Positions 1-41,701 of a stretch of DNA of 41,701 bases are shown piece by piece (the stretch's first letter is position 1; each line of letters begins with the position of its first letter). Below the pieces are notes generated by a model. It searched no databases. It was not told where the DNA came from and saw nothing but the letters and a program-made list of their open reading frames with translations. The translations under genes were made by a program, and so were the position numbers. This DNA is from a virus. Where the stretch lies: positions 1 through 41,701 of the IMG/VR virus record IMGVR_UViG_3300025728_000006; one strand, written 5' to 3'.

Positions 1-127
1 CCCGTTCCACCAGCCAACGAACCCGACAATCATGGATACCACCCACGTGATGTAGGCGTTCCAGGCGTCAGTGATCATGCCGATGAACCCGTTCCAGAGT
101 TCAACGATCCAGTTCGCGAATCCGCCC
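1..127. repeat. Terminal direct repeat, left copy (circular assembly overlap)
   Basis: Bases 1-127 are identical to 41575-41701. Both copies lie in the tape measure gene, and the reading frame continues across the join when one copy is removed. The length of exactly 127 equals a common maximum assembler k-mer, so this is most likely the overlap of a circular assembly graph rather than a physical terminal repeat. The k-mer reading is inference. Confidence 0.93.
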
Positions 128-1572
128 CAGATCTGGTTCCACCACACAACAAAGCCGTCAATGATCTCAACGCACCAGTTGATGAACCCGCCCCACACGA
201 CAGAGATCCAATTCACGACGGTGTCCCAGTTCATGACCAGCAGCACAATCGCCGCGATCAGGGCCATCACAGCAACAACTATCCAGACCAGAGGGAAACC
301 GTAAAGTGACGTGTTGAGGAGCCATTGGACAACCGTCCACGCCTTGATCACGTCGATGATGGTCTTGATGACCGTGAACGCTGTCATGGCCGCTGAGACC
401 GCCCAGATCAGGCCAGCGAACGCCGCCAGCGCCAACACCACAGGGCCAAGGGTTGGCGCCCATTCCTTCAGGTTGTCGATGATCGGCTGCAGGGTCGGGA
501 GCATCTTCTCACCGATGGCCGACATGGACTGTTCCGCGCTGCGCTGGAAACTCGCCCAGCCGCCCTTCGCGGACCCACCAAGAGTGTCGTCCAGTTCGGC
601 CGCTTTGCCTTCCATGGAGTCGAAACCGTCACCCATGGGGTCGATGCTGTTCAGGAACTTCGGGATCTCGTTGACCGACAGGTCCTCAAGCGGTGTCCCG
701 AAGAGGGCCAGCGCAGCCTGGGACTGCGCAACAGGGTCTGTCATTCCGGTCAGGCCTTGGATGATGTCATTGAAAGCTGTCTTGGCGGTGTCGCCACCGG
801 CCAGAAGCTTCTCCGTCATGCCCTTCTGGTCCATGCCGAGGGCCTTGTACGCACCACCGGTGGCCGTGGACATGTCCGTTGCCCGGATCGTGAACTCTTT
901 CAGAGCGTCACCGGTCTTGTCGATGCCGTACATGCCCTTTTCGGAGGACCGGACCAGCAACCCCATGGCGTCTTCACCCTTGATACCAAGGGTGGACATA
1001 AACGGGGCGTACTCGTCCACGGCGTCCATGATGTCTTCGCGGACGTTCTTCGGGACCATTTGCAAGGTGCCAGCCAGCAGGTCCGCTGCCTGTTTGGCGT
1101 CTTTCGCGATCCCGGAAGTGATCATCTGCCCGGCCACTTGCGCGGTCCGGCCAGCGTCGAGCTCGAAAGCGGACGCGAGGTTCAGGACGTCCTTCGTGAC
1201 AGCCTGGATGTCTTCGGAGGATTTGTTCTTCATGCCCCGGATGGAGGACATAACGCCTTCGACGGCGCCGTTGACCTCTTCGAGGGAGGAGCCGTAGTTG
1301 TCAGCGTAGAGCTTCCCCGCGGCGGTGCCTGCGGTGGCGGACTGTTCTTTGGTCAGGCCCAGTGAGGCGGCCATCTTCTTGTTCAGGACCTCAGTGTCAG
1401 CAGCGGACATCAGACCCGACGTCAAAGCCGTGGCAGCGGCAACGCCTGCAGCCGCGCCGGCTACCTGCCACTTCTTCGAGCCCAGCTTGTCGAACGCGGA
1501 ACCGATCGCCTTCTCGAACGGTCCCGCGTCGAGGTCGAGGTATCCCGTCAGTTCACCAATCGAAAGTGCCAA
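1..1572 (-). CDS. Tape measure protein, N-terminal 524 codons (continues at 41574)
   Basis: This is the first part of a 766-residue tape measure protein that sets tail length and passes into the host envelope during injection. The start is TTG at 1572, preceded by GGAGG. The portal gene has a very similar start context. Residues 1-340 are Ala/Gly-rich and helical, with early text like LTGYLDLDAGPFEKAIGSAF, typical of siphovirus tape measure proteins of the TP901 type. A hydrophobic block follows near residues 350-430. After that comes a tryptophan-rich repetitive region with recurring W-N-G/W-G-G-F units. Position 1 is a codon boundary and the next codon begins at 41574. The gene follows the frameshifted chaperones, as expected. 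At 766 residues it predicts a short tail, about 110 nm at 1.5 Angstrom per residue. Confidence 0.93.
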   Translation of the reverse strand, partial: MALSIGELTGYLDLDAGPFEKAIGSAFDKLGSKKWQVAGAAAGVAAATALTSGLMSAADTEVLNKKMAASLGLTKEQSATAGTAAGKLYADNYGSSLEEVNGAVEGVMSSIRGMKNKSSEDIQAVTKDVLNLASAFELDAGRTAQVAGQMITSGIAKDAKQAADLLAGTLQMVPKNVREDIMDAVDEYAPFMSTLGIKGEDAMGLLVRSSEKGMYGIDKTGDALKEFTIRATDMSTATGGAYKALGMDQKGMTEKLLAGGDTAKTAFNDIIQGLTGMTDPVAQSQAALALFGTPLEDLSVNEIPKFLNSIDPMGDGFDSMEGKAAELDDTLGGSAKGGWASFQRSAEQSMSAIGEKMLPTLQPIIDNLKEWAPTLGPVVLALAAFAGLIWAVSAAMTAFTVIKTIIDVIKAWTVVQWLLNTSLYGFPLVWIVVAVMALIAAIVLLVMNWDTVVNWISVVWGGFINWCVEIIDGFVVWWNQIWGGFANWIVELWNGFIGMITDAWNAYITWVVSMIVGFVGWWNG

Positions 1573-1590
1573 GACGGGCCTCCTATGTAG

Positions 1591-2288
1591 TTATGTGCCG
1601 TGCTTGCCGGTCTTCTTGGGTGGGAAAAGCTTCCGCTGCAGCCTTGACTCAACGGACAGCAACCCGGAGATCCGGACGGCCAGCCACCGCCACGTCCGCC
1701 GCTTCAGTATCCCGGAATCAATATCGATCCCGGCGTCCTGCAAGTCGGCTTCGATGAGGTTCCAGTGGGTGAGTATCTTCGCCCAGGTCAGGCCCCCGGT
1801 TTCGGCGTGGCCTTCCGGGTAGTCGTACCACTCCGAGAGGCCCGTTTCTGGGTCGAATTCTCCGCGCCCGTACGGGTCCGGGTCTCCGTTCGGCGCGCCG
1901 CCCTGTTCGGCGCTGGTGCTTTTCCCCCCGACGCCCAATACGCTGCAGCGAAGGTGTCACCGTAGACGGCGTGGAAGATGACATACAGGGCCGAGAGTTT
2001 GAGCTGAGCAAACTTCACCCCGTCAGCCATCATCAGATCGTGGGCGGGGCCGAGGGCCTCCCGGTAGAGGTCCTTCTCCGCTGCGTCGTTGAGTACTTCC
2101 TCATCATCAGCGGACGGGCTGTATTCCGCGCCAGCATCAGAGGCCTTCTTAGCCTCAGCGGCTACTTCCATGAGTGCCTGGAAGCGAAGGCCGAGCTCAG
2201 CGCTAATAGACTCAACTTCGTACACTTTGCCGCGGATCGGCAGTTTGTGGGTGTCGTTGAGGACATCCTGCAGGTCTTTCAATGCCAT
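1591..2288 (-). CDS. Tail assembly chaperone, long form made by -1 frameshift
   Basis: This is the GT-type fusion of the chaperone pair that lies just upstream of the tape measure gene in most long-tailed phages. Translation begins with ATG at 2288 and reads 123 codons. It slips back one base at GGGAAAA (1920-1926) and continues for 109 codons to the stop at 1591, giving about 232 residues. The downstream part is acidic and then basic, ending KKTGKHGT. It has no convincing start of its own. The fused protein normally coats the tape measure protein during tail assembly at low stoichiometry. Frame arithmetic and the slippery site are seen directly. The function follows from the lambda G/GT model. 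Confidence 0.88.
1788..2288 (-). CDS. Tail assembly chaperone, short form
   Basis: This is the unshifted product, 166 residues, from ATG at 2288 (MALKDLQDVL). It is G-like: a folded N-terminal part, then an Arg/Thr-rich tail beginning around residue 125 that is read only without frameshifting. The reading frame is open further upstream, but that would run into the hairpin behind the major tail gene. ATG 2288 fits the family better and sits near GGAGACC. It works with the long form in tail assembly and is expected to be the major product. Confidence 0.85.
   Translation of the reverse strand: MALKDLQDVLNDTHKLPIRGKVYEVESISAELGLRFQALMEVAAEAKKASDAGAEYSPSADDEEVLNDAAEKDLYREALGPAHDLMMADGVKFAQLKLSALYVIFHAVYGDTFAAAYWASGGKAPAPNRAARRTETRTRTGAENSTQKRASRSGTTTRKATPKPGA
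1920..1926 (-). promoter_or_regulatory. Programmed -1 ribosomal frameshift site
   Basis: On the minus strand the heptamer is GGGAAAA, within a longer G6A4 run, in the form X XXY YYZ with zero-frame codons GGA AAA. A -1 slip enters exactly the frame that encodes the downstream chaperone half. The lambda G-T site is the closely related GGGAAAG. Confidence 0.9.
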
Positions 2289-2326
2289 TATGGTCTCCAA
2301 GGTTTTTCCAAGGGGTGTGGTGGTGA

Positions 2327-2362
2327 CCGTGCCCGCCCGCCCTTGGAAACGGGCGGGCACGG
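2327..2362 (-). other. Stable hairpin after the major tail gene
   Basis: A perfect 12-bp stem CCGTGCCCGCCC / GGGCGGGCACGG (2327-2338 and 2351-2362) lies just behind the major tail stop codon. There is no U-run after it, so it is more likely an mRNA 3' stabiliser or weak attenuator than a full terminator. Confidence 0.75.
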
Positions 2363-2368
2363 GGTCTA

Positions 2369-3073
2369 TTAGTTGCGGGTGAACGACACGGCAGGGGCGG
2401 ACGTGTAGCCGGTACCACCGTTGGTGACATCGACGTCGACAACCTTGCCGCCAGCCACGGAGGCCGTTGCAACCGCACCGGTACCGCCGCCACCAGTGAA
2501 TACCACTGTCGGGGCCACGGTGTAGCCGGTACCACCGTTGGTGACCTGCACGCCCGTGATCGCGGATCCCGTGCGCAACGCAGTGGCGGTAGCGTTCAGG
2601 TTGGCCGGGACCGTGGAGGTGTAATCTTCCAACCCGCCGCGGCCGGTCAGGGTGAACCCTTCGGTCTGCAGGTCGGTCTTCGGACCACCATTCGCGGACG
2701 TCGAAGCGTCAGCAAGGCCCTTCTTACCGGCGCCGCTGATCTTGTTGTACGCCCGCCAGTGAACGAAACCAGCCTCAAGCGCACCTTGGCCAGCGGTGCG
2801 GATGATCTCCTGTCCGGGATCGGATGGGTACCCGCCACGGGGGAGCTTGTACGTGCCCTCCAGTGTGTAAGAGAGGCCGGTGGCGATCTGGGAACCCCAC
2901 TCGTCGCCGTCGTAGTCGCCGTCGTCTTCGAGGTTCTTCTCAGCGACCGGGGGAGTGAACTCGGTGATACCGCGAACCGAGACGTAGTCTGTCGGTTCCG
3001 TGCCGTCCGTGTAGGCGGCGACTTCAAGGGCCCAGTCAGAGAGCTTGCCGGGCGTGATGCTTGCTGTGGTCAT
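2369..3073 (-). CDS. Major tail protein with Gly-rich C-terminal repeats
   Basis: This 234-residue protein (ATG at 3073) is the tail tube subunit by position, between the tail terminator and the frameshifted chaperones, and by its N-terminal pattern of a short strand-rich domain with LSDWALEVA and YTLEGTYKLP. The last about 65 residues contain two copies of a VTNGGTGYT-xAPxVxFT unit separated by a Gly/Ala linker. This looks like a surface-exposed appended beta domain decorating the tube. The two copies are also close at DNA level (26 identical bases at 2403-2428 and 2520-2545), pointing to a recent internal duplication. Confidence 0.87.
   Translation of the reverse strand: MTTASITPGKLSDWALEVAAYTDGTEPTDYVSVRGITEFTPPVAEKNLEDDGDYDGDEWGSQIATGLSYTLEGTYKLPRGGYPSDPGQEIIRTAGQGALEAGFVHWRAYNKISGAGKKGLADASTSANGGPKTDLQTEGFTLTGRGGLEDYTSTVPANLNATATALRTGSAITGVQVTNGGTGYTVAPTVVFTGGGGTGAVATASVAGGKVVDVDVTNGGTGYTSAPAVSFTRN
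2403..2545 (-). repeat. 26-bp direct repeat in the major tail gene
   Basis: Bases 2403-2428 recur exactly at 2520-2545, 117 bp apart, both encoding VTNGGTGYT. This is the DNA trace of the tandem C-terminal domain units. Recombination between copies would remove one unit in frame, because 117 is a multiple of three. Confidence 0.85.
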
Positions 3074-3082
3074 GGTGTGCTC

Positions 3083-3508
3083 CTAGTCTTCCCGGTTGGG
3101 CCCGGGGCGGGTGAGTTGGATGTAGTAGTTGGATGTGGTCTCTAACCGGTTGTTGGCGTCCGGTCCGAGGTTCGCGCCGGACTGGTGCCAGATCCGGACA
3201 ATGGGGATCCCGCCCCAGACAACGTTCCCGAGGTCGTGGAGGGTGTCGAAGCAGGCGTCCGAGATGTCCTTGCCAGATGCGCGGTCGTTGGGTTTGCCCC
3301 TTATGCGGAGCTGCACACCGACGATGGAGTCTGTGGTGGCGTCGTCCTGGACGGGGTAGGCGTTGATGGCGATGGCCTTGTCAGGGGCTTGGGGGAGGAC
3401 GTCGGAGACGATCAGGACATCAGTGGTGGTGGCGCCGCTGGTTTTGCCGATGCCGGCGGCCACCAGACAGGCTGCTGTTTGTTCGATCAGGGTTTTATTG
3501 AAGCCCAT
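3083..3508 (-). CDS. Tail terminator protein
   Basis: The protein has 141 residues, ATG at 3508. It resembles the family annotated as minor capsid protein from bacteriophage / tail terminator. An N-terminal helix (MGFNKTLIEQTAACLVAAGI) is followed by a strand-rich region with VQLRIRGKPNDRASG, and it ends YYIQLTRPGPNRED. It caps the growing tail tube and forms the interface with the head connector. The order connector, stopper, gp10-like, terminator, major tail protein is the conserved siphovirus order. Confidence 0.75.
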   Translation of the reverse strand: MGFNKTLIEQTAACLVAAGIGKTSGATTTDVLIVSDVLPQAPDKAIAINAYPVQDDATTDSIVGVQLRIRGKPNDRASGKDISDACFDTLHDLGNVVWGGIPIVRIWHQSGANLGPDANNRLETTSNYYIQLTRPGPNRED

Positions 3509-3853
3509 CTACAGTTCCCCCTTGATCGCCTTGGCGATGATCTTGCCCACCGTGTCCGCTTCGGCGTTGAACGCGTTCTCCAAGTACTTCGGCTCCCTGC
3601 CCGAGTCATGCTGAAGGTGCATGTCCTCGTGCTGCTTGACCGCGTACGGGGTGTCATAGGAGACAGCACCGCGCAGCTTCTTCTCATCAACGGATGCCAC
3701 CCCGGAACGTGTCAGGGTGCCTTCCTCGATGGGAACGCGTTTGTTCGCTTCCCCAAGGACATGTTCACCGGCGAGCGCTAGCCCGCGTGCGGCGCCCTTC
3801 TTAGACCGGATCAGCACGTTCTTGTTCGGTTTGAACGCCCAGGACTTGCCCAT
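3509..3853 (-). CDS. HK97 gp10-like tail-completion protein
   Basis: The protein has 114 residues, ATG at 3853. It contains ALAGEHVLGEANKRVPIEEGTL, the typical helix plus VPxxxGxL signature of gp10-like proteins, then YDTPYAVKQHEDMHLQH and EPKYLENAF, also common in this family. It probably acts at the head-tail junction. Its start overlaps the stop of the upstream gene by one base, suggesting translational coupling. Confidence 0.77.
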   Translation of the reverse strand: MGKSWAFKPNKNVLIRSKKGAARGLALAGEHVLGEANKRVPIEEGTLTRSGVASVDEKKLRGAVSYDTPYAVKQHEDMHLQHDSGREPKYLENAFNAEADTVGKIIAKAIKGEL

Positions 3854-4176
3854 CAGGTCAGCACGATCTGCAGATGGTCCGGCAGGCCCAGTGTCCCGGA
3901 GTCCGCGTCACCGCAACTGATCACGGTGGCGTCCCGGTCCGGGAGGTGCACGATGGACTCCGGCACGAACTTGGGCTTGTGGGTTTTGTCGAACACCCAC
4001 AGAGTCGTTTCGGACACCACCTGATCGCCGCCCGCCGAGCGGACGAGTTTGCGGGTGTCGTCCTTGAAGCACGGGACTGGGCCCGACGTCGGCGCGTACT
4101 CAGTGCCGAACATGCCTTCACCGGTCCACGTGTCCACCGTGACCGTGTGCTGAAGGAACTCATCGAACTCACTCAC
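3853..4176 (-). CDS. Head-tail stopper (connector) protein
   Basis: The protein has 107 residues with a GTG start overlapping the preceding stop (GTGA). Its compact beta content (HTVTVDTWTGEGMFGTEYAPT, then CFKDDTRKLVRSAGGDQVVSETTLWVF) resembles small SPP1 gp16-type stoppers that close the connector after packaging. The assignment rests on position, size and general pattern rather than a decisive motif. Confidence 0.68.
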   Translation of the reverse strand: MSEFDEFLQHTVTVDTWTGEGMFGTEYAPTSGPVPCFKDDTRKLVRSAGGDQVVSETTLWVFDKTHKPKFVPESIVHLPDRDATVISCGDADSGTLGLPDHLQIVLT

Positions 4177-4595
4177 AGGATCACCACCTCACCGCCGAGA
4201 AGCTCAGCATCCGCAAGGATGTACCAAGCCTCCGGGCTCAGCGTCCCGGCAGCGTCGGCCCGTGCCTGCGCTGTGGACACGTAAGTGCTGTACTGGATCG
4301 ACGCCCCACCAATGGATTTTGAGGCCGCTAGAGGGGCAACACCGCCCGCACCAAGGGAAGGGTCAATGTTCTGATCCACCCAGAACTTCACCTGAGCGCA
4401 TGTGGCGTCACGGAACGCGTCCCGCACCATAGGAACGGAAGGGTAACCTTCACTGTCGGTGGCGTACACGGCCGCCCTGGTTTCCTGCCTGACGAGCCCA
4501 GATGCGGAGCGGAGGAGGCTTGCAGCGTTGACCACCAGCGGGGACCCGTCACCGATCCAGTCCTGCACTTCGGCTTCGGTTGCGTAGATTCTCAC
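4173..4595 (-). CDS. Head-tail adaptor (connector) protein
   Basis: The protein has 140 residues with a GTG start at 4595. The N-terminal YATEAEVQDWIGDGSPLVV leads into helices with LLRSASGLVRQETRAAVYATDSEGYP and VRDAFRDATCAQVKFWV, a pattern seen in gp6/gp15-like adaptors. It would bind under the portal ring. Position directly before the stopper gene supports this. Confidence 0.7.
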   Translation of the reverse strand: MRIYATEAEVQDWIGDGSPLVVNAASLLRSASGLVRQETRAAVYATDSEGYPSVPMVRDAFRDATCAQVKFWVDQNIDPSLGAGGVAPLAASKSIGGASIQYSTYVSTAQARADAAGTLSPEAWYILADAELLGGEVVIL

Positions 4596-4612
4596 TGCAA
4601 GCCCCTCCCGCT

Positions 4613-5206
4613 TTATTCGGTCTTCTCAGTGAACAGGTCGCGGATCTGCCGCTGGCCGAGGCCTTCGAGCTCCTCCGGGGTCTTGCCCTGGGTGAGTGCG
4701 TACTCGTGCCACACCTCAGTGGAGGCGTTCCCCGCGGGTGCTTCCACGCCAGTGACAGGTTCACCGTTGGTGGACTGTTCGGTGTGTGCGGTTTCGGAGG
4801 CGTCCTGCTTGTCCGTGTCATCAACATGGACGTCGCCGGCCTTCACCGGGCGGACACCCTGCGATGCGTGGATCTCCGGAGAGACCACATTCGGGCCGTG
4901 AGGGTTACCCTCGTCGCCGAGCTTGCCCGCGTTCGTCGGGGCGAGGAAGTCACCGGGCTTGGGATCCACGGCAGCATCCCGCAACGGGGTGCCGATCTGC
5001 TCCAGCGTCTGCACGCGTGGATCAGCCGGGGCCGGTACCTCCGGGACCTCAGCTTCGTGGTCGATGCCGTACCCGGCGCCGATCAGGTACTGGCGGACAC
5101 CGGTAGGCAGCTTCTCAACTTCCGCGGTGCCGTTCTTGAACTCCAACACGGTATCGCCGTATCGGTCCGTGGCCGTGTAATCCTTGGCTGGTGCGTTGAT
5201 CTTCAT
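4613..5206 (-). CDS. Structural-region protein of unknown role, downstream of capsid
   Basis: The protein has 197 residues, ATG at 5206, with GGGAGGG upstream. The first about 55 residues look folded (TATDRYGDTVLEFKNGTAEV, LPTGVRQYLIGAGYG). The middle is acidic, proline-rich and low in hydrophobics. The end TPEELEGLGQRQIRDLF resembles a short SAP-like or Rho-N-like helix pair. It might be a head decoration or head fibre protein given its place between major capsid and adaptor, but nothing proves that. Confidence 0.6.
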   Translation of the reverse strand: MKINAPAKDYTATDRYGDTVLEFKNGTAEVEKLPTGVRQYLIGAGYGIDHEAEVPEVPAPADPRVQTLEQIGTPLRDAAVDPKPGDFLAPTNAGKLGDEGNPHGPNVVSPEIHASQGVRPVKAGDVHVDDTDKQDASETAHTEQSTNGEPVTGVEAPAGNASTEVWHEYALTQGKTPEELEGLGQRQIRDLFTEKTE

Positions 5207-5230
5207 GATGCCCTCCCTGGGCGGTTGGGT

Positions 5231-5263
5231 TGGTGCGGGCCACGGGTGAGGCGGCCCGCACCA
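5231..5263 (-). other. Stable hairpin after the major capsid gene
   Basis: A perfect 11-bp inverted repeat TGGTGCGGGCC / GGCCCGCACCA sits between the capsid stop (5277) and the next start. It has no U-run. It resembles the hairpin behind the major tail gene, so the two most abundant virion proteins both carry a 3' stem-loop. Confidence 0.75.
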
Positions 5264-5276
5264 GTCAACGGGGTGG

Positions 5277-6278
5277 TTAGGCGACCTTGATGTTGCGGAA
5301 CACGCCCGCAGCCTTGGTCTTCTTCAGCACCACAGCGGCCGGGCCGAGCTCAGCCTCACCGGTCTTCACAGCACCAGCGGTGGTGAAGTCCGGCAGCCAG
5401 TTACGGACCAGCGGGCCGGGAGTGGACACGGCGTGGAAGCCGTCCAGGCCGAAGCGGACCGCGTACAGGTCACCAAGGCCGGTGATGTTGCCGCCAGCAC
5501 CGCCGCCGTCAGCGTCACGGGTTGCCGTGGTCAGGACGTCAGTGTTGGAGCCGTCCTTGGTGCCCGGGTCGATCAGCGGGATGCCGTTGTACGCGTTGAC
5601 CAAGCGCCCGAAAGCGTCCGTGGTCTTCTCGTACTGGTCAGCCCACATCGCTAGGCGCTTGAACATGGACAGGACCTTCTTGGGTCCGTAGATCGCGTCC
5701 GGGCGTTCGTCCAGCAGGGACAGCCACGCGTCAATCTGTTCGATTTCCGCGATGGCCTCAGCCTTCGTGTCCACCGTGGTCCAGTCACGGTAGCCCGTGG
5801 TGGTGCCGTTGGACAGGGGCAGGTACTCGGTGGTGGTGCCGGTGAGGACCTTGTTCAGGCCGTCGAAGCCGTTGGCGTCCACAGCGGTGTCACCGTTGAA
5901 CACGGCGTCGTTGAACTTAGCCGAGGTGGCCTTCAGCAGTTCCCGCATCTGGAACGTGGTCTCACGCGCCTGGCCGACAGCGTCAAGGACACGGTCGATC
6001 TGGAACGAACCACCAAGCGGCTTGAGGTCCACCGAGGCGCGGACCTTCGTCGCTTCGGTGGGCGTGTACTCGGAGTTGATCGCACGGAACGCGGCGCCAC
6101 GCTGGGTGAGCTGCCGAGTGTACGTGTAGGTGAGGGTCGCGCCCCCACCAGCGGGAGAGACCGCGTCATCGAACGTGAGACGGTTCATGATGTCGTTGGA
6201 CTTCTGGAACTCATCGATGATCTGGATATCGACGGCGTCAGTGACGTTGAGCTTCGCCTGGGCGAGTGTTACGGGCAT
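5277..6278 (-). CDS. Major capsid protein (HK97 fold, predicted)
   Basis: The protein has 333 residues, ATG at 6278. It begins with an N-terminal helical arm (LAQAKLNVTDAVDIQIIDEF) followed by features usual in actinophage HK97-fold capsids: RASVDLKPLGGSFQIDRVL (E-loop and spine helix region), NDAVFNGD, LDERPDAIYGPKKVLSMFKR, and a C-terminal AVRFGLDGFHAVSTPGP strand. It follows the scaffold gene directly. No N-terminal delta domain or linked protease is seen, so assembly probably uses the separate scaffold protein. Confidence 0.9.
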   Translation of the reverse strand: MPVTLAQAKLNVTDAVDIQIIDEFQKSNDIMNRLTFDDAVSPAGGGATLTYTYTRQLTQRGAAFRAINSEYTPTEATKVRASVDLKPLGGSFQIDRVLDAVGQARETTFQMRELLKATSAKFNDAVFNGDTAVDANGFDGLNKVLTGTTTEYLPLSNGTTTGYRDWTTVDTKAEAIAEIEQIDAWLSLLDERPDAIYGPKKVLSMFKRLAMWADQYEKTTDAFGRLVNAYNGIPLIDPGTKDGSNTDVLTTATRDADGGGAGGNITGLGDLYAVRFGLDGFHAVSTPGPLVRNWLPDFTTAGAVKTGEAELGPAAVVLKKTKAAGVFRNIKVA

Positions 6279-6295
6279 TGCATGCTCCTAAGGGG

Positions 6296-7033
6296 TTAGC
6301 GGGCCATCTTCTTGGTGATGGCTTCTTCGAGGGTGGTTGGTTGCTTTGCGCCCTCTCCGGACCCGCCGGTGAAGTCTGCGCCACTCTGTCCGGCCGCCCG
6401 GGCCAGTCGGAGTTTGGGGTTGCCATCCAGTTCGGCTTTCACAAGAGCGTCCAGCTTGCTTGTGAAGTCCTTGGCGGATGGGTCTAGCTCTTTGAGGCTG
6501 CCCTTGCGGGCCAGCACTGCATCGAGCAAGTCTGCGTCGGCGCCCGCTTTCGCGGCTGCCTTGTCCAGCGCACGCTCTATTTGGAGGGTGCGGATGGTGT
6601 CGTCCTTGGCTGTCAGCGCCTGGGTTAGGGCTTCAGCGGTCGGTTTCTCTTCGGGCTTGGCGTCCGGGTTGAGTGCTTTCTGGATGGCTGCGAGTGTCTT
6701 CGCGGCCATGCGCTCGTCCCCGTCAGCCTTGCGAAGGTCGGTGATGAGCTTCTGCGCGGCGGGTGGGAGGGACTCAACCTTGCCGTCCCACTCAGTGGTC
6801 TTGGGTGGTTCGTTGCCTGCCGGCGGTGTTGCTGGGGGAGTCTCACCAGCCGGGGGCGCGGCAGGAGGCGTCTCTCCGCCAGCCGGGGGAGTCTCGCCAG
6901 CGGGAGGTGTTTCCCCGCCCGCGTTGGCGTTCATCTGCGCGTCACCGAACTGTGCACGCCGGTAAGCGAACAAGGCCTCCAGCCCGCCCGGTGCGGTGAG
7001 GTCGATGCCGTGAATAGTGCGGTTCTTCTTCAA
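6296..7033 (-). CDS. Capsid scaffolding protein
   Basis: The protein has 245 residues. I chose TTG at 7033 because GGAGG lies five bases upstream; another TTG at 7045 is less well placed. Residues about 30-75 are a low-complexity GETPPA/PPAG repeat. Then come long charged helices rich in Ala, Lys, Asp and Glu (LITDLRKADGDERMAAKTL and onwards), typical of coiled-coil scaffolds. The position between minor capsid protein and major capsid fits. A terminator just upstream would make scaffold and capsid expression partly independent of the packaging genes. Confidence 0.83.
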   Translation of the reverse strand: MKKNRTIHGIDLTAPGGLEALFAYRRAQFGDAQMNANAGGETPPAGETPPAGGETPPAAPPAGETPPATPPAGNEPPKTTEWDGKVESLPPAAQKLITDLRKADGDERMAAKTLAAIQKALNPDAKPEEKPTAEALTQALTAKDDTIRTLQIERALDKAAAKAGADADLLDAVLARKGSLKELDPSAKDFTSKLDALVKAELDGNPKLRLARAAGQSGADFTGGSGEGAKQPTTLEEAITKKMAR

Positions 7034-7054
7034 GGTGCCCTCCAAGGTGGCATG

Positions 7055-7081
7055 AAAAAAGCCACCGCGTGGGCAGTGGCT
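7055..7081 (-). terminator. Intrinsic terminator inside the head operon
   Basis: The minus strand reads AGCCAC, a ten-base loop, GTGGCT, then a run of T (forward A6 at 7055-7060). It lies between the minor capsid gene stop and the scaffold start. Its flank gcatgaaaaaagcc is identical to that of the tail-region terminator at 37649-37672. Confidence 0.78.
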
Positions 7082-7101
7082 TGAATGGTTTGGTTTGTGG
7101 T

Positions 7102-8184
7102 CTATCGGGCTTTGAGGCTCGTCCTGTATGCCAAGTCTTTCCGGTCGTTGGCTTCACGCCAGTCCTTGAACTCAGCACGGGCCGCGCCTAGGTCAGCCTT
7201 CGCTTTCACCGCGGCTGGTCCGCCGATTTCGCGCATCATGATTTCTTTGCGCTTCAATGTGCGGATGTTCCGCTCAAGGTCGCGTTGGGTTTGGCGTAGC
7301 TCGTCGCCTGCAGGGTCTGCGGTGTCCCTTCCGGGTCCTTTGGTGATCCCGGGCAGGTAGATCGAGTGTGAGTGGCGGCAGTTCGGATGGTAAAGGCCAT
7401 CACGTCTAGCCTGGGCCAGTGAAGCCATCACGGTCCGGCCGTCCTTGAGCTTGCCCGTAGTCCGGCCAGAGAGTGACAGCACCCGCCCCTCAAACGGGCG
7501 GCAGATCTTGCACTCTTCAGGTGCGTTGCTGACGATGACCGTGTCCACTCCGAGCTCTTGGATCCGGTCCGTGTGGCCTTGCAGCATCGCCTGAGCGGAT
7601 GAGGTCCGGGCGGCCATCTCCGCATACGACGCCATCTCCCAGTTCCGGCCAGCGGCATCCCGGAATCCGGTGATGCCGTTCTTGGCGAGCCTCCCAAGGA
7701 TCATCTGGGACGCTTCACGCCTCGTGACCGTTCCCAAAGTGGTTTGCGCGGCCACCTGAGTCACGACTTGCTGGTAAATGTCTGAGACTGCCCTGCGGAT
7801 CTGGAAGCTCATCGGCTGCAACCGAGCCAGTGTCTCAGACACAATGGAAGACGCAGCACCGGTGGGCTGGACCTCAGCGAACGCGCCATGCTTCAAGCCA
7901 GCCGCTGTTAGCTCAGTACCGGCCGTGGCAACACCACGGTTGTACGCTAACCCAATTGCCCGCTCCACAGCGCCCGGGACGCCGTTCTGCAAGTCCAGAA
8001 GGATCGCAGCAACTTCCCTGTTCAATGCCTGGATGTTCAGGAGCTTCTGCTCAGCCCAGTCGGGCGCTTCCATTCCCTTCGCGATGGCCCGGGCGATGCG
8101 CTGCAACAACACGCTTTCGGCCTCCGAGAACATCTCTCGGAGTTCCTTCGCGAGCACAGCGGCATCATCCGGGCGTATCGCCAT
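7102..8184 (-). CDS. Minor capsid protein (phage minor capsid protein 2 / MuF-like)
   Basis: The protein has 360 residues, ATG at 8184. The N-terminal helical half precedes a C-terminal domain with SNAPEECKICRPFEGRVLSL and DGLYHPNCRHSHSIYLPG. The paired CxxC and HPNCRHS motifs are characteristic of the minor capsid protein 2 / MuF-like family, probably binding a metal. The last about 70 residues are a charged coiled coil. These proteins sit in the head near the portal and may be injected with DNA. The gene directly follows portal. Confidence 0.85.
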   Translation of the reverse strand: MAIRPDDAAVLAKELREMFSEAESVLLQRIARAIAKGMEAPDWAEQKLLNIQALNREVAAILLDLQNGVPGAVERAIGLAYNRGVATAGTELTAAGLKHGAFAEVQPTGAASSIVSETLARLQPMSFQIRRAVSDIYQQVVTQVAAQTTLGTVTRREASQMILGRLAKNGITGFRDAAGRNWEMASYAEMAARTSSAQAMLQGHTDRIQELGVDTVIVSNAPEECKICRPFEGRVLSLSGRTTGKLKDGRTVMASLAQARRDGLYHPNCRHSHSIYLPGITKGPGRDTADPAGDELRQTQRDLERNIRTLKRKEIMMREIGGPAAVKAKADLGAARAEFKDWREANDRKDLAYRTSLKAR

Positions 8185-8193
8185 GGCCGAATC

Positions 8194-9777
8194 CTACTCT
8201 GTCGGGGTCAAGGAACGATCAAGGCCGGCACCGTCCACACCGAACTCTGTTGGGTCAGTCAACGCTCCAAGGTTGAAGTCCTCCCGGATACGCGCCACCT
8301 CTTCCTCAACCAGCGTGTCATCCCAGTCCGGGTTGCGTTTCCGCACCCGTTCCTCGATGGACGCGGACTGGCTGTTGTAGTCGAGCTGGTTTTGTTCGGC
8401 AACAGCCTTCGGGTCGTCCTGCACACCGTCCGGGAACTCCACCGATACTTCGAGTGGCTCAGCACCCCCAGCAGGGTAAAGGATCGCATCCATGGCCAAA
8501 GCCTTGCTGAGGATCTCCTCATCCGCTGGCTTCACACTCAGGATCTTCCGCTTCCGGGTGCTGTACGACAGTGCTTGCCGTGCAGCAACCTCCGTCGCCG
8601 TAATGGCTGCCCCGTCGTCCTGCAGCCCGAACGTGCCCGGGGAGTACCCTGCAGCGGCGAGGATGATCCTGCGGAAATGGTCGATGGCTTTGAGGAAGTC
8701 CTCTGTCCGGATGTCGAACTGGACGTTCTCAATGGCCATCTTCTCGGAGTTGGCCGAGGACGGTGCAGCCTTCACGGGGGTGAAGATGGCCCGGTCAAGG
8801 TCGAACCCTGCACCCATGCCAGCGCCGAGGTCGCGGAGCATGGACTCGCCAACGATCAGGCGGCCCTTGCCAAGGCGGATGTCACGCAGCCAGGACGAGT
8901 ACAGCTCATCGAGCGCGTCGAGCTGCTGCTCGATGCCTTCAAGGTCACTGCGGCCGAGGTTCGCGCCCACGGGGTCATTACGCCAGAGCGCTGATGGCAG
9001 GATGTTCGGGACGTACACGACGTCCAGACCCTCAGTGAGAGTCGAAAGTGTGTTCCCGTCCGTCAGTTGTTCCACCATGGCCGGGGTTGTCAGCCACTCC
9101 ATGGACTTGTGGTCATCGAAGCCCATCTGCTGGCCGAGGTTGTCCAGTGTGCCCCGGTAGATGCCGTGCATGACAACACCCACACCGGCCGCGTCAAGCT
9201 CGTGCCGTTCAACGTGCCGCCAGACCGTCTGCCCGGCTGCTTCCACGGTCCGCCAGAACGTCACCGCTTTGAGCTTGCCCCACTGGAACTCCGGGAACGC
9301 CATGTCAGCGTCCACCTTCGTGATGAACACGTGCTCACGGGTCGCGTCCCATGTGGCCCGCTTGTACACCCCACCCAACGCTGCGGAGATCTCCGCGGCG
9401 CTGATGCAGAGCTGCTCGAACCCGGGCCCGGCGATGAGGTCCAGGCGTTCCTGAGCCTTGTCCACGTTGGCGCCCTCAGTAGCGGGTACGACGACAGCCT
9501 TCGACGGTTCCGAATAGAGGAGGTTCGCCGCGGTCCGGCAGATCTCCTGCGCGAGCGAGACGTGGATGGTGTTCGTGTCTGCCTGCGGGGTTTCCTTGTT
9601 GCCGAGGAACCATGTGCGGATCTTTGCGAGGATGCCGCGCTGGTTGACCCCCTTGGCGTACATCGCACCCAGTGTGCTGATGTCGTTGGAGTACCACGAT
9701 GAGTATTCCCGGAACTTGGGGAGGATGTGGTCGAGTTCTTTGGGCGGCCATGCGATGCCGTTGTCTGGCAGTGCCAA
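8194..9777 (-). CDS. Portal protein (SPP1 gp6-like)
   Basis: The protein has 527 residues with a TTG start at 9777 behind GGAGG, the same start layout as the tape measure gene. It has typical portal features: a long mixed N-terminal domain, WRNDPVGANLGRSDLEGIEQQ leading into the wing/stem, then GYSPGTFGLQDDGAAITATEVAARQALSYS split over the crown helices, a pattern common in gram-positive phage portals. The acidic C-terminal tail is VEEEVARIREDF. It forms the dodecameric DNA channel of the head. Confidence 0.9.
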   Translation of the reverse strand: MALPDNGIAWPPKELDHILPKFREYSSWYSNDISTLGAMYAKGVNQRGILAKIRTWFLGNKETPQADTNTIHVSLAQEICRTAANLLYSEPSKAVVVPATEGANVDKAQERLDLIAGPGFEQLCISAAEISAALGGVYKRATWDATREHVFITKVDADMAFPEFQWGKLKAVTFWRTVEAAGQTVWRHVERHELDAAGVGVVMHGIYRGTLDNLGQQMGFDDHKSMEWLTTPAMVEQLTDGNTLSTLTEGLDVVYVPNILPSALWRNDPVGANLGRSDLEGIEQQLDALDELYSSWLRDIRLGKGRLIVGESMLRDLGAGMGAGFDLDRAIFTPVKAAPSSANSEKMAIENVQFDIRTEDFLKAIDHFRRIILAAAGYSPGTFGLQDDGAAITATEVAARQALSYSTRKRKILSVKPADEEILSKALAMDAILYPAGGAEPLEVSVEFPDGVQDDPKAVAEQNQLDYNSQSASIEERVRKRNPDWDDTLVEEEVARIREDFNLGALTDPTEFGVDGAGLDRSLTPTE

Positions 9778-9786
9778 GATGGCCTC

Positions 9787-9936
9787 CTAAGTGGTGACGG
9801 GACCCCCGAAAGAGGTGCCAACGTTTCGGTCCACGGTCGCGCCGCAGTTGCAGTCAGACCATGTGCAGGTCTTGCTTGGGCAGTGTGGTTTGGCGGTGAG
9901 AGCGCCGAGGGGCTTACCGCAGGCAGGGCACTTCAT
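9787..9936 (-). CDS. Small zinc-ribbon protein, 49 residues
   Basis: The gene starts at ATG 9936 and overlaps the stop of the preceding 58-residue gene (ATGA). It encodes MKCPACGKPLG followed by CPSKTCTWSDCNCG, giving two CxxC-like knuckles consistent with one zinc ribbon. It sits between TerL and portal. Function is unknown. A longer reading from 9972 has no ribosome binding site and would miss the coupling. Confidence 0.7.
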   Translation of the reverse strand: MKCPACGKPLGALTAKPHCPSKTCTWSDCNCGATVDRNVGTSFGGPVTT

Positions 9937-10109
9937 CGGTGAGCACCACCCGTACGCACGATGCCATCCCATTTGGCGGCCTCAGCGTCTCCTTGCGATC
10001 GCTCTGGGGTGGAGATCTGGATGGGTATCTCTACCGTTCCGATCTCCCGCGGTTCGTCCGCGCCAACCTGAATCAGGACTTTCGCGAGGATGGTCTGAAT
10101 GATTGCCAT
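9933..10109 (-). CDS. Small protein between terminase and portal, 58 residues
   Basis: The gene starts with ATG at 10109, well placed after GGAGAAGAC, and ends in an ATGA overlap with the zinc-ribbon gene. The sequence begins MAIIQTILAKVLIQVGADEP and then reads EIGTVEIPIQI, ending GGAHR. The pattern of a short amphipathic helix and two strands gives no family match I recognise. The strong ribosome binding site and coupling argue it is real. Confidence 0.72.
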   Translation of the reverse strand: MAIIQTILAKVLIQVGADEPREIGTVEIPIQISTPERSQGDAEAAKWDGIVRTGGAHR

Positions 10110-10205
10110 GTCTTCTCCAAGGGTTGTGCCAGGCCCCGGTTCGGTGCACTTCCCCGGGGTCCGGCGTTGCGCCGGTCTCGCCCAGCCGGCAGCTCTGGGT
10201 AAAGG

Positions 10206-11486
10206 CTACGCAGCCAAATCCACGTGAGGCCGCCAGTTCGTTTCCGTCGTCGCTACCGCGTACCGGAAAGCGTCAATGGAGTGGTCAGCTACTTTGATGG
10301 GCTGGTCGAGGCCCTTCTCAGTGGCTTTGGTATCCCATGAGTAGCCGGGCATTTCGCTGATGAGTCCGGTGCATCGTTCGCTGATGCGGAGCTTCCCCGC
10401 GTTCAGGAGTGATGAGACGGTTCGGATGCCGTACAGGACGTCATTCTCACCGTTGATGACGTTCCGTACACCGTCCTGATCCAGCTGGACCTTGAACGAC
10501 GCCGCGGCGGGGTCCACGATCACCCATTCCGGGGTGAGTGACTGATTGCCTTGGATGGTGAGCCAGTCCTTGAGTGCTGCCGAGAGTTGACCGTCAGTGA
10601 GCCGGATTGATGCTTTGCGGGAGTCGTGCCGCCACTCATCGATCGCGTACAGCACACCGTCAGTGCCGAGGCCGAGGAGGACCGCGCTGGTGGCGTTCGT
10701 CGTTCCGTAGTCCACACCAACGCCGAGGACGTGCCGCATGGCCGGGAGCGAGTCATGTTTGACCACGTGCGTCTCAGGGTTCCACGAGTCGAACACGGCC
10801 CCGTCAGCGGCCACCCACTCAGCAAGAATGTACCTGCGGTAGAACAGCCCGCTGTAGGAACGTTTGGTGCGTTCCACATAGGCAGGGTCCAACGACTTGT
10901 TGTCATCCAGCAGGAACGTGTACCGGTGTAGGTCCAAAGCGTCCGCTGAAGGGTTGTGGCGGATCTTACCCTTACCGTCAATCCACAGCTTCGCCTTCGT
11001 CAGCCAGTTGACCAGCAACCAATGCGCAGGCCCCTCCGGGTTCGCGGTCAGCCACAGCTTCGCACCACGCACCGACAGGCGCGAGTACAACATGGAGAAG
11101 AACGACTCCGGAATGGTCGACGCCTCATCCACATAAGCGCCGGCCAACGTGAGGCCCTGGATCTTCGTGCGGGACGCTTCGTTGTTCGCCCCGTAGATGT
11201 GAATCTCACGGCCAATGATCGTCACGGTACCGGTGCCGTAGTTGATCTTGATCCGGTCACGCCCCATGAGCTCCTGCAAGGGGAGGATGAGGTTGTTGAT
11301 AACGGTCCGCTCAGTACGGCCAACCATCGCCAATGCACCATCGGGGCCCTTACGTGTGAAGGACACCCAGTCCAGCAGTGATGTGAAGGTCTTCGATGAA
11401 CGGACCGAACCTTCGTACGCCTCAATGGAGAGCGACGGGTTTTGCAACGCCAACAGCGCTTTACCCTGCAGGGGGAGGATCTCCAC
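10206..11486 (-). CDS. terL: Terminase large subunit
   Basis: The protein has 426 residues with a GTG start at 11486, overlapping the end of the small subunit gene by 26 bases. The N-terminal ATPase has a Walker A-like GSVRSSKT at residues 26-33 and Walker B AYVDEAS with D120/E121. The C-terminal nuclease begins near GVDYGTTNAT, which holds the first catalytic aspartate, followed by IVDPAAASF and DHSIDAFRYA. It translocates DNA into the prohead and cuts it. The family resembles terminase 6 / SPP1-like types. The C-terminus is DLAA. Confidence 0.93.
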   Translation of the reverse strand: MEILPLQGKALLALQNPSLSIEAYEGSVRSSKTFTSLLDWVSFTRKGPDGALAMVGRTERTVINNLILPLQELMGRDRIKINYGTGTVTIIGREIHIYGANNEASRTKIQGLTLAGAYVDEASTIPESFFSMLYSRLSVRGAKLWLTANPEGPAHWLLVNWLTKAKLWIDGKGKIRHNPSADALDLHRYTFLLDDNKSLDPAYVERTKRSYSGLFYRRYILAEWVAADGAVFDSWNPETHVVKHDSLPAMRHVLGVGVDYGTTNATSAVLLGLGTDGVLYAIDEWRHDSRKASIRLTDGQLSAALKDWLTIQGNQSLTPEWVIVDPAAASFKVQLDQDGVRNVINGENDVLYGIRTVSSLLNAGKLRISERCTGLISEMPGYSWDTKATEKGLDQPIKVADHSIDAFRYAVATTETNWRPHVDLAA

Positions 11487-11907
11487 GTAAACCTCCGGTC
11501 ATCATGCCCAACCACTGGTCCACGGCTGCAGCGGATTCGCTGTTGTCAGCGTCAAGCTTCACGAGTGCAACGTGCTTGTCCATGAATACGCCATACACGG
11601 TGGCGAGGTCTCTGAGGTTGAGCTCTGATGATTCGGCCAGGATACGGCGGAGCGCTTGTTGGGCTTCCTTCGCGACTTGCAGCGCATCACCGGCGAGTGA
11701 AGCCCGGAGCGCTTTAGCGTCTATCTGTTTGACCTCAGTAGCCTTTTTGGTCATTGACCGGTCAAAGAGCAACCCGGCAGCACGGCACACGTTCGTGACG
11801 GTGCCGGCGGACACCCCAACCTTGCGGGCTATCTCGTTCCGGCTGACGTTCTGCCCGTGGAGGGCGACAATCTGTTGCTTCTGGTCTTCGGTGAGGGGCG
11901 CAGGCAC
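11461..11907 (-). CDS. terS: Terminase small subunit
   Basis: The protein has 148 residues with a GTG start at 11907. It has an N-terminal helix-turn-helix (QIVALHGQNVSRNEIARKVG, then SAGTVTNVCRAAG) for binding the packaging site, followed by helices for oligomerisation and a Gly/Pro-rich tail. The spacing to an upstream GGGG is long, so the start is the least certain part. It recognises the phage DNA and hands it to TerL. Confidence 0.87.
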   Translation of the reverse strand: MPAPLTEDQKQQIVALHGQNVSRNEIARKVGVSAGTVTNVCRAAGLLFDRSMTKKATEVKQIDAKALRASLAGDALQVAKEAQQALRRILAESSELNLRDLATVYGVFMDKHVALVKLDADNSESAAAVDQWLGMMTGGLRGDPPPAG

Positions 11908-12066
11908 AAGTGGTTGTCACCCCTTTTCTTTGGTAAGTGTTTGGACAGGTACTGGCTCGCCCCGCGTTTTAGGTATTTGGCCGGGGGTGTTCACTGTCTC
12001 GCGGGCTGGGGCGGCTTTGCACCGCCGACGACCGTAGTCGCCCTGATTTATCCAGCCCTTTTGTGT
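11908..12066. other. Noncoding gap before terminase; candidate packaging (cos/pac) region
   Basis: These 159 bases separate the HNH gene from terS and contain a short GGCGG/CCGCC hairpin and G/C-rich tracts. In many phages with an HNH gene next to terminase, the cos site lies here. No cohesive-end sequence can be recognised by eye, and the circular assembly gives no end information. Confidence 0.35.
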
Positions 12067-12552
12067 CTATGCTGCGTCTGCGTCACTATGCGTGAAGAGT
12101 TTTGCACGCAAGGCAGAGGCAGCCGCCGTAGCTTCAGACAGGTCGGTGAAGTCGCCGCCTTTGTAACGCTTCCCGTTGTGGCCAACAGTGACGATCCACT
12201 TGTTGGACAACCTGTTCCAGGACACGCCGCGGACGCCAGACTTGGAGTTGGCGTTCGCGCCTGCCCGGTTCTCAGAGTTCTGCTTGGCAGTCACTGGCCG
12301 AAGATGGTCTGGGTTGACGCAGGCTTCAACATGACAGGTATGGTCCAGGCGCATCCCATTGGGGACAGGGCCCTTGATGAGTTGGTAAGCGATCCGGTGC
12401 GCTTTACGCATGATCTGCTTGCCATCTTGGACCAACCGGAACATGCCGTATTTCCGGACAAGGGCAGCCTGCCATAACCAGCAGCCGTCCGTCTTTTCGA
12501 CTTTGGACCAGAACCTTGCGATGTCAGAAGGCGTCAGTGCTATCGTTTCCAT
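12067..12552 (-). CDS. HNH endonuclease with AP2-like DNA-binding domain
   Basis: The protein has 161 residues. ATG at 12552 was chosen for the GAGGAG six bases upstream. Residues 23-95 form an HNH_3-like domain with GCWLW, HRIAYQL, LDHTCHVEACVNPDHL (H71, H74, N80, H83) and QNSENR. Residues 104-150 (SGVRGVSWNRLSNKWIV, YKGGDFTDLSEATAAA) match the AP2 fold used by phage homing endonucleases for DNA binding. It could be a homing gene or a packaging-associated HNH, since it lies next to terminase. It has its own operator/promoter region and a structured leader upstream. Confidence 0.88.
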   Translation of the reverse strand: METIALTPSDIARFWSKVEKTDGCWLWQAALVRKYGMFRLVQDGKQIMRKAHRIAYQLIKGPVPNGMRLDHTCHVEACVNPDHLRPVTAKQNSENRAGANANSKSGVRGVSWNRLSNKWIVTVGHNGKRYKGGDFTDLSEATAAASALRAKLFTHSDADAA

Positions 12553-12576
12553 ATCGACTCCTCGAAAGTCGGTCAC

Positions 12577-12663
12577 GCTCCCGGATGCTTGCAGGCATCG
12601 CGGGAGCTCCTTGATTAAAATGGTTGAGGCCCGGATCTGCTGGGGGAGCTGTCCGGGCCTCAA
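12577..12663 (-). other. Two-hairpin leader of the HNH/terminase unit
   Basis: Two stem-loops precede the HNH start. One is 12577-12607 (GCTCCCGGATGC with GCATCGCGGGAGC). The other is 12624-12663 (a perfect 12-bp TTGAGGCCCGGA / TCCGGGCCTCAA). On the minus strand the first-transcribed hairpin is followed by CCATTTTAATC, a weak U-tract, so attenuation is possible. Confidence 0.7.
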
Positions 12664-12718
12664 GTCTTCGCGTGCGCGAGTGGCTTTACTGGCACTTCTC
12701 GCAACTTAGCTAAGAACA

Positions 12719-12769
12719 ACGTTACAGCCTGTAGGGAAAATGTCCAGCATATTCCCTATTACTCCCTAG
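12719..12769 (-). promoter_or_regulatory. Operator cluster and likely promoter upstream of HNH/terminase
   Basis: Three motif copies occur here: TAGGGAA at 12732-12738, TTCCCTA at 12752-12758 and CTCCCTA at 12762-12768. The last two are direct repeats exactly 10 bp apart. On the minus strand TGGACA (12741-12746) is followed directly by TTTTCCCTA and, after 16 bases, TAACGT (12719-12724). This gives a candidate -35/-10 with the operator in the spacer, arranged like the promoter at 27921-27949. Confidence 0.6.
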
Positions 12770-13194
12770 CGTGTCCCGTGGCTAAGCCATGGACCTACAC
12801 CGAGCATTGTGTGATCCATAGCTGCGTGTTCCCATCGCTTTGATGCCCTGGAGGCAAGCAGTGCGAGTATCCCGCAGACGATGCCGAGCGCCAGATAGAT
12901 GAACACGCCAGTCCACGAGTCAGGGAAGATGAACATGGCAACGATGAGAAGGCCCGAGGTGGAGCCGAGGGCCCAACTGGCTGTCTTGGACTTCTCTGCC
13001 TTGCGGTGGGCCGCGTCAGCCTTGCCGAATGAATCCAGTTGCTGAGCGAACACGGCGTTATGCCGGTCCAGATGCTCCTTCGCGGGGCCACTCTTACTGC
13101 TGGTGGGGACCTCCGGAGTGAAGTCCCAGCACACAAAGCATGTGTGGTCACCGAACTCACCGAACAGATCCTCAAACGTGTAGAAGCTACTCAT
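12766..13194 (-). CDS. Small membrane protein, two transmembrane segments
   Basis: The protein has 142 residues from ATG at 13194, overlapping the upstream stop (ATGA). The N-terminal part contains HTCFVCWDF and a charged helix. Two hydrophobic segments follow at about residues 78-97 (LGSTSGLLIVAMFIF) and 102-120 (GVFIYLALGIVCGILALLA), with a short Arg/Lys-rich loop after. It is probably an inner-membrane protein of unknown role. The stop lies inside the operator cluster. Confidence 0.72.
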   Translation of the reverse strand: MSSFYTFEDLFGEFGDHTCFVCWDFTPEVPTSSKSGPAKEHLDRHNAVFAQQLDSFGKADAAHRKAEKSKTASWALGSTSGLLIVAMFIFPDSWTGVFIYLALGIVCGILALLASRASKRWEHAAMDHTMLGVGPWLSHGTR

Positions 13195-13979
13195 GCTGCG
13201 ATCCTCATTCGTCGTTCTTCCTGTGCTGCGATTGATCGGTGCCAGAGGTTCCGCACCTTGCGGATCTGGTACACCGGGCGACCGTCGCCGTTGGTGCCGA
13301 GTGCGACGAGCTTGCCGCGGTTCACCCACTGGCGGATGGTTCCTTGCTTGAGTGCCTGGTTCGTTACTGGGTCGGAGAGGATACGGGACATTTCGGATGC
13401 TGTGGCCCAAGCCCTTATGGCTGCGTCAACGGCTCGTTCCCGCCATTCGGTCACGTCCCACACCACGTAGCAGGTTGGGCACTTCGCCTCCAGTTTCCCT
13501 TCCGGTGCGTAGACGGGCGTCTCACATGCCGCGCCTTCCATGACTGTGGGGCAGATACCGGCGAACACACGCCGCGCATTACGGTCCGTGGCCCGCCGGC
13601 AGTCGTTCAACGCGTCCCGGAGTTCCTGCTTCAACACTGGCGCCCAATCCTGCTCACGTACCTCCCGGATATGTGAGATCAGTACGTTCGCTGCCTTGAC
13701 GGCGTGCGGTTGGGTGTGGCCGATGGCCCGGGCCCATCCGGTGAGGATGACGTTGAGGGTGCGGCCGGTGTCGTAGGCGCGGGAGTTCGTTGGCTCCGAT
13801 GGGGACGAGTGTCCGGAGGTGCCCACGGAGCCGTTGCCGACGTCTTGGCGGGCAGCTGATGCCCAGATCGCTTCCACCGTTGATTCGACGTCTTGGAGGT
13901 CGGTTTCGAGTTGTTCTGTGCATCGGGTGCAGAGGTGCTGCCCGTCGCCTGTTACCCCGTCACATGCGCCACAAGTCAT
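13191..13979 (-). CDS. Zinc-ribbon plus helix-turn-helix DNA-binding protein
   Basis: The protein has 262 residues. The N-terminus MTCGACDGVTGDGQHLCTRC has four cysteines of a zinc knuckle. A second cysteine set (C around GICPTVMEGAACETP and KCPTCYVVW) lies mid-protein. The C-terminal part is a MerR-like helix-turn-helix: ILSDPVTNQALKQGTIRQWV, then GRPVYQIRKVRNL. Such proteins are common in actinophage early regions and may control late transcription. It lies last but one before the structural operon. Its ATG is preceded only by a -10-like box, so its mRNA may be leaderless. It ends RIAA. Confidence 0.78.
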   Translation of the reverse strand: MTCGACDGVTGDGQHLCTRCTEQLETDLQDVESTVEAIWASAARQDVGNGSVGTSGHSSPSEPTNSRAYDTGRTLNVILTGWARAIGHTQPHAVKAANVLISHIREVREQDWAPVLKQELRDALNDCRRATDRNARRVFAGICPTVMEGAACETPVYAPEGKLEAKCPTCYVVWDVTEWRERAVDAAIRAWATASEMSRILSDPVTNQALKQGTIRQWVNRGKLVALGTNGDGRPVYQIRKVRNLWHRSIAAQEERRMRIAA

Positions 13980-13985
13980 GCTTCT

Positions 13986-14017
13986 ATTTTAACAGCAAAA
14001 CTCCCTATAATTCCCTG
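13986..14017 (-). promoter_or_regulatory. Extended -10 promoter with paired operators
   Basis: On the minus strand TGTTAAAAT gives an extended -10 (TAAAAT at 13986-13991) six bases before the ATG at 13979, which would produce a leaderless mRNA. Two motif copies, TCCCTA at 14002 and TCCCTG at 14012, are spaced 10 bp and cover the -35 zone. Confidence 0.62.
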
Positions 14018-14040
14018 TTTTTGGGCATGTTGCAAGGGGT

Positions 14041-14178
14041 TTATGCTGCGAGTTGTTCGGCTCCGGTGCACCCGCATTTGCTTGCACCATCCGTGGTTCT
14101 GTCGTGGATCACTGCCCCGCACCTCAGCCAGGTTCCGTCCTTCCCGTGGTGGTGGCTGCAAGCTGGGCAGTAGTACAT
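14041..14178 (-). CDS. Small zinc-finger protein, 45 residues
   Basis: ATG at 14178 lies behind AAGGAG. The sequence begins MYYCPACSHHHGKDGTWLRC and ends with SKCGCTGAEQLAA, giving two CxxC/CxC metal-binding pairs with intervening histidines. Its stop is at the edge of the operator region. Function is unknown. It ends in LAA. Confidence 0.75.
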   Translation of the reverse strand: MYYCPACSHHHGKDGTWLRCGAVIHDRTTDGASKCGCTGAEQLAA

Positions 14179-14192
14179 GATGGCTCCTTCGC

Positions 14193-14420
14193 CTATCGCT
14201 GGGACTTCTTTGGCCGTGGTTTACGCTGGCTTTGCGCTTTCCTTGTGGCCTTGGGTGGGGGCTTGAGCCAACTCCGGTCGATGTGGTGGTGGCAGCGGAA
14301 TCCCACGCTGATGCGTTCTGCCCTTGCTTCACTGCCTCTGCAGTCCGGGCATGGGTAGTCGAGTTTCACCTCTGGCCGCTTTTCCAAGCACTCCGGGCAC
14401 CACCCGCAAATCATGTTCAC
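14193..14420 (-). CDS. Small Cys/His-rich protein with basic tail
   Basis: The protein has 75 residues, starting in an ATGA overlap with the upstream gene. MNMICGWCPECLEKRP and YPCPDCRG form two CxxC pairs, and FRCHHHID follows. The last 20 residues are Lys/Arg-rich (KATRKAQSQRKPRPKKSQR), suggesting nucleic-acid binding. No family is recognised. Confidence 0.7.
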   Translation of the reverse strand: MNMICGWCPECLEKRPEVKLDYPCPDCRGSEARAERISVGFRCHHHIDRSWLKPPPKATRKAQSQRKPRPKKSQR

Positions 14421-14647
14421 TGGTGGTCGTTCCTTTCGTACTCGTCCGCGAGTTCCTGCTCCGGGGCTGGGCCGAACGCGTAGTCCATAGCGTCTTCCTC
14501 GGTGTCGAAGTGGAACCCGTGACCGGCGATGTAGATCCCTCCCGGCTTCGCTGCCCGCCAGGCTGTGCCTTCACCGAAGATGCTGATCGCGGACGTCCGG
14601 ACCTTCTCCACATGCGGGACATCGCAGCGGCAATGGGTGACGCTCAT
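14417..14647 (-). CDS. Hypothetical protein, 76 residues
   Basis: It starts with ATG at 14647 and overlaps neighbours at both ends by four bases. It begins MSVTHCRCDVPHVEKVRTSA and has GGIYIAGHGFHFDTEEDAMDYAF, an alpha/beta pattern seen in small phage proteins of unknown role. The acidic end is EYERNDHQ. Confidence 0.68.
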   Translation of the reverse strand: MSVTHCRCDVPHVEKVRTSAISIFGEGTAWRAAKPGGIYIAGHGFHFDTEEDAMDYAFGPAPEQELADEYERNDHQ

Positions 14648-15042
14648 AGCTGCAGCTCCATCTGATTCGGGTCCGGTTCAGGCCTGCATTCTGGGTCGTC
14701 ATCTACTGTGACGCTGAAACGCACACCAGCGCGGCCTTTGTCCGGGTCGTCCCACCATGTGTAAATCGGCCTGCCCTCGTCCCATCCGCCAAGGTGACGC
14801 GTCCGCCAAACCCTTTCCCCCTGCTCTGCCACGTCAAGATGCCAGCCGCTGCTGTAGTACTCTGCCGTGACTTCGTCAGCCGCACGGAGTGCAACGGTTC
14901 GGGCGAAATCCACATCGTGCGTTCCGAAGACCACAATGTCGGTTATCTCATCCTCGTTGCCCCATGTCTCAGTGGTGATCTTCCGAGGCTGGTAAGCGGT
15001 CCCGTTCGGCCTAGTGATCGTGGGGAGCTTGATCCCGCTCAT
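14644..15042 (-). CDS. Hypothetical protein, 132 residues
   Basis: ATG at 15042 overlaps the upstream stop. The protein has strand-rich stretches (ITDIVVFGTHDVDFARTVAL, GRAGVRFSVTVDDDP) and aromatic residues around RPIYTWWDDPDKG. It ends QMELQL. I see no enzyme motif. The operon context is a chain of ATGA-coupled small genes. Confidence 0.67.
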   Translation of the reverse strand: MSGIKLPTITRPNGTAYQPRKITTETWGNEDEITDIVVFGTHDVDFARTVALRAADEVTAEYYSSGWHLDVAEQGERVWRTRHLGGWDEGRPIYTWWDDPDKGRAGVRFSVTVDDDPECRPEPDPNQMELQL

Positions 15043-15227
15043 GTCCGCCCCTCGATCCCGTGCGACTGGGCGTTGTGTTCAGCGGCCATGGTGGGCAGGT
15101 AGTCGGCGTACGTTGAGGTTTCGAGGGTCCAGCCCCACTCGATTCCACACTCCCAGCATTCGACCATGAGCCTCGGCTTGCCGTCGTCGTAGCTTGGCGG
15201 CACGTAGGGGACAATTCTGGCGCTCAT
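15039..15227 (-). CDS. Small hypothetical protein with a CxxC
   Basis: The protein has 62 residues with four-base overlaps at both ends. MSARIVPYVPPSYDDGKPRL is followed by VECWECGIEWGWTLE, a single CxxC in a Trp-rich context, and AAEHNAQSHGIE, where the two histidines could complete a zinc finger. Function is unknown. Confidence 0.68.
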   Translation of the reverse strand: MSARIVPYVPPSYDDGKPRLMVECWECGIEWGWTLETSTYADYLPTMAAEHNAQSHGIEGRT

Positions 15228-15565
15228 GCCTGCCCCTCATGAAGAACCGTCGCGGGGAGGGCGAGGCTGCTGGCTGGTGCCGATCCTTCGTAGCCGAAGC
15301 AGTATGCCCGCCCGTTGATGACGTTGGCGATGGTGCCCGCTGCCGTCCGTACAACAACCATGTGCAGCGCATCCAACTCGGCCACGGTGGTGATGGTGCG
15401 CGGCTTCCGGAACTGGTCAACGAACGCGAATAGCTCGGCCCAGTCCATAACAGCGTTCTCGCCGGTAACCTCCACGCCAACTCGCTGCGATGGGAGGTAT
15501 GCAGTGAGCTTGATGGACCCATGCCCGGCCTCGTGCTGGATGGTGAGCTGTTCCTGCTGGCTCAT
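15224..15565 (-). CDS. Hypothetical protein, 113 residues
   Basis: It starts at ATG 15565, coupled to its neighbours by ATGA overlaps. An alternating strand pattern (SIKLTAYLPSQRVGVEVTG, ALHMVVVRTAAGTIANVI) surrounds a helix MDWAELFAFVDQFR. It is probably a small alpha/beta protein. No family is recognised. Confidence 0.67.
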   Translation of the reverse strand: MSQQEQLTIQHEAGHGSIKLTAYLPSQRVGVEVTGENAVMDWAELFAFVDQFRKPRTITTVAELDALHMVVVRTAAGTIANVINGRAYCFGYEGSAPASSLALPATVLHEGQA

Positions 15566-15972
15566 TGTGTTCCTTCCTGGTTTGTGGTGTCAGCCCCCAA
15601 AGCGGCGGCAAGGGTCGTGACCGTCGGGCAGGGCCATTGCTCGCCGTCATCGATGCAGTGGTGGCCGCTGTACTTGTATCCGCTCGCCCATGGTTCAACA
15701 GCCCGGTAAGACTCGATGTGGTCTGCTGCGATCGCTTCAATGGCGGCGAGTAGGGCGGGTACTTTGTCGGCTAGGGCTTCGAGATGACTGACGTAGGACG
15801 GGTGTTTGACCGTTGTCCAATGGACCGCCCTCGGGTGACCGTTGCTAACGAGGGTTGTCTCCGCGTCAGCACACCGCGACTCTTGCCGTTGGTAGCTTCC
15901 GTCTTCGACCATCGACTCACGCCGTGACACGCGTTCCCGGATGGGTGCCAGGAGTGCCCGCAAATCAGTCAT
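15562..15972 (-). CDS. Hypothetical protein, 136 residues
   Basis: I chose ATG at 15972 (MTDLRALLAPIRERV) rather than the open frame up to 16044, because it overlaps the previous stop slightly and has AAAGGA upstream. The long N-terminal helix is followed by a conserved-looking block VSHLEALADKVPALLAAIE, then HHCIDDGEQWPCPTV. Similar short helical proteins with a C-terminal Cys/His segment are frequent in actinophage early regions. The role is unknown. Confidence 0.68.
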   Translation of the reverse strand: MTDLRALLAPIRERVSRRESMVEDGSYQRQESRCADAETTLVSNGHPRAVHWTTVKHPSYVSHLEALADKVPALLAAIEAIAADHIESYRAVEPWASGYKYSGHHCIDDGEQWPCPTVTTLAAALGADTTNQEGTQ

Positions 15973-16303
15973 CAGAGTGGTCCTTTGCTGCATCGGGAAC
16001 GTATCGGACTTGCTGGGCCATGGTGAAGTGAGTGGCTGGGTCATCGTTGGAGCGGACTGCGAACCAGTGCCCGTGCCATTCGCCTTCGTTGTCGCATCCC
16101 CAACCGTCCCATTGGGAGCAATTCTTGATGCGGGGGCGGTAGATCATGTGGTGCTCGGTTACCTCTACCTCGTATCCGGGGCACTTGCCGTGCGCCCATT
16201 CGTGAGCGGCCTCCACCTCGAACGGGTCCAAGTTGTGCCCCTGCATGAGAAGTGCCGCGCCTTCCTCGGTTTGGATGCTGGCGGGGTATGTCACCTTGCT
16301 CAT
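15965..16303 (-). CDS. Hypothetical protein, 112 residues
   Basis: ATG at 16303 overlaps the upstream stop. It is rich in His and Trp in the middle (AAHEWAHGKCPGYEVEV, WDGWGCDNEGEWHGHWFAV). The HEWAH stretch superficially resembles a metallopeptidase HExxH but has W at the position before the last residues (H-E-W-A-H), with no recognised family around it. I therefore make no enzymatic claim. Confidence 0.66.
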   Translation of the reverse strand: MSKVTYPASIQTEEGAALLMQGHNLDPFEVEAAHEWAHGKCPGYEVEVTEHHMIYRPRIKNCSQWDGWGCDNEGEWHGHWFAVRSNDDPATHFTMAQQVRYVPDAAKDHSDD

Positions 16304-16413
16304 TTGGTGGGTTCCTTGGTTGTGAGTAGTTGGGTGAGTTGTTCCGGGGGGAGGTTGCGGAGTTTCGCGGCAAGACGTTCCGGGAGAGTTTCGAGAGCTT
16401 CAGCGGTCGTCAT
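16300..16413 (-). CDS. Very small helical protein, 37 residues
   Basis: ATG at 16413 overlaps the upstream stop (ATGA), and its own stop overlaps the next start. It begins MTTAEALETLPERLAAKLRN and then PPEQLTQLLTTKEPTK, two amphipathic helices. The unbroken coupling on both sides supports coding status despite its size. Confidence 0.66.
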   Translation of the reverse strand: MTTAEALETLPERLAAKLRNLPPEQLTQLLTTKEPTK

Positions 16414-16880
16414 GCCACTGCCTCCGCTGGGGCCTTGGTATACCCGTCGCCGTAGCAAGTGCGGCAGAAGTCAGCGCCCCGATAACAACGCGGTGCCCGG
16501 CAACGTCCACCTGAGCGGCGGCCAGTTCCCTTGCACTTGCCGCATTCCGTTCCGCGCCCGGTTGAGTCGCAGGCCTTGCAGGCGATCCCAGCGTTGAGTA
16601 CGCGCCTCATCTCGGCGTAGGTCCGTGTCGCCATCCCGTCAGTGCGGGTGTCCATCTCGTGGCGTAGGAGCTCCACGAGGTTGTCCCATTCGGGCAGCAG
16701 CCGGTCCCACTGGATGGAGCGGCCAGCCATGCGGGATCTCAACTGGTCAGTGGTCAGTTGTCGTCCCTCGCAGTACTTGATGCAGCGGAGCAAGTCGCTT
16801 GGATCGTGTGGGTGGTCAGTCCCTCCGCCAGCTATTGCTTGGGCTGACAGCCCCATCTGGGAACCCCAACCCCAGTTCAT
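16410..16880 (-). CDS. Two-domain protein: phage helical domain plus DnaJ-type zinc repeats
   Basis: The protein has 156 residues from ATG at 16880 (MNWGWGSQMGLS). Residues 1-85 resemble the product of 23661-24029: W-x-x-G-x-x-GLS-x-x-AI, then DPSDLLRC, then R-x-x-M-x-x-x-S-x-x-W-x-x-L and WDNLVELLRHE. Residues 98-150 carry CKACDSTGRG, CGKCKGTGRR, a Cys pair and CRTCYGDGY, close to the CxxCxGxG zinc repeats of DnaJ. It is probably a protein- or nucleic-acid-binding adapter. The fusion of these two parts is notable. Confidence 0.75.
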   Translation of the reverse strand: MNWGWGSQMGLSAQAIAGGGTDHPHDPSDLLRCIKYCEGRQLTTDQLRSRMAGRSIQWDRLLPEWDNLVELLRHEMDTRTDGMATRTYAEMRRVLNAGIACKACDSTGRGTECGKCKGTGRRSGGRCRAPRCYRGADFCRTCYGDGYTKAPAEAVA

Positions 16881-17011
16881 TCGTCTGCCCCGCAACGGCA
16901 GTGTTCTTCCTCTTCCGGGAACGCGGCCAGGATCTCCCGCACCTCCGTATGAGTCACAACCCCGTGACCACTGTTCGCACGGTCCTCAAGGTGTTTACGT
17001 AACGCGCTCAT
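16877..17011 (-). CDS. Small hypothetical protein, 44 residues
   Basis: ATG at 17011 overlaps the stop of the ASCH gene, and its stop overlaps the next start. It begins MSALRKHLEDRANSGHGVVT and then reads HTEVREILAAFPEEEEHC, ending CRCGADE. It has a helical N-terminus and a C-terminal Cys cluster (CRC). Function is unknown. Confidence 0.68.
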   Translation of the reverse strand: MSALRKHLEDRANSGHGVVTHTEVREILAAFPEEEEHCRCGADE

Positions 17012-17400
17012 GCCTTCACGTCCTCAAGGTTCCAGAGGCCCAGCTTTCCTTTGGCGGGGAACGGGACCTCAACGGGCTTCGGGTCTGCGAGCACCCAGTG
17101 ATGGTGGCCAGGCATTGCCCATTCGGAGCATGTGCCGCTCTTGCTGAACTTGTGGCAGTCGTCCGCGTGGTGGCAGTCGGTGACGTCCACTGTGCCGATG
17201 ACCATGCCAGCCAGAAACTCGTCAAATGAGTCCGGCAGTGACTGGATGCCGATAGTGTCAATTGCTTCATCCGCCCAGCCCTTGCCAGCGTGGATGTACA
17301 GCCTTCCGCGGTGCTTCGTCGGACGGGAACGGTTCTCAACGTCCTTGCCGCCGTGGATGATGGCCCAAGCCCATGGCTGCTTTACAGTGAGCGCTTTCAT
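17008..17400 (-). CDS. ASCH-domain protein
   Basis: The protein has 130 residues, ATG at 17400. It has the ASCH hallmarks: MKALTVKQPWAWAIIHGGKD, VENRSRPTKHRG, LYIHAGKGW and GMVIGTVDVTDC, with a closing KLGLWNLEDV. ASCH proteins have a PUA-like RNA-binding barrel. Some are ribonucleases or act on modified nucleosides (for example the EOLA and YqfB groups). The phage role could be RNA processing or takeover of translation, but this is unproven. A His/Cys insert (CHHADDCHKFSKSGTC) may bind metal. Confidence 0.85.
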   Translation of the reverse strand: MKALTVKQPWAWAIIHGGKDVENRSRPTKHRGRLYIHAGKGWADEAIDTIGIQSLPDSFDEFLAGMVIGTVDVTDCHHADDCHKFSKSGTCSEWAMPGHHHWVLADPKPVEVPFPAKGKLGLWNLEDVKA

Positions 17401-17531
17401 GCTGCTTTCTCCTGCTCCACGAGTTGTTTCGCGTCCCGCACAGCCTCACGCAACACCGTGTAGTTCTCTGGGGTTTCCGGGATAGCCTCCACAGCAGCGA
17501 GCACTGTCGCCGCCGTCATCCGGGCACTCAC
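17397..17531 (-). CDS. Small helical protein, 44 residues
   Basis: GTG at 17531 overlaps the upstream stop (GTGA), and ATGA coupling follows. It begins MSARMTAATVLAAVEAIPET and continues PENYTVLREAVRDAKQLVEQ, ending EKAA. It is one long helix pair, all coupled, with no family recognised. The last two residues are Ala-Ala, as in many early genes here. Confidence 0.67.
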   Translation of the reverse strand: MSARMTAATVLAAVEAIPETPENYTVLREAVRDAKQLVEQEKAA

Positions 17532-17728
17532 GACTGCACCTCAACCGGCTGCATAGCCAGTTCATCCGTGACGGTGTGATGCCACTCGGTGACGCCACGC
17601 CAGATAACCGTGGCATCAAGCCCAGCCGCACGCATGTTCTTCGCTACCAACTCGGCCGCGTCACGGTCCTTGGAAGCATCACAACCCCACGGGCTCTTGA
17701 CGCCCCACTCGGTCTTGAAGTCGCTCAT
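17528..17728 (-). CDS. Hypothetical protein, 66 residues
   Basis: ATG at 17728 (MSDFKTEWGVKSPWGCDASK) overlaps the upstream stop; I rejected the longer open frame. AAELVAKNMRAAGLDATVIWRG forms a helix-strand pattern, and the end is WHHTVTDELAMQPVEVQS. Similar small proteins with a W-G-V-K start occur in Arthrobacter-like phages. The role is unknown. Confidence 0.67.
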   Translation of the reverse strand: MSDFKTEWGVKSPWGCDASKDRDAAELVAKNMRAAGLDATVIWRGVTEWHHTVTDELAMQPVEVQS

Positions 17729-18024
17729 GCCGCGTCCTCCAGTCGGCACTCATACTGCAGACCCTCCGGGGGCACACCACGACGACGACGCGCCGCCATG
17801 TACGCCTCCACCCCAGCAAGATTGTTCTGGTGCTGCGCTTCCTTCGCATCGAAAGACGCCTGCATAGGCTTCCCGCGGCGCTTCCGGCCACTGCACGTAG
17901 CACACAGACCACCAGTGCCCCGCGCCCGCGTGTCCGGGTAATCCTGCAGGGTGGCTTTCGATGAACGGGTGGGGACCCTGCAGTCAGGGTTCGCGCACGG
18001 GACGATACCTCTTGACGGCCTCAT
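17725..18024 (-). CDS. Small zinc-binding, basic protein
   Basis: The protein has 99 residues, ATG at 18024, in an ATGA overlap. CANPDCRVPTRSSKATLQ and GGLCATCSGRKRRGKP supply two Cys pairs, with a strongly basic loop between them and the C-terminal helix EAYMAARRRRGVPPEGLQ. It is likely a nucleic-acid-binding zinc protein. It ends LEDAA. Confidence 0.7.
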   Translation of the reverse strand: MRPSRGIVPCANPDCRVPTRSSKATLQDYPDTRARGTGGLCATCSGRKRRGKPMQASFDAKEAQHQNNLAGVEAYMAARRRRGVPPEGLQYECRLEDAA

Positions 18025-18488
18025 GCCCGGACCTCCAAGACCTTGTCCAGTGAGATCCTGGACTGTGACTGTGGGCGGCCGATCGTGACGGTCACGCCGT
18101 TCACGCGCTGCACCATGTCCCAGCCCATCTCGGTCCGGACTACCCGTGCGGCCTCCAGCTCGGCGCGGGTGAACGGTAGTGGGCGGCGCTTGTCCAAGTA
18201 CTCAAGACGGTTCTCCAGCAACGCGATTTCCGCGCCGATGGTCACGACCTTGTCAGCCCGTTTCGCGTCCTCATCGAGGCGTCCCCAGCGCCGTTCACCG
18301 GATACGTTCACGGTGGCGTTGTCGGCCGGTACGGGCCCGGGCTTCGGGGTGTCTGCGAGGCGTTTCTTCGCGTTGCCCAGCAGCCGCTGGACCGTGTCGT
18401 AATCCTTCGCCCATGCGAGGTGTTGCGGGGAGTCTTCACCCGCGTAAGGCCATGCGGCCTGAGTGGTGCTTGCTAGAGTTGAAGTCAT
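18021..18488 (-). CDS. Hypothetical protein, first gene of the third early unit
   Basis: The protein has 155 residues, ATG at 18488 behind GAGGG. The N-terminus reads AWPYAGEDSPQHLAWAKDY, then a coiled-coil stretch (RWGRLDEDAKRADKVVTI, EIALLENRLEYLDKRRP) and a C-terminal strand segment WDMVQRVNGVTVTIGRPQ. It is the leading gene behind the structured leader and operator cluster, so it is probably a regulated early protein. No family is recognised. Confidence 0.68.
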   Translation of the reverse strand: MTSTLASTTQAAWPYAGEDSPQHLAWAKDYDTVQRLLGNAKKRLADTPKPGPVPADNATVNVSGERRWGRLDEDAKRADKVVTIGAEIALLENRLEYLDKRRPLPFTRAELEAARVVRTEMGWDMVQRVNGVTVTIGRPQSQSRISLDKVLEVRA

Positions 18489-18506
18489 CGGGAGCCCTCA
18501 TCTTCC

Positions 18507-18557
18507 GGTATCGCCGCCCGGACCCTTCACAGTCCGGGCGGCTTCTTTGTCGATACC
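18507..18557 (-). other. Structured 5' leader of the third early unit
   Basis: An outer stem GGTATCG/CGATACC (18507-18513 with 18551-18557) encloses a perfect 11-bp stem GCCGCCCGGAC/GTCCGGGCGGC (18513-18523 with 18532-18542), leaving a one-sided bulge. It lies about 20 bases before the 18488 start. It could control translation or attenuation of the operon. Confidence 0.7.
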
Positions 18558-18574
18558 TTCAGCCTACTCTGAGT

Positions 18575-18653
18575 TTCCCTATTTTTCCAGCTAATTCCCT
18601 ATTACAACCCCAATTTCTTTATCCAAAGAGGCCATGGTAGGGAAACTAGGGAA
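18575..18653 (-). promoter_or_regulatory. Operator cluster before the third early unit
   Basis: TTCCCTA occurs at 18575-18581 and 18595-18601, exactly 20 bp apart with a degenerate copy (TTCCAG) half-way. TAGGGAA occurs at 18638-18644 and 18647-18653, 9 bp apart. On the minus strand TTGTAA about 17 bases before AAATAG is a possible promoter inside the cluster. One copy overlaps the rusA stop. Confidence 0.62.
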
Positions 18654-19032
18654 GCTCCCGAACCGTCAACGTCATCCTCTTCCGGCACCCCTTCTCATAC
18701 ACGATCACCGGCATAGGCTTCACCATGAACTCCGGAGTGTCATCCGGAACGATCTGGTAATCATGAGGTTTCCGGGTGGACGACAACGCATCACAGAGCG
18801 GCTTCAACGTCCACGCCAGGTTGTCCACGTCCCGGGCGATCCTGTCCGGAACGTGCCACGTCAACAACACCTCACACCGGCCAAGCTTCGGGATCTTCGC
18901 ATTCCGTGCCAGCACCCCCGCAGCAGTCCTGGCACTGGACACCTTCGAAGCGTGCGCGTACCGGTTCCCATACCCGCCGTTCGGCTTCACCGGAGGAGTC
19001 GCCCACGGCAGCTCCAACACCCACTCACGCAT
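18646..19032 (-). CDS. rusA: RusA-family Holliday junction resolvase
   Basis: The protein has 128 residues. ATG at 19032 (MREWVLELPW) overlaps the previous gene; a longer frame from 19176 is a shadow of the neighbour. The RusA signature is present: RDVDNLAWTLKPLCDAL with acidic residues at D68, D70 and D81 and K77, then IVPDDTPEF with D97/D98, and a C-terminal strand MVKPMPVIVY. RusA cuts four-way junctions during recombination or before packaging. It closes the replication operon. Confidence 0.9.
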   Translation of the reverse strand: MREWVLELPWATPPVKPNGGYGNRYAHASKVSSARTAAGVLARNAKIPKLGRCEVLLTWHVPDRIARDVDNLAWTLKPLCDALSSTRKPHDYQIVPDDTPEFMVKPMPVIVYEKGCRKRMTLTVRELP

Positions 19033-19210
19033 CCTGAGCCACCACCACAGCCTCCAACGCCTGCCACGCCTCAGGAGCCCGCCCAGCAACCCACACCAAC
19101 CTGCGCAGCAACTCCCGATCATCCACACCCAGCTTGGCCGCCGCCCGCTCCAGCATCGCCTCATGCACAATGTCAAACCGGTGAACCCGCGTCCCCTTAC
19201 GACGACTCAT
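19025..19210 (-). CDS. Small helical protein, 61 residues
   Basis: ATG at 19210 overlaps the helicase-like gene stop (ATGA). MSRRKGTRVHRFDIVHEAML is followed by ERAAAKLGVDDRELLRRLVW, giving a basic tail and two helices. It resembles small accessory proteins found next to phage helicases. A role as loader or cofactor is only a guess. Confidence 0.68.
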   Translation of the reverse strand: MSRRKGTRVHRFDIVHEAMLERAAAKLGVDDRELLRRLVWVAGRAPEAWQALEAVVVAQDA

Positions 19211-20454
19211 CAGAAACTCACCCCGCTCATTCCAAGGAACTCTCGTCGTTGCTGCGGACCAACCGTGTCCCCGGTCCACGGGAACGCCCCCGCCCGGTAC
19301 ATCGTCTTCGGCCATGCACGGCCCGTCTCACGGTCACCACGCCACCGCACAACATCAGCCACGGCCTTATCTTCATCGGCCGGCGCCAACCCGAAACCGA
19401 ACTCAGGCCAACCCATCAACGCTGCCGAACCACGCGGGGCCAGGTCACGCTGCCCGTTGGACATCTTCGGTGAGTGCGCCTCGATGATCAGCACCAAACC
19501 ACGATCCCGGAGCGAATCGAGTGCTGCGATCACCGGGGCTGCCTCCTCGTCGTTCTTCAACGCCGTAGGGGACAGCTTGTAAATCGGGCCGATGCACAGA
19601 ATCTCCGGCTGGTGCTCATCCACGAGCCGATGCACAAGGCCAAGGTCTTTGTCCTTGCGGATGTCCATCCGGCCCTGACAGTGGATGTGCAAGTTCTCCC
19701 GTGGGGACACGCTGCCATGCTGCGCGGCTGTGGCGGCCATCCTGGACGTCTGCCGCTGCCACTGCTTCACGGAGTTCTCCACATCCACCACAAGGCCCTT
19801 CACGGGGCGTATGTGGTCCAGCGTGGTCGGGTGGACCCCGGCAGCCGCACAAATCGCAAGTTGCCGGATCCACGTCGTTTTGCCCATGCCCTCGTACCCG
19901 GTCACCACAAGACGGTCACCACGCTCCAACAGGCCCGGGATCACCCAGTCTTCCACCGTGTCCGGAAGGTCCAAGATCTCCCCAAGCGACAACGCCCGGA
20001 TAGTCGCATCAGTGGAGTTATCCCGGATGCCCTTCAACGCCTCCAGCATCTCGGCCATGGTCTGCGCCGTAGGGACCTCAGCATTCGAAAGGCTCTGCGT
20101 GAACCGTGACGCGGCCATGGACATCCGCCGGCGGGTAGCTATCTCCTTCACCTCCCGCGCATAAAACGCGGTGGACTCAGCAGAGCCCGCCAACCCCATC
20201 CAGTCGTGAAGGTCAGTGATCTGGACGTTCTTCACACCAGCCTTCGTCGCACGAGTCCACACCGTGAACGGCTCCACGAACTCCCCAGCCTTGTGAGTCT
20301 GGACAATCGCACGGAACACCTCAGCCATGTCCATGGACCGGAAGTCATCCGGCGCCAACACCTCAGACGCGAACCGGATCGCATCCGATGCCAGCATGCA
20401 CGCCCCGATTACCAGCGTCTCCGGATCAACCCCCGCGTTCACTGGTTCGCCCAT
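19210..20454 (-). CDS. Replicative helicase-like ATPase (DnaB N-domain plus RecA/RepA-type core)
   Basis: The protein has 414 residues from ATG at 20454 (MGEPVNAGVD). Residues 8-110 look like a DnaB N-terminal helical domain (ETLVIGACMLASDAIRFASE, DDFRSMDMAEVFRAI). The RecA-like core has Walker A GYEGMGKT at 186-193, Walker B KGLVVDVEN near 225, and LVLIIEAHSPK with a conserved acidic/His pair. This resembles AAA_25/RepA-type hexameric helicases of actinophages. It likely unwinds the phage origin with the initiator encoded just upstream. Confidence 0.86.
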   Translation of the reverse strand: MGEPVNAGVDPETLVIGACMLASDAIRFASEVLAPDDFRSMDMAEVFRAIVQTHKAGEFVEPFTVWTRATKAGVKNVQITDLHDWMGLAGSAESTAFYAREVKEIATRRRMSMAASRFTQSLSNAEVPTAQTMAEMLEALKGIRDNSTDATIRALSLGEILDLPDTVEDWVIPGLLERGDRLVVTGYEGMGKTTWIRQLAICAAAGVHPTTLDHIRPVKGLVVDVENSVKQWQRQTSRMAATAAQHGSVSPRENLHIHCQGRMDIRKDKDLGLVHRLVDEHQPEILCIGPIYKLSPTALKNDEEAAPVIAALDSLRDRGLVLIIEAHSPKMSNGQRDLAPRGSAALMGWPEFGFGLAPADEDKAVADVVRWRGDRETGRAWPKTMYRAGAFPWTGDTVGPQQRREFLGMSGVSF

Positions 20455-21080
20455 GCGTACTGAGCCGGGACATTCCGAACCGGGGCGGCCTGCTGCTTCG
20501 GCGCGTTCCACTTCTCCTGGTTACGCATCCACGTCTGCCACGCCCGGGACCAGTCCTTCATCACCGAGCCCTTAGCGATGTGGTGATCAATGAACTGGGC
20601 CGTCTCCAACTTCACGTCCACGTTGGGTGTGTTCTTCCTTGCCCAGGCAAGCATGAGCTCTGTAGGAACGAACCCGTCATTGAGGCGTGAGCCCTTGGGG
20701 TTATCTTTTTGGGGTATATGGGGTTGTGTGCCAATAGGTGGCACGGCGGTGGGCGTATTTGGCACGGCGGAAACACCACCAGTGTCACGCCGTGCCAAAT
20801 TGTCACTGTGACAAACTGACACACCGGGAAGGGCGTAAACCGTCGTCTGATACTCGCCCTGACGCCCCTCCTTAGCGACCTCCCCAAGCTCCACCAGAGA
20901 GTCAATGGAACGCCACACGGTACGCACCGACAAACCTGTCATACGGGCAATGGAAGGGGCAGACTGGAACGACTGCCCACCCTCACGATTCGCCGCGTCA
21001 GCGATAGCCAACAACACCAGACGGTCACTGCCCTTAGCCTTCGAGTGCTCCCACACCCACGACGTTGCTTGAACGCTCAC
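20439..21080 (-). CDS. Replication initiator-like helix-turn-helix protein
   Basis: The protein has 213 residues with a GTG start at 21080. Residues 1-75 form a winged helix-turn-helix of the phage replisome organiser type (SVQATSWVWEHSKAKGSDRL, SFQSAPSIARMTGLSVRTVW). A flexible Thr/Pro linker follows, then a helical C-domain with LMLAWARKNTPNVDVKLETA and MKDWSRAWQTWMRNQEKW, a motif of DnaD-like or helicase-loading C-domains. It probably binds the origin and recruits the helicase. It overlaps the helicase start by 16 bases. Confidence 0.82.
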   Translation of the reverse strand: MSVQATSWVWEHSKAKGSDRLVLLAIADAANREGGQSFQSAPSIARMTGLSVRTVWRSIDSLVELGEVAKEGRQGEYQTTVYALPGVSVCHSDNLARRDTGGVSAVPNTPTAVPPIGTQPHIPQKDNPKGSRLNDGFVPTELMLAWARKNTPNVDVKLETAQFIDHHIAKGSVMKDWSRAWQTWMRNQEKWNAPKQQAAPVRNVPAQYAWANQ

Positions 21081-21395
21081 TTAGAACATCGCCTCCGTTT
21101 TGAACTCGTCCACAGCCACGACAGGGATCGGGACGATGCTTTGCATCTGGGGTGCCTCCAACTGGTGCGTGGCGTGCCCTGCGAGGCTCACACCAGCGCA
21201 GTGATACGACCACAGTCGGGGAAGGTTAGCGGCGATCTCAGCAAGCCCTGGGGCTTCCTCCGGGCGTAGGAAGAACCCTTCCTTACTCACCCGTGCCAAC
21301 ACCGTCGTGCCGTGCTTACGGGACAACCACATCCACCTGAGGGAGTTATCCACGGAGCCGTGAAGGATCGCCACAGTGTCATCAAGAACGGTCAT
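21081..21395 (-). CDS. Hypothetical protein, 104 residues
   Basis: ATG at 21395 overlaps the methyltransferase stop (ATGA). The protein begins MTVLDDTVAILHGSVDNSLRW, with MWLSRKHGTTVLARVSKEGFF then LRPEEAPGLAEIAANLPRLW. It is an alpha/beta protein without recognised motifs. Its place in the replication operon is the only functional hint. Confidence 0.67.
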   Translation of the reverse strand: MTVLDDTVAILHGSVDNSLRWMWLSRKHGTTVLARVSKEGFFLRPEEAPGLAEIAANLPRLWSYHCAGVSLAGHATHQLEAPQMQSIVPIPVVAVDEFKTEAMF

Positions 21396-22348
21396 GCTGC
21401 CACCTCTGCTAGTACGCGGGCGGCAACATACTGGGCCACTGGGACGGTTACGGCATTTCCGCATTGCTTGTATCGCTGGGTGTCACTGCCGACCGTCCAA
21501 CCGTCCGGGAAGCCCTGCAGGCGTTCGAACTCGGTCGGCGTCAGTCGCCGGATGGTGGACTCAATCTGGATCTTGGGCACTTCAGCGCCTCCAGTGGTCG
21601 CTCCGCCGGTGGAGATTGTCGGAGACAGCCCGGATGGGTCGTAAAGGCGCTGGGACTGGCTGCGGTTCCCAGTGAGTTCCAGGATTGTCATGCCGCTGTG
21701 GTTGCCGCCTGAGTTGCCTCCTGCGGTGAGTGTTCGAGCAACTGCGGTTTCTGTTGTGAGGCCGACTGTTGAATACGGGTTACCCGATCGTGGGGCAGGA
21801 AATACTTGGGGTCTGGGTGTTCCTCCAAGATTTCCGACAAGGTACAAGCGTTCTCGTGACTGGGGAACGCCGTAATCCTTGCTGTTGAGTACCTGCCACT
21901 GGACGTCATACCCCAGTTCATCAAGGGTCCGGAGGATGGTTCGGAAAGTCTGCCCCCCCTTGTGACTAAGGAGTCCTTTGACGTTTTCGAGGATGAAGAA
22001 TCGGGGCTGCTTGATGGAGAGGACTCTGGCGATGTCAAAGAAGAGGGTTCCGCGGGTGTCTTCGAAGCCCAGTCGTTTGCCTCCGATGCTGAAGGCCTGG
22101 CAGGGAAATCCACCAACGAGAAGATGGAACTCTGGAACGGCATTGGGGTTGATGGCTGTGGCGTCACCGTAGTTGTCATGGTTGAAGCGCTCCTCATAAG
22201 TAGCGATGGCGTGCTTGTCGATTTCGGAGTATCCAACGCACTCCGGGATGAGGCCTGCGTCAGCGCAGGCTTTTTCGATGCCCAATTCAAAGCCTCCAAT
22301 GCCGGAGAACATGGAGAAGTAGCGGAGGTGGTTCTTGATGCCGTTCAT
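21392..22348 (-). CDS. DNA (cytosine-5) methyltransferase
   Basis: The protein has 318 residues from ATG at 22348. Motif I is MFSGIGGFELGIE (residues 13-25), motif IV GGFPCQAFS with catalytic C83, and motif VI ILENVKGLL. Motif VIII is YDVQWQVLNSKDYGVPQSRERLY across the conserved QRE, and motifs IX-X are LTPTEFERLQGFPDGW and QCGNAVTVPVAQYVA. The target-recognition region is short. No restriction partner is nearby, so it is an orphan enzyme that probably protects phage DNA from host restriction. It ends AEVAA. Confidence 0.94.
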   Translation of the reverse strand: MNGIKNHLRYFSMFSGIGGFELGIEKACADAGLIPECVGYSEIDKHAIATYEERFNHDNYGDATAINPNAVPEFHLLVGGFPCQAFSIGGKRLGFEDTRGTLFFDIARVLSIKQPRFFILENVKGLLSHKGGQTFRTILRTLDELGYDVQWQVLNSKDYGVPQSRERLYLVGNLGGTPRPQVFPAPRSGNPYSTVGLTTETAVARTLTAGGNSGGNHSGMTILELTGNRSQSQRLYDPSGLSPTISTGGATTGGAEVPKIQIESTIRRLTPTEFERLQGFPDGWTVGSDTQRYKQCGNAVTVPVAQYVAARVLAEVAA

Positions 22349-22776
22349 GCAGCATCTGATCCTGTGATTACGCCCTTGTCCTGCCCGAGGACTACAAGCC
22401 CTGGCGGATTGTTCAGGTAGTTGATGGCACTCTGCATAAGGTGCACGTTGTCTCTGAACATCCCGATTGCGTGGTTGCAGCGGTTGCAGAGAAGCCCGCG
22501 CCATTCGCCTGTCTTGTGGTCGTGATCCTTGTTGAGGAGCCTGACTACACCGTTGCGTGTTGCGGTTTCCGGGCGGTGGCAGATATCGCAGATGTCCCGG
22601 GTGACGAACACGCGGGCTTCGGCCTCTTGGGTGTCGTGCATGGCTCGCCGCGTGATGGCCCTGCATGCGTTGCATCGGGAGCGGAATCTTGTTGAGTCGG
22701 CTCGGCGGTGGCAGTTGGCTTCGGTTAGCTCTACACCGCAGCCCGTGCAGTTTGTTGGGGCCTTGCGCGGGCTCAT
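22345..22776 (-). CDS. Recombination endonuclease VII-like nuclease
   Basis: The protein has 143 residues from ATG at 22776, coupled to the upstream stop. The N-terminal zinc motifs CTGCGVELTEANCHRR and CNACRAITRRAM precede a His-Me finger core: CDICHRPETA, LLNKDHDHKTGEWRGLLCNRC and NHAIGMFRDN. H85/H87 and N101 fit the endonuclease VII active-site pattern (DHDH followed by C-N-x-C-N). It may resolve branched DNA or introduce breaks in host DNA. It sits next to the methyltransferase. Confidence 0.9.
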   Translation of the reverse strand: MSPRKAPTNCTGCGVELTEANCHRRADSTRFRSRCNACRAITRRAMHDTQEAEARVFVTRDICDICHRPETATRNGVVRLLNKDHDHKTGEWRGLLCNRCNHAIGMFRDNVHLMQSAINYLNNPPGLVVLGQDKGVITGSDAA

Positions 22777-22982
22777 GCTGCGTGGCCGTTGACGCGGCGC
22801 CATGCTTGCGTGGTGGACACGCCGGACGCTTGGCCGATCTGTTCGTACGTGTGGCCTTGTTCCTTGGCTGTACGCGATGCCGTGATCAGCAATGACCTTG
22901 CGGCTTCGTTGAGTTGTGCGATCTCGGTCACAATGTCGAGGGGACCCATTGCGGTGTCGGGCATGCTGTTGCTAGTCTGCAT
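22773..22982 (-). CDS. Small helix-turn-helix protein, first gene of the second early unit
   Basis: The protein has 69 residues, ATG at 22982. The C-terminal part SRTAKEQGHTYEQIGQASGV-STTQAWRRV is a helix-turn-helix with a recognition helix around TTQAWRRV. The N-terminal 30 residues form a helix. It probably binds DNA and could be a local regulator of this operon. It ends GHAA. The AGGAG lies in a leader hairpin. Confidence 0.78.
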   Translation of the reverse strand: MQTSNSMPDTAMGPLDIVTEIAQLNEAARSLLITASRTAKEQGHTYEQIGQASGVSTTQAWRRVNGHAA

Positions 22983-22989
22983 AGCAGAG

Positions 22990-23045
22990 CCACTCCTATC
23001 AGTGGTTTTTGGCCCGTCAGACGTTCCAGCGTCGGCGGGCTTTTT
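22990..23045. other. Two hairpins in the leader of the second early unit
   Basis: CCACT-cctatc-AGTGG (22990-23005) and GCCCG..GACG/CGTC..CGGGC (23012-23040) are each followed by T5 on the plus strand. They would stop antisense transcription. On the minus strand the first one holds the AGGAG of the gene at 22982 in its loop and stem, so it may limit translation. Confidence 0.65.
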
Positions 23046-23054
23046 GTTTGTTCG

Positions 23055-23157
23055 GATAGGAAAAGTGTACCCGATTTCTCCCTAAATTTCCCTATCAAAT
23101 ACCTGTTTGAGCCGTGTCGTGTACTCACATCGGGGAACTCGACTACTTGGTTCCCTA
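23055..23157 (-). promoter_or_regulatory. Operator cluster before the second early unit
   Basis: CTCCCTA (23078-23084) and TTCCCTA (23088-23094) are direct repeats exactly 10 bp apart. TTCCCTA recurs at 23151-23157 within GTAATAGGGAA (minus), the same 11-mer as at 12752 and 18595. A degenerate ATAGGAAAA lies at 23055. The cluster lies between the SSB terminator and the next operon, but no convincing -35/-10 pair stands out. Confidence 0.6.
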
Positions 23158-23173
23158 TTACTGGTACTCACAC

Positions 23174-23204
23174 AAAAAGGCCGGGCACCCGAAGGTACCC
23201 GGCC
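23174..23204 (-). terminator. Strong intrinsic terminator after ssb
   Basis: On the minus strand an 11-bp stem GGCCGGGTACC / GGTGCCCGGCC is closed by a UUCG tetraloop and followed by TTTTTGTG. It lies 14 bases behind the SSB stop and ends the first early transcription unit. Confidence 0.93.
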
Positions 23205-23217
23205 CCAGTGGGACTGC

Positions 23218-23658
23218 TTAGAACGGCGGTTCGGAGTCCGGACCGTTGCCCCAACTGCCAGGATCCTGCTGGCCGCCGGTGTTGCCCCACGCATCCGTGG
23301 CCGCCGTCGTACCCTTCGCACGGTTCCCACCGTTACGTGATGGCAGGATGTCCGCACCCTTCACGTTCACATCTAGCGACATGCCGGGCGTGCCGTCCTT
23401 GGCTTCGTACTTGCGGGAGTAGAACTCTCCGTAGATCGTGACCCTTGAACCCTTGGTGAGCTTGTCGTGGTAGAACTCAGCAAGCTCACCCCAGATGGCG
23501 CAGTTGAGCCACTGCTCAGCCAAGGTCTCCCACTCGCCGTTCTCCAGCTTCTTGGACTTGGAGTCAGCCACTGAAAAGTTCAGGACTGCCCGGCCTGAGG
23601 GCGTGAACCTAAGCTCCGCGTCCTTGCCCACGTTGCCGGTGAATTTGATCTCTGCCAT
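23218..23658 (-). CDS. ssb: Single-stranded DNA-binding protein
   Basis: The protein has 146 residues from ATG at 23658 (MAEIKFTGNVGKDAELRFTP); the frame is open upstream but the family starts here. The OB fold is seen in LNFSVADSKSKKLENGEWET, QWLNCAIWGELAEFYHDKL, TKGSRVTIYGEFYSRKYE and SLDVNVKGADI. A Gly/Gln-rich linker leads to an acidic C-terminal tip DSEPPF, which in this family contacts partner proteins. It coats single-stranded DNA in replication and recombination together with the exonuclease and RecT. Confidence 0.94.
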   Translation of the reverse strand: MAEIKFTGNVGKDAELRFTPSGRAVLNFSVADSKSKKLENGEWETLAEQWLNCAIWGELAEFYHDKLTKGSRVTIYGEFYSRKYEAKDGTPGMSLDVNVKGADILPSRNGGNRAKGTTAATDAWGNTGGQQDPGSWGNGPDSEPPF

Positions 23659-23660
23659 AT

Positions 23661-24029
23661 CTATGCTGCTTTCTTCTCGATGTTCTGCATGAGTTTGAAC
23701 GTTCGCGGTGCCGATCCGCCGCTCCGGTAATTCAACGGTTCCCAAACCTTCGGGAACTCTTCCTCGATCAGCGCCACCAGCTCATCCCAGCGTTCGACCA
23801 GTGCCGCCCAACGAGTGGAGACCTCAGCCATTCGGTGGAATTCTGCCCGCAGCTCCGGAACCTGGCGGAGAAGCAACTCGCAGCGCCGGAAGTCGGCAGG
23901 GTCCGAAGGATCGTTGAAGCCACCATTCACCCGTCCGTAGACCAGCTTCATGGCGATGGCCTCAGATGAGAGCCCGCGCTCTCCAAACATCAGCCAGTGG
24001 TTGAGTCCCGGAGGAATTGTCTGCATCAT
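23661..24029 (-). CDS. Conserved phage helical protein
   Basis: The protein has 122 residues, ATG at 24029 overlapping the upstream stop. Its pattern NHWLMFGERGLSSEAIAMKL, NDPSDPADFRRCELLLRQVP, FHRMAEVSTRWAALVERWDE and LVALIEEEF recurs in the N-terminal half of the product of 16410-16880. The motif GLSS-x-AI ... DPSD-x-x-x-x-RC is widespread in phages near replication and recombination genes. The role is unknown, possibly DNA or protein bridging. It ends EKKAA. Confidence 0.75.
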   Translation of the reverse strand: MMQTIPPGLNHWLMFGERGLSSEAIAMKLVYGRVNGGFNDPSDPADFRRCELLLRQVPELRAEFHRMAEVSTRWAALVERWDELVALIEEEFPKVWEPLNYRSGGSAPRTFKLMQNIEKKAA

Positions 24030-24373
24030 GCTGCTGCTGCTTTCTGTTTGGTTTCGGTCCGGTTGTAGTCGTTATCGATGAGGTTCCATGTGCGGGTGGC
24101 CAGGTCGTAGAACGGGACTTGCTCCGGGGTTTCCCAGCGTTGCAGCTTCCACCCGTACTCACGGGCTATGTCAGCGGTGACGGCGTCGGCCTCGATCATG
24201 CCGTTGATGTAGGAGCACATGACGAGCACGTTCGAGGGGCGGTCCAACAGTTTGGATCCGCCCATCCCGCGGTTGATGCGGTGCTGTGGGACGAGAGTGT
24301 CCTCCCGCCCCACACACCCGCACACGCAATGCAGATCCCGCGCAAGGTAAAGAGAGAACTGGCGGCCGTTCAC
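24026..24373 (-). CDS. HNH-like nuclease (NinG/Rap-like pattern)
   Basis: The protein has 115 residues, ATG at 24373. CVCGCVGREDTLVPQHRINR, GMGGSKLLDRPSNVLVMC and SYINGMIEAD form a Cys pair, an HR-x-x-RGMGG turn and an SN-x-L-x-x-C...N-x-x-x-E motif, as in HNH-type recombination nucleases. The last canonical H is replaced by the N/E positions. It follows recT directly, which fits a junction or flap endonuclease. It ends in AAAA. Confidence 0.7.
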   Translation of the reverse strand: MNGRQFSLYLARDLHCVCGCVGREDTLVPQHRINRGMGGSKLLDRPSNVLVMCSYINGMIEADAVTADIAREYGWKLQRWETPEQVPFYDLATRTWNLIDNDYNRTETKQKAAAA

Positions 24374-25170
24374 TACTCGGCTGCCTCTGCTGGCTCTTCC
24401 TCAGCGTTGGAGACCACCAAGTCATGGACGCCTGCGATGTGCTCCACCTTGTGTTCGTCCGCTTCCAACGCCTTGCCTAGTTCGGTGGACTTCGGCAGGT
24501 ACGGCGCCAAGGCACGGATTCCGGTCTTGCGGGCCATCTCTTCCTCATTCGTGGCCCACGGGGTTTTGTCCCAGTACTGGGGACGTCGGGCGATGACCTT
24601 GTCCTTTGGCAGGTACGCCCACACGGTTCCGGCGCCCTTGATCTTGGCTATAGCCACGACGCCGGTCCACTCCCGGATCTCGTCATAGTCCGCGGGAGAC
24701 CAGTCAAAGAACCGGCCACGCTCACTGTTGGCGCCATGGTCGAACTTGTCACCCTTGCGGACAAGGAACGTCTCGATCTTCTCGATACGCCCGGACCGGT
24801 AGGCAAGTTCGATGTATCCCTGAAAGCCGATGATCGGCAAGCAAGTCCAGGTCTTGACCCAGTTGTCGCCTTCCTTGCGGTTGATGGCGCGGGGTGTCAG
24901 GTAGAAATGTCCGAGTGCCGGGCCGATCTCCAGCTTCAGTTGCGCGGCCAGCATGATCCCGCCCAACAGTGACGCCGGGGTGGCCTGCTGGAGCTGCGGG
25001 GACGCGGACACGCTGGACAGTGCGGCCCGGACGAACGCGGACGAGTTCATAGCCCCGGCCAATTGCGCCTCAATGGCACCTTGCTGGGCTTGGATCAAGT
25101 CGCGGGCGGTTGGTGCCTTCTGCTGGGCGACGGCCTTGCTTGCGGTAGCTTCTGCGAGTGCGCTAGACAT
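24373..25170 (-). CDS. recT: RecT-family single-strand annealing protein
   Basis: The protein has 265 residues, ATG at 25170. RecT features: the N-terminal LIQAQQGAIEAQLAGAMNSS, ASPQLQQATPASLLGGIMLA, AQLKLEIGPALGHFYLTP, QGYIELAYRSGRIEKIE and WATNEEEMARKTGIRALAPY. It pairs complementary strands and works with the adjacent exonuclease in phage recombination. Residue order and length match the family. Confidence 0.93.
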   Translation of the reverse strand: MSSALAEATASKAVAQQKAPTARDLIQAQQGAIEAQLAGAMNSSAFVRAALSSVSASPQLQQATPASLLGGIMLAAQLKLEIGPALGHFYLTPRAINRKEGDNWVKTWTCLPIIGFQGYIELAYRSGRIEKIETFLVRKGDKFDHGANSERGRFFDWSPADYDEIREWTGVVAIAKIKGAGTVWAYLPKDKVIARRPQYWDKTPWATNEEEMARKTGIRALAPYLPKSTELGKALEADEHKVEHIAGVHDLVVSNAEEEPAEAAE

Positions 25171-26104
25171 CTTCCTTGGCCTTCTTTCGGAGGAACGTGC
25201 GGGTGGGTGCGCCAGTCTTCAAGTACTTGGCGTGGAGGTCTGGGTGGTCTGCGGCGAACGTCTTGTCATCGAACTTGGTTGTTCCCTTGCGTGGCCGCCA
25301 GGTGAAGAGTGTTTGCCCGTCGTGTGTGAGTTCTACGGCGTCTTTCATGGCTATCTGCAGTTGCAGTTTCACGGCGTCCAGCTTGGTGTTGATCTCGACA
25401 GCTTCTGCCTGCATGAGTCCGTAGGTTCCCCAGAGCTCGTACAGTGCTTCGCCGCCTTCGATCTTCACTTCTGGATCGCCGGGCCAGAGGGTGGATGCGT
25501 CATCGAGCGTGATCGGTTCCGGGGCGACGCCGGCCAGTACGTGGTTCTCCCAGAACTGCCGGGTGAGGCGGATGAGCATTTCGTGGAACTCTGGGTCCGC
25601 GGGCACTTTGTAGAACTCCGGGGTGTTGCCGCCATGCAGGACCACGAGGTATCCGTATGGTGCGCCCATGATGAGGATCTGCTGCTGGATCTGGATCTGG
25701 TAGTTCAACGGGATGCCTTCCTTCCAGGCTTCCACCATGAACGCGTCCGATGACTTGATCTCCAGCGGAACTACAACGTCGCCCTCGATGATCGTCCGGT
25801 CCGGGGTGGCCAGCAGCCACGGGAACTCTTCCGAACGGATCAAGCCCGGGGACTTCTGCACGTTGAGGCCCTTGCGTTCCCTCACCCACTGGGCGATAGG
25901 CTCCTCCAGCCGGTGCCCCCAGTCCTGGCGGTCACTCATGGTGTCATCCACGGAGTCAGAGAGCTTATCCATGTAGACACTTAGCGGAGTGCCCCACTTG
26001 GACAGGCCCAACACGGCCGCCGAGTCGGACGCGCCAAGTCCCTGCTTACGGAGACGCAACCAGTGCTCCGTGTCTGGTGCCGGGTCAAGCACTGTGTACG
26101 TCAT
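25163..26104 (-). CDS. YqaJ-type recombination exonuclease
   Basis: The protein has 313 residues. ATG at 26104 (MTYTVLDPAPDTEHWLRLRK) was chosen for its ATGA overlap. The lambda-exonuclease/YqaJ core reads QGLGASDSAAVLGLSKWGTP, HRLEEPIAQWVRERKGL, LLATPDRTII, VPLEIKSSD (catalytic D-x-E-x-K) and QIQIQQQILIMG. It degrades 5' strands of duplex ends to expose single strands for RecT. The pair forms a Red-like recombination module. Confidence 0.93.
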   Translation of the reverse strand: MTYTVLDPAPDTEHWLRLRKQGLGASDSAAVLGLSKWGTPLSVYMDKLSDSVDDTMSDRQDWGHRLEEPIAQWVRERKGLNVQKSPGLIRSEEFPWLLATPDRTIIEGDVVVPLEIKSSDAFMVEAWKEGIPLNYQIQIQQQILIMGAPYGYLVVLHGGNTPEFYKVPADPEFHEMLIRLTRQFWENHVLAGVAPEPITLDDASTLWPGDPEVKIEGGEALYELWGTYGLMQAEAVEINTKLDAVKLQLQIAMKDAVELTHDGQTLFTWRPRKGTTKFDDKTFAADHPDLHAKYLKTGAPTRTFLRKKAKEDV

Positions 26105-26289
26105 CGTGTGAGCTCCTGCTTCTCTTCCCACGCGTTCAAGCGGGCAATGGATGGACTGATGTAGCCGTAATCAGGCGTGGGAAGGTCCGCGTCGGACGGT
26201 TCCCAATCGGGTTCGATGATCGAGTCGCAGTCTTCGCAGACGCCCCTGTAGATGTCCTCGTGTGTGCACTCTTCGGGATCGCGGCTCAT
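26101..26289 (-). CDS. Small Cys-containing protein, 62 residues
   Basis: ATG at 26289 with ATGA overlaps on both sides. MSRDPEECTHEDIYRGVCED-CDSII carries a C-x2-H-x7-C-x2-C pattern that could bind zinc. The end SPSIARLNAWEEKQELTR is helical. Function is unknown. Confidence 0.68.
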   Translation of the reverse strand: MSRDPEECTHEDIYRGVCEDCDSIIEPDWEPSDADLPTPDYGYISPSIARLNAWEEKQELTR

Positions 26290-26429
26290 GACAGGTCCTC
26301 GCAGTCACGGCAGCCCGAGCCTTGCTTGTGGAGTGTGTGCAGGGCGGCGCGGTTCTCGTTCCGGGACCACAGAATGGCAACGCCGAAACCGATGCACAGG
26401 ACCAGGCAGAGAACAAAGAAGCCGTTCAT
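26286..26429 (-). CDS. Small single-pass membrane protein, 47 residues
   Basis: ATG at 26429 overlaps the upstream stop, and ATGA coupling follows. MNGFFVLCLVLCIGFGVAIL is a single transmembrane segment, followed by a charged tail with CRDCEDLS. It resembles short phage membrane proteins of unknown function. Confidence 0.72.
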   Translation of the reverse strand: MNGFFVLCLVLCIGFGVAILWSRNENRAALHTLHKQGSGCRDCEDLS

Positions 26430-26830
26430 GCCAGTGCCAGCTTCAGGGATTCAAGCGTTGACTCGAAGTAGGTTTCCCGGAAGTGGGCCGTCATCAGGAC
26501 GTAATCCACGGATTCTTTGATGCGGTCCTGGATGTTGTCCAGCAACCACTGGCTGTTGTTCACGGACCCGGAAGGGCTGATGTTCAGTGTTGGGTGGGTG
26601 CCGCGTTCGAGCTTCTCCAGTTCGCGGATCGTCATGACCAAGTGATCCAGTGCGGTCCACTGCACGTCAGCGTCAACCATGTAGGACAGCTTGCGTGCGA
26701 GTGTCTGAAGTTCATCCTCGGTGTAGTCGGCAGGGCCTTCGGCGGCGAATGAACCGGACACGTAGCGCACGATGTCGTGGGCCATGGTCTTGGAGAGGAT
26801 CAGTGGGCTATTCTGAGAGGCAGTCATCAT
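26426..26830 (-). CDS. Hypothetical protein, 134 residues
   Basis: Either of two adjacent ATG codons (26830 or 26827) could start it; AAAGGAAAA precedes them. It is an all-helical pattern (HDIVRYVSGSFAAEGPADYT, ELQTLARKLSYMVDADVQWT, DHLVMTIRELEKLERG) with an Asn/Ser-rich turn. No family is recognised. It ends in LALA. Confidence 0.68.
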   Translation of the reverse strand: MMTASQNSPLILSKTMAHDIVRYVSGSFAAEGPADYTEDELQTLARKLSYMVDADVQWTALDHLVMTIRELEKLERGTHPTLNISPSGSVNNSQWLLDNIQDRIKESVDYVLMTAHFRETYFESTLESLKLALA

Positions 26831-26890
26831 TTTCCTTTGTCGGTGTTGGTGGCGGTTTGGGAGGGTCCGGTGGCTGCCGGGCCCTCTCTC

Positions 26891-27163
26891 TTATTCCCAG
26901 ACGCCTACAGGCCGGGAAGGGATCTCATACAGGGTGTTCGGTGGGATGTGGGTGGAAGCCCACTTGGTGGCTTGGCCTTCAGTGTTGAAGCCAATCTCCT
27001 CAATGACCGTCCCTCGGCGGATCGCGTACTCCCTGCCGGCGGCCTTGAAGTAACCAAGATCAGCGACAACCTGGGACACTGCTGCGGCTACGACAGTGGC
27101 GAAGTCTTCGTGTTCCGCTACCTCGGTGATCGCTTCCCGGATGGCATCTTCTAGCTCGCTCAT
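26891..27163 (-). CDS. Hypothetical protein, 90 residues
   Basis: ATG at 27163 (MSELEDAIREAITEVAEHED) overlaps the excisionase-like stop by ATGA, which decides the start. The N-terminal helices are followed by a strand-rich part, EYAIRRGTVIEEIGFNTEGQ and IPPNTLYEIPSRPVGVWE. Function is unknown. About 60 bases with an imperfect GAGGG..CCCTC hairpin follow it. Confidence 0.68.
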   Translation of the reverse strand: MSELEDAIREAITEVAEHEDFATVVAAAVSQVVADLGYFKAAGREYAIRRGTVIEEIGFNTEGQATKWASTHIPPNTLYEIPSRPVGVWE

Positions 27164-27360
27164 GAGCATGCCCGTGGTTGCTTGTCCCGCCAGCGGTCAA
27201 CATCAGCCCACGGGATCCGGATCGGTGAGTTACGGGCACCGGCCCCTGCCTTGTAAGCGCCGGGGAAGTCTCCGGAGCGGGCCATGATGCGAACAGTGAC
27301 CGGGTTGAGTTGCAGGTAGTCAGCTACTTGCGGGACCGTTGCGTCTCCTTCGCGGCTCAC
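27160..27360 (-). CDS. Excisionase-like MerR-type helix-turn-helix protein
   Basis: The protein has 66 residues from GTG at 27360, overlapping the upstream stop (GTGA). The open frame upstream to 27477 lacks coding character. TVPQVADYLQLNPVTVRIMA is a helix-turn-helix, and IRIPWADVDRWRDKQ is the wing and terminal helix of the excisionase/MerR-like domain used to direct prophage excision. The gene lies three positions after the divergent promoter, as expected for a lytic-phase excisionase. It could instead be a transcription regulator. Confidence 0.77.
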   Translation of the reverse strand: MSREGDATVPQVADYLQLNPVTVRIMARSGDFPGAYKAGAGARNSPIRIPWADVDRWRDKQPRACS

Positions 27361-27623
27361 GCTGCAGCCCTCCAGACACGGCACGCTCCACCCGAACGGC
27401 CTGGACGGCGTGACTGGTGATAGCCGATCGGTTTGATCAGACCGTCCTTGTAAGCGTTCCGGAACACCGGACCCCATTTATTCGGGTGGGGAGGGTTGCG
27501 CAGGTCCGCTTTCTCAGTGAGGTCGTAAGCGTCGAATGGCTGTCCGGCGGCTGCGACCTTCGCCAAAGCTTCCCGGGCGTCGTCATCCCAAGTGAGATCT
27601 TCTAGAACCATCGCCTGAGTCAT
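27357..27623 (-). CDS. Small winged-helix-like phage protein
   Basis: The protein has 88 residues, ATG at 27623. The sequence VAAAGQPFDAYDLTEKADLR, NPPHPNKWGPVFRNAYKDG and LIKPIGYHQSRRPGRSGGAC is a pattern common to small phage proteins. Helices are followed by G-L-I and R-x-G-x-x-x-x-V-W, like a winged helix. It is possibly DNA binding. It ends WRAAA. Confidence 0.68.
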   Translation of the reverse strand: MTQAMVLEDLTWDDDAREALAKVAAAGQPFDAYDLTEKADLRNPPHPNKWGPVFRNAYKDGLIKPIGYHQSRRPGRSGGACRVWRAAA

Positions 27624-27913
27624 TTCTTCCCTCCCTTGACGGCCTTCAATCGGGGACGGCGGATAGTTGTCGGGTGGACACCCAGGAACTCTGCTGCTGC
27701 GTTGAGCTTCGGGTCGGTGAGTGCCCTTTGTCCGGATTCGATCTGAGAAATGGATCCCGGGTTAGCGAAACCAATGGCCGTGGCTAGCTCGTCCATGGTC
27801 ACGCCCTTGTTGAGTCGCGCCTCACGCAGGCAAGCGCCTGTCACGACCTTGTCGTCATCGGCGGGGTAGAGGTAGTTAGGTCCCCGCCTGTTGGTGTTTG
27901 TCGGTGTGTTCAC
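27620..27913 (-). CDS. Cro-like XRE-family regulator
   Basis: The protein has 97 residues with GTG at 27913. The helix-turn-helix ACLREARLNKGVTMDELATA-IGFANPGSISQIESGQRAL is typical XRE, with a basic tail RPRLKAVKGGKK. It is divergent from the repressor, so it is the probable Cro-type switch protein. The start context ATGTGAAC equals that of the repressor. A good promoter places transcription start at the GTG itself, so translation would be leaderless. Confidence 0.85.
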   Translation of the reverse strand: MNTPTNTNRRGPNYLYPADDDKVVTGACLREARLNKGVTMDELATAIGFANPGSISQIESGQRALTDPKLNAAAEFLGVHPTTIRRPRLKAVKGGKK

Positions 27914-27920
27914 ATGGACA

Positions 27921-27949
27921 ACAATACGGAAAAATAGGGAAAGTGTCTA
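27921..27949 (-). promoter_or_regulatory. Early leftward promoter with operator in the spacer
   Basis: On the minus strand TAGACA (27944-27949), 17 bases, TATTGT (27921-27926), then seven bases to the GTG at 27913. The spacer holds TTTCCCTA (TAGGGAA at 27935-27941), and a near copy TACGGA lies 10 bp away. A repressor bound here would block RNA polymerase directly. Confidence 0.72.
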
Positions 27950-28003
27950 CCCAGTAAACGGGAGCAATGCCCAAACGGTGCCCGAGTCGACAGGGAAAAC
28001 CTG

Positions 28004-28083
28004 AATTACATATGCGTAATTACAGGGCATGTTTCCCCTAGAAACGGCCAATCATGGGTAGTTTCGCTAGTTGATATTCCCTA
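28004..28083. promoter_or_regulatory. Switch-region operators between cro-like gene and repressor
   Basis: A palindrome AATTAC-n6-GTAATT spans 28004-28021, TTCCCCTA lies at 28033, and TTCCCTA at 28077-28083, about 22 bases before the repressor start. TAGTTT (28059-28064) with TACTTT (28082-28087) is a weak candidate repressor promoter overlapping the last copy. The palindrome may bind a second regulator, such as the Cro-like protein. Confidence 0.55.
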
Positions 28084-28105
28084 CTTTTTCGCGCACGCTG
28101 AGCAT

Positions 28106-28552
28106 GTGAACGACATAGAAGCACTCAACCTAATCGGTGGCTTCGTAGCCTCCGCACGCGTCCGAGCAGGCCTAACTCAAGTAGAGCTTTCAGAGCAAGC
28201 CGGGATCGACGTCAAGACATTCCGCACACTCGAAAGCGGTACCCGGCTATTGCATGAGAAGAAGCTACAAGCCGTGGAGAAAGTTCTAGGCTGGCGGTCA
28301 TCTTCCATCCGCCAACTCTGGGAAACCCGCGCCTACATCGACCCGACTAAGACCACCGTTGATGACATGTACTCGCAGCCTGGGCAGGAGTCATGGTCAG
28401 ATCTAGCTTCGGAATCCAAAGGTCCCGTCACAAAGGCGTCACAACTGACGAATGAAGAGCTTTTGATGGAGCTTCAATATCGATTCCGTAACTTAGAGAT
28501 TCAAGTAACTCGCCTAAAAGATGCAGAAAATGGGGCAAGCACAGACCACTGA
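28106..28552 (+). CDS. Immunity repressor, XRE family
   Basis: The protein has 148 residues with a GTG start and no evident ribosome binding site. The helix-turn-helix (residues about 10-65) reads FVASARVRAGLTQVELSEQA-GIDVKTFRTLESGTRLL. The C-terminal part LTNEELLMELQYRFRNLEIQ-VTRLKDAE is a probable coiled-coil dimerisation segment. There is no LexA-type protease domain. It lies between the divergent early promoter and the integrase, the usual place of an actinophage repressor, and is the best candidate to bind the dispersed TAGGGAA motif. One copy lies before it and two at its end. Confidence 0.85.
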   Translation: MNDIEALNLIGGFVASARVRAGLTQVELSEQAGIDVKTFRTLESGTRLLHEKKLQAVEKVLGWRSSSIRQLWETRAYIDPTKTTVDDMYSQPGQESWSDLASESKGPVTKASQLTNEELLMELQYRFRNLEIQVTRLKDAENGASTDH

Positions 28553-28556
28553 CAAA

Positions 28557-28573
28557 AAGGGAAAGATAGGGAA
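28557..28573 (+). promoter_or_regulatory. Paired operator behind the repressor
   Basis: AAGGGAA (28557-28563) and TAGGGAA (28567-28573) are direct repeats exactly 10 bp apart, starting five bases after the repressor stop. The neighbour sequence GTCTGTAC resembles that next to the copies at 27935 and 23055. It could control the downstream plus-strand genes. Confidence 0.6.
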
Positions 28574-28639
28574 AGTCTGTACAGTGGTGTGCGGCACCAC
28601 AAGGTGGCCATCGTTAGACAAATTAGGGGAATCACCGCG

Positions 28640-28957
28640 TTGGACACCAAGCCCGCAACCAGCACCGACACCAACTCCACCTCGAAGGCATCCGGACAGC
28701 CACCCAGCCGCATGCACCAGATGGGACACGACTACTACAACACCACATGCCCGGAACACTGTGACCACGCAGACGGCTGGGCAACCCGCCTCATCACACC
28801 CCGCGCCTTCCTGAACGCAGCACGCCAGCACTACACAATCGAGGCCGTCGCCCGGGCACTCTGGGCCACCCCAGGCATCGTGAAGCAGTACATCGACAAC
28901 CTGAACGATGAAGATTGGACCACCATGACTCGTCTCGTCGGACACGAACTGACCTAG
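28640..28957 (+). CDS. ImmA/IrrE-like protein, truncated and with altered active site (predicted)
   Basis: The protein has 105 residues if TTG at 28640 is used (AGGGGA nine bases upstream); the frame is open further left. After a Ser/Thr-rich start comes MHQMGHDYYNTTCPEHCDHA, then DGWATRLITPRAFLNAARQH, and IEAVARALWATPGIVKQYID. The last two match the C-terminal part of ImmA/IrrE metallopeptidases (x-A-D-x-W-A-x-R-L-I-T, then A-x-x-L-x-V-T-P-x-x-V). The HExxH motif appears as HQMGH, and the third ligand position seems to be Cys. The N-terminal half of the family is absent. In known systems ImmA cleaves the adjacent repressor. Here it may be an inactive or non-proteolytic partner. Confidence 0.6.
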   Translation: MDTKPATSTDTNSTSKASGQPPSRMHQMGHDYYNTTCPEHCDHADGWATRLITPRAFLNAARQHYTIEAVARALWATPGIVKQYIDNLNDEDWTTMTRLVGHELT

Positions 28958-28958
28958 C

Positions 28959-30092
28959 ATGTCTCGCGTGGATGACCGATGGGTCCGGAAAGACAAGACC
29001 CGCACACCGCTCTACGGCAAAGGCAAACGCTGGCAAGCCGTATGGACCGAGAATGGCACCGAGAAGAAGCAGTCCTTCAAAGCCAAGGATGCCGCCCTAG
29101 CGCACCTGACCGACATTGACCACCGGCAACGCTCCGGAACCTACACGTCCTCAGAACTGGGTAGGGTGCATGTGGGGGAGCTGCTGGATCCGTGGATGGA
29201 AACGCTCGTTCATCTGGAGCAGTCCACTATGGCCGCCACCCGCTCCGACGTTCGCGCCACCATCAGGCCCTACTGGGCGAAGAAAATCGTTGCCGACATC
29301 ACCCGAGCCGACGTTCAGCAATGGGTGACCGAGATGGACAAAGCACCACGGACCGTGGAAACCATTTACGGCCGGTTCCGGAACTTCCTGAACTGGTGCG
29401 TCACGGAAGGCAGGATCAAAGCCAGCCCAGCGGCGAAGATCAACCTGCCCCAAGGCCATAAACGGGAACACATCTTCCTCACAGTCGGACAAGTCCAGGA
29501 CCTCACAGAAGCCATCGGCGTCTTCTATGAGGACCTCATATGGTTCCTCGCCACAACCGGGCTCAGGTTCGGTGAAGCAGCCGAGCTCCGCGTAAGGGAT
29601 CTCGATCTGCCACGCCGGCGAATCACGGTGTCACGGTCTGTCACGGACGTGGGCGGGAAGATGGTTGTGGGGCCGCCGAAGGGCAGGAAGTCCCGGTCCG
29701 TTCCTATGACGTCATTCATGGTGGGGAGGATCGCCGCACGCGTGAAGGGGAAGCCACGTGACGCGTTGGTGTTCCCGGCCCAGCGGGGCGGGTGGATACG
29801 GTCCAACAACTTCAAACGACGCACCTATGACCCTGCGGTGAAGGCTGCGAAGCTCCCGGCGGATCTGTGGGTGCACGATTTGAGGCACACTGCAGCGTCG
29901 TTGGCTGTGGCGTCCGGGGCGTCCGTGAAGTCCATCCAGCGGATGCTGGGGCACGCCTCCGCGGCGCTCACACTGGACATTTACGCTGGGTTGTTCGATC
30001 AGGACCTGGACGCCGTCGCGGACAAGATGGACTCCATGCTGTCTCTCGTCCCGAATCCGTTCCTCTCAGAATCCTCCCTGAAGGCCGGATAA
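28959..30092 (+). CDS. int: Tyrosine integrase
   Basis: The protein has 377 residues, ATG at 28959. It has an N-terminal arm-binding domain (KRWQAVWTENGTEKKQSFKA), a core-binding helical domain (STMAATRSDVRATIRPYWAK), and a catalytic domain with R203 (TTGLRFGEAAEL), K241, HDLRH at 306-310, GH at 331-332 and nucleophile Y342. Spacing is normal and complete, so it should be active. It recombines attP, 22 bases downstream, with a host tRNA gene. Its 3' end carries arm-type repeats. Confidence 0.95.
   Translation: MSRVDDRWVRKDKTRTPLYGKGKRWQAVWTENGTEKKQSFKAKDAALAHLTDIDHRQRSGTYTSSELGRVHVGELLDPWMETLVHLEQSTMAATRSDVRATIRPYWAKKIVADITRADVQQWVTEMDKAPRTVETIYGRFRNFLNWCVTEGRIKASPAAKINLPQGHKREHIFLTVGQVQDLTEAIGVFYEDLIWFLATTGLRFGEAAELRVRDLDLPRRRITVSRSVTDVGGKMVVGPPKGRKSRSVPMTSFMVGRIAARVKGKPRDALVFPAQRGGWIRSNNFKRRTYDPAVKAAKLPADLWVHDLRHTAASLAVASGASVKSIQRMLGHASAALTLDIYAGLFDQDLDAVADKMDSMLSLVPNPFLSESSLKAG
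30062..30081 (+). repeat. Integrase arm-type repeats, left arm
   Basis: CCTCTCAGAAT followed by CCTCCCTGA is a direct repeat with an 11-bp period, inside the end of int and about 35 bp left of the attP core. The 15-mer at 30062-30076 recurs exactly at 30316-30330 on the other side of the core. Confidence 0.7.
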
Positions 30093-30114
30093 TCCGCTCC
30101 AGCACTGGCCGAAG

Positions 30115-30164
30115 CGCCACGTTTACACCGTGGATGTCATCGGTTCGATCCCGGTAGGACCCAC
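30115..30164 (+). other. attP: attP core: 3' part of a tRNA-Val(TAC) gene
   Basis: The sequence is the anticodon arm CCACG-TTTACAC-CGTGG (30117-30133, anticodon TAC), variable loop ATGTC, T arm ATCGG-TTCGATC-CCGGT and acceptor 3' strand AGGACCC-A-CCA ending at 30164. There is no matching 5' half upstream, so it is not a whole tRNA. After integration it would rebuild the host tRNA gene. The expected target is a tRNA-Val whose acceptor 5' strand is GGGTCCT. Confidence 0.88.
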
Positions 30165-30167
30165 CAT

Positions 30168-30174
30168 TTCCCTA
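30168..30174. promoter_or_regulatory. Operator motif next to attP
   Basis: TTCCCTA lies three bases past the tRNA CCA end. It may let the repressor or another protein affect integration or transcription entering from the host side. Confidence 0.45.
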
Positions 30175-30175
30175 G

Positions 30176-30216
30176 CCCGCCATTCTGGAGTAAATCTCCG
30201 GAATGGCGGGCTTTTT
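30176..30216 (+). terminator. Intrinsic terminator after int/attP
   Basis: A 15-bp stem CCCGCCATTCTGGAG / CTCCGGAATGGCGGG with loop TAAAT is followed by CTTTTT. It ends the repressor-integrase transcript. Confidence 0.93.
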
Positions 30217-30258
30217 GGTGCCCTCTCTGGCGTGTCACTCCGGGAATCTGCGGGGAGT

Positions 30259-30265
30259 TTCCCTA
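30259..30265. promoter_or_regulatory. Operator motif upstream of the 48-residue gene
   Basis: TTCCCTA forms the centre of the short palindrome TCCCTAGGGA, between the terminator and the right arm repeats. It may regulate the 48-residue gene at 30354. Confidence 0.45.
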
Positions 30266-30315
30266 GGGATGTTCCACCAGTAAAGGGGAAGTTGAAAGTG
30301 AGTGATAAAGCCAGA

Positions 30316-30346
30316 CCTCTCAGAATCCTCTCAGAGCCTCTACGCT
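30316..30346 (+). repeat. Integrase arm-type repeats, right arm
   Basis: CCTCTCAGAAT, CCTCTCAGAGC and CCTCTACGC are tandem copies with an 11-bp period, 152 bp past the attP core. They overlap the region just before the GTG start of the 48-residue gene, so integrase binding could also affect that gene. Confidence 0.72.
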
Positions 30347-30353
30347 GGGGAGC

Positions 30354-30500
30354 GTGGAAGTAACCCTGACTATCGAAAACAGCGGCGGCGAACAAGGCAG
30401 TGTGTCCGTTGTGGGCCCGGACTATGAGACGGCACTAGCCAACGCAACGGCTCTCATCCCGGAGGACTGCAAAGCCATTGTCATCCGGACGGACGCTTAA
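30354..30500 (+). CDS. Small conserved-looking protein, 48 residues
   Basis: GTG at 30354 lies behind GGGGAG. The sequence starts MEVTLTIENSGGEQGSVSVV and ends PEDCKAIVIRTDA, alternating strands with one helix (ETALANATALI). It follows attP, so integration would place it at the opposite prophage end from int. I recall similar orphan proteins in actinophages but cannot name a function. It is followed by a terminator. Confidence 0.78.
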   Translation: MEVTLTIENSGGEQGSVSVVGPDYETALANATALIPEDCKAIVIRTDA

Positions 30501-30510
30501 CCAACGAAAC

Positions 30511-30542
30511 GCCCCCACCCTCGCGATGAGGATGGGGGCTTC
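30511..30542 (+). terminator. Bidirectional terminator between converging genes
   Basis: GCCCCCACCCTC / GAGGATGGGGGC forms a 12-bp stem with one mismatch. It is followed by TTCGTT on the plus strand and GTTTCGTT on the minus strand. It separates the 48-residue gene from the minus-strand gene at 30578. Confidence 0.72.
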
Positions 30543-30577
30543 GTTACGTAAGGGAACATAACCGGTCTTATGTTGCC

Positions 30578-30841
30578 CTAGTTTTCGACTTGCTCCACTG
30601 AGGCTTCCATGAAGTGCGGCGTCCATGTACCGTCCTGGATCGTCGCGTTCATGGCAGAGCTGACAGCCATCGGGAGAAGTAGCTCCAATGCCGATGCCGG
30701 GTTCATTCGGAGGTGGAAGCCAGCGTCGACGTCGATCTCGTCATCTTCGTGCTTCCTGCGCACATTGTTGGCGACTGCCACGCCCAATGCGTCTGCGTCT
30801 ACTTCTAGCTTTCCAGTCAGGGTGAATTCAAATACGGCCAT
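30578..30841 (-). CDS. Hypothetical protein, 87 residues
   Basis: ATG at 30841 follows GGAGGGGCA. It starts MAVFEFTLTGKLEVDADALG and has VANNVRRKHEDDEIDVDAGF, a beta-rich acidic protein, ending EASVEQVEN. It is the last minus-strand gene of the structural side. No family is recognised. Confidence 0.7.
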   Translation of the reverse strand: MAVFEFTLTGKLEVDADALGVAVANNVRRKHEDDEIDVDAGFHLRMNPASALELLLPMAVSSAMNATIQDGTWTPHFMEASVEQVEN

Positions 30842-30938
30842 TGCCCCTCCAGCGCGTTTAGTAGTTTAGAGGGCAAACATACCCTCCCCTGTGGGCCCAT
30901 AGACGCCGGTGAGCGGTGTCAGGTAAAGTCTCACCCGT

Positions 30939-30983
30939 AAGGGCCCAAAGCTTCGAGGTTGCAAACTCAAGCTAGGGGCCCTT
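30939..30983. repeat. 45-base imperfect inverted repeat behind the fibre gene
   Basis: Outer arms AAGGGCCC (30939-30946) and GGGCCCTT (30976-30983) and inner arms AAGCTTCGAG / AAACTCAAGCT can form a long hairpin seven bases after the stop at 30990. No U-run follows on either strand. It may be a 3'-end stabiliser or a protein-binding site. Confidence 0.65.
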
Positions 30984-30989
30984 CAGGGT

Positions 30990-32408
30990 TTAACCAAGCT
31001 TTGGCATGACCCCTGCTCCGATGACGGCCTGTGCCTTCACAACCGAAGCTGAGCGCTGGAAGTGCAGGGCATCGGAAGCGATGAACCGCGGATCACATGA
31101 CGGGCTGTTGGGAGAGGCTTCGAGGGCTTTCTCGAAGGGAACAACTCCGGCAATCCCGTCCGGCAACTGGCGAAGAAGGTTGTTATAGAGGCGACGTTCC
31201 ATTTCGTTGCCACTCGTCACCGACTCGCCAACAGCATGGGCGCTTGCCAAAGCGCTAACCGTTAGCGTGTAAGGCCCGCTACCTGTGGTGGCTGAGACAG
31301 TGACCTGTTCAGCGTTCGGGCCAGAACCAATCAGAATCGAGCCGTTCGGTGCGTTGTAAGTGGACGAGATAGACGTTGCTCCTGCTGAAGCTGCGGCGGC
31401 CAGAGTGCCATGCAGGTTGGCATACTCGCGGGGCGTGATGTCGGTCCAGAAGATCCGCTTTATCCCGAGTGCCCTGAGCTTGGCGTTGATCAGCCGGAAG
31501 TTATCAAGGAACGCCTGGGATTGCCCTGCCGCGAGACTGTTCGTCCCGAGCGACACAACAGCGAAATCTGGGTCATACCCTGCGACGTCTACACGGTCGA
31601 AGAGGATTGGGTACGTGGTTCCCCATTCGGCCATGGTGGTTGATCCTACGCCGAGGTTGATGGCGGCGAAGCCTGCCATGTCACCTGCGACAAGCGGCCA
31701 TGTCTCGAACGGCAACGCGCCCGCCCCAGCGCTCGGAAGGAGCGGCGGTGCACTGGGAACGTAGGTGAGCGTATTGGAGTCGCCAACGAACAGCCCGGTT
31801 TGGACCGGCTCCGCGAACTCGTACTCAATCACGATGTCACCAAAGGCTAAAGCCACGCCGCTGGTCGCGCCGCTTAGCGTAGCGCTGCCCGCGTTCGCAG
31901 ATCCCGCCGCCCGGACGACCTGCAAGCTGTTGCCGAAAGCAATGCCTGTACCGGATGCGGCTGTTGTCATGCCCCACGAGATGACTCGTTCAATGCCCGC
32001 TTCGAATGTTTCCGCAGTGATCCAGGAGGACCACCCGCGGCTTCCATCAACCGGCACGGTGAAGCTGGTAGCAACCTGCGTGAGTGCTGCTGAACAGGCA
32101 CCTACCCACCTACCGCCTGAAGCGACAGACGCGCCATATACGGGAGTGCCGACATAAACGCCTGTGACGGTAAGCGGGGACGTCAAGAATGACGCGGAGC
32201 GCAGGTTCCTGTTCGTGACACCGAAGCGCCACCGTTTGACCGGCATCGGCAACTTCACGAGGGAACGAAAAGTGAAGTCTGTTGACGACGCTGCAGTTGA
32301 CTGGTTCGGTGCAGACAGGGGAATCATCGCACTGTGCACACTTGGTTTCCCCACGAATCTGGAGTCAGCCTGAGCTTTGGAATAGATAGCTGGATCAAGA
32401 AGGCCCAT
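30990..32408 (-). CDS. Tail fibre-like protein with SGNH hydrolase domain
   Basis: The protein has 472 residues, ATG at 32408. The start MGLLDPAIYSKAQADSRFVG resembles the attachment segments of phage receptor-binding proteins. The esterase-type SGNH motifs appear as LFVGDSNTLTYVPS (Ser block I), VVSLGTNSLAAGQS (block III) and CDPRFIASDALHFQ (D-x-x-H block V). Between blocks III and V there is an inserted Ala/Ser strand-rich segment. It probably deacetylates or trims cell-wall glycan at adsorption. It is the farthest gene of the late region, behind the lysis genes. Confidence 0.82.
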   Translation of the reverse strand: MGLLDPAIYSKAQADSRFVGKPSVHSAMIPLSAPNQSTAASSTDFTFRSLVKLPMPVKRWRFGVTNRNLRSASFLTSPLTVTGVYVGTPVYGASVASGGRWVGACSAALTQVATSFTVPVDGSRGWSSWITAETFEAGIERVISWGMTTAASGTGIAFGNSLQVVRAAGSANAGSATLSGATSGVALAFGDIVIEYEFAEPVQTGLFVGDSNTLTYVPSAPPLLPSAGAGALPFETWPLVAGDMAGFAAINLGVGSTTMAEWGTTYPILFDRVDVAGYDPDFAVVSLGTNSLAAGQSQAFLDNFRLINAKLRALGIKRIFWTDITPREYANLHGTLAAAASAGATSISSTYNAPNGSILIGSGPNAEQVTVSATTGSGPYTLTVSALASAHAVGESVTSGNEMERRLYNNLLRQLPDGIAGVVPFEKALEASPNSPSCDPRFIASDALHFQRSASVVKAQAVIGAGVMPKLG

Positions 32409-32410
32409 GT

Positions 32411-32974
32411 TTAGATCACCACAATCTGAGGGACGTTGGTCGCGGCACCGTTGGCGTTGCGAGTGATGGGCGGCTGAGTGAAGGTCTTTGTTACCGGGGA
32501 GCCATAGGTGATGTTGTAGGCCAACACTGAGCCGTTCCCATCCCGGCTGGTGATTGTCAGGGTGCCTGGCGTTCCATCAGGCCACACCACAGCAGCAGAC
32601 GTTACGAGATCCGAGCCGTCCAAAGTGATGGCCCCAACGATCAGCAAATCAGGGTTTTTGGCGGCCTGCACAAGCCCGACATAAGTGGCATTAAGTGCCG
32701 TTCGTGTGGGGGTGCCCGGTGTGGTGATTTGTGTTTCCACGGCGGCTGGCACGCCAGCGAGTGCAGCCTCAGCGCCCGTCCTTGCCGCCTCCGCCCCAGC
32801 CTTCGCCGTTTCGGCGCCTGTGCGGGCAGTCTCCGCGCCGGCCTTGGCGGTTTCAGATCCCGTCCTTGCCGTAGCAGCGGCAGCCGCGTCAGCAGCCACA
32901 GCAGGCGGTGCGAACCGGTCAGGGAACCTGCCATTCGTGTCAAGCATGGGCACACGGCCCGAAGATGGTGCCAT
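32411..32974 (-). CDS. Fibre-shaft protein with heptad repeats
   Basis: The protein has 187 residues, ATG at 32974. After MLDTNGRFPDRFAPPAV comes a block of five seven-residue repeats, TARTGSE then TAKAGAE and TARTGAE, indicating an alpha-helical trimeric coiled coil. The rest is strand-rich (LTITSRDGNGSVLAYNITYG). It lies two bases from the SGNH fibre gene, with which it likely forms one tail fibre. Confidence 0.72.
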   Translation of the reverse strand: MAPSSGRVPMLDTNGRFPDRFAPPAVAADAAAAATARTGSETAKAGAETARTGAETAKAGAEAARTGAEAALAGVPAAVETQITTPGTPTRTALNATYVGLVQAAKNPDLLIVGAITLDGSDLVTSAAVVWPDGTPGTLTITSRDGNGSVLAYNITYGSPVTKTFTQPPITRNANGAATNVPQIVVI

Positions 32975-32977
32975 GTT

Positions 32978-33463
32978 TTAGGCCTCCTGGATCGGCATGA
33001 TAAGAATCAGATCATCGGCAGGGTCAGCCTGCCACGACGGGTAATGAAGAATGAGAGCGTCAGGGTCGTCCGGGTCCACGATGGCTTGGACGCCTAACTG
33101 TGCTTGGTCAAGGGCCGCCCACCACGCCGCTTCCGGTGCGACTGTGGGGTCGAGCGTGGCAGGATCCACCCGAATAAGGTCCGTGAAGTCGATCTCAGCA
33201 ACATCAGGGACCGCCACGTACTCCGTGACGTCCGGGACGCCGTTCACGTGCCGATCGATACGCCACGCCCACTCCACCGACGTAGCCGCAAGGGGAACGT
33301 CCAGCACGCCGAGCGGGCCGATCTTCTCGTGGAACGGCACCGGAAGAATAAGCTCACCGTCCACGGCGCGGGAGCGGGTGGGTGTGAACGACACCGCCCC
33401 CGACGCCGGGACATTCGGGCCACCCGGACTAGGGCGCGTCAAAAGGAACCTAACCAACGTCAC
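32978..33463 (-). CDS. Minor tail/fibre-region protein, 161 residues
   Basis: The GTG at 33463 starts the frame; its ribosome binding site is weak. The beta-rich start VRFLLTRPSPGGPNVPASGA and VSFTPTRSRAVDGELILPVP is followed by YVAVPDVAEIDFTDLIRV. The end DPDDPDALILHYPSWQADPA gives a short acidic C-terminus. Proteins of this kind follow holin genes in Arthrobacter-like phages and are annotated as minor tail or hypothetical. Confidence 0.65.
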   Translation of the reverse strand: MTLVRFLLTRPSPGGPNVPASGAVSFTPTRSRAVDGELILPVPFHEKIGPLGVLDVPLAATSVEWAWRIDRHVNGVPDVTEYVAVPDVAEIDFTDLIRVDPATLDPTVAPEAAWWAALDQAQLGVQAIVDPDDPDALILHYPSWQADPADDLILIMPIQEA

Positions 33464-33496
33464 AGTCAGCTCACAATCTGCCCCGAGAGGCGGTAA

Positions 33497-33802
33497 TTAC
33501 TTCTTATCCGGAGCTAGCCAAGGCAAATACTTGCGCGTCCACTCAATGACGCCAGGCAGCGCCGCAAGACGCGCCAGCGTGGCCGAGGCAGCCGTGATAA
33601 CCACAGCCGCGCCAGCCAGCCACGCGTATAGTGCGGGCGGTAGGTGCTGGCCGAAACCATCAAGGACCGTCTGGATGATCGGCGGCAAGATCAGCAACAG
33701 CCCAACGAATGCCGGGATACCCACTTGAAACGCCGTCCGAATGGCGGCCTGCCAAGGAAACCGTGCCTGAGTCGTCGTCGGGAGTGCTTCGTGATCACCC
33801 AT
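33497..33802 (-). CDS. Holin
   Basis: The protein has 101 residues, ATG at 33802, two bases behind the endolysin stop. Two transmembrane segments (VGIPAFVGLLLILPPIIQTV and ALYAWLAGAAVVITAASATL) are joined by a short turn, with charged ends including RKYLPWLAPDKK. Size, topology and its place next to the endolysin are typical of a class II holin, which sets lysis time. Confidence 0.85.
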   Translation of the reverse strand: MGDHEALPTTTQARFPWQAAIRTAFQVGIPAFVGLLLILPPIIQTVLDGFGQHLPPALYAWLAGAAVVITAASATLARLAALPGVIEWTRKYLPWLAPDKK

Positions 33803-33804
33803 TA

Positions 33805-34722
33805 TTAGCCCTCCTGCTTCAGCGTGACGGTAGTGGTGGCGGTGGCTTCGAGATCCGCCAGCGCCTCCGCCGCCCCAGCCTTCGAGGCAGCCTTCACCGC
33901 TTCAAGGTCCAGCGCGGAACCGGGAGCGGACGTGATCTGCTTCAGGGCCTCCAGTAGGCCGGCGTTCTGCCCCTGGATGCCTGCGAGCATGTTTGGGATG
34001 AGCCCGGCAGGCCGTACACCGCCCTCACCTCCACGCAGCCACGCCCAGACGTCGTCCACCTTGTCGGCTACGTCGGCCATGCCACCACGGGTTCGACCCC
34101 CGAGCTGGCCGTCAAGGGCGATCTGATTCAGCATGAGCGTTGTGTGATCGTTGATCTGCTGTACTTCTGCTGCGGACAAGGTGTCCTCCTTAGCTGGTGT
34201 GATGATTTCGCCGGCCGGGCCGAGAGACGCGCCAGCGGCTTCGTCTTCCCAGTAGTCCGTCATGAACAGGCGCGGGTTGACGCGCCCGTAAGTGTTGGTG
34301 TTGAGGTTGAAGTTATAGGGCAGGCACCCAACATGGCAGTGCGGGCCGGTGCTGATGTTCGTGCCGCCGTCACTGTTGCCAGACAGCGCAATGATCTGTC
34401 CCCGGCGAACCCGGTCGCCCGCCTTCACCAACAGCTTCGAGTTGTGCCCGTACTCGAAGTACGGGGCCGTCTCGCCGTCCATGTTCAGGACAACCATGTT
34501 GCCGCCGTACATCAGGTTCCAGCCGAAGTTGTCCGCGTAGGTGTCATCGAACTGCCCAGCGAACACAACCACACCATCACCAGCAGCACGCACAGGCGTA
34601 CCAATGGGGGTAGCCCAGTCATCACCGTTATGCCCGCCAGGCGGGTTCGGACCCCAGCCAGGATTAGCCCCGAAGTCCTGCGACCTGCCAATACTCCGGG
34701 GGAATGGGAACAAGTAGCCCAT
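33805..34722 (-). CDS. Endolysin, M23-family peptidase
   Basis: The protein has 305 residues, ATG at 34722. The M23 fold has H31-x3-D35 in GGHNGDDWATPIGTPVRAA, H93 in YFEYGHNSKLLV, VRRGQIIALSGNS and H128-C-H130 in STGPHCHVGCLP. It would cut peptide cross-links of the cell wall. After residue about 165 a linker leads to a helical C-terminal part (ALKQITSAPGSALDLEAVKA) that may bind the wall or oligomerise. No signal peptide is seen, so export depends on the adjacent holin. Confidence 0.9.
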   Translation of the reverse strand: MGYLFPFPRSIGRSQDFGANPGWGPNPPGGHNGDDWATPIGTPVRAAGDGVVVFAGQFDDTYADNFGWNLMYGGNMVVLNMDGETAPYFEYGHNSKLLVKAGDRVRRGQIIALSGNSDGGTNISTGPHCHVGCLPYNFNLNTNTYGRVNPRLFMTDYWEDEAAGASLGPAGEIITPAKEDTLSAAEVQQINDHTTLMLNQIALDGQLGGRTRGGMADVADKVDDVWAWLRGGEGGVRPAGLIPNMLAGIQGQNAGLLEALKQITSAPGSALDLEAVKAASKAGAAEALADLEATATTTVTLKQEG

Positions 34723-34731
34723 GATGTCTCC

Positions 34732-35055
34732 TTATTTGGGTAATTCGGTCAGGAGCGGCGGCCACTTCGGGAACTCATCCGGATCCGTGCCATGCTCTTC
34801 AGTACAGAAACGCCGCACACGCGACGTGTACTCTTCAGTACGGCGCCGGTTCAGTGCCTCCAGCTCAGCCCGGTCCCGCTCTCGCTCAGCGTCTTTCCAC
34901 GCCTCGTTCCGCTGGTCCTTCATCGTCGTGTTACGTGCACGCTCACGCCCCGCCGAACCGTTGAAGTACTTGACCAGTCCGTTAGTCAGGGCCAGAAGCG
35001 CGCCTGTGCTACCAACCGTCGTGATGATGGTGATGAGCAGTTGGGTGGAGTCCAT
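34732..35055 (-). CDS. Membrane-anchored coiled-coil protein (lysis accessory candidate)
   Basis: The protein has 107 residues, ATG at 35055. One transmembrane segment LLITIITTVGSTGALLALTN is followed by a highly charged helix RNEAWKDAERERDRAELEAL. This gives a spanin-like or Rz-like topology, though actinophages usually lack classic spanins. It lies directly before the endolysin gene, which suggests a lysis accessory role. Confidence 0.7.
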   Translation of the reverse strand: MDSTQLLITIITTVGSTGALLALTNGLVKYFNGSAGRERARNTTMKDQRNEAWKDAERERDRAELEALNRRRTEEYTSRVRRFCTEEHGTDPDEFPKWPPLLTELPK

Positions 35056-35061
35056 GCGGGC

Positions 35062-35493
35062 CTACTTTTCGGGGTCGTAGGCGTAATGCCGGATTTTCAC
35101 TAGGCGGGCGGCGAAAGCGAGCAGAGAGAAGATCACAAAGCAGAGCGTCGCCACACGGGTGCTGATCTGATTCACCGGGTAGGCGGCAATTGCCGCCCCG
35201 TAAATCCCGATGGCCGTCATGCAGAACCCAGTAGCGGCGCGCTCAAGCCACCAAATACCCGGTAACACGCTGATGGACCCGAGGGCCCCGCCGACAAGCA
35301 GCAACGTCCCCCAGACGATCATCAACGCGGTCCCCGTGGCGGACTGGACTGCCCGTGGCGGGTCAATCGCCACGGCCAGCCCCATCACACTGATCACCAA
35401 GTAGGCGAAGAAGTAGATGACCGACAACGCCCGCGGTTCCTGGACCTTCAGCCACAGGTTAAGCAGCATGCACTTCATAGGCTTGCCTCTCAT
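35062..35493 (-). CDS. Four-helix membrane protein
   Basis: The protein has 143 residues; ATG at 35493 was chosen for ATGA coupling to the SGNH gene. Four hydrophobic spans are visible: VIYFFAYLVISVMGLAVAID, ALMIVWGTLLLVGGALGSIS, ATGFCMTAIGIYGAAIAAY and VATLCFVIFSLLAFAARLV. It is a possible second holin or antiholin by context. Similar proteins in related phages carry only the label membrane protein. Confidence 0.75.
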   Translation of the reverse strand: MRGKPMKCMLLNLWLKVQEPRALSVIYFFAYLVISVMGLAVAIDPPRAVQSATGTALMIVWGTLLLVGGALGSISVLPGIWWLERAATGFCMTAIGIYGAAIAAYPVNQISTRVATLCFVIFSLLAFAARLVKIRHYAYDPEK

Positions 35494-37166
35494 AGCGTCA
35501 CGTACTGGACTGGAGGGGTGGTGACCGGCCGGTTGATCGCGTCCTTGGCCGCTTCGTAACCGGCGGTGTTCAGGTGCACACCGTCCGCGTCATAAGCCGG
35601 GTTCAGTGTTTCGTCATCCAACGAAACAGCCGCCGACACCTCGAAGCAGTCCCGCGCCCCATGAGGCAGGGTCCGCATCCAAGTGTTGAAGTCCCTGCGC
35701 ACCGTCTCCTGCGCACCGGTGACCGAAGTGCGGGGCATGACCGTAGCCCAGTAGAAGTTGGTGGACGTGATCTTCTTCAACTCCGGGATCACAGCCAGCA
35801 CACGCGCCTGCGTCGTGGCCAGGTCCGCGCCTTGGAAGATGTCATTGTTTCCGAGCCCGGCGATCAGAGCGTCAGGCTTGTCCAGTGTCTGCCAGCGCGT
35901 CCACTTCCCGTAGGCCGTGTTGCTGTACGCCGCGTAGGACTCACCGGACGCCGTGTAGTGCACCGGCAGGGCTTTCCGCGCCCGGCAGTACTTGGACGGC
36001 CACGAGTCCCGCAGCGTGTACGTTGCGCCCACGCCGGATCCTGTGGAGTCATCAAGGAACGCTATGGATGGTGTGGTCGCGTACGTTTCCGCTTCGATCC
36101 ACACATCCAACGTTGCCGAGCCGGTCCCCGTTGGTGCTGTGGTGATTCCGGCGTTGGTGTTGACCGCGTCCGTGCCCACGGAACCAACCTGGATGTAGAA
36201 CTGCTGCCCGGACGCTGCCGTGAAGCCGAGGCTGAGCAGATACTCCTTGTCAGCCTCCAACGGCGTGGCGATCCATGGGGACACCCACTCGGCGCCGTCC
36301 ACCAGTGTCACACCCGAAGCGATCAGGGCCGGGGCGGGGGATGCTTTGAAAGCGAACGTCGGCGTGGTGGTCATGTCATGCTCACCGAAGTAGACACCCG
36401 TCAACGTCACAGTCCCAGTCAGGGCAGTGTTCAGGCGGTAGTCGAAGTTCCGGACGTGAACCTTCCACCGGGTAATCGGGGCAGCCCAGCACATCATGTG
36501 CCGTTCCTGCCGGGCCGTGGCCACGTTCGTGGACCCAGTGGACGGCACAGTCACGCACAAGGGCAGGACCTTGAACCCGGAACCGGGGCCGTTCTCCTTC
36601 GGGATCTTGATCGCAGACGCATCCAACCGGTGCCACGCAGTCCATGTTCCGGACTTCTCCTGCTGCCACACCTCACCACTGAAAGTGGTGAACCGCAGAA
36701 CGTTCGCTGCGGAGACAACAAACATCTCCAACACACCACCAGACGCCACCGGCAGGCCGAGGGACGTTGCGAGGCTGGACGAGAACACTTGGTAAATGCC
36801 CGACGCCAACGTGTGGACGTCAGTCCCTACCGTGAGGTTGCCTACCTTCTCCCACTGCGGGTTATCAGTACGCCGCCACGTAGTCCACGCCGCGCCCGTG
36901 TACTCACGCTGATGCACCGTATTAGGTGCACCACCCGTGAGGGACCAGCGCTGAACAACGTTCGTGCCAAGCTGAAACACCTCAAAAATACCGGCACCCA
37001 ATGCAGGCAGATCCGGGGTGAGAGAGTCCGCCGTGGCGAAGCTCGTCACCGGGTAAGCGCCCGGGGTGATCAGAGCGTCAAGGTTCGCCCCGGACGTCAA
37101 ACCGGTCCGTGTCCAGTTGCCCGTAGGGCCCATAAGGTTAGCGAGGAATACCCACTGGAAAGTCAT
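35490..37166 (-). CDS. Minor tail protein with pyocin-knob and SGNH hydrolase domains
   Basis: The protein has 558 residues from ATG at 37166 (MTFQWVFLANLMGPTGNWTR), with GGAGGAA upstream; MEECL further upstream is not needed. Two pyocin-knob-like segments occur in the first 200 residues (IFEVFQLGTNVVQRWSLTGG, IYQVFSSSLATSLGLPVASG). A beta domain follows, then an SGNH domain from about 370: AFLDDSTGSG (block I with D-D-S), DALIAGLGNNDIFQ (block III) and YDADGVHLNTAGYE (Asp/His block V). It is probably a tail-tip glycan or polysaccharide esterase. Confidence 0.83.
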   Translation of the reverse strand: MTFQWVFLANLMGPTGNWTRTGLTSGANLDALITPGAYPVTSFATADSLTPDLPALGAGIFEVFQLGTNVVQRWSLTGGAPNTVHQREYTGAAWTTWRRTDNPQWEKVGNLTVGTDVHTLASGIYQVFSSSLATSLGLPVASGGVLEMFVVSAANVLRFTTFSGEVWQQEKSGTWTAWHRLDASAIKIPKENGPGSGFKVLPLCVTVPSTGSTNVATARQERHMMCWAAPITRWKVHVRNFDYRLNTALTGTVTLTGVYFGEHDMTTTPTFAFKASPAPALIASGVTLVDGAEWVSPWIATPLEADKEYLLSLGFTAASGQQFYIQVGSVGTDAVNTNAGITTAPTGTGSATLDVWIEAETYATTPSIAFLDDSTGSGVGATYTLRDSWPSKYCRARKALPVHYTASGESYAAYSNTAYGKWTRWQTLDKPDALIAGLGNNDIFQGADLATTQARVLAVIPELKKITSTNFYWATVMPRTSVTGAQETVRRDFNTWMRTLPHGARDCFEVSAAVSLDDETLNPAYDADGVHLNTAGYEAAKDAINRPVTTPPVQYVTL

Positions 37167-37630
37167 CAGACATTCCTCCATTCGAAGAGGGAGCCATCGG
37201 ACCCGACAGCATCAGGGTTGGTTGGGTCTTGGCGCAGCCACAGCATGAACGGGCGTGGGTCCGTGGGCGCTGTCAGCGAGACGTAAACCATGCGCGTATT
37301 CGCCGGGGGCTTACCGAACAAGTTCGAAAACACGCCACCCGCGGTAGGGACCTGCAAAGCCCACTCCGGGAAGTCCATGCGGGTTGGCTTGCCGCCGTCG
37401 TCCTGCCACTGAATAGACACCGTGTACCACGCGTCATCGATCATGTCCGTGGTGGACTCAAGGGATGCCGTCCACGTCCCATCCGATGCGGGCGTGACCG
37501 CGAGCGGGCGCGTGGGGTGCATCTTCCCGGCCTTCGCATTCGGCTGGTTCAGCGTGAAAATGATCTGCGGGTTCCTGCCTACAAGGTGTCCGCCGCTGAC
37601 CTCTGTCACGGTTCCAGTCACTGTGGCCAT
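37166..37630 (-). CDS. Minor tail protein, beta-rich, 154 residues
   Basis: ATG at 37630 is preceded by GGAGGCACCC. The sequence TVTEVSGGHLVGRNPQIIFT and WYTVSIQWQDDGGKPTRMDF is an immunoglobulin-like or fibronectin-like beta domain. It ends in PDAVGSDGSLFEWRNV. It overlaps the start of the SGNH tail gene. It may link the fibre to the baseplate. Confidence 0.7.
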   Translation of the reverse strand: MATVTGTVTEVSGGHLVGRNPQIIFTLNQPNAKAGKMHPTRPLAVTPASDGTWTASLESTTDMIDDAWYTVSIQWQDDGGKPTRMDFPEWALQVPTAGGVFSNLFGKPPANTRMVYVSLTAPTDPRPFMLWLRQDPTNPDAVGSDGSLFEWRNV

Positions 37631-37648
37631 GGGTGCCTCCTGGGCATG

Positions 37649-37672
37649 AAAAAAGCCCCGGAGTGCGGGGCT
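37649..37672 (-). terminator. Intrinsic terminator inside the tail operon
   Basis: The minus-strand stem AGCCCCG / CGGGGCT with a short loop is followed by TTTTTT. It separates a 55-residue gene from the next minor tail gene. It shares the sequence gcatgaaaaaagcc with the terminator at 7055-7081. Confidence 0.85.
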
Positions 37673-37693
37673 CTGATGGGTATGAAGTTAGGG

Positions 37694-37861
37694 TCAGGCG
37701 TCCGGGTTTGTGGCTTGCTCCAGCAGCGCCTCAAGCTCAGCTATCCGGAGGTCCTTGACCCGCTCCCGGGCCTTGGCCTGCACCAACTCCCAATGGATGT
37801 TGGAGAGGTCCTGTCGGTGCTGGGCGTGGATGCTCTCATGCATCACAGCAAGTTCGTCCAA
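37694..37861 (-). CDS. Small coiled-coil protein, 55 residues
   Basis: The TTG at 37861 lies behind CGGAGG. Translation gives MDELAVMHESIHAQHRQDLS, then NIHWELVQAKARERVKDLRI and AELEALLEQATNPDA, one long amphipathic helix with leucine and alanine heptads. It lies between the lipoprotein gene (opposite strand) and a terminator. It may be a tail accessory protein. No family is recognised. Confidence 0.7.
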   Translation of the reverse strand: MDELAVMHESIHAQHRQDLSNIHWELVQAKARERVKDLRIAELEALLEQATNPDA

Positions 37862-37905
37862 GGTGTTGCCTCCGGGTGTATTAATTCGGGAGGACTGCAG
37901 CTAAG

Positions 37906-38256
37906 ATGCAGTCCATGAGGAAAATTGGGGGACTCGCCGTAATTGCTGCGCTTACGTTGGCGGGATGCTCAGCACCAGCAGCCACACCAGAACCAGCCAT
38001 TCAGCCTGTCGTTGAGGTCCAGCACGCGGCGACGAGCGTTCAGAGCGACATGCTCACCGAACTTCGGCCGCTTCTCACCACACTCAAGGCAGATGACTCC
38101 GAGCTCCTGCGCGAGGCTTACGCAGCCTGCGCCAATCTGCTCTTCCGGGACAAGGACAGCTACCGTGAAGCGGTGCTGAAGGACTACCCGGACGTGGCCC
38201 TGGCAGTTGATCACTTGACGGTGGCAGCAGCGGCGAAGCAGTATCTCTGCAGCTAA
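37906..38256 (+). CDS. Lipoprotein, plus-strand moron
   Basis: The protein has 116 residues from 37906; ATG at 37915 is an alternative start. The signal KIGGLAVIAALTLAGCSAPA has a classical lipobox LAGC, so it would be lipidated and face the outside of the membrane. The mature part is Thr/Pro-rich at first, then helical, with Cys residues in ACANLLFRDKDSYREAV and at the end AAAAKQYLCS that may pair. It is the only plus-strand gene in the structural block, with an AT-rich TGTATTAAT -10-like sequence upstream. Phage lipoproteins of this type often exclude superinfecting phages. Confidence 0.82.
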   Translation: MQSMRKIGGLAVIAALTLAGCSAPAATPEPAIQPVVEVQHAATSVQSDMLTELRPLLTTLKADDSELLREAYAACANLLFRDKDSYREAVLKDYPDVALAVDHLTVAAAAKQYLCS

Positions 38257-39011
38257 GTCGTGTAGTACAACTGTCCGGTGCTGGCGTCGTAACGAACGTT
38301 CGCGCCGCCCGCTTGAAACGTCATGCCTGGGACCCGCAGCGGGCCACCATTCACCGTGACCGCTGCGGACGAGACATCTAGGCTCACACCAACAGCGAAC
38401 AGGCTGGCCGTAGTCCCAGTGATCAGGCCGGCGTTGCCGAAGCCCTTCACCGCCGTGACGCCTCCGACGCCCTGCATGCCGCCGCCACCGGCGAAGATGA
38501 CCGAACCACCGTCAACGGCTGGATCGATAGTCAAACCGGCGGCGACGATCTTGCCTGTGGTGACGTTCAAATCGTTCTTGAGCGTTGTCACGCCTTCAAC
38601 GTCGAGCGTTCCGGTGGTCGTCATCGGCCCGTCAACATCGAATGTTCCTGTCACGGTGGTGTCTCCGACAATCTCGGTAACACCTTCAAGGGAGGTAGGC
38701 CCGGTCACGGTGAACGTGCCAGTCACATTTGTGTCCCCAGCAACCTCAACCGGGCCGTTCAAGTCAACTGAGCCGGTGAACGTTGAGGGCCCGGACTGGG
38801 TGAAACCGCCTGTCCAGTCGAAGTCACCACCGCCGGACAGTGTTCCGGACACGCTCAGGAGACCGTCGATTTCGACGTTGGAGCCATTCAGCCACCGGGT
38901 GGATCCCCGGTCAACAGCAGCAGAGGACAGGGGCGTCTGGGTGCCGTAATTGCTTACTTGGCGTTGGCTTGCCCGCACTCCAGAGGCTTGTAGGTCGACT
39001 TTCTCAGCCAT
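38253..39011 (-). CDS. Minor tail protein with repeated beta strands
   Basis: The protein has 252 residues, ATG at 39011. The middle part is a tandem repeat of about 14 residues: SGPSTFTGSVDLNGP, TNVTGTFTVTGPTSLEG, TTVTGTFDVDGPMTTTG and TLDVEGVTTLKND. Alternating V/T-x-G turns indicate a trimeric beta-helix or triple beta-spiral fibre. A C-terminal knob-like end reads GANVRYDASTGQLYYTT. It follows the Gp37-like gene, so it may be a tail-tip fibre. Its stop overlaps the end of the opposite lipoprotein gene. Confidence 0.77.
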   Translation of the reverse strand: MAEKVDLQASGVRASQRQVSNYGTQTPLSSAAVDRGSTRWLNGSNVEIDGLLSVSGTLSGGGDFDWTGGFTQSGPSTFTGSVDLNGPVEVAGDTNVTGTFTVTGPTSLEGVTEIVGDTTVTGTFDVDGPMTTTGTLDVEGVTTLKNDLNVTTGKIVAAGLTIDPAVDGGSVIFAGGGGMQGVGGVTAVKGFGNAGLITGTTASLFAVGVSLDVSSAAVTVNGGPLRVPGMTFQAGGANVRYDASTGQLYYTT

Positions 39012-39019
39012 GCGTCCTC

Positions 39020-40090
39020 CTACTGAAGTTCAAGGTGGACCCAGTCCGAGGCGATATCCCCGGAGTATGAAATGACCGTGTTGTTCCGATACCCATCCGC
39101 CATCTCAGGATCACCAGTGGTGTTCCACTTCAACGTCGTACCTGGCTTGATCGTCCAAAGGTTTCCCACCACCGGGGAGTTGATGTTCAGGTCCATGGAG
39201 TACTGGCTGATGAGGTTCGTGCGGGCAGCAAGCTTCCCGTCAGCGAACTCTTGAAGCTGGTCGAATGTCTTGATGTTCTTCGCCTGCCCCACCCGTTCCA
39301 GCGCCAGACCACCAGACCCTGCAGCGGCACGGACTTTCATGTCGACACCGGAGCCTTCACCGACTCCCATGTACCGGGTGGCGAGTTCCCGTCCAGAGCG
39401 CTTCCGCTGGATGTCCTTGACCGCCGAGTCCTGCACGTCCGCGAGCACTTCGATGGTTTGCCCGTCCGGGTTCATATCCCCGGTCCGAAGCGTCCACTGA
39501 AGCGTTTCCCCGCCAGGCGCCCACTCTGGCCTCAGATCCACGTCAGGGCCGCCGGGCACATTCATGATCTCGGTGATGGCGTCAATGGCCGTGTCAAGGT
39601 TGTACCCGTAATAGGTGCGGGACCGGCCGCCGCTGTAGTCGGCCTCGTACACGATGGGAATCGTCCGGCCAGCCCCGGCGGTGGCGAGCTGCACGAGCCG
39701 TTTGATGATCGTGTCGTACTCCATGTCGGTGTAGGTTTTCACCCACGACGGGATGGTGCTAGTGAGGTCTTCCGAGATCAGCCTCAACGCAAGCAGTGAC
39801 CAGATGTCCTCGTGTGAGGTGGTCAGGGTCTTGGTGTTGTAACTGTAGGTGTCTTCCCAGATGATCCCCGCGTACATCACCACACCGTCGTATTCGATGA
39901 CAAGGCACCGTTCCACCGGCAGTAGAAGCCCGGCGTTGGACGTTGCTGAGACGTTGGGGTCCGAGAGCTGGAACGTGGTCTGCAAAGCCCCCGCTGACTC
40001 GTTATGGGTGCGCTTCCATGGGGCCGCGGATGGGTCCACGAGCGCCTTGTCACCCCACGTGGTTGTGGACACGGTGTAGACCTTGTACAC
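39020..40090 (-). CDS. Siphovirus Gp37-like tail protein (tail-associated hub)
   Basis: The protein has 356 residues from GTG at 40090, five bases after GGAGG; the longer open frame to 40363 is not coding. The sequence TFQLSDPNVSATSNAGLLLP, ERCLVIEYDGVVMYAGIIWE and TTSHEDIWSLLALRLISEDL is typical of the ReqiPepy6 Gp37-like family, part of the baseplate hub. It ends YSGDIASDWVHLELQ. It follows the distal tail protein, the conserved order. Confidence 0.83.
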   Translation of the reverse strand: MYKVYTVSTTTWGDKALVDPSAAPWKRTHNESAGALQTTFQLSDPNVSATSNAGLLLPVERCLVIEYDGVVMYAGIIWEDTYSYNTKTLTTSHEDIWSLLALRLISEDLTSTIPSWVKTYTDMEYDTIIKRLVQLATAGAGRTIPIVYEADYSGGRSRTYYGYNLDTAIDAITEIMNVPGGPDVDLRPEWAPGGETLQWTLRTGDMNPDGQTIEVLADVQDSAVKDIQRKRSGRELATRYMGVGEGSGVDMKVRAAAGSGGLALERVGQAKNIKTFDQLQEFADGKLAARTNLISQYSMDLNINSPVVGNLWTIKPGTTLKWNTTGDPEMADGYRNNTVISYSGDIASDWVHLELQ

Positions 40091-40098
40091 CCGGCCTC

Positions 40099-40836
40099 CT
40101 AAATGAACGTGTCGTGATACAGGGCACTGAAAGATCCAGCGCTGATGCTCATGTCCTGCGGCATGCCAGGGAGGACGGGAGAGAAACCAGCAGTGGAGAT
40201 CCCGCCCCGGATTACGGACCCACCGATCCGGAGGATGCCCGTCCGGTAGTCCAGGACGTGCGGGGTTCCGGACACCAGCGGCTGGGTGACCACAACGGAC
40301 TGCCCGTTCAAGGTGATCGTGTACCCGCCCCCGGACGAGCCCGTGACTGTGACTACCTGCCATGCCGGGTGCGTGCCCCGGTGGAACACCGACCCCGGCG
40401 AACCAACAGAACCGGGCACCGTGTGCTGCTCCCCGAACTTCCGGGGATCGTTGAACCTGATCTCCGCTCGGTAGGTCAGGAGCCTGCCCCTAATCCGGCC
40501 CGGGCTGATCCGGCCACGGCGTGCGAACGGGGACCAGCGGGCGAAGTTCATCTGCTCCACCTGAAACACGCCAGTGTCCCGCAGCAGTGCAGACAGCCGC
40601 TCACGCGCCAAGAACGCCTGCTCCGGGGTCTTCGCCACCAACCGGCCTGACATGGTGACCAGACGGCGGCTATAACGCACTACCGTGTCATAGTCGCCGT
40701 CTGCAAGGGGACGCTCCTCCGTGTTGCTTTTCTCCTCCGGGGACTGGTCCCAGCCGTCCATCTCGTTGACCTGCCACCACCCGTACTGATCAAGTCCGTG
40801 AAGGATCTGACCGTCCAACATCACGGTCTTACTCAT
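40099..40836 (-). CDS. Distal tail protein (Dit-like)
   Basis: The protein has 245 residues, ATG at 40836. The N-terminal LHGLDQYGWWQVNEMDGWDQ and VTMSGRLVAKTPEQAFLARE carry the Dit signature (a beta barrel that replaces tail tube symmetry). TYRAEIRFNDPRKFGEQ then leads to a galectin-like C-domain (GGGYTITLNGQSVVVTQPL). It connects tube and hub and follows the tape measure gene by nine bases. Confidence 0.85.
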   Translation of the reverse strand: MSKTVMLDGQILHGLDQYGWWQVNEMDGWDQSPEEKSNTEERPLADGDYDTVVRYSRRLVTMSGRLVAKTPEQAFLARERLSALLRDTGVFQVEQMNFARWSPFARRGRISPGRIRGRLLTYRAEIRFNDPRKFGEQHTVPGSVGSPGSVFHRGTHPAWQVVTVTGSSGGGYTITLNGQSVVVTQPLVSGTPHVLDYRTGILRIGGSVIRGGISTAGFSPVLPGMPQDMSISAGSFSALYHDTFI

Positions 40837-40845
40837 GAGCCCTCC

Positions 40846-41701
40846 TTAGACGAGAACAATGTCAGCGCCTTGGGCGCGGAGAGAGTCGTTAGCGCGGGAC
40901 TTGAAGACCTGCCATGTTTCTTCGGGATTGTCCGCTCCTTCAACCGTGACGTTCCAGGTGTGCTGCACCGGCGCCGGGGCGTTGGCTGCGGATGCTGCAC
41001 TAGTCGGGGGTACGGTCCCGTCAAGGCCAACCGTTCCACCACCCACACCGCCGGCGATGGTCGCGGACACGCCACCAAGGGTTTTCTTCAGGGACGGCAT
41101 GGATGCCTTGATCCCGGACTGGAGGCCGTCCATGATCCACCCACCAGCAGGAATCAGCAGCGCGAGGTCGTAGGCTTTCGGGCCTTTGTTCTTCGCGATC
41201 CAGTCACCAATGCCACCAACGAAGTCCTTCACGTCATCGAAGCCCTTGGTGAGCCCGTCAAGGAAGCCTTGGAGGATGTTCTTACCGGCGTCCAGCAGCA
41301 GCGTGCCCGCGTTGGCGAAGAACCCCAGGATCTTGCCCGGTAGGCCCTTCACGAACTCGATCACGTTATTCACGCCGTCCGAGACGCCAGTGACAATGTT
41401 GTTCCAGGCGTCGATGATGAATTGCTTGACGCTGTCCCAGATGCCGTTCCACCAACTCGAGAAGGCTGAGATGACACCGAAGACCCACGCCCAGTAGCCG
41501 TTCCAGATGTCCATGATGAAACCGATGAAGCCGTTCCACACGTTGATGATCCACTGGCCAACTGCTGTCCAGATCCCGTTCCACCAGCCAACGAACCCGA
41601 CAATCATGGATACCACCCACGTGATGTAGGCGTTCCAGGCGTCAGTGATCATGCCGATGAACCCGTTCCAGAGTTCAACGATCCAGTTCGCGAATCCGCC
41701 C
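40846..41701 (-). CDS. Tape measure protein, C-terminal part (continues from position 1)
   Basis: This reads the same frame as 1-1572 when the 127-base overlap is collapsed; the last 243 codons of the 766 are at 41574-40846. Tryptophan-rich units (GFVGWWNGIWTAVGQWIINV, FSSWWNGIWDSVKQFIIDAW) repeat several times. A glycine/alanine helix (GKILGFFANAGTLLLDAGKN) and a final strand pattern ending SLRAQGADIVLV follow. The repetitive nature may help explain why assembly opened the circle here. Confidence 0.93.
   Translation of the reverse strand, partial: GGFANWIVELWNGFIGMITDAWNAYITWVVSMIVGFVGWWNGIWTAVGQWIINVWNGFIGFIMDIWNGYWAWVFGVISAFSSWWNGIWDSVKQFIIDAWNNIVTGVSDGVNNVIEFVKGLPGKILGFFANAGTLLLDAGKNILQGFLDGLTKGFDDVKDFVGGIGDWIAKNKGPKAYDLALLIPAGGWIMDGLQSGIKASMPSLKKTLGGVSATIAGGVGGGTVGLDGTVPPTSAASAANAPAPVQHTWNVTVEGADNPEETWQVFKSRANDSLRAQGADIVLV
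41575..41701. repeat. Terminal direct repeat, right copy
   Basis: Identical to 1-127. Removing one copy gives a continuous tape measure gene and a 41,574-bp circle. Confidence 0.93.

Follow-up and report, generated by a model that had tools for sequence, protein, structure and literature searches.

The heptamer TAGGGAA is scattered through gaps and gene ends across the early and integrase regions of the window, by which we mean the whole 41,701-nucleotide stretch of DNA analyzed here, from a temperate virus of a soil bacterium. We give a probability of about 0.68 to the reading that each copy is a half-site in an operator regulon spanning the prophage, whose reader, an XRE-family repressor encoded at 28106, would act mainly by blocking promoters. 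Since the tags lie at the same places in relatives that carry the same repressor gene, they probably mark where the repressor switches the virus off. The distribution of the word, its tandem period, the corresponding sites and their -10 phase in relatives, and the co-occurrence with the repressor were all computed.

Genome setting

Short megablast matches of the window, an IMG/VR virus record, were mainly to Arthrobacter phages. A stretch of 38 bp (37635-37672) is identical to an unannotated gap in the Arthrobacter phages Hestia and Tiff81. The early unit is oriented leftward, extending from 27913 to 12766, and to its right lie the 148-residue XRE protein (28106), a conserved 107-residue protein (28634), a tyrosine integrase and then an attP-like tRNA 3' end. 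This last sequence, at approximately 30110-30165 and adjoining the integrase, resembles a tRNA 3' half with anticodon loop TTTACAC, possibly of tRNA-Val, and is likely the attP core. The gene between repressor and integrase (28634-28957) encodes a conserved small protein with Cys/His; a weak TripleJ homologue is annotated 'metallo-protease', and no HEXXH was seen in the window protein. Genes relevant to the regulon are as follows, with G001 and G003 denoting related viral contigs:

18646 to about 19056 (-), gene overlapped by the 18647 heptamer copy and easily missed by gene callers; its counterpart in relative G005 is 72% identical
27160..27360 (-), excisionase-like HTH_17 protein (Xis), considered and disfavoured as reader
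27620..27913 (-), Cro-like XRE protein and possible second reader, encoded by the gene that opens the leftward early unit; Pfam HTH_3, 39-47% identical to the cro-position gene of G003 and G001
28106..28552 (+), XRE-family repressor, likely reader; 148 aa, HTH residues 1-73, disordered linker, C-terminal helix 116-142, Pfam HTH_3
28959..30092 (+), tyrosine integrase; Pfam Phage_integrase

Noncoding bias of the heptamer

TAGGGAA, counted with its complement TTCCCTA, was found 13 times in the window compared to 1.7 expected, and none of 100 dinucleotide shuffles (mean 1.72, maximum 6) reached this count. The original prediction had placed 13 exact copies in gaps or touching a stop codon, and all were recovered in place by exact match. 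With our gene calls every copy was noncoding (13/13), in a genome where noncoding sequence makes up 8.4% of the DNA (binomial p=1e-14). The comparison of coding and noncoding 7-mer counts that had been proposed as a check gave TAGGGAA the strongest noncoding bias among ~7,000 7-mers, and the bias held with an independent gene caller (12 noncoding, 1 coding, p=2e-11). The single coding call is the 18647 copy, which shares bases with the stop codon of a real gene; the other 12 copies are fully intergenic. The extended sequence GTAATAGGGAA is indeed identical at 12752, 18595 and 23151, and the one-mismatch copies noted earlier are real in gaps, with those at 12762, 23078, 27925 and 28557 each spaced by exactly 10 bp from a perfect copy that points the same way. 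Three features go beyond that earlier description: the 10-bp tandem repeat structure, -10 boxes at a fixed phase, and a further operator at 14001-14017. As a separate observation, TCGATGA occurs 25 times genome-wide in the window compared to 5.5 expected.

Heptamers repeated once per helical turn

When the count of units having five or more of 7 matches at +/-10 bp was compared with flank shuffles, the heptamer proved to be repeated head-to-tail with a 10-bp period in the window (p=0.001), independently in G003 (p=0.0005) and in G001 (p=0.032). The repeating element is therefore a half-site of seven bases that recurs at roughly each helix turn, and the bases flanking it carry little information. 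Inverted pairs also occur (12732/12752 in the window, 13530/13551 in G003), and orientation relative to transcription is mixed, with nine syn and five anti heptamers in the early unit and two syn and three anti in the right unit. The sites, and the predicted promoter of the cro-position gene, are:

12732..12768 (both strands), operator block upstream of the HNH gene 12067-12552; a TAGGGAA (+) forms an inverted pair with the TAGGGAA (-) at 12752, and TAGGGAG (-) follows 10 bp on at 12762
14001..14017 (-), operator CAGGGAA-N3-TAGGGAG; -10 TAAAAT (13991-13986) 6 nt before the ATG at 13979
18575..18601 (-), operator TAGGGAA-N3-GCTGGAA-N3-TAGGGAA (period 10) downstream of helicase; -10 TAGGCT at 18561-18566
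18638..18653 (+), TAGGGAA tandem pair 9 bp apart, the second copy overlapping the stop codon of the gene 18646 to about 19056 (-)
23078..23094 (-), operator TAGGGAA-N3-TAGGGAG downstream of ssb; -10 TACACT at 23064-23069
23151..23157 (-), second unit downstream of ssb, exact match, 63 bp from 23088
27921..27949 (-), predicted leaderless cro promoter; -35 TAGACA (27949-27944), 17-bp spacer, -10 TATTGT (27926-27921), 7 nt before the GTG at 27913
27925..27941 (+), cro operator TACGGAA-N3-TAGGGAA, 10-bp tandem in the predicted cro promoter spacer
28077..28083 (-), candidate autoregulatory operator upstream of the repressor, exact match; unit adjoins a GATATT -10-like hexamer, a putative promoter assignment
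28557..28573 (+), operator AAGGGAA-N3-TAGGGAA in the gap that separates gene 28634 from the repressor; TACAGT follows at 28580-28585
30168..30174 (-), lone lower-confidence unit beside a terminator hairpin and the tRNA-like attP end
30259..30265 (-), lone lower-confidence unit, exact match, downstream of integrase

Sites at predicted promoters

Heptamers at several sites occupy a predicted promoter's spacer, and there a TAnnnT -10 box begins 15-16 nt downstream of the unit start. Among the sites listed over three records, TANNNT fell exactly 15 nt from the unit start in six cases, compared to zero to three at other offsets. This phasing is significant in G003, but it is weak when the 13 exact copies of the window are tested by themselves (p=0.17 at +15; p=0.13 over the range +13 to +16). 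The sites thus appear to overlap core promoters, a pattern that is weak when the window's exact copies are taken alone. Predicted promoters bearing sites were found at cro and at 14.0, 18.57, 23.07 and 28.58 kb, while several other units have none: no obvious promoter was seen at 30168, 30259, 23151 or 18638/18647.

The cro promoter is the clearest case. Its predicted form is TAGACA-N17-TATTGT in the window, TTGCAA-N17-TAAAGT in G003 and TTGCAA-N17-TAATGT in G001, with the repeats in the spacer and the -10 box followed by 7 nt to the start codon. The predicted promoters of the HTH gene o13191 take the same leaderless form in three phages. A TANNNT box 6-7 nt before the start codon was found at only two of the 63 genes of G003, cro and o13191, both of which have operators. 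A generic sigma-70 scan of the region returned three promoter-like sites compared to 4.1 in shuffles, one of the three being the window's cro promoter, found independently. GC-rich hairpins were also observed between internal operator-promoters and the first downstream gene (12624-12663 and 18513-18542 in the window, 13590-13621 in G003), and these are possible leader hairpins or attenuators.

Conservation of operator positions and co-occurrence with the repressor

A RecT search gave 21 viral contigs, 11 of which were examined whole or nearly whole (G008 without its last 2 kb). Homologues of the 28106 repressor were found in three of these 11: G003 (41% identical) and G001 and G002 (38%). T[AG]GGGAA was enriched in noncoding DNA in all four records with a repressor homologue, the window included (p 1.9e-8, 3.8e-9, 9.7e-6 and 2.8e-4), compared to none of 14 records where no homologue was found. 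G001 and G002 are ~98.7% identical, so the four enriched records represent three lineages; the 14 include some fragments, with G004 and G005 ending before the repressor locus, as well as six Arthrobacter/Glutamicibacter phages that have 0-3 TAGGGAA copies, about the chance level. The comparison of related phages, another check proposed at the outset, thus showed the motif tracking the repressor. The presence of the motif only where a repressor homologue was found supports both the network of operators suggested by the original prediction and its choice of the 28106 protein as likely reader. Among the further searches, single-sequence queries for repressor relatives found no matches in viral contigs, genome contigs or the phages collection, a repressor profile (A1) found none in genome contigs and only the three known records in viral contigs, and queries with the Cro-like protein and gene 28634 found no matches.

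Operators occupy five corresponding loci in relatives whose repressors are 38-41% identical: the cro start, the gap between the repressor and gene 28634, downstream of ssb, downstream of helicase, and upstream of o13191 (window and G003; G001 and G005 where covered). The cro operator has counterparts at 2701-2717 in G003 and 5682-5698 in G001, and the 28557-28573 operator keeps its position and orientation in G003 (2043-2059) and G001 (5036-5052), with TANNNT at +14. Downstream of ssb, the 23078-23094 operator aligns with 8613-8628 of G003 and its -10 TAGAAT, and the spacing to the second unit is 63 bp in the window and 64 bp in G003 (units 8558 and 8622). The predicted promoter at 18575-18601 has counterparts in G003 (13551, TAGACT) and G005 (about 9695, TAGACT), and the 14001-14017 operator upstream of o13191 has counterparts in G003 (15807-15823) and G005.

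In the more general scheme proposed below, relatives would keep these positions and change the word, the forms being TAGGGAAA/T, TRGGGAAC, TGCGGAAC and CGGTAAG. G004 and G005, whose RecT is ~90% identical to that of the window, have other words, CGGTAAG in G004 and TGCGGAA/GGAACACT in G005. In G004, direct repeats of CGGTAAG 20-21 bp apart (6577-6692) lie at the ssb-downstream locus, in the place of the window's TAGGGAA operators, which looks like an operator-specificity switch.

Candidate readers of the sites

The AlphaFold model of the 28106 protein shows a standard XRE HTH (pLDDT ~90) and a C-terminal part made of a low-confidence linker and one helix; it gives no indication of how direct repeats would be bound. 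Co-occurrence alone does not single out this protein, since the Cro-like protein and gene 28634 are distributed nearly as the repressor is. That the Cro-like protein (27620) is the main reader, or that the two proteins use the sites jointly in the manner of lambda CI and Cro, would fit this common distribution and the location of the best-conserved operator in the Cro-like gene's own promoter. The recognition helices point the other way: that of the repressor is near-invariant (DVKTFRTLE / DLKTLRSLE / DLKTLRTLE), whereas that of the Cro-like protein reads NPGSISQIE in the window, THVGVTHME in G003 and THVMVARIE in G001, although G003 and G001 have the same operator word. A network read by Cro only would also explain less simply the operator that follows the repressor gene. 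We regard this alternative as unlikely; sharing of sites by the Cro-like protein alongside the repressor is quite possible. Very improbable is a reading in which the recombination-directionality factor (Xis, 27160) binds head-to-tail on helix-turn repeats like phage 186 Apl at pR-pL and att. RDF repeat geometry has been described as the same (PMC7498355) and two units lie near attP, but the attP-proximal units are without tandem partners and the majority of sites are at internal early promoters. Moreover, site identity does not follow the Xis recognition helix: G004 retains this recognition region (HPETVRIMARSGDFP) yet lacks noncoding T[AG]GGGAA, with CGGTAAG repeats at the same ssb-downstream locus. 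The near-invariant repressor helix, the variable Cro helix and the Xis helix unchanged in motif-less G004 together favour the repressor as reader.

With the repressor as reader, we infer its binding, the arrangement of its protomers and the blocking of RNA polymerase, at promoters that are themselves predicted. The 28106 protein would bind heptamers head-to-tail with one protomer per helical turn, matching the 10-bp period. At the leftward cro promoter, and at no fewer than three internal early promoters (~23.07 kb, downstream of ssb; ~18.57 kb, downstream of helicase; ~14.0 kb, last early gene), it would cover the -35/spacer region, so that lytic transcription is off in the lysogen. The sites that precede the repressor gene and immediately follow it may adjust how much repressor is made, and likewise the output of the 28634-integrase unit.

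Alternative modes of action and comparison with known systems

The original prediction likened the sites to the asymmetric stoperators of mycobacteriophage L5, where a repressor on dispersed sites stops elongating RNA polymerase within the early operon. In L5 and other cluster A phages, single 13-14-bp asymmetric sites, predominantly syn-oriented and mostly promoter-free, are bound by a monomer with an HTH and a Stoperator domain, without cooperativity (PMC6550527, PMC9283540). The window resembles these phages as a temperate actinobacteriophage with many dispersed sites in gaps or gene ends (13/13) and a site at the repressor locus, and the motif likewise differs between relatives with diverged repressors (PMC6550527, PMC9283540). 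Its units at 18638/18647, 23151, 30168 and 30259, which lack a clear promoter, also fit transcript blocking. The differences are larger: the window has a 7-bp unit in 10-bp direct repeats rather than a single long site, orientation in the early unit is 9 syn to 5 anti, the main sites stand at a fixed distance from -10 boxes, and the reader is an unrelated small XRE protein without the HTH plus Stoperator-domain architecture, with no mycobacteriophage repressor among the sequence or solved-structure matches listed for the 28106 profile. We consider L5-type action improbable, and because orientation, site length and repressor fold depart from the L5 pattern and several sites are embedded in predicted promoters, we do not apply the term 'stoperator' here.

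Activation instead of repression, with CII-like binding turning on early promoters that have poor -35 hexamers, would account for the weak -35 hexamers occupied by repeats at the internal promoters, and 10-bp direct repeats over the -35 are the arrangement of lambda CII. This seems decidedly improbable, as units also lie in the spacer beside the -10 box and take the opposite orientation at cro, which has a recognisable -35; moreover, Actinobacteria in general show little conservation of -35 boxes. A host-protein site, or a chance or mobile repeat unrelated to immunity, has the shortness of the word in its favour and nothing else, and is scarcely credible given that six Arthrobacter/Glutamicibacter phages are at chance level and that enrichment tracks the repressor. 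Two further candidates were set aside by inspection: an ECF/SigR-type promoter with GGGAAC as -35, which the window lacks and in which GTT lies 10-13 nt away instead of 16-18, and a cluster-K-type start-associated sequence (SAS), as most units are not at ribosome-binding positions.

To our knowledge, few prophage-wide operator networks have been worked out. XRE repressors normally read palindromes, and dispersed operators for one repressor are conserved inverted repeats in Streptomyces phage phiC31 and single 17-bp asymmetric sequences for c1 of phage P1. The network favoured here, with the 28106 repressor on heptamer repeats, would be a variant of the dispersed-operator scheme of L5 and SPbeta that adds the recognition of direct repeats seen elsewhere in P2 C and RDFs. 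In SPbeta, the SPBRE element is repeated in ~10 promoter regions of one prophage and bound by a master repressor, MrpR, which unlike the window's XRE protein has a tyrosine-recombinase fold; the parts of that account available to us do not describe a 7-bp helically phased repeat for SPBRE (PMC10516654). P2 C is likewise a small HTH repressor reading two direct repeats (O1/O2) around the -10 region, but as a stable dimer at one operator region, with 8-bp repeats 22 bp apart centre to centre (PMC4752584). Apl of phage 186 and other RDFs bind direct repeats one helix turn apart, also at lytic promoters, but belong to the excisionase family and have sites confined to pR-pL and att (PMC7498355).

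Confirmation would give non-mycobacterial actinophages a repressor network whose operators are helically phased direct repeats, and operator positions kept across divergent repressors would make repressor-operator co-evolution and immunity switching directly testable. We tentatively propose, at less than even odds, a more general scheme in which a small XRE immunity repressor bound head-to-tail, one protomer per turn, on heptamers in either orientation controls most early promoters, with words that change between relatives creating heteroimmune specificities outside cluster A. Arthrobacter phage immunity groups are predicted to be readable from intergenic k-mers, since the phages Hum25 and Kumotta show motifs of their own. 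In Hum25, a different dispersed near-palindromic motif (around GTTCCATATGGAAC) was observed at 24032, 26601, 30977, 35189, 36110, 40378 and 41980, possibly another dispersed operator set; its CATATGG word has 13 strand-wise matches at seven places, none coding by our gene caller, with 26601 within annotated gp40. In Kumotta, the palindromic GTAGCTAC occurs in pairs 12 bp apart near the integrase (23171-23412).
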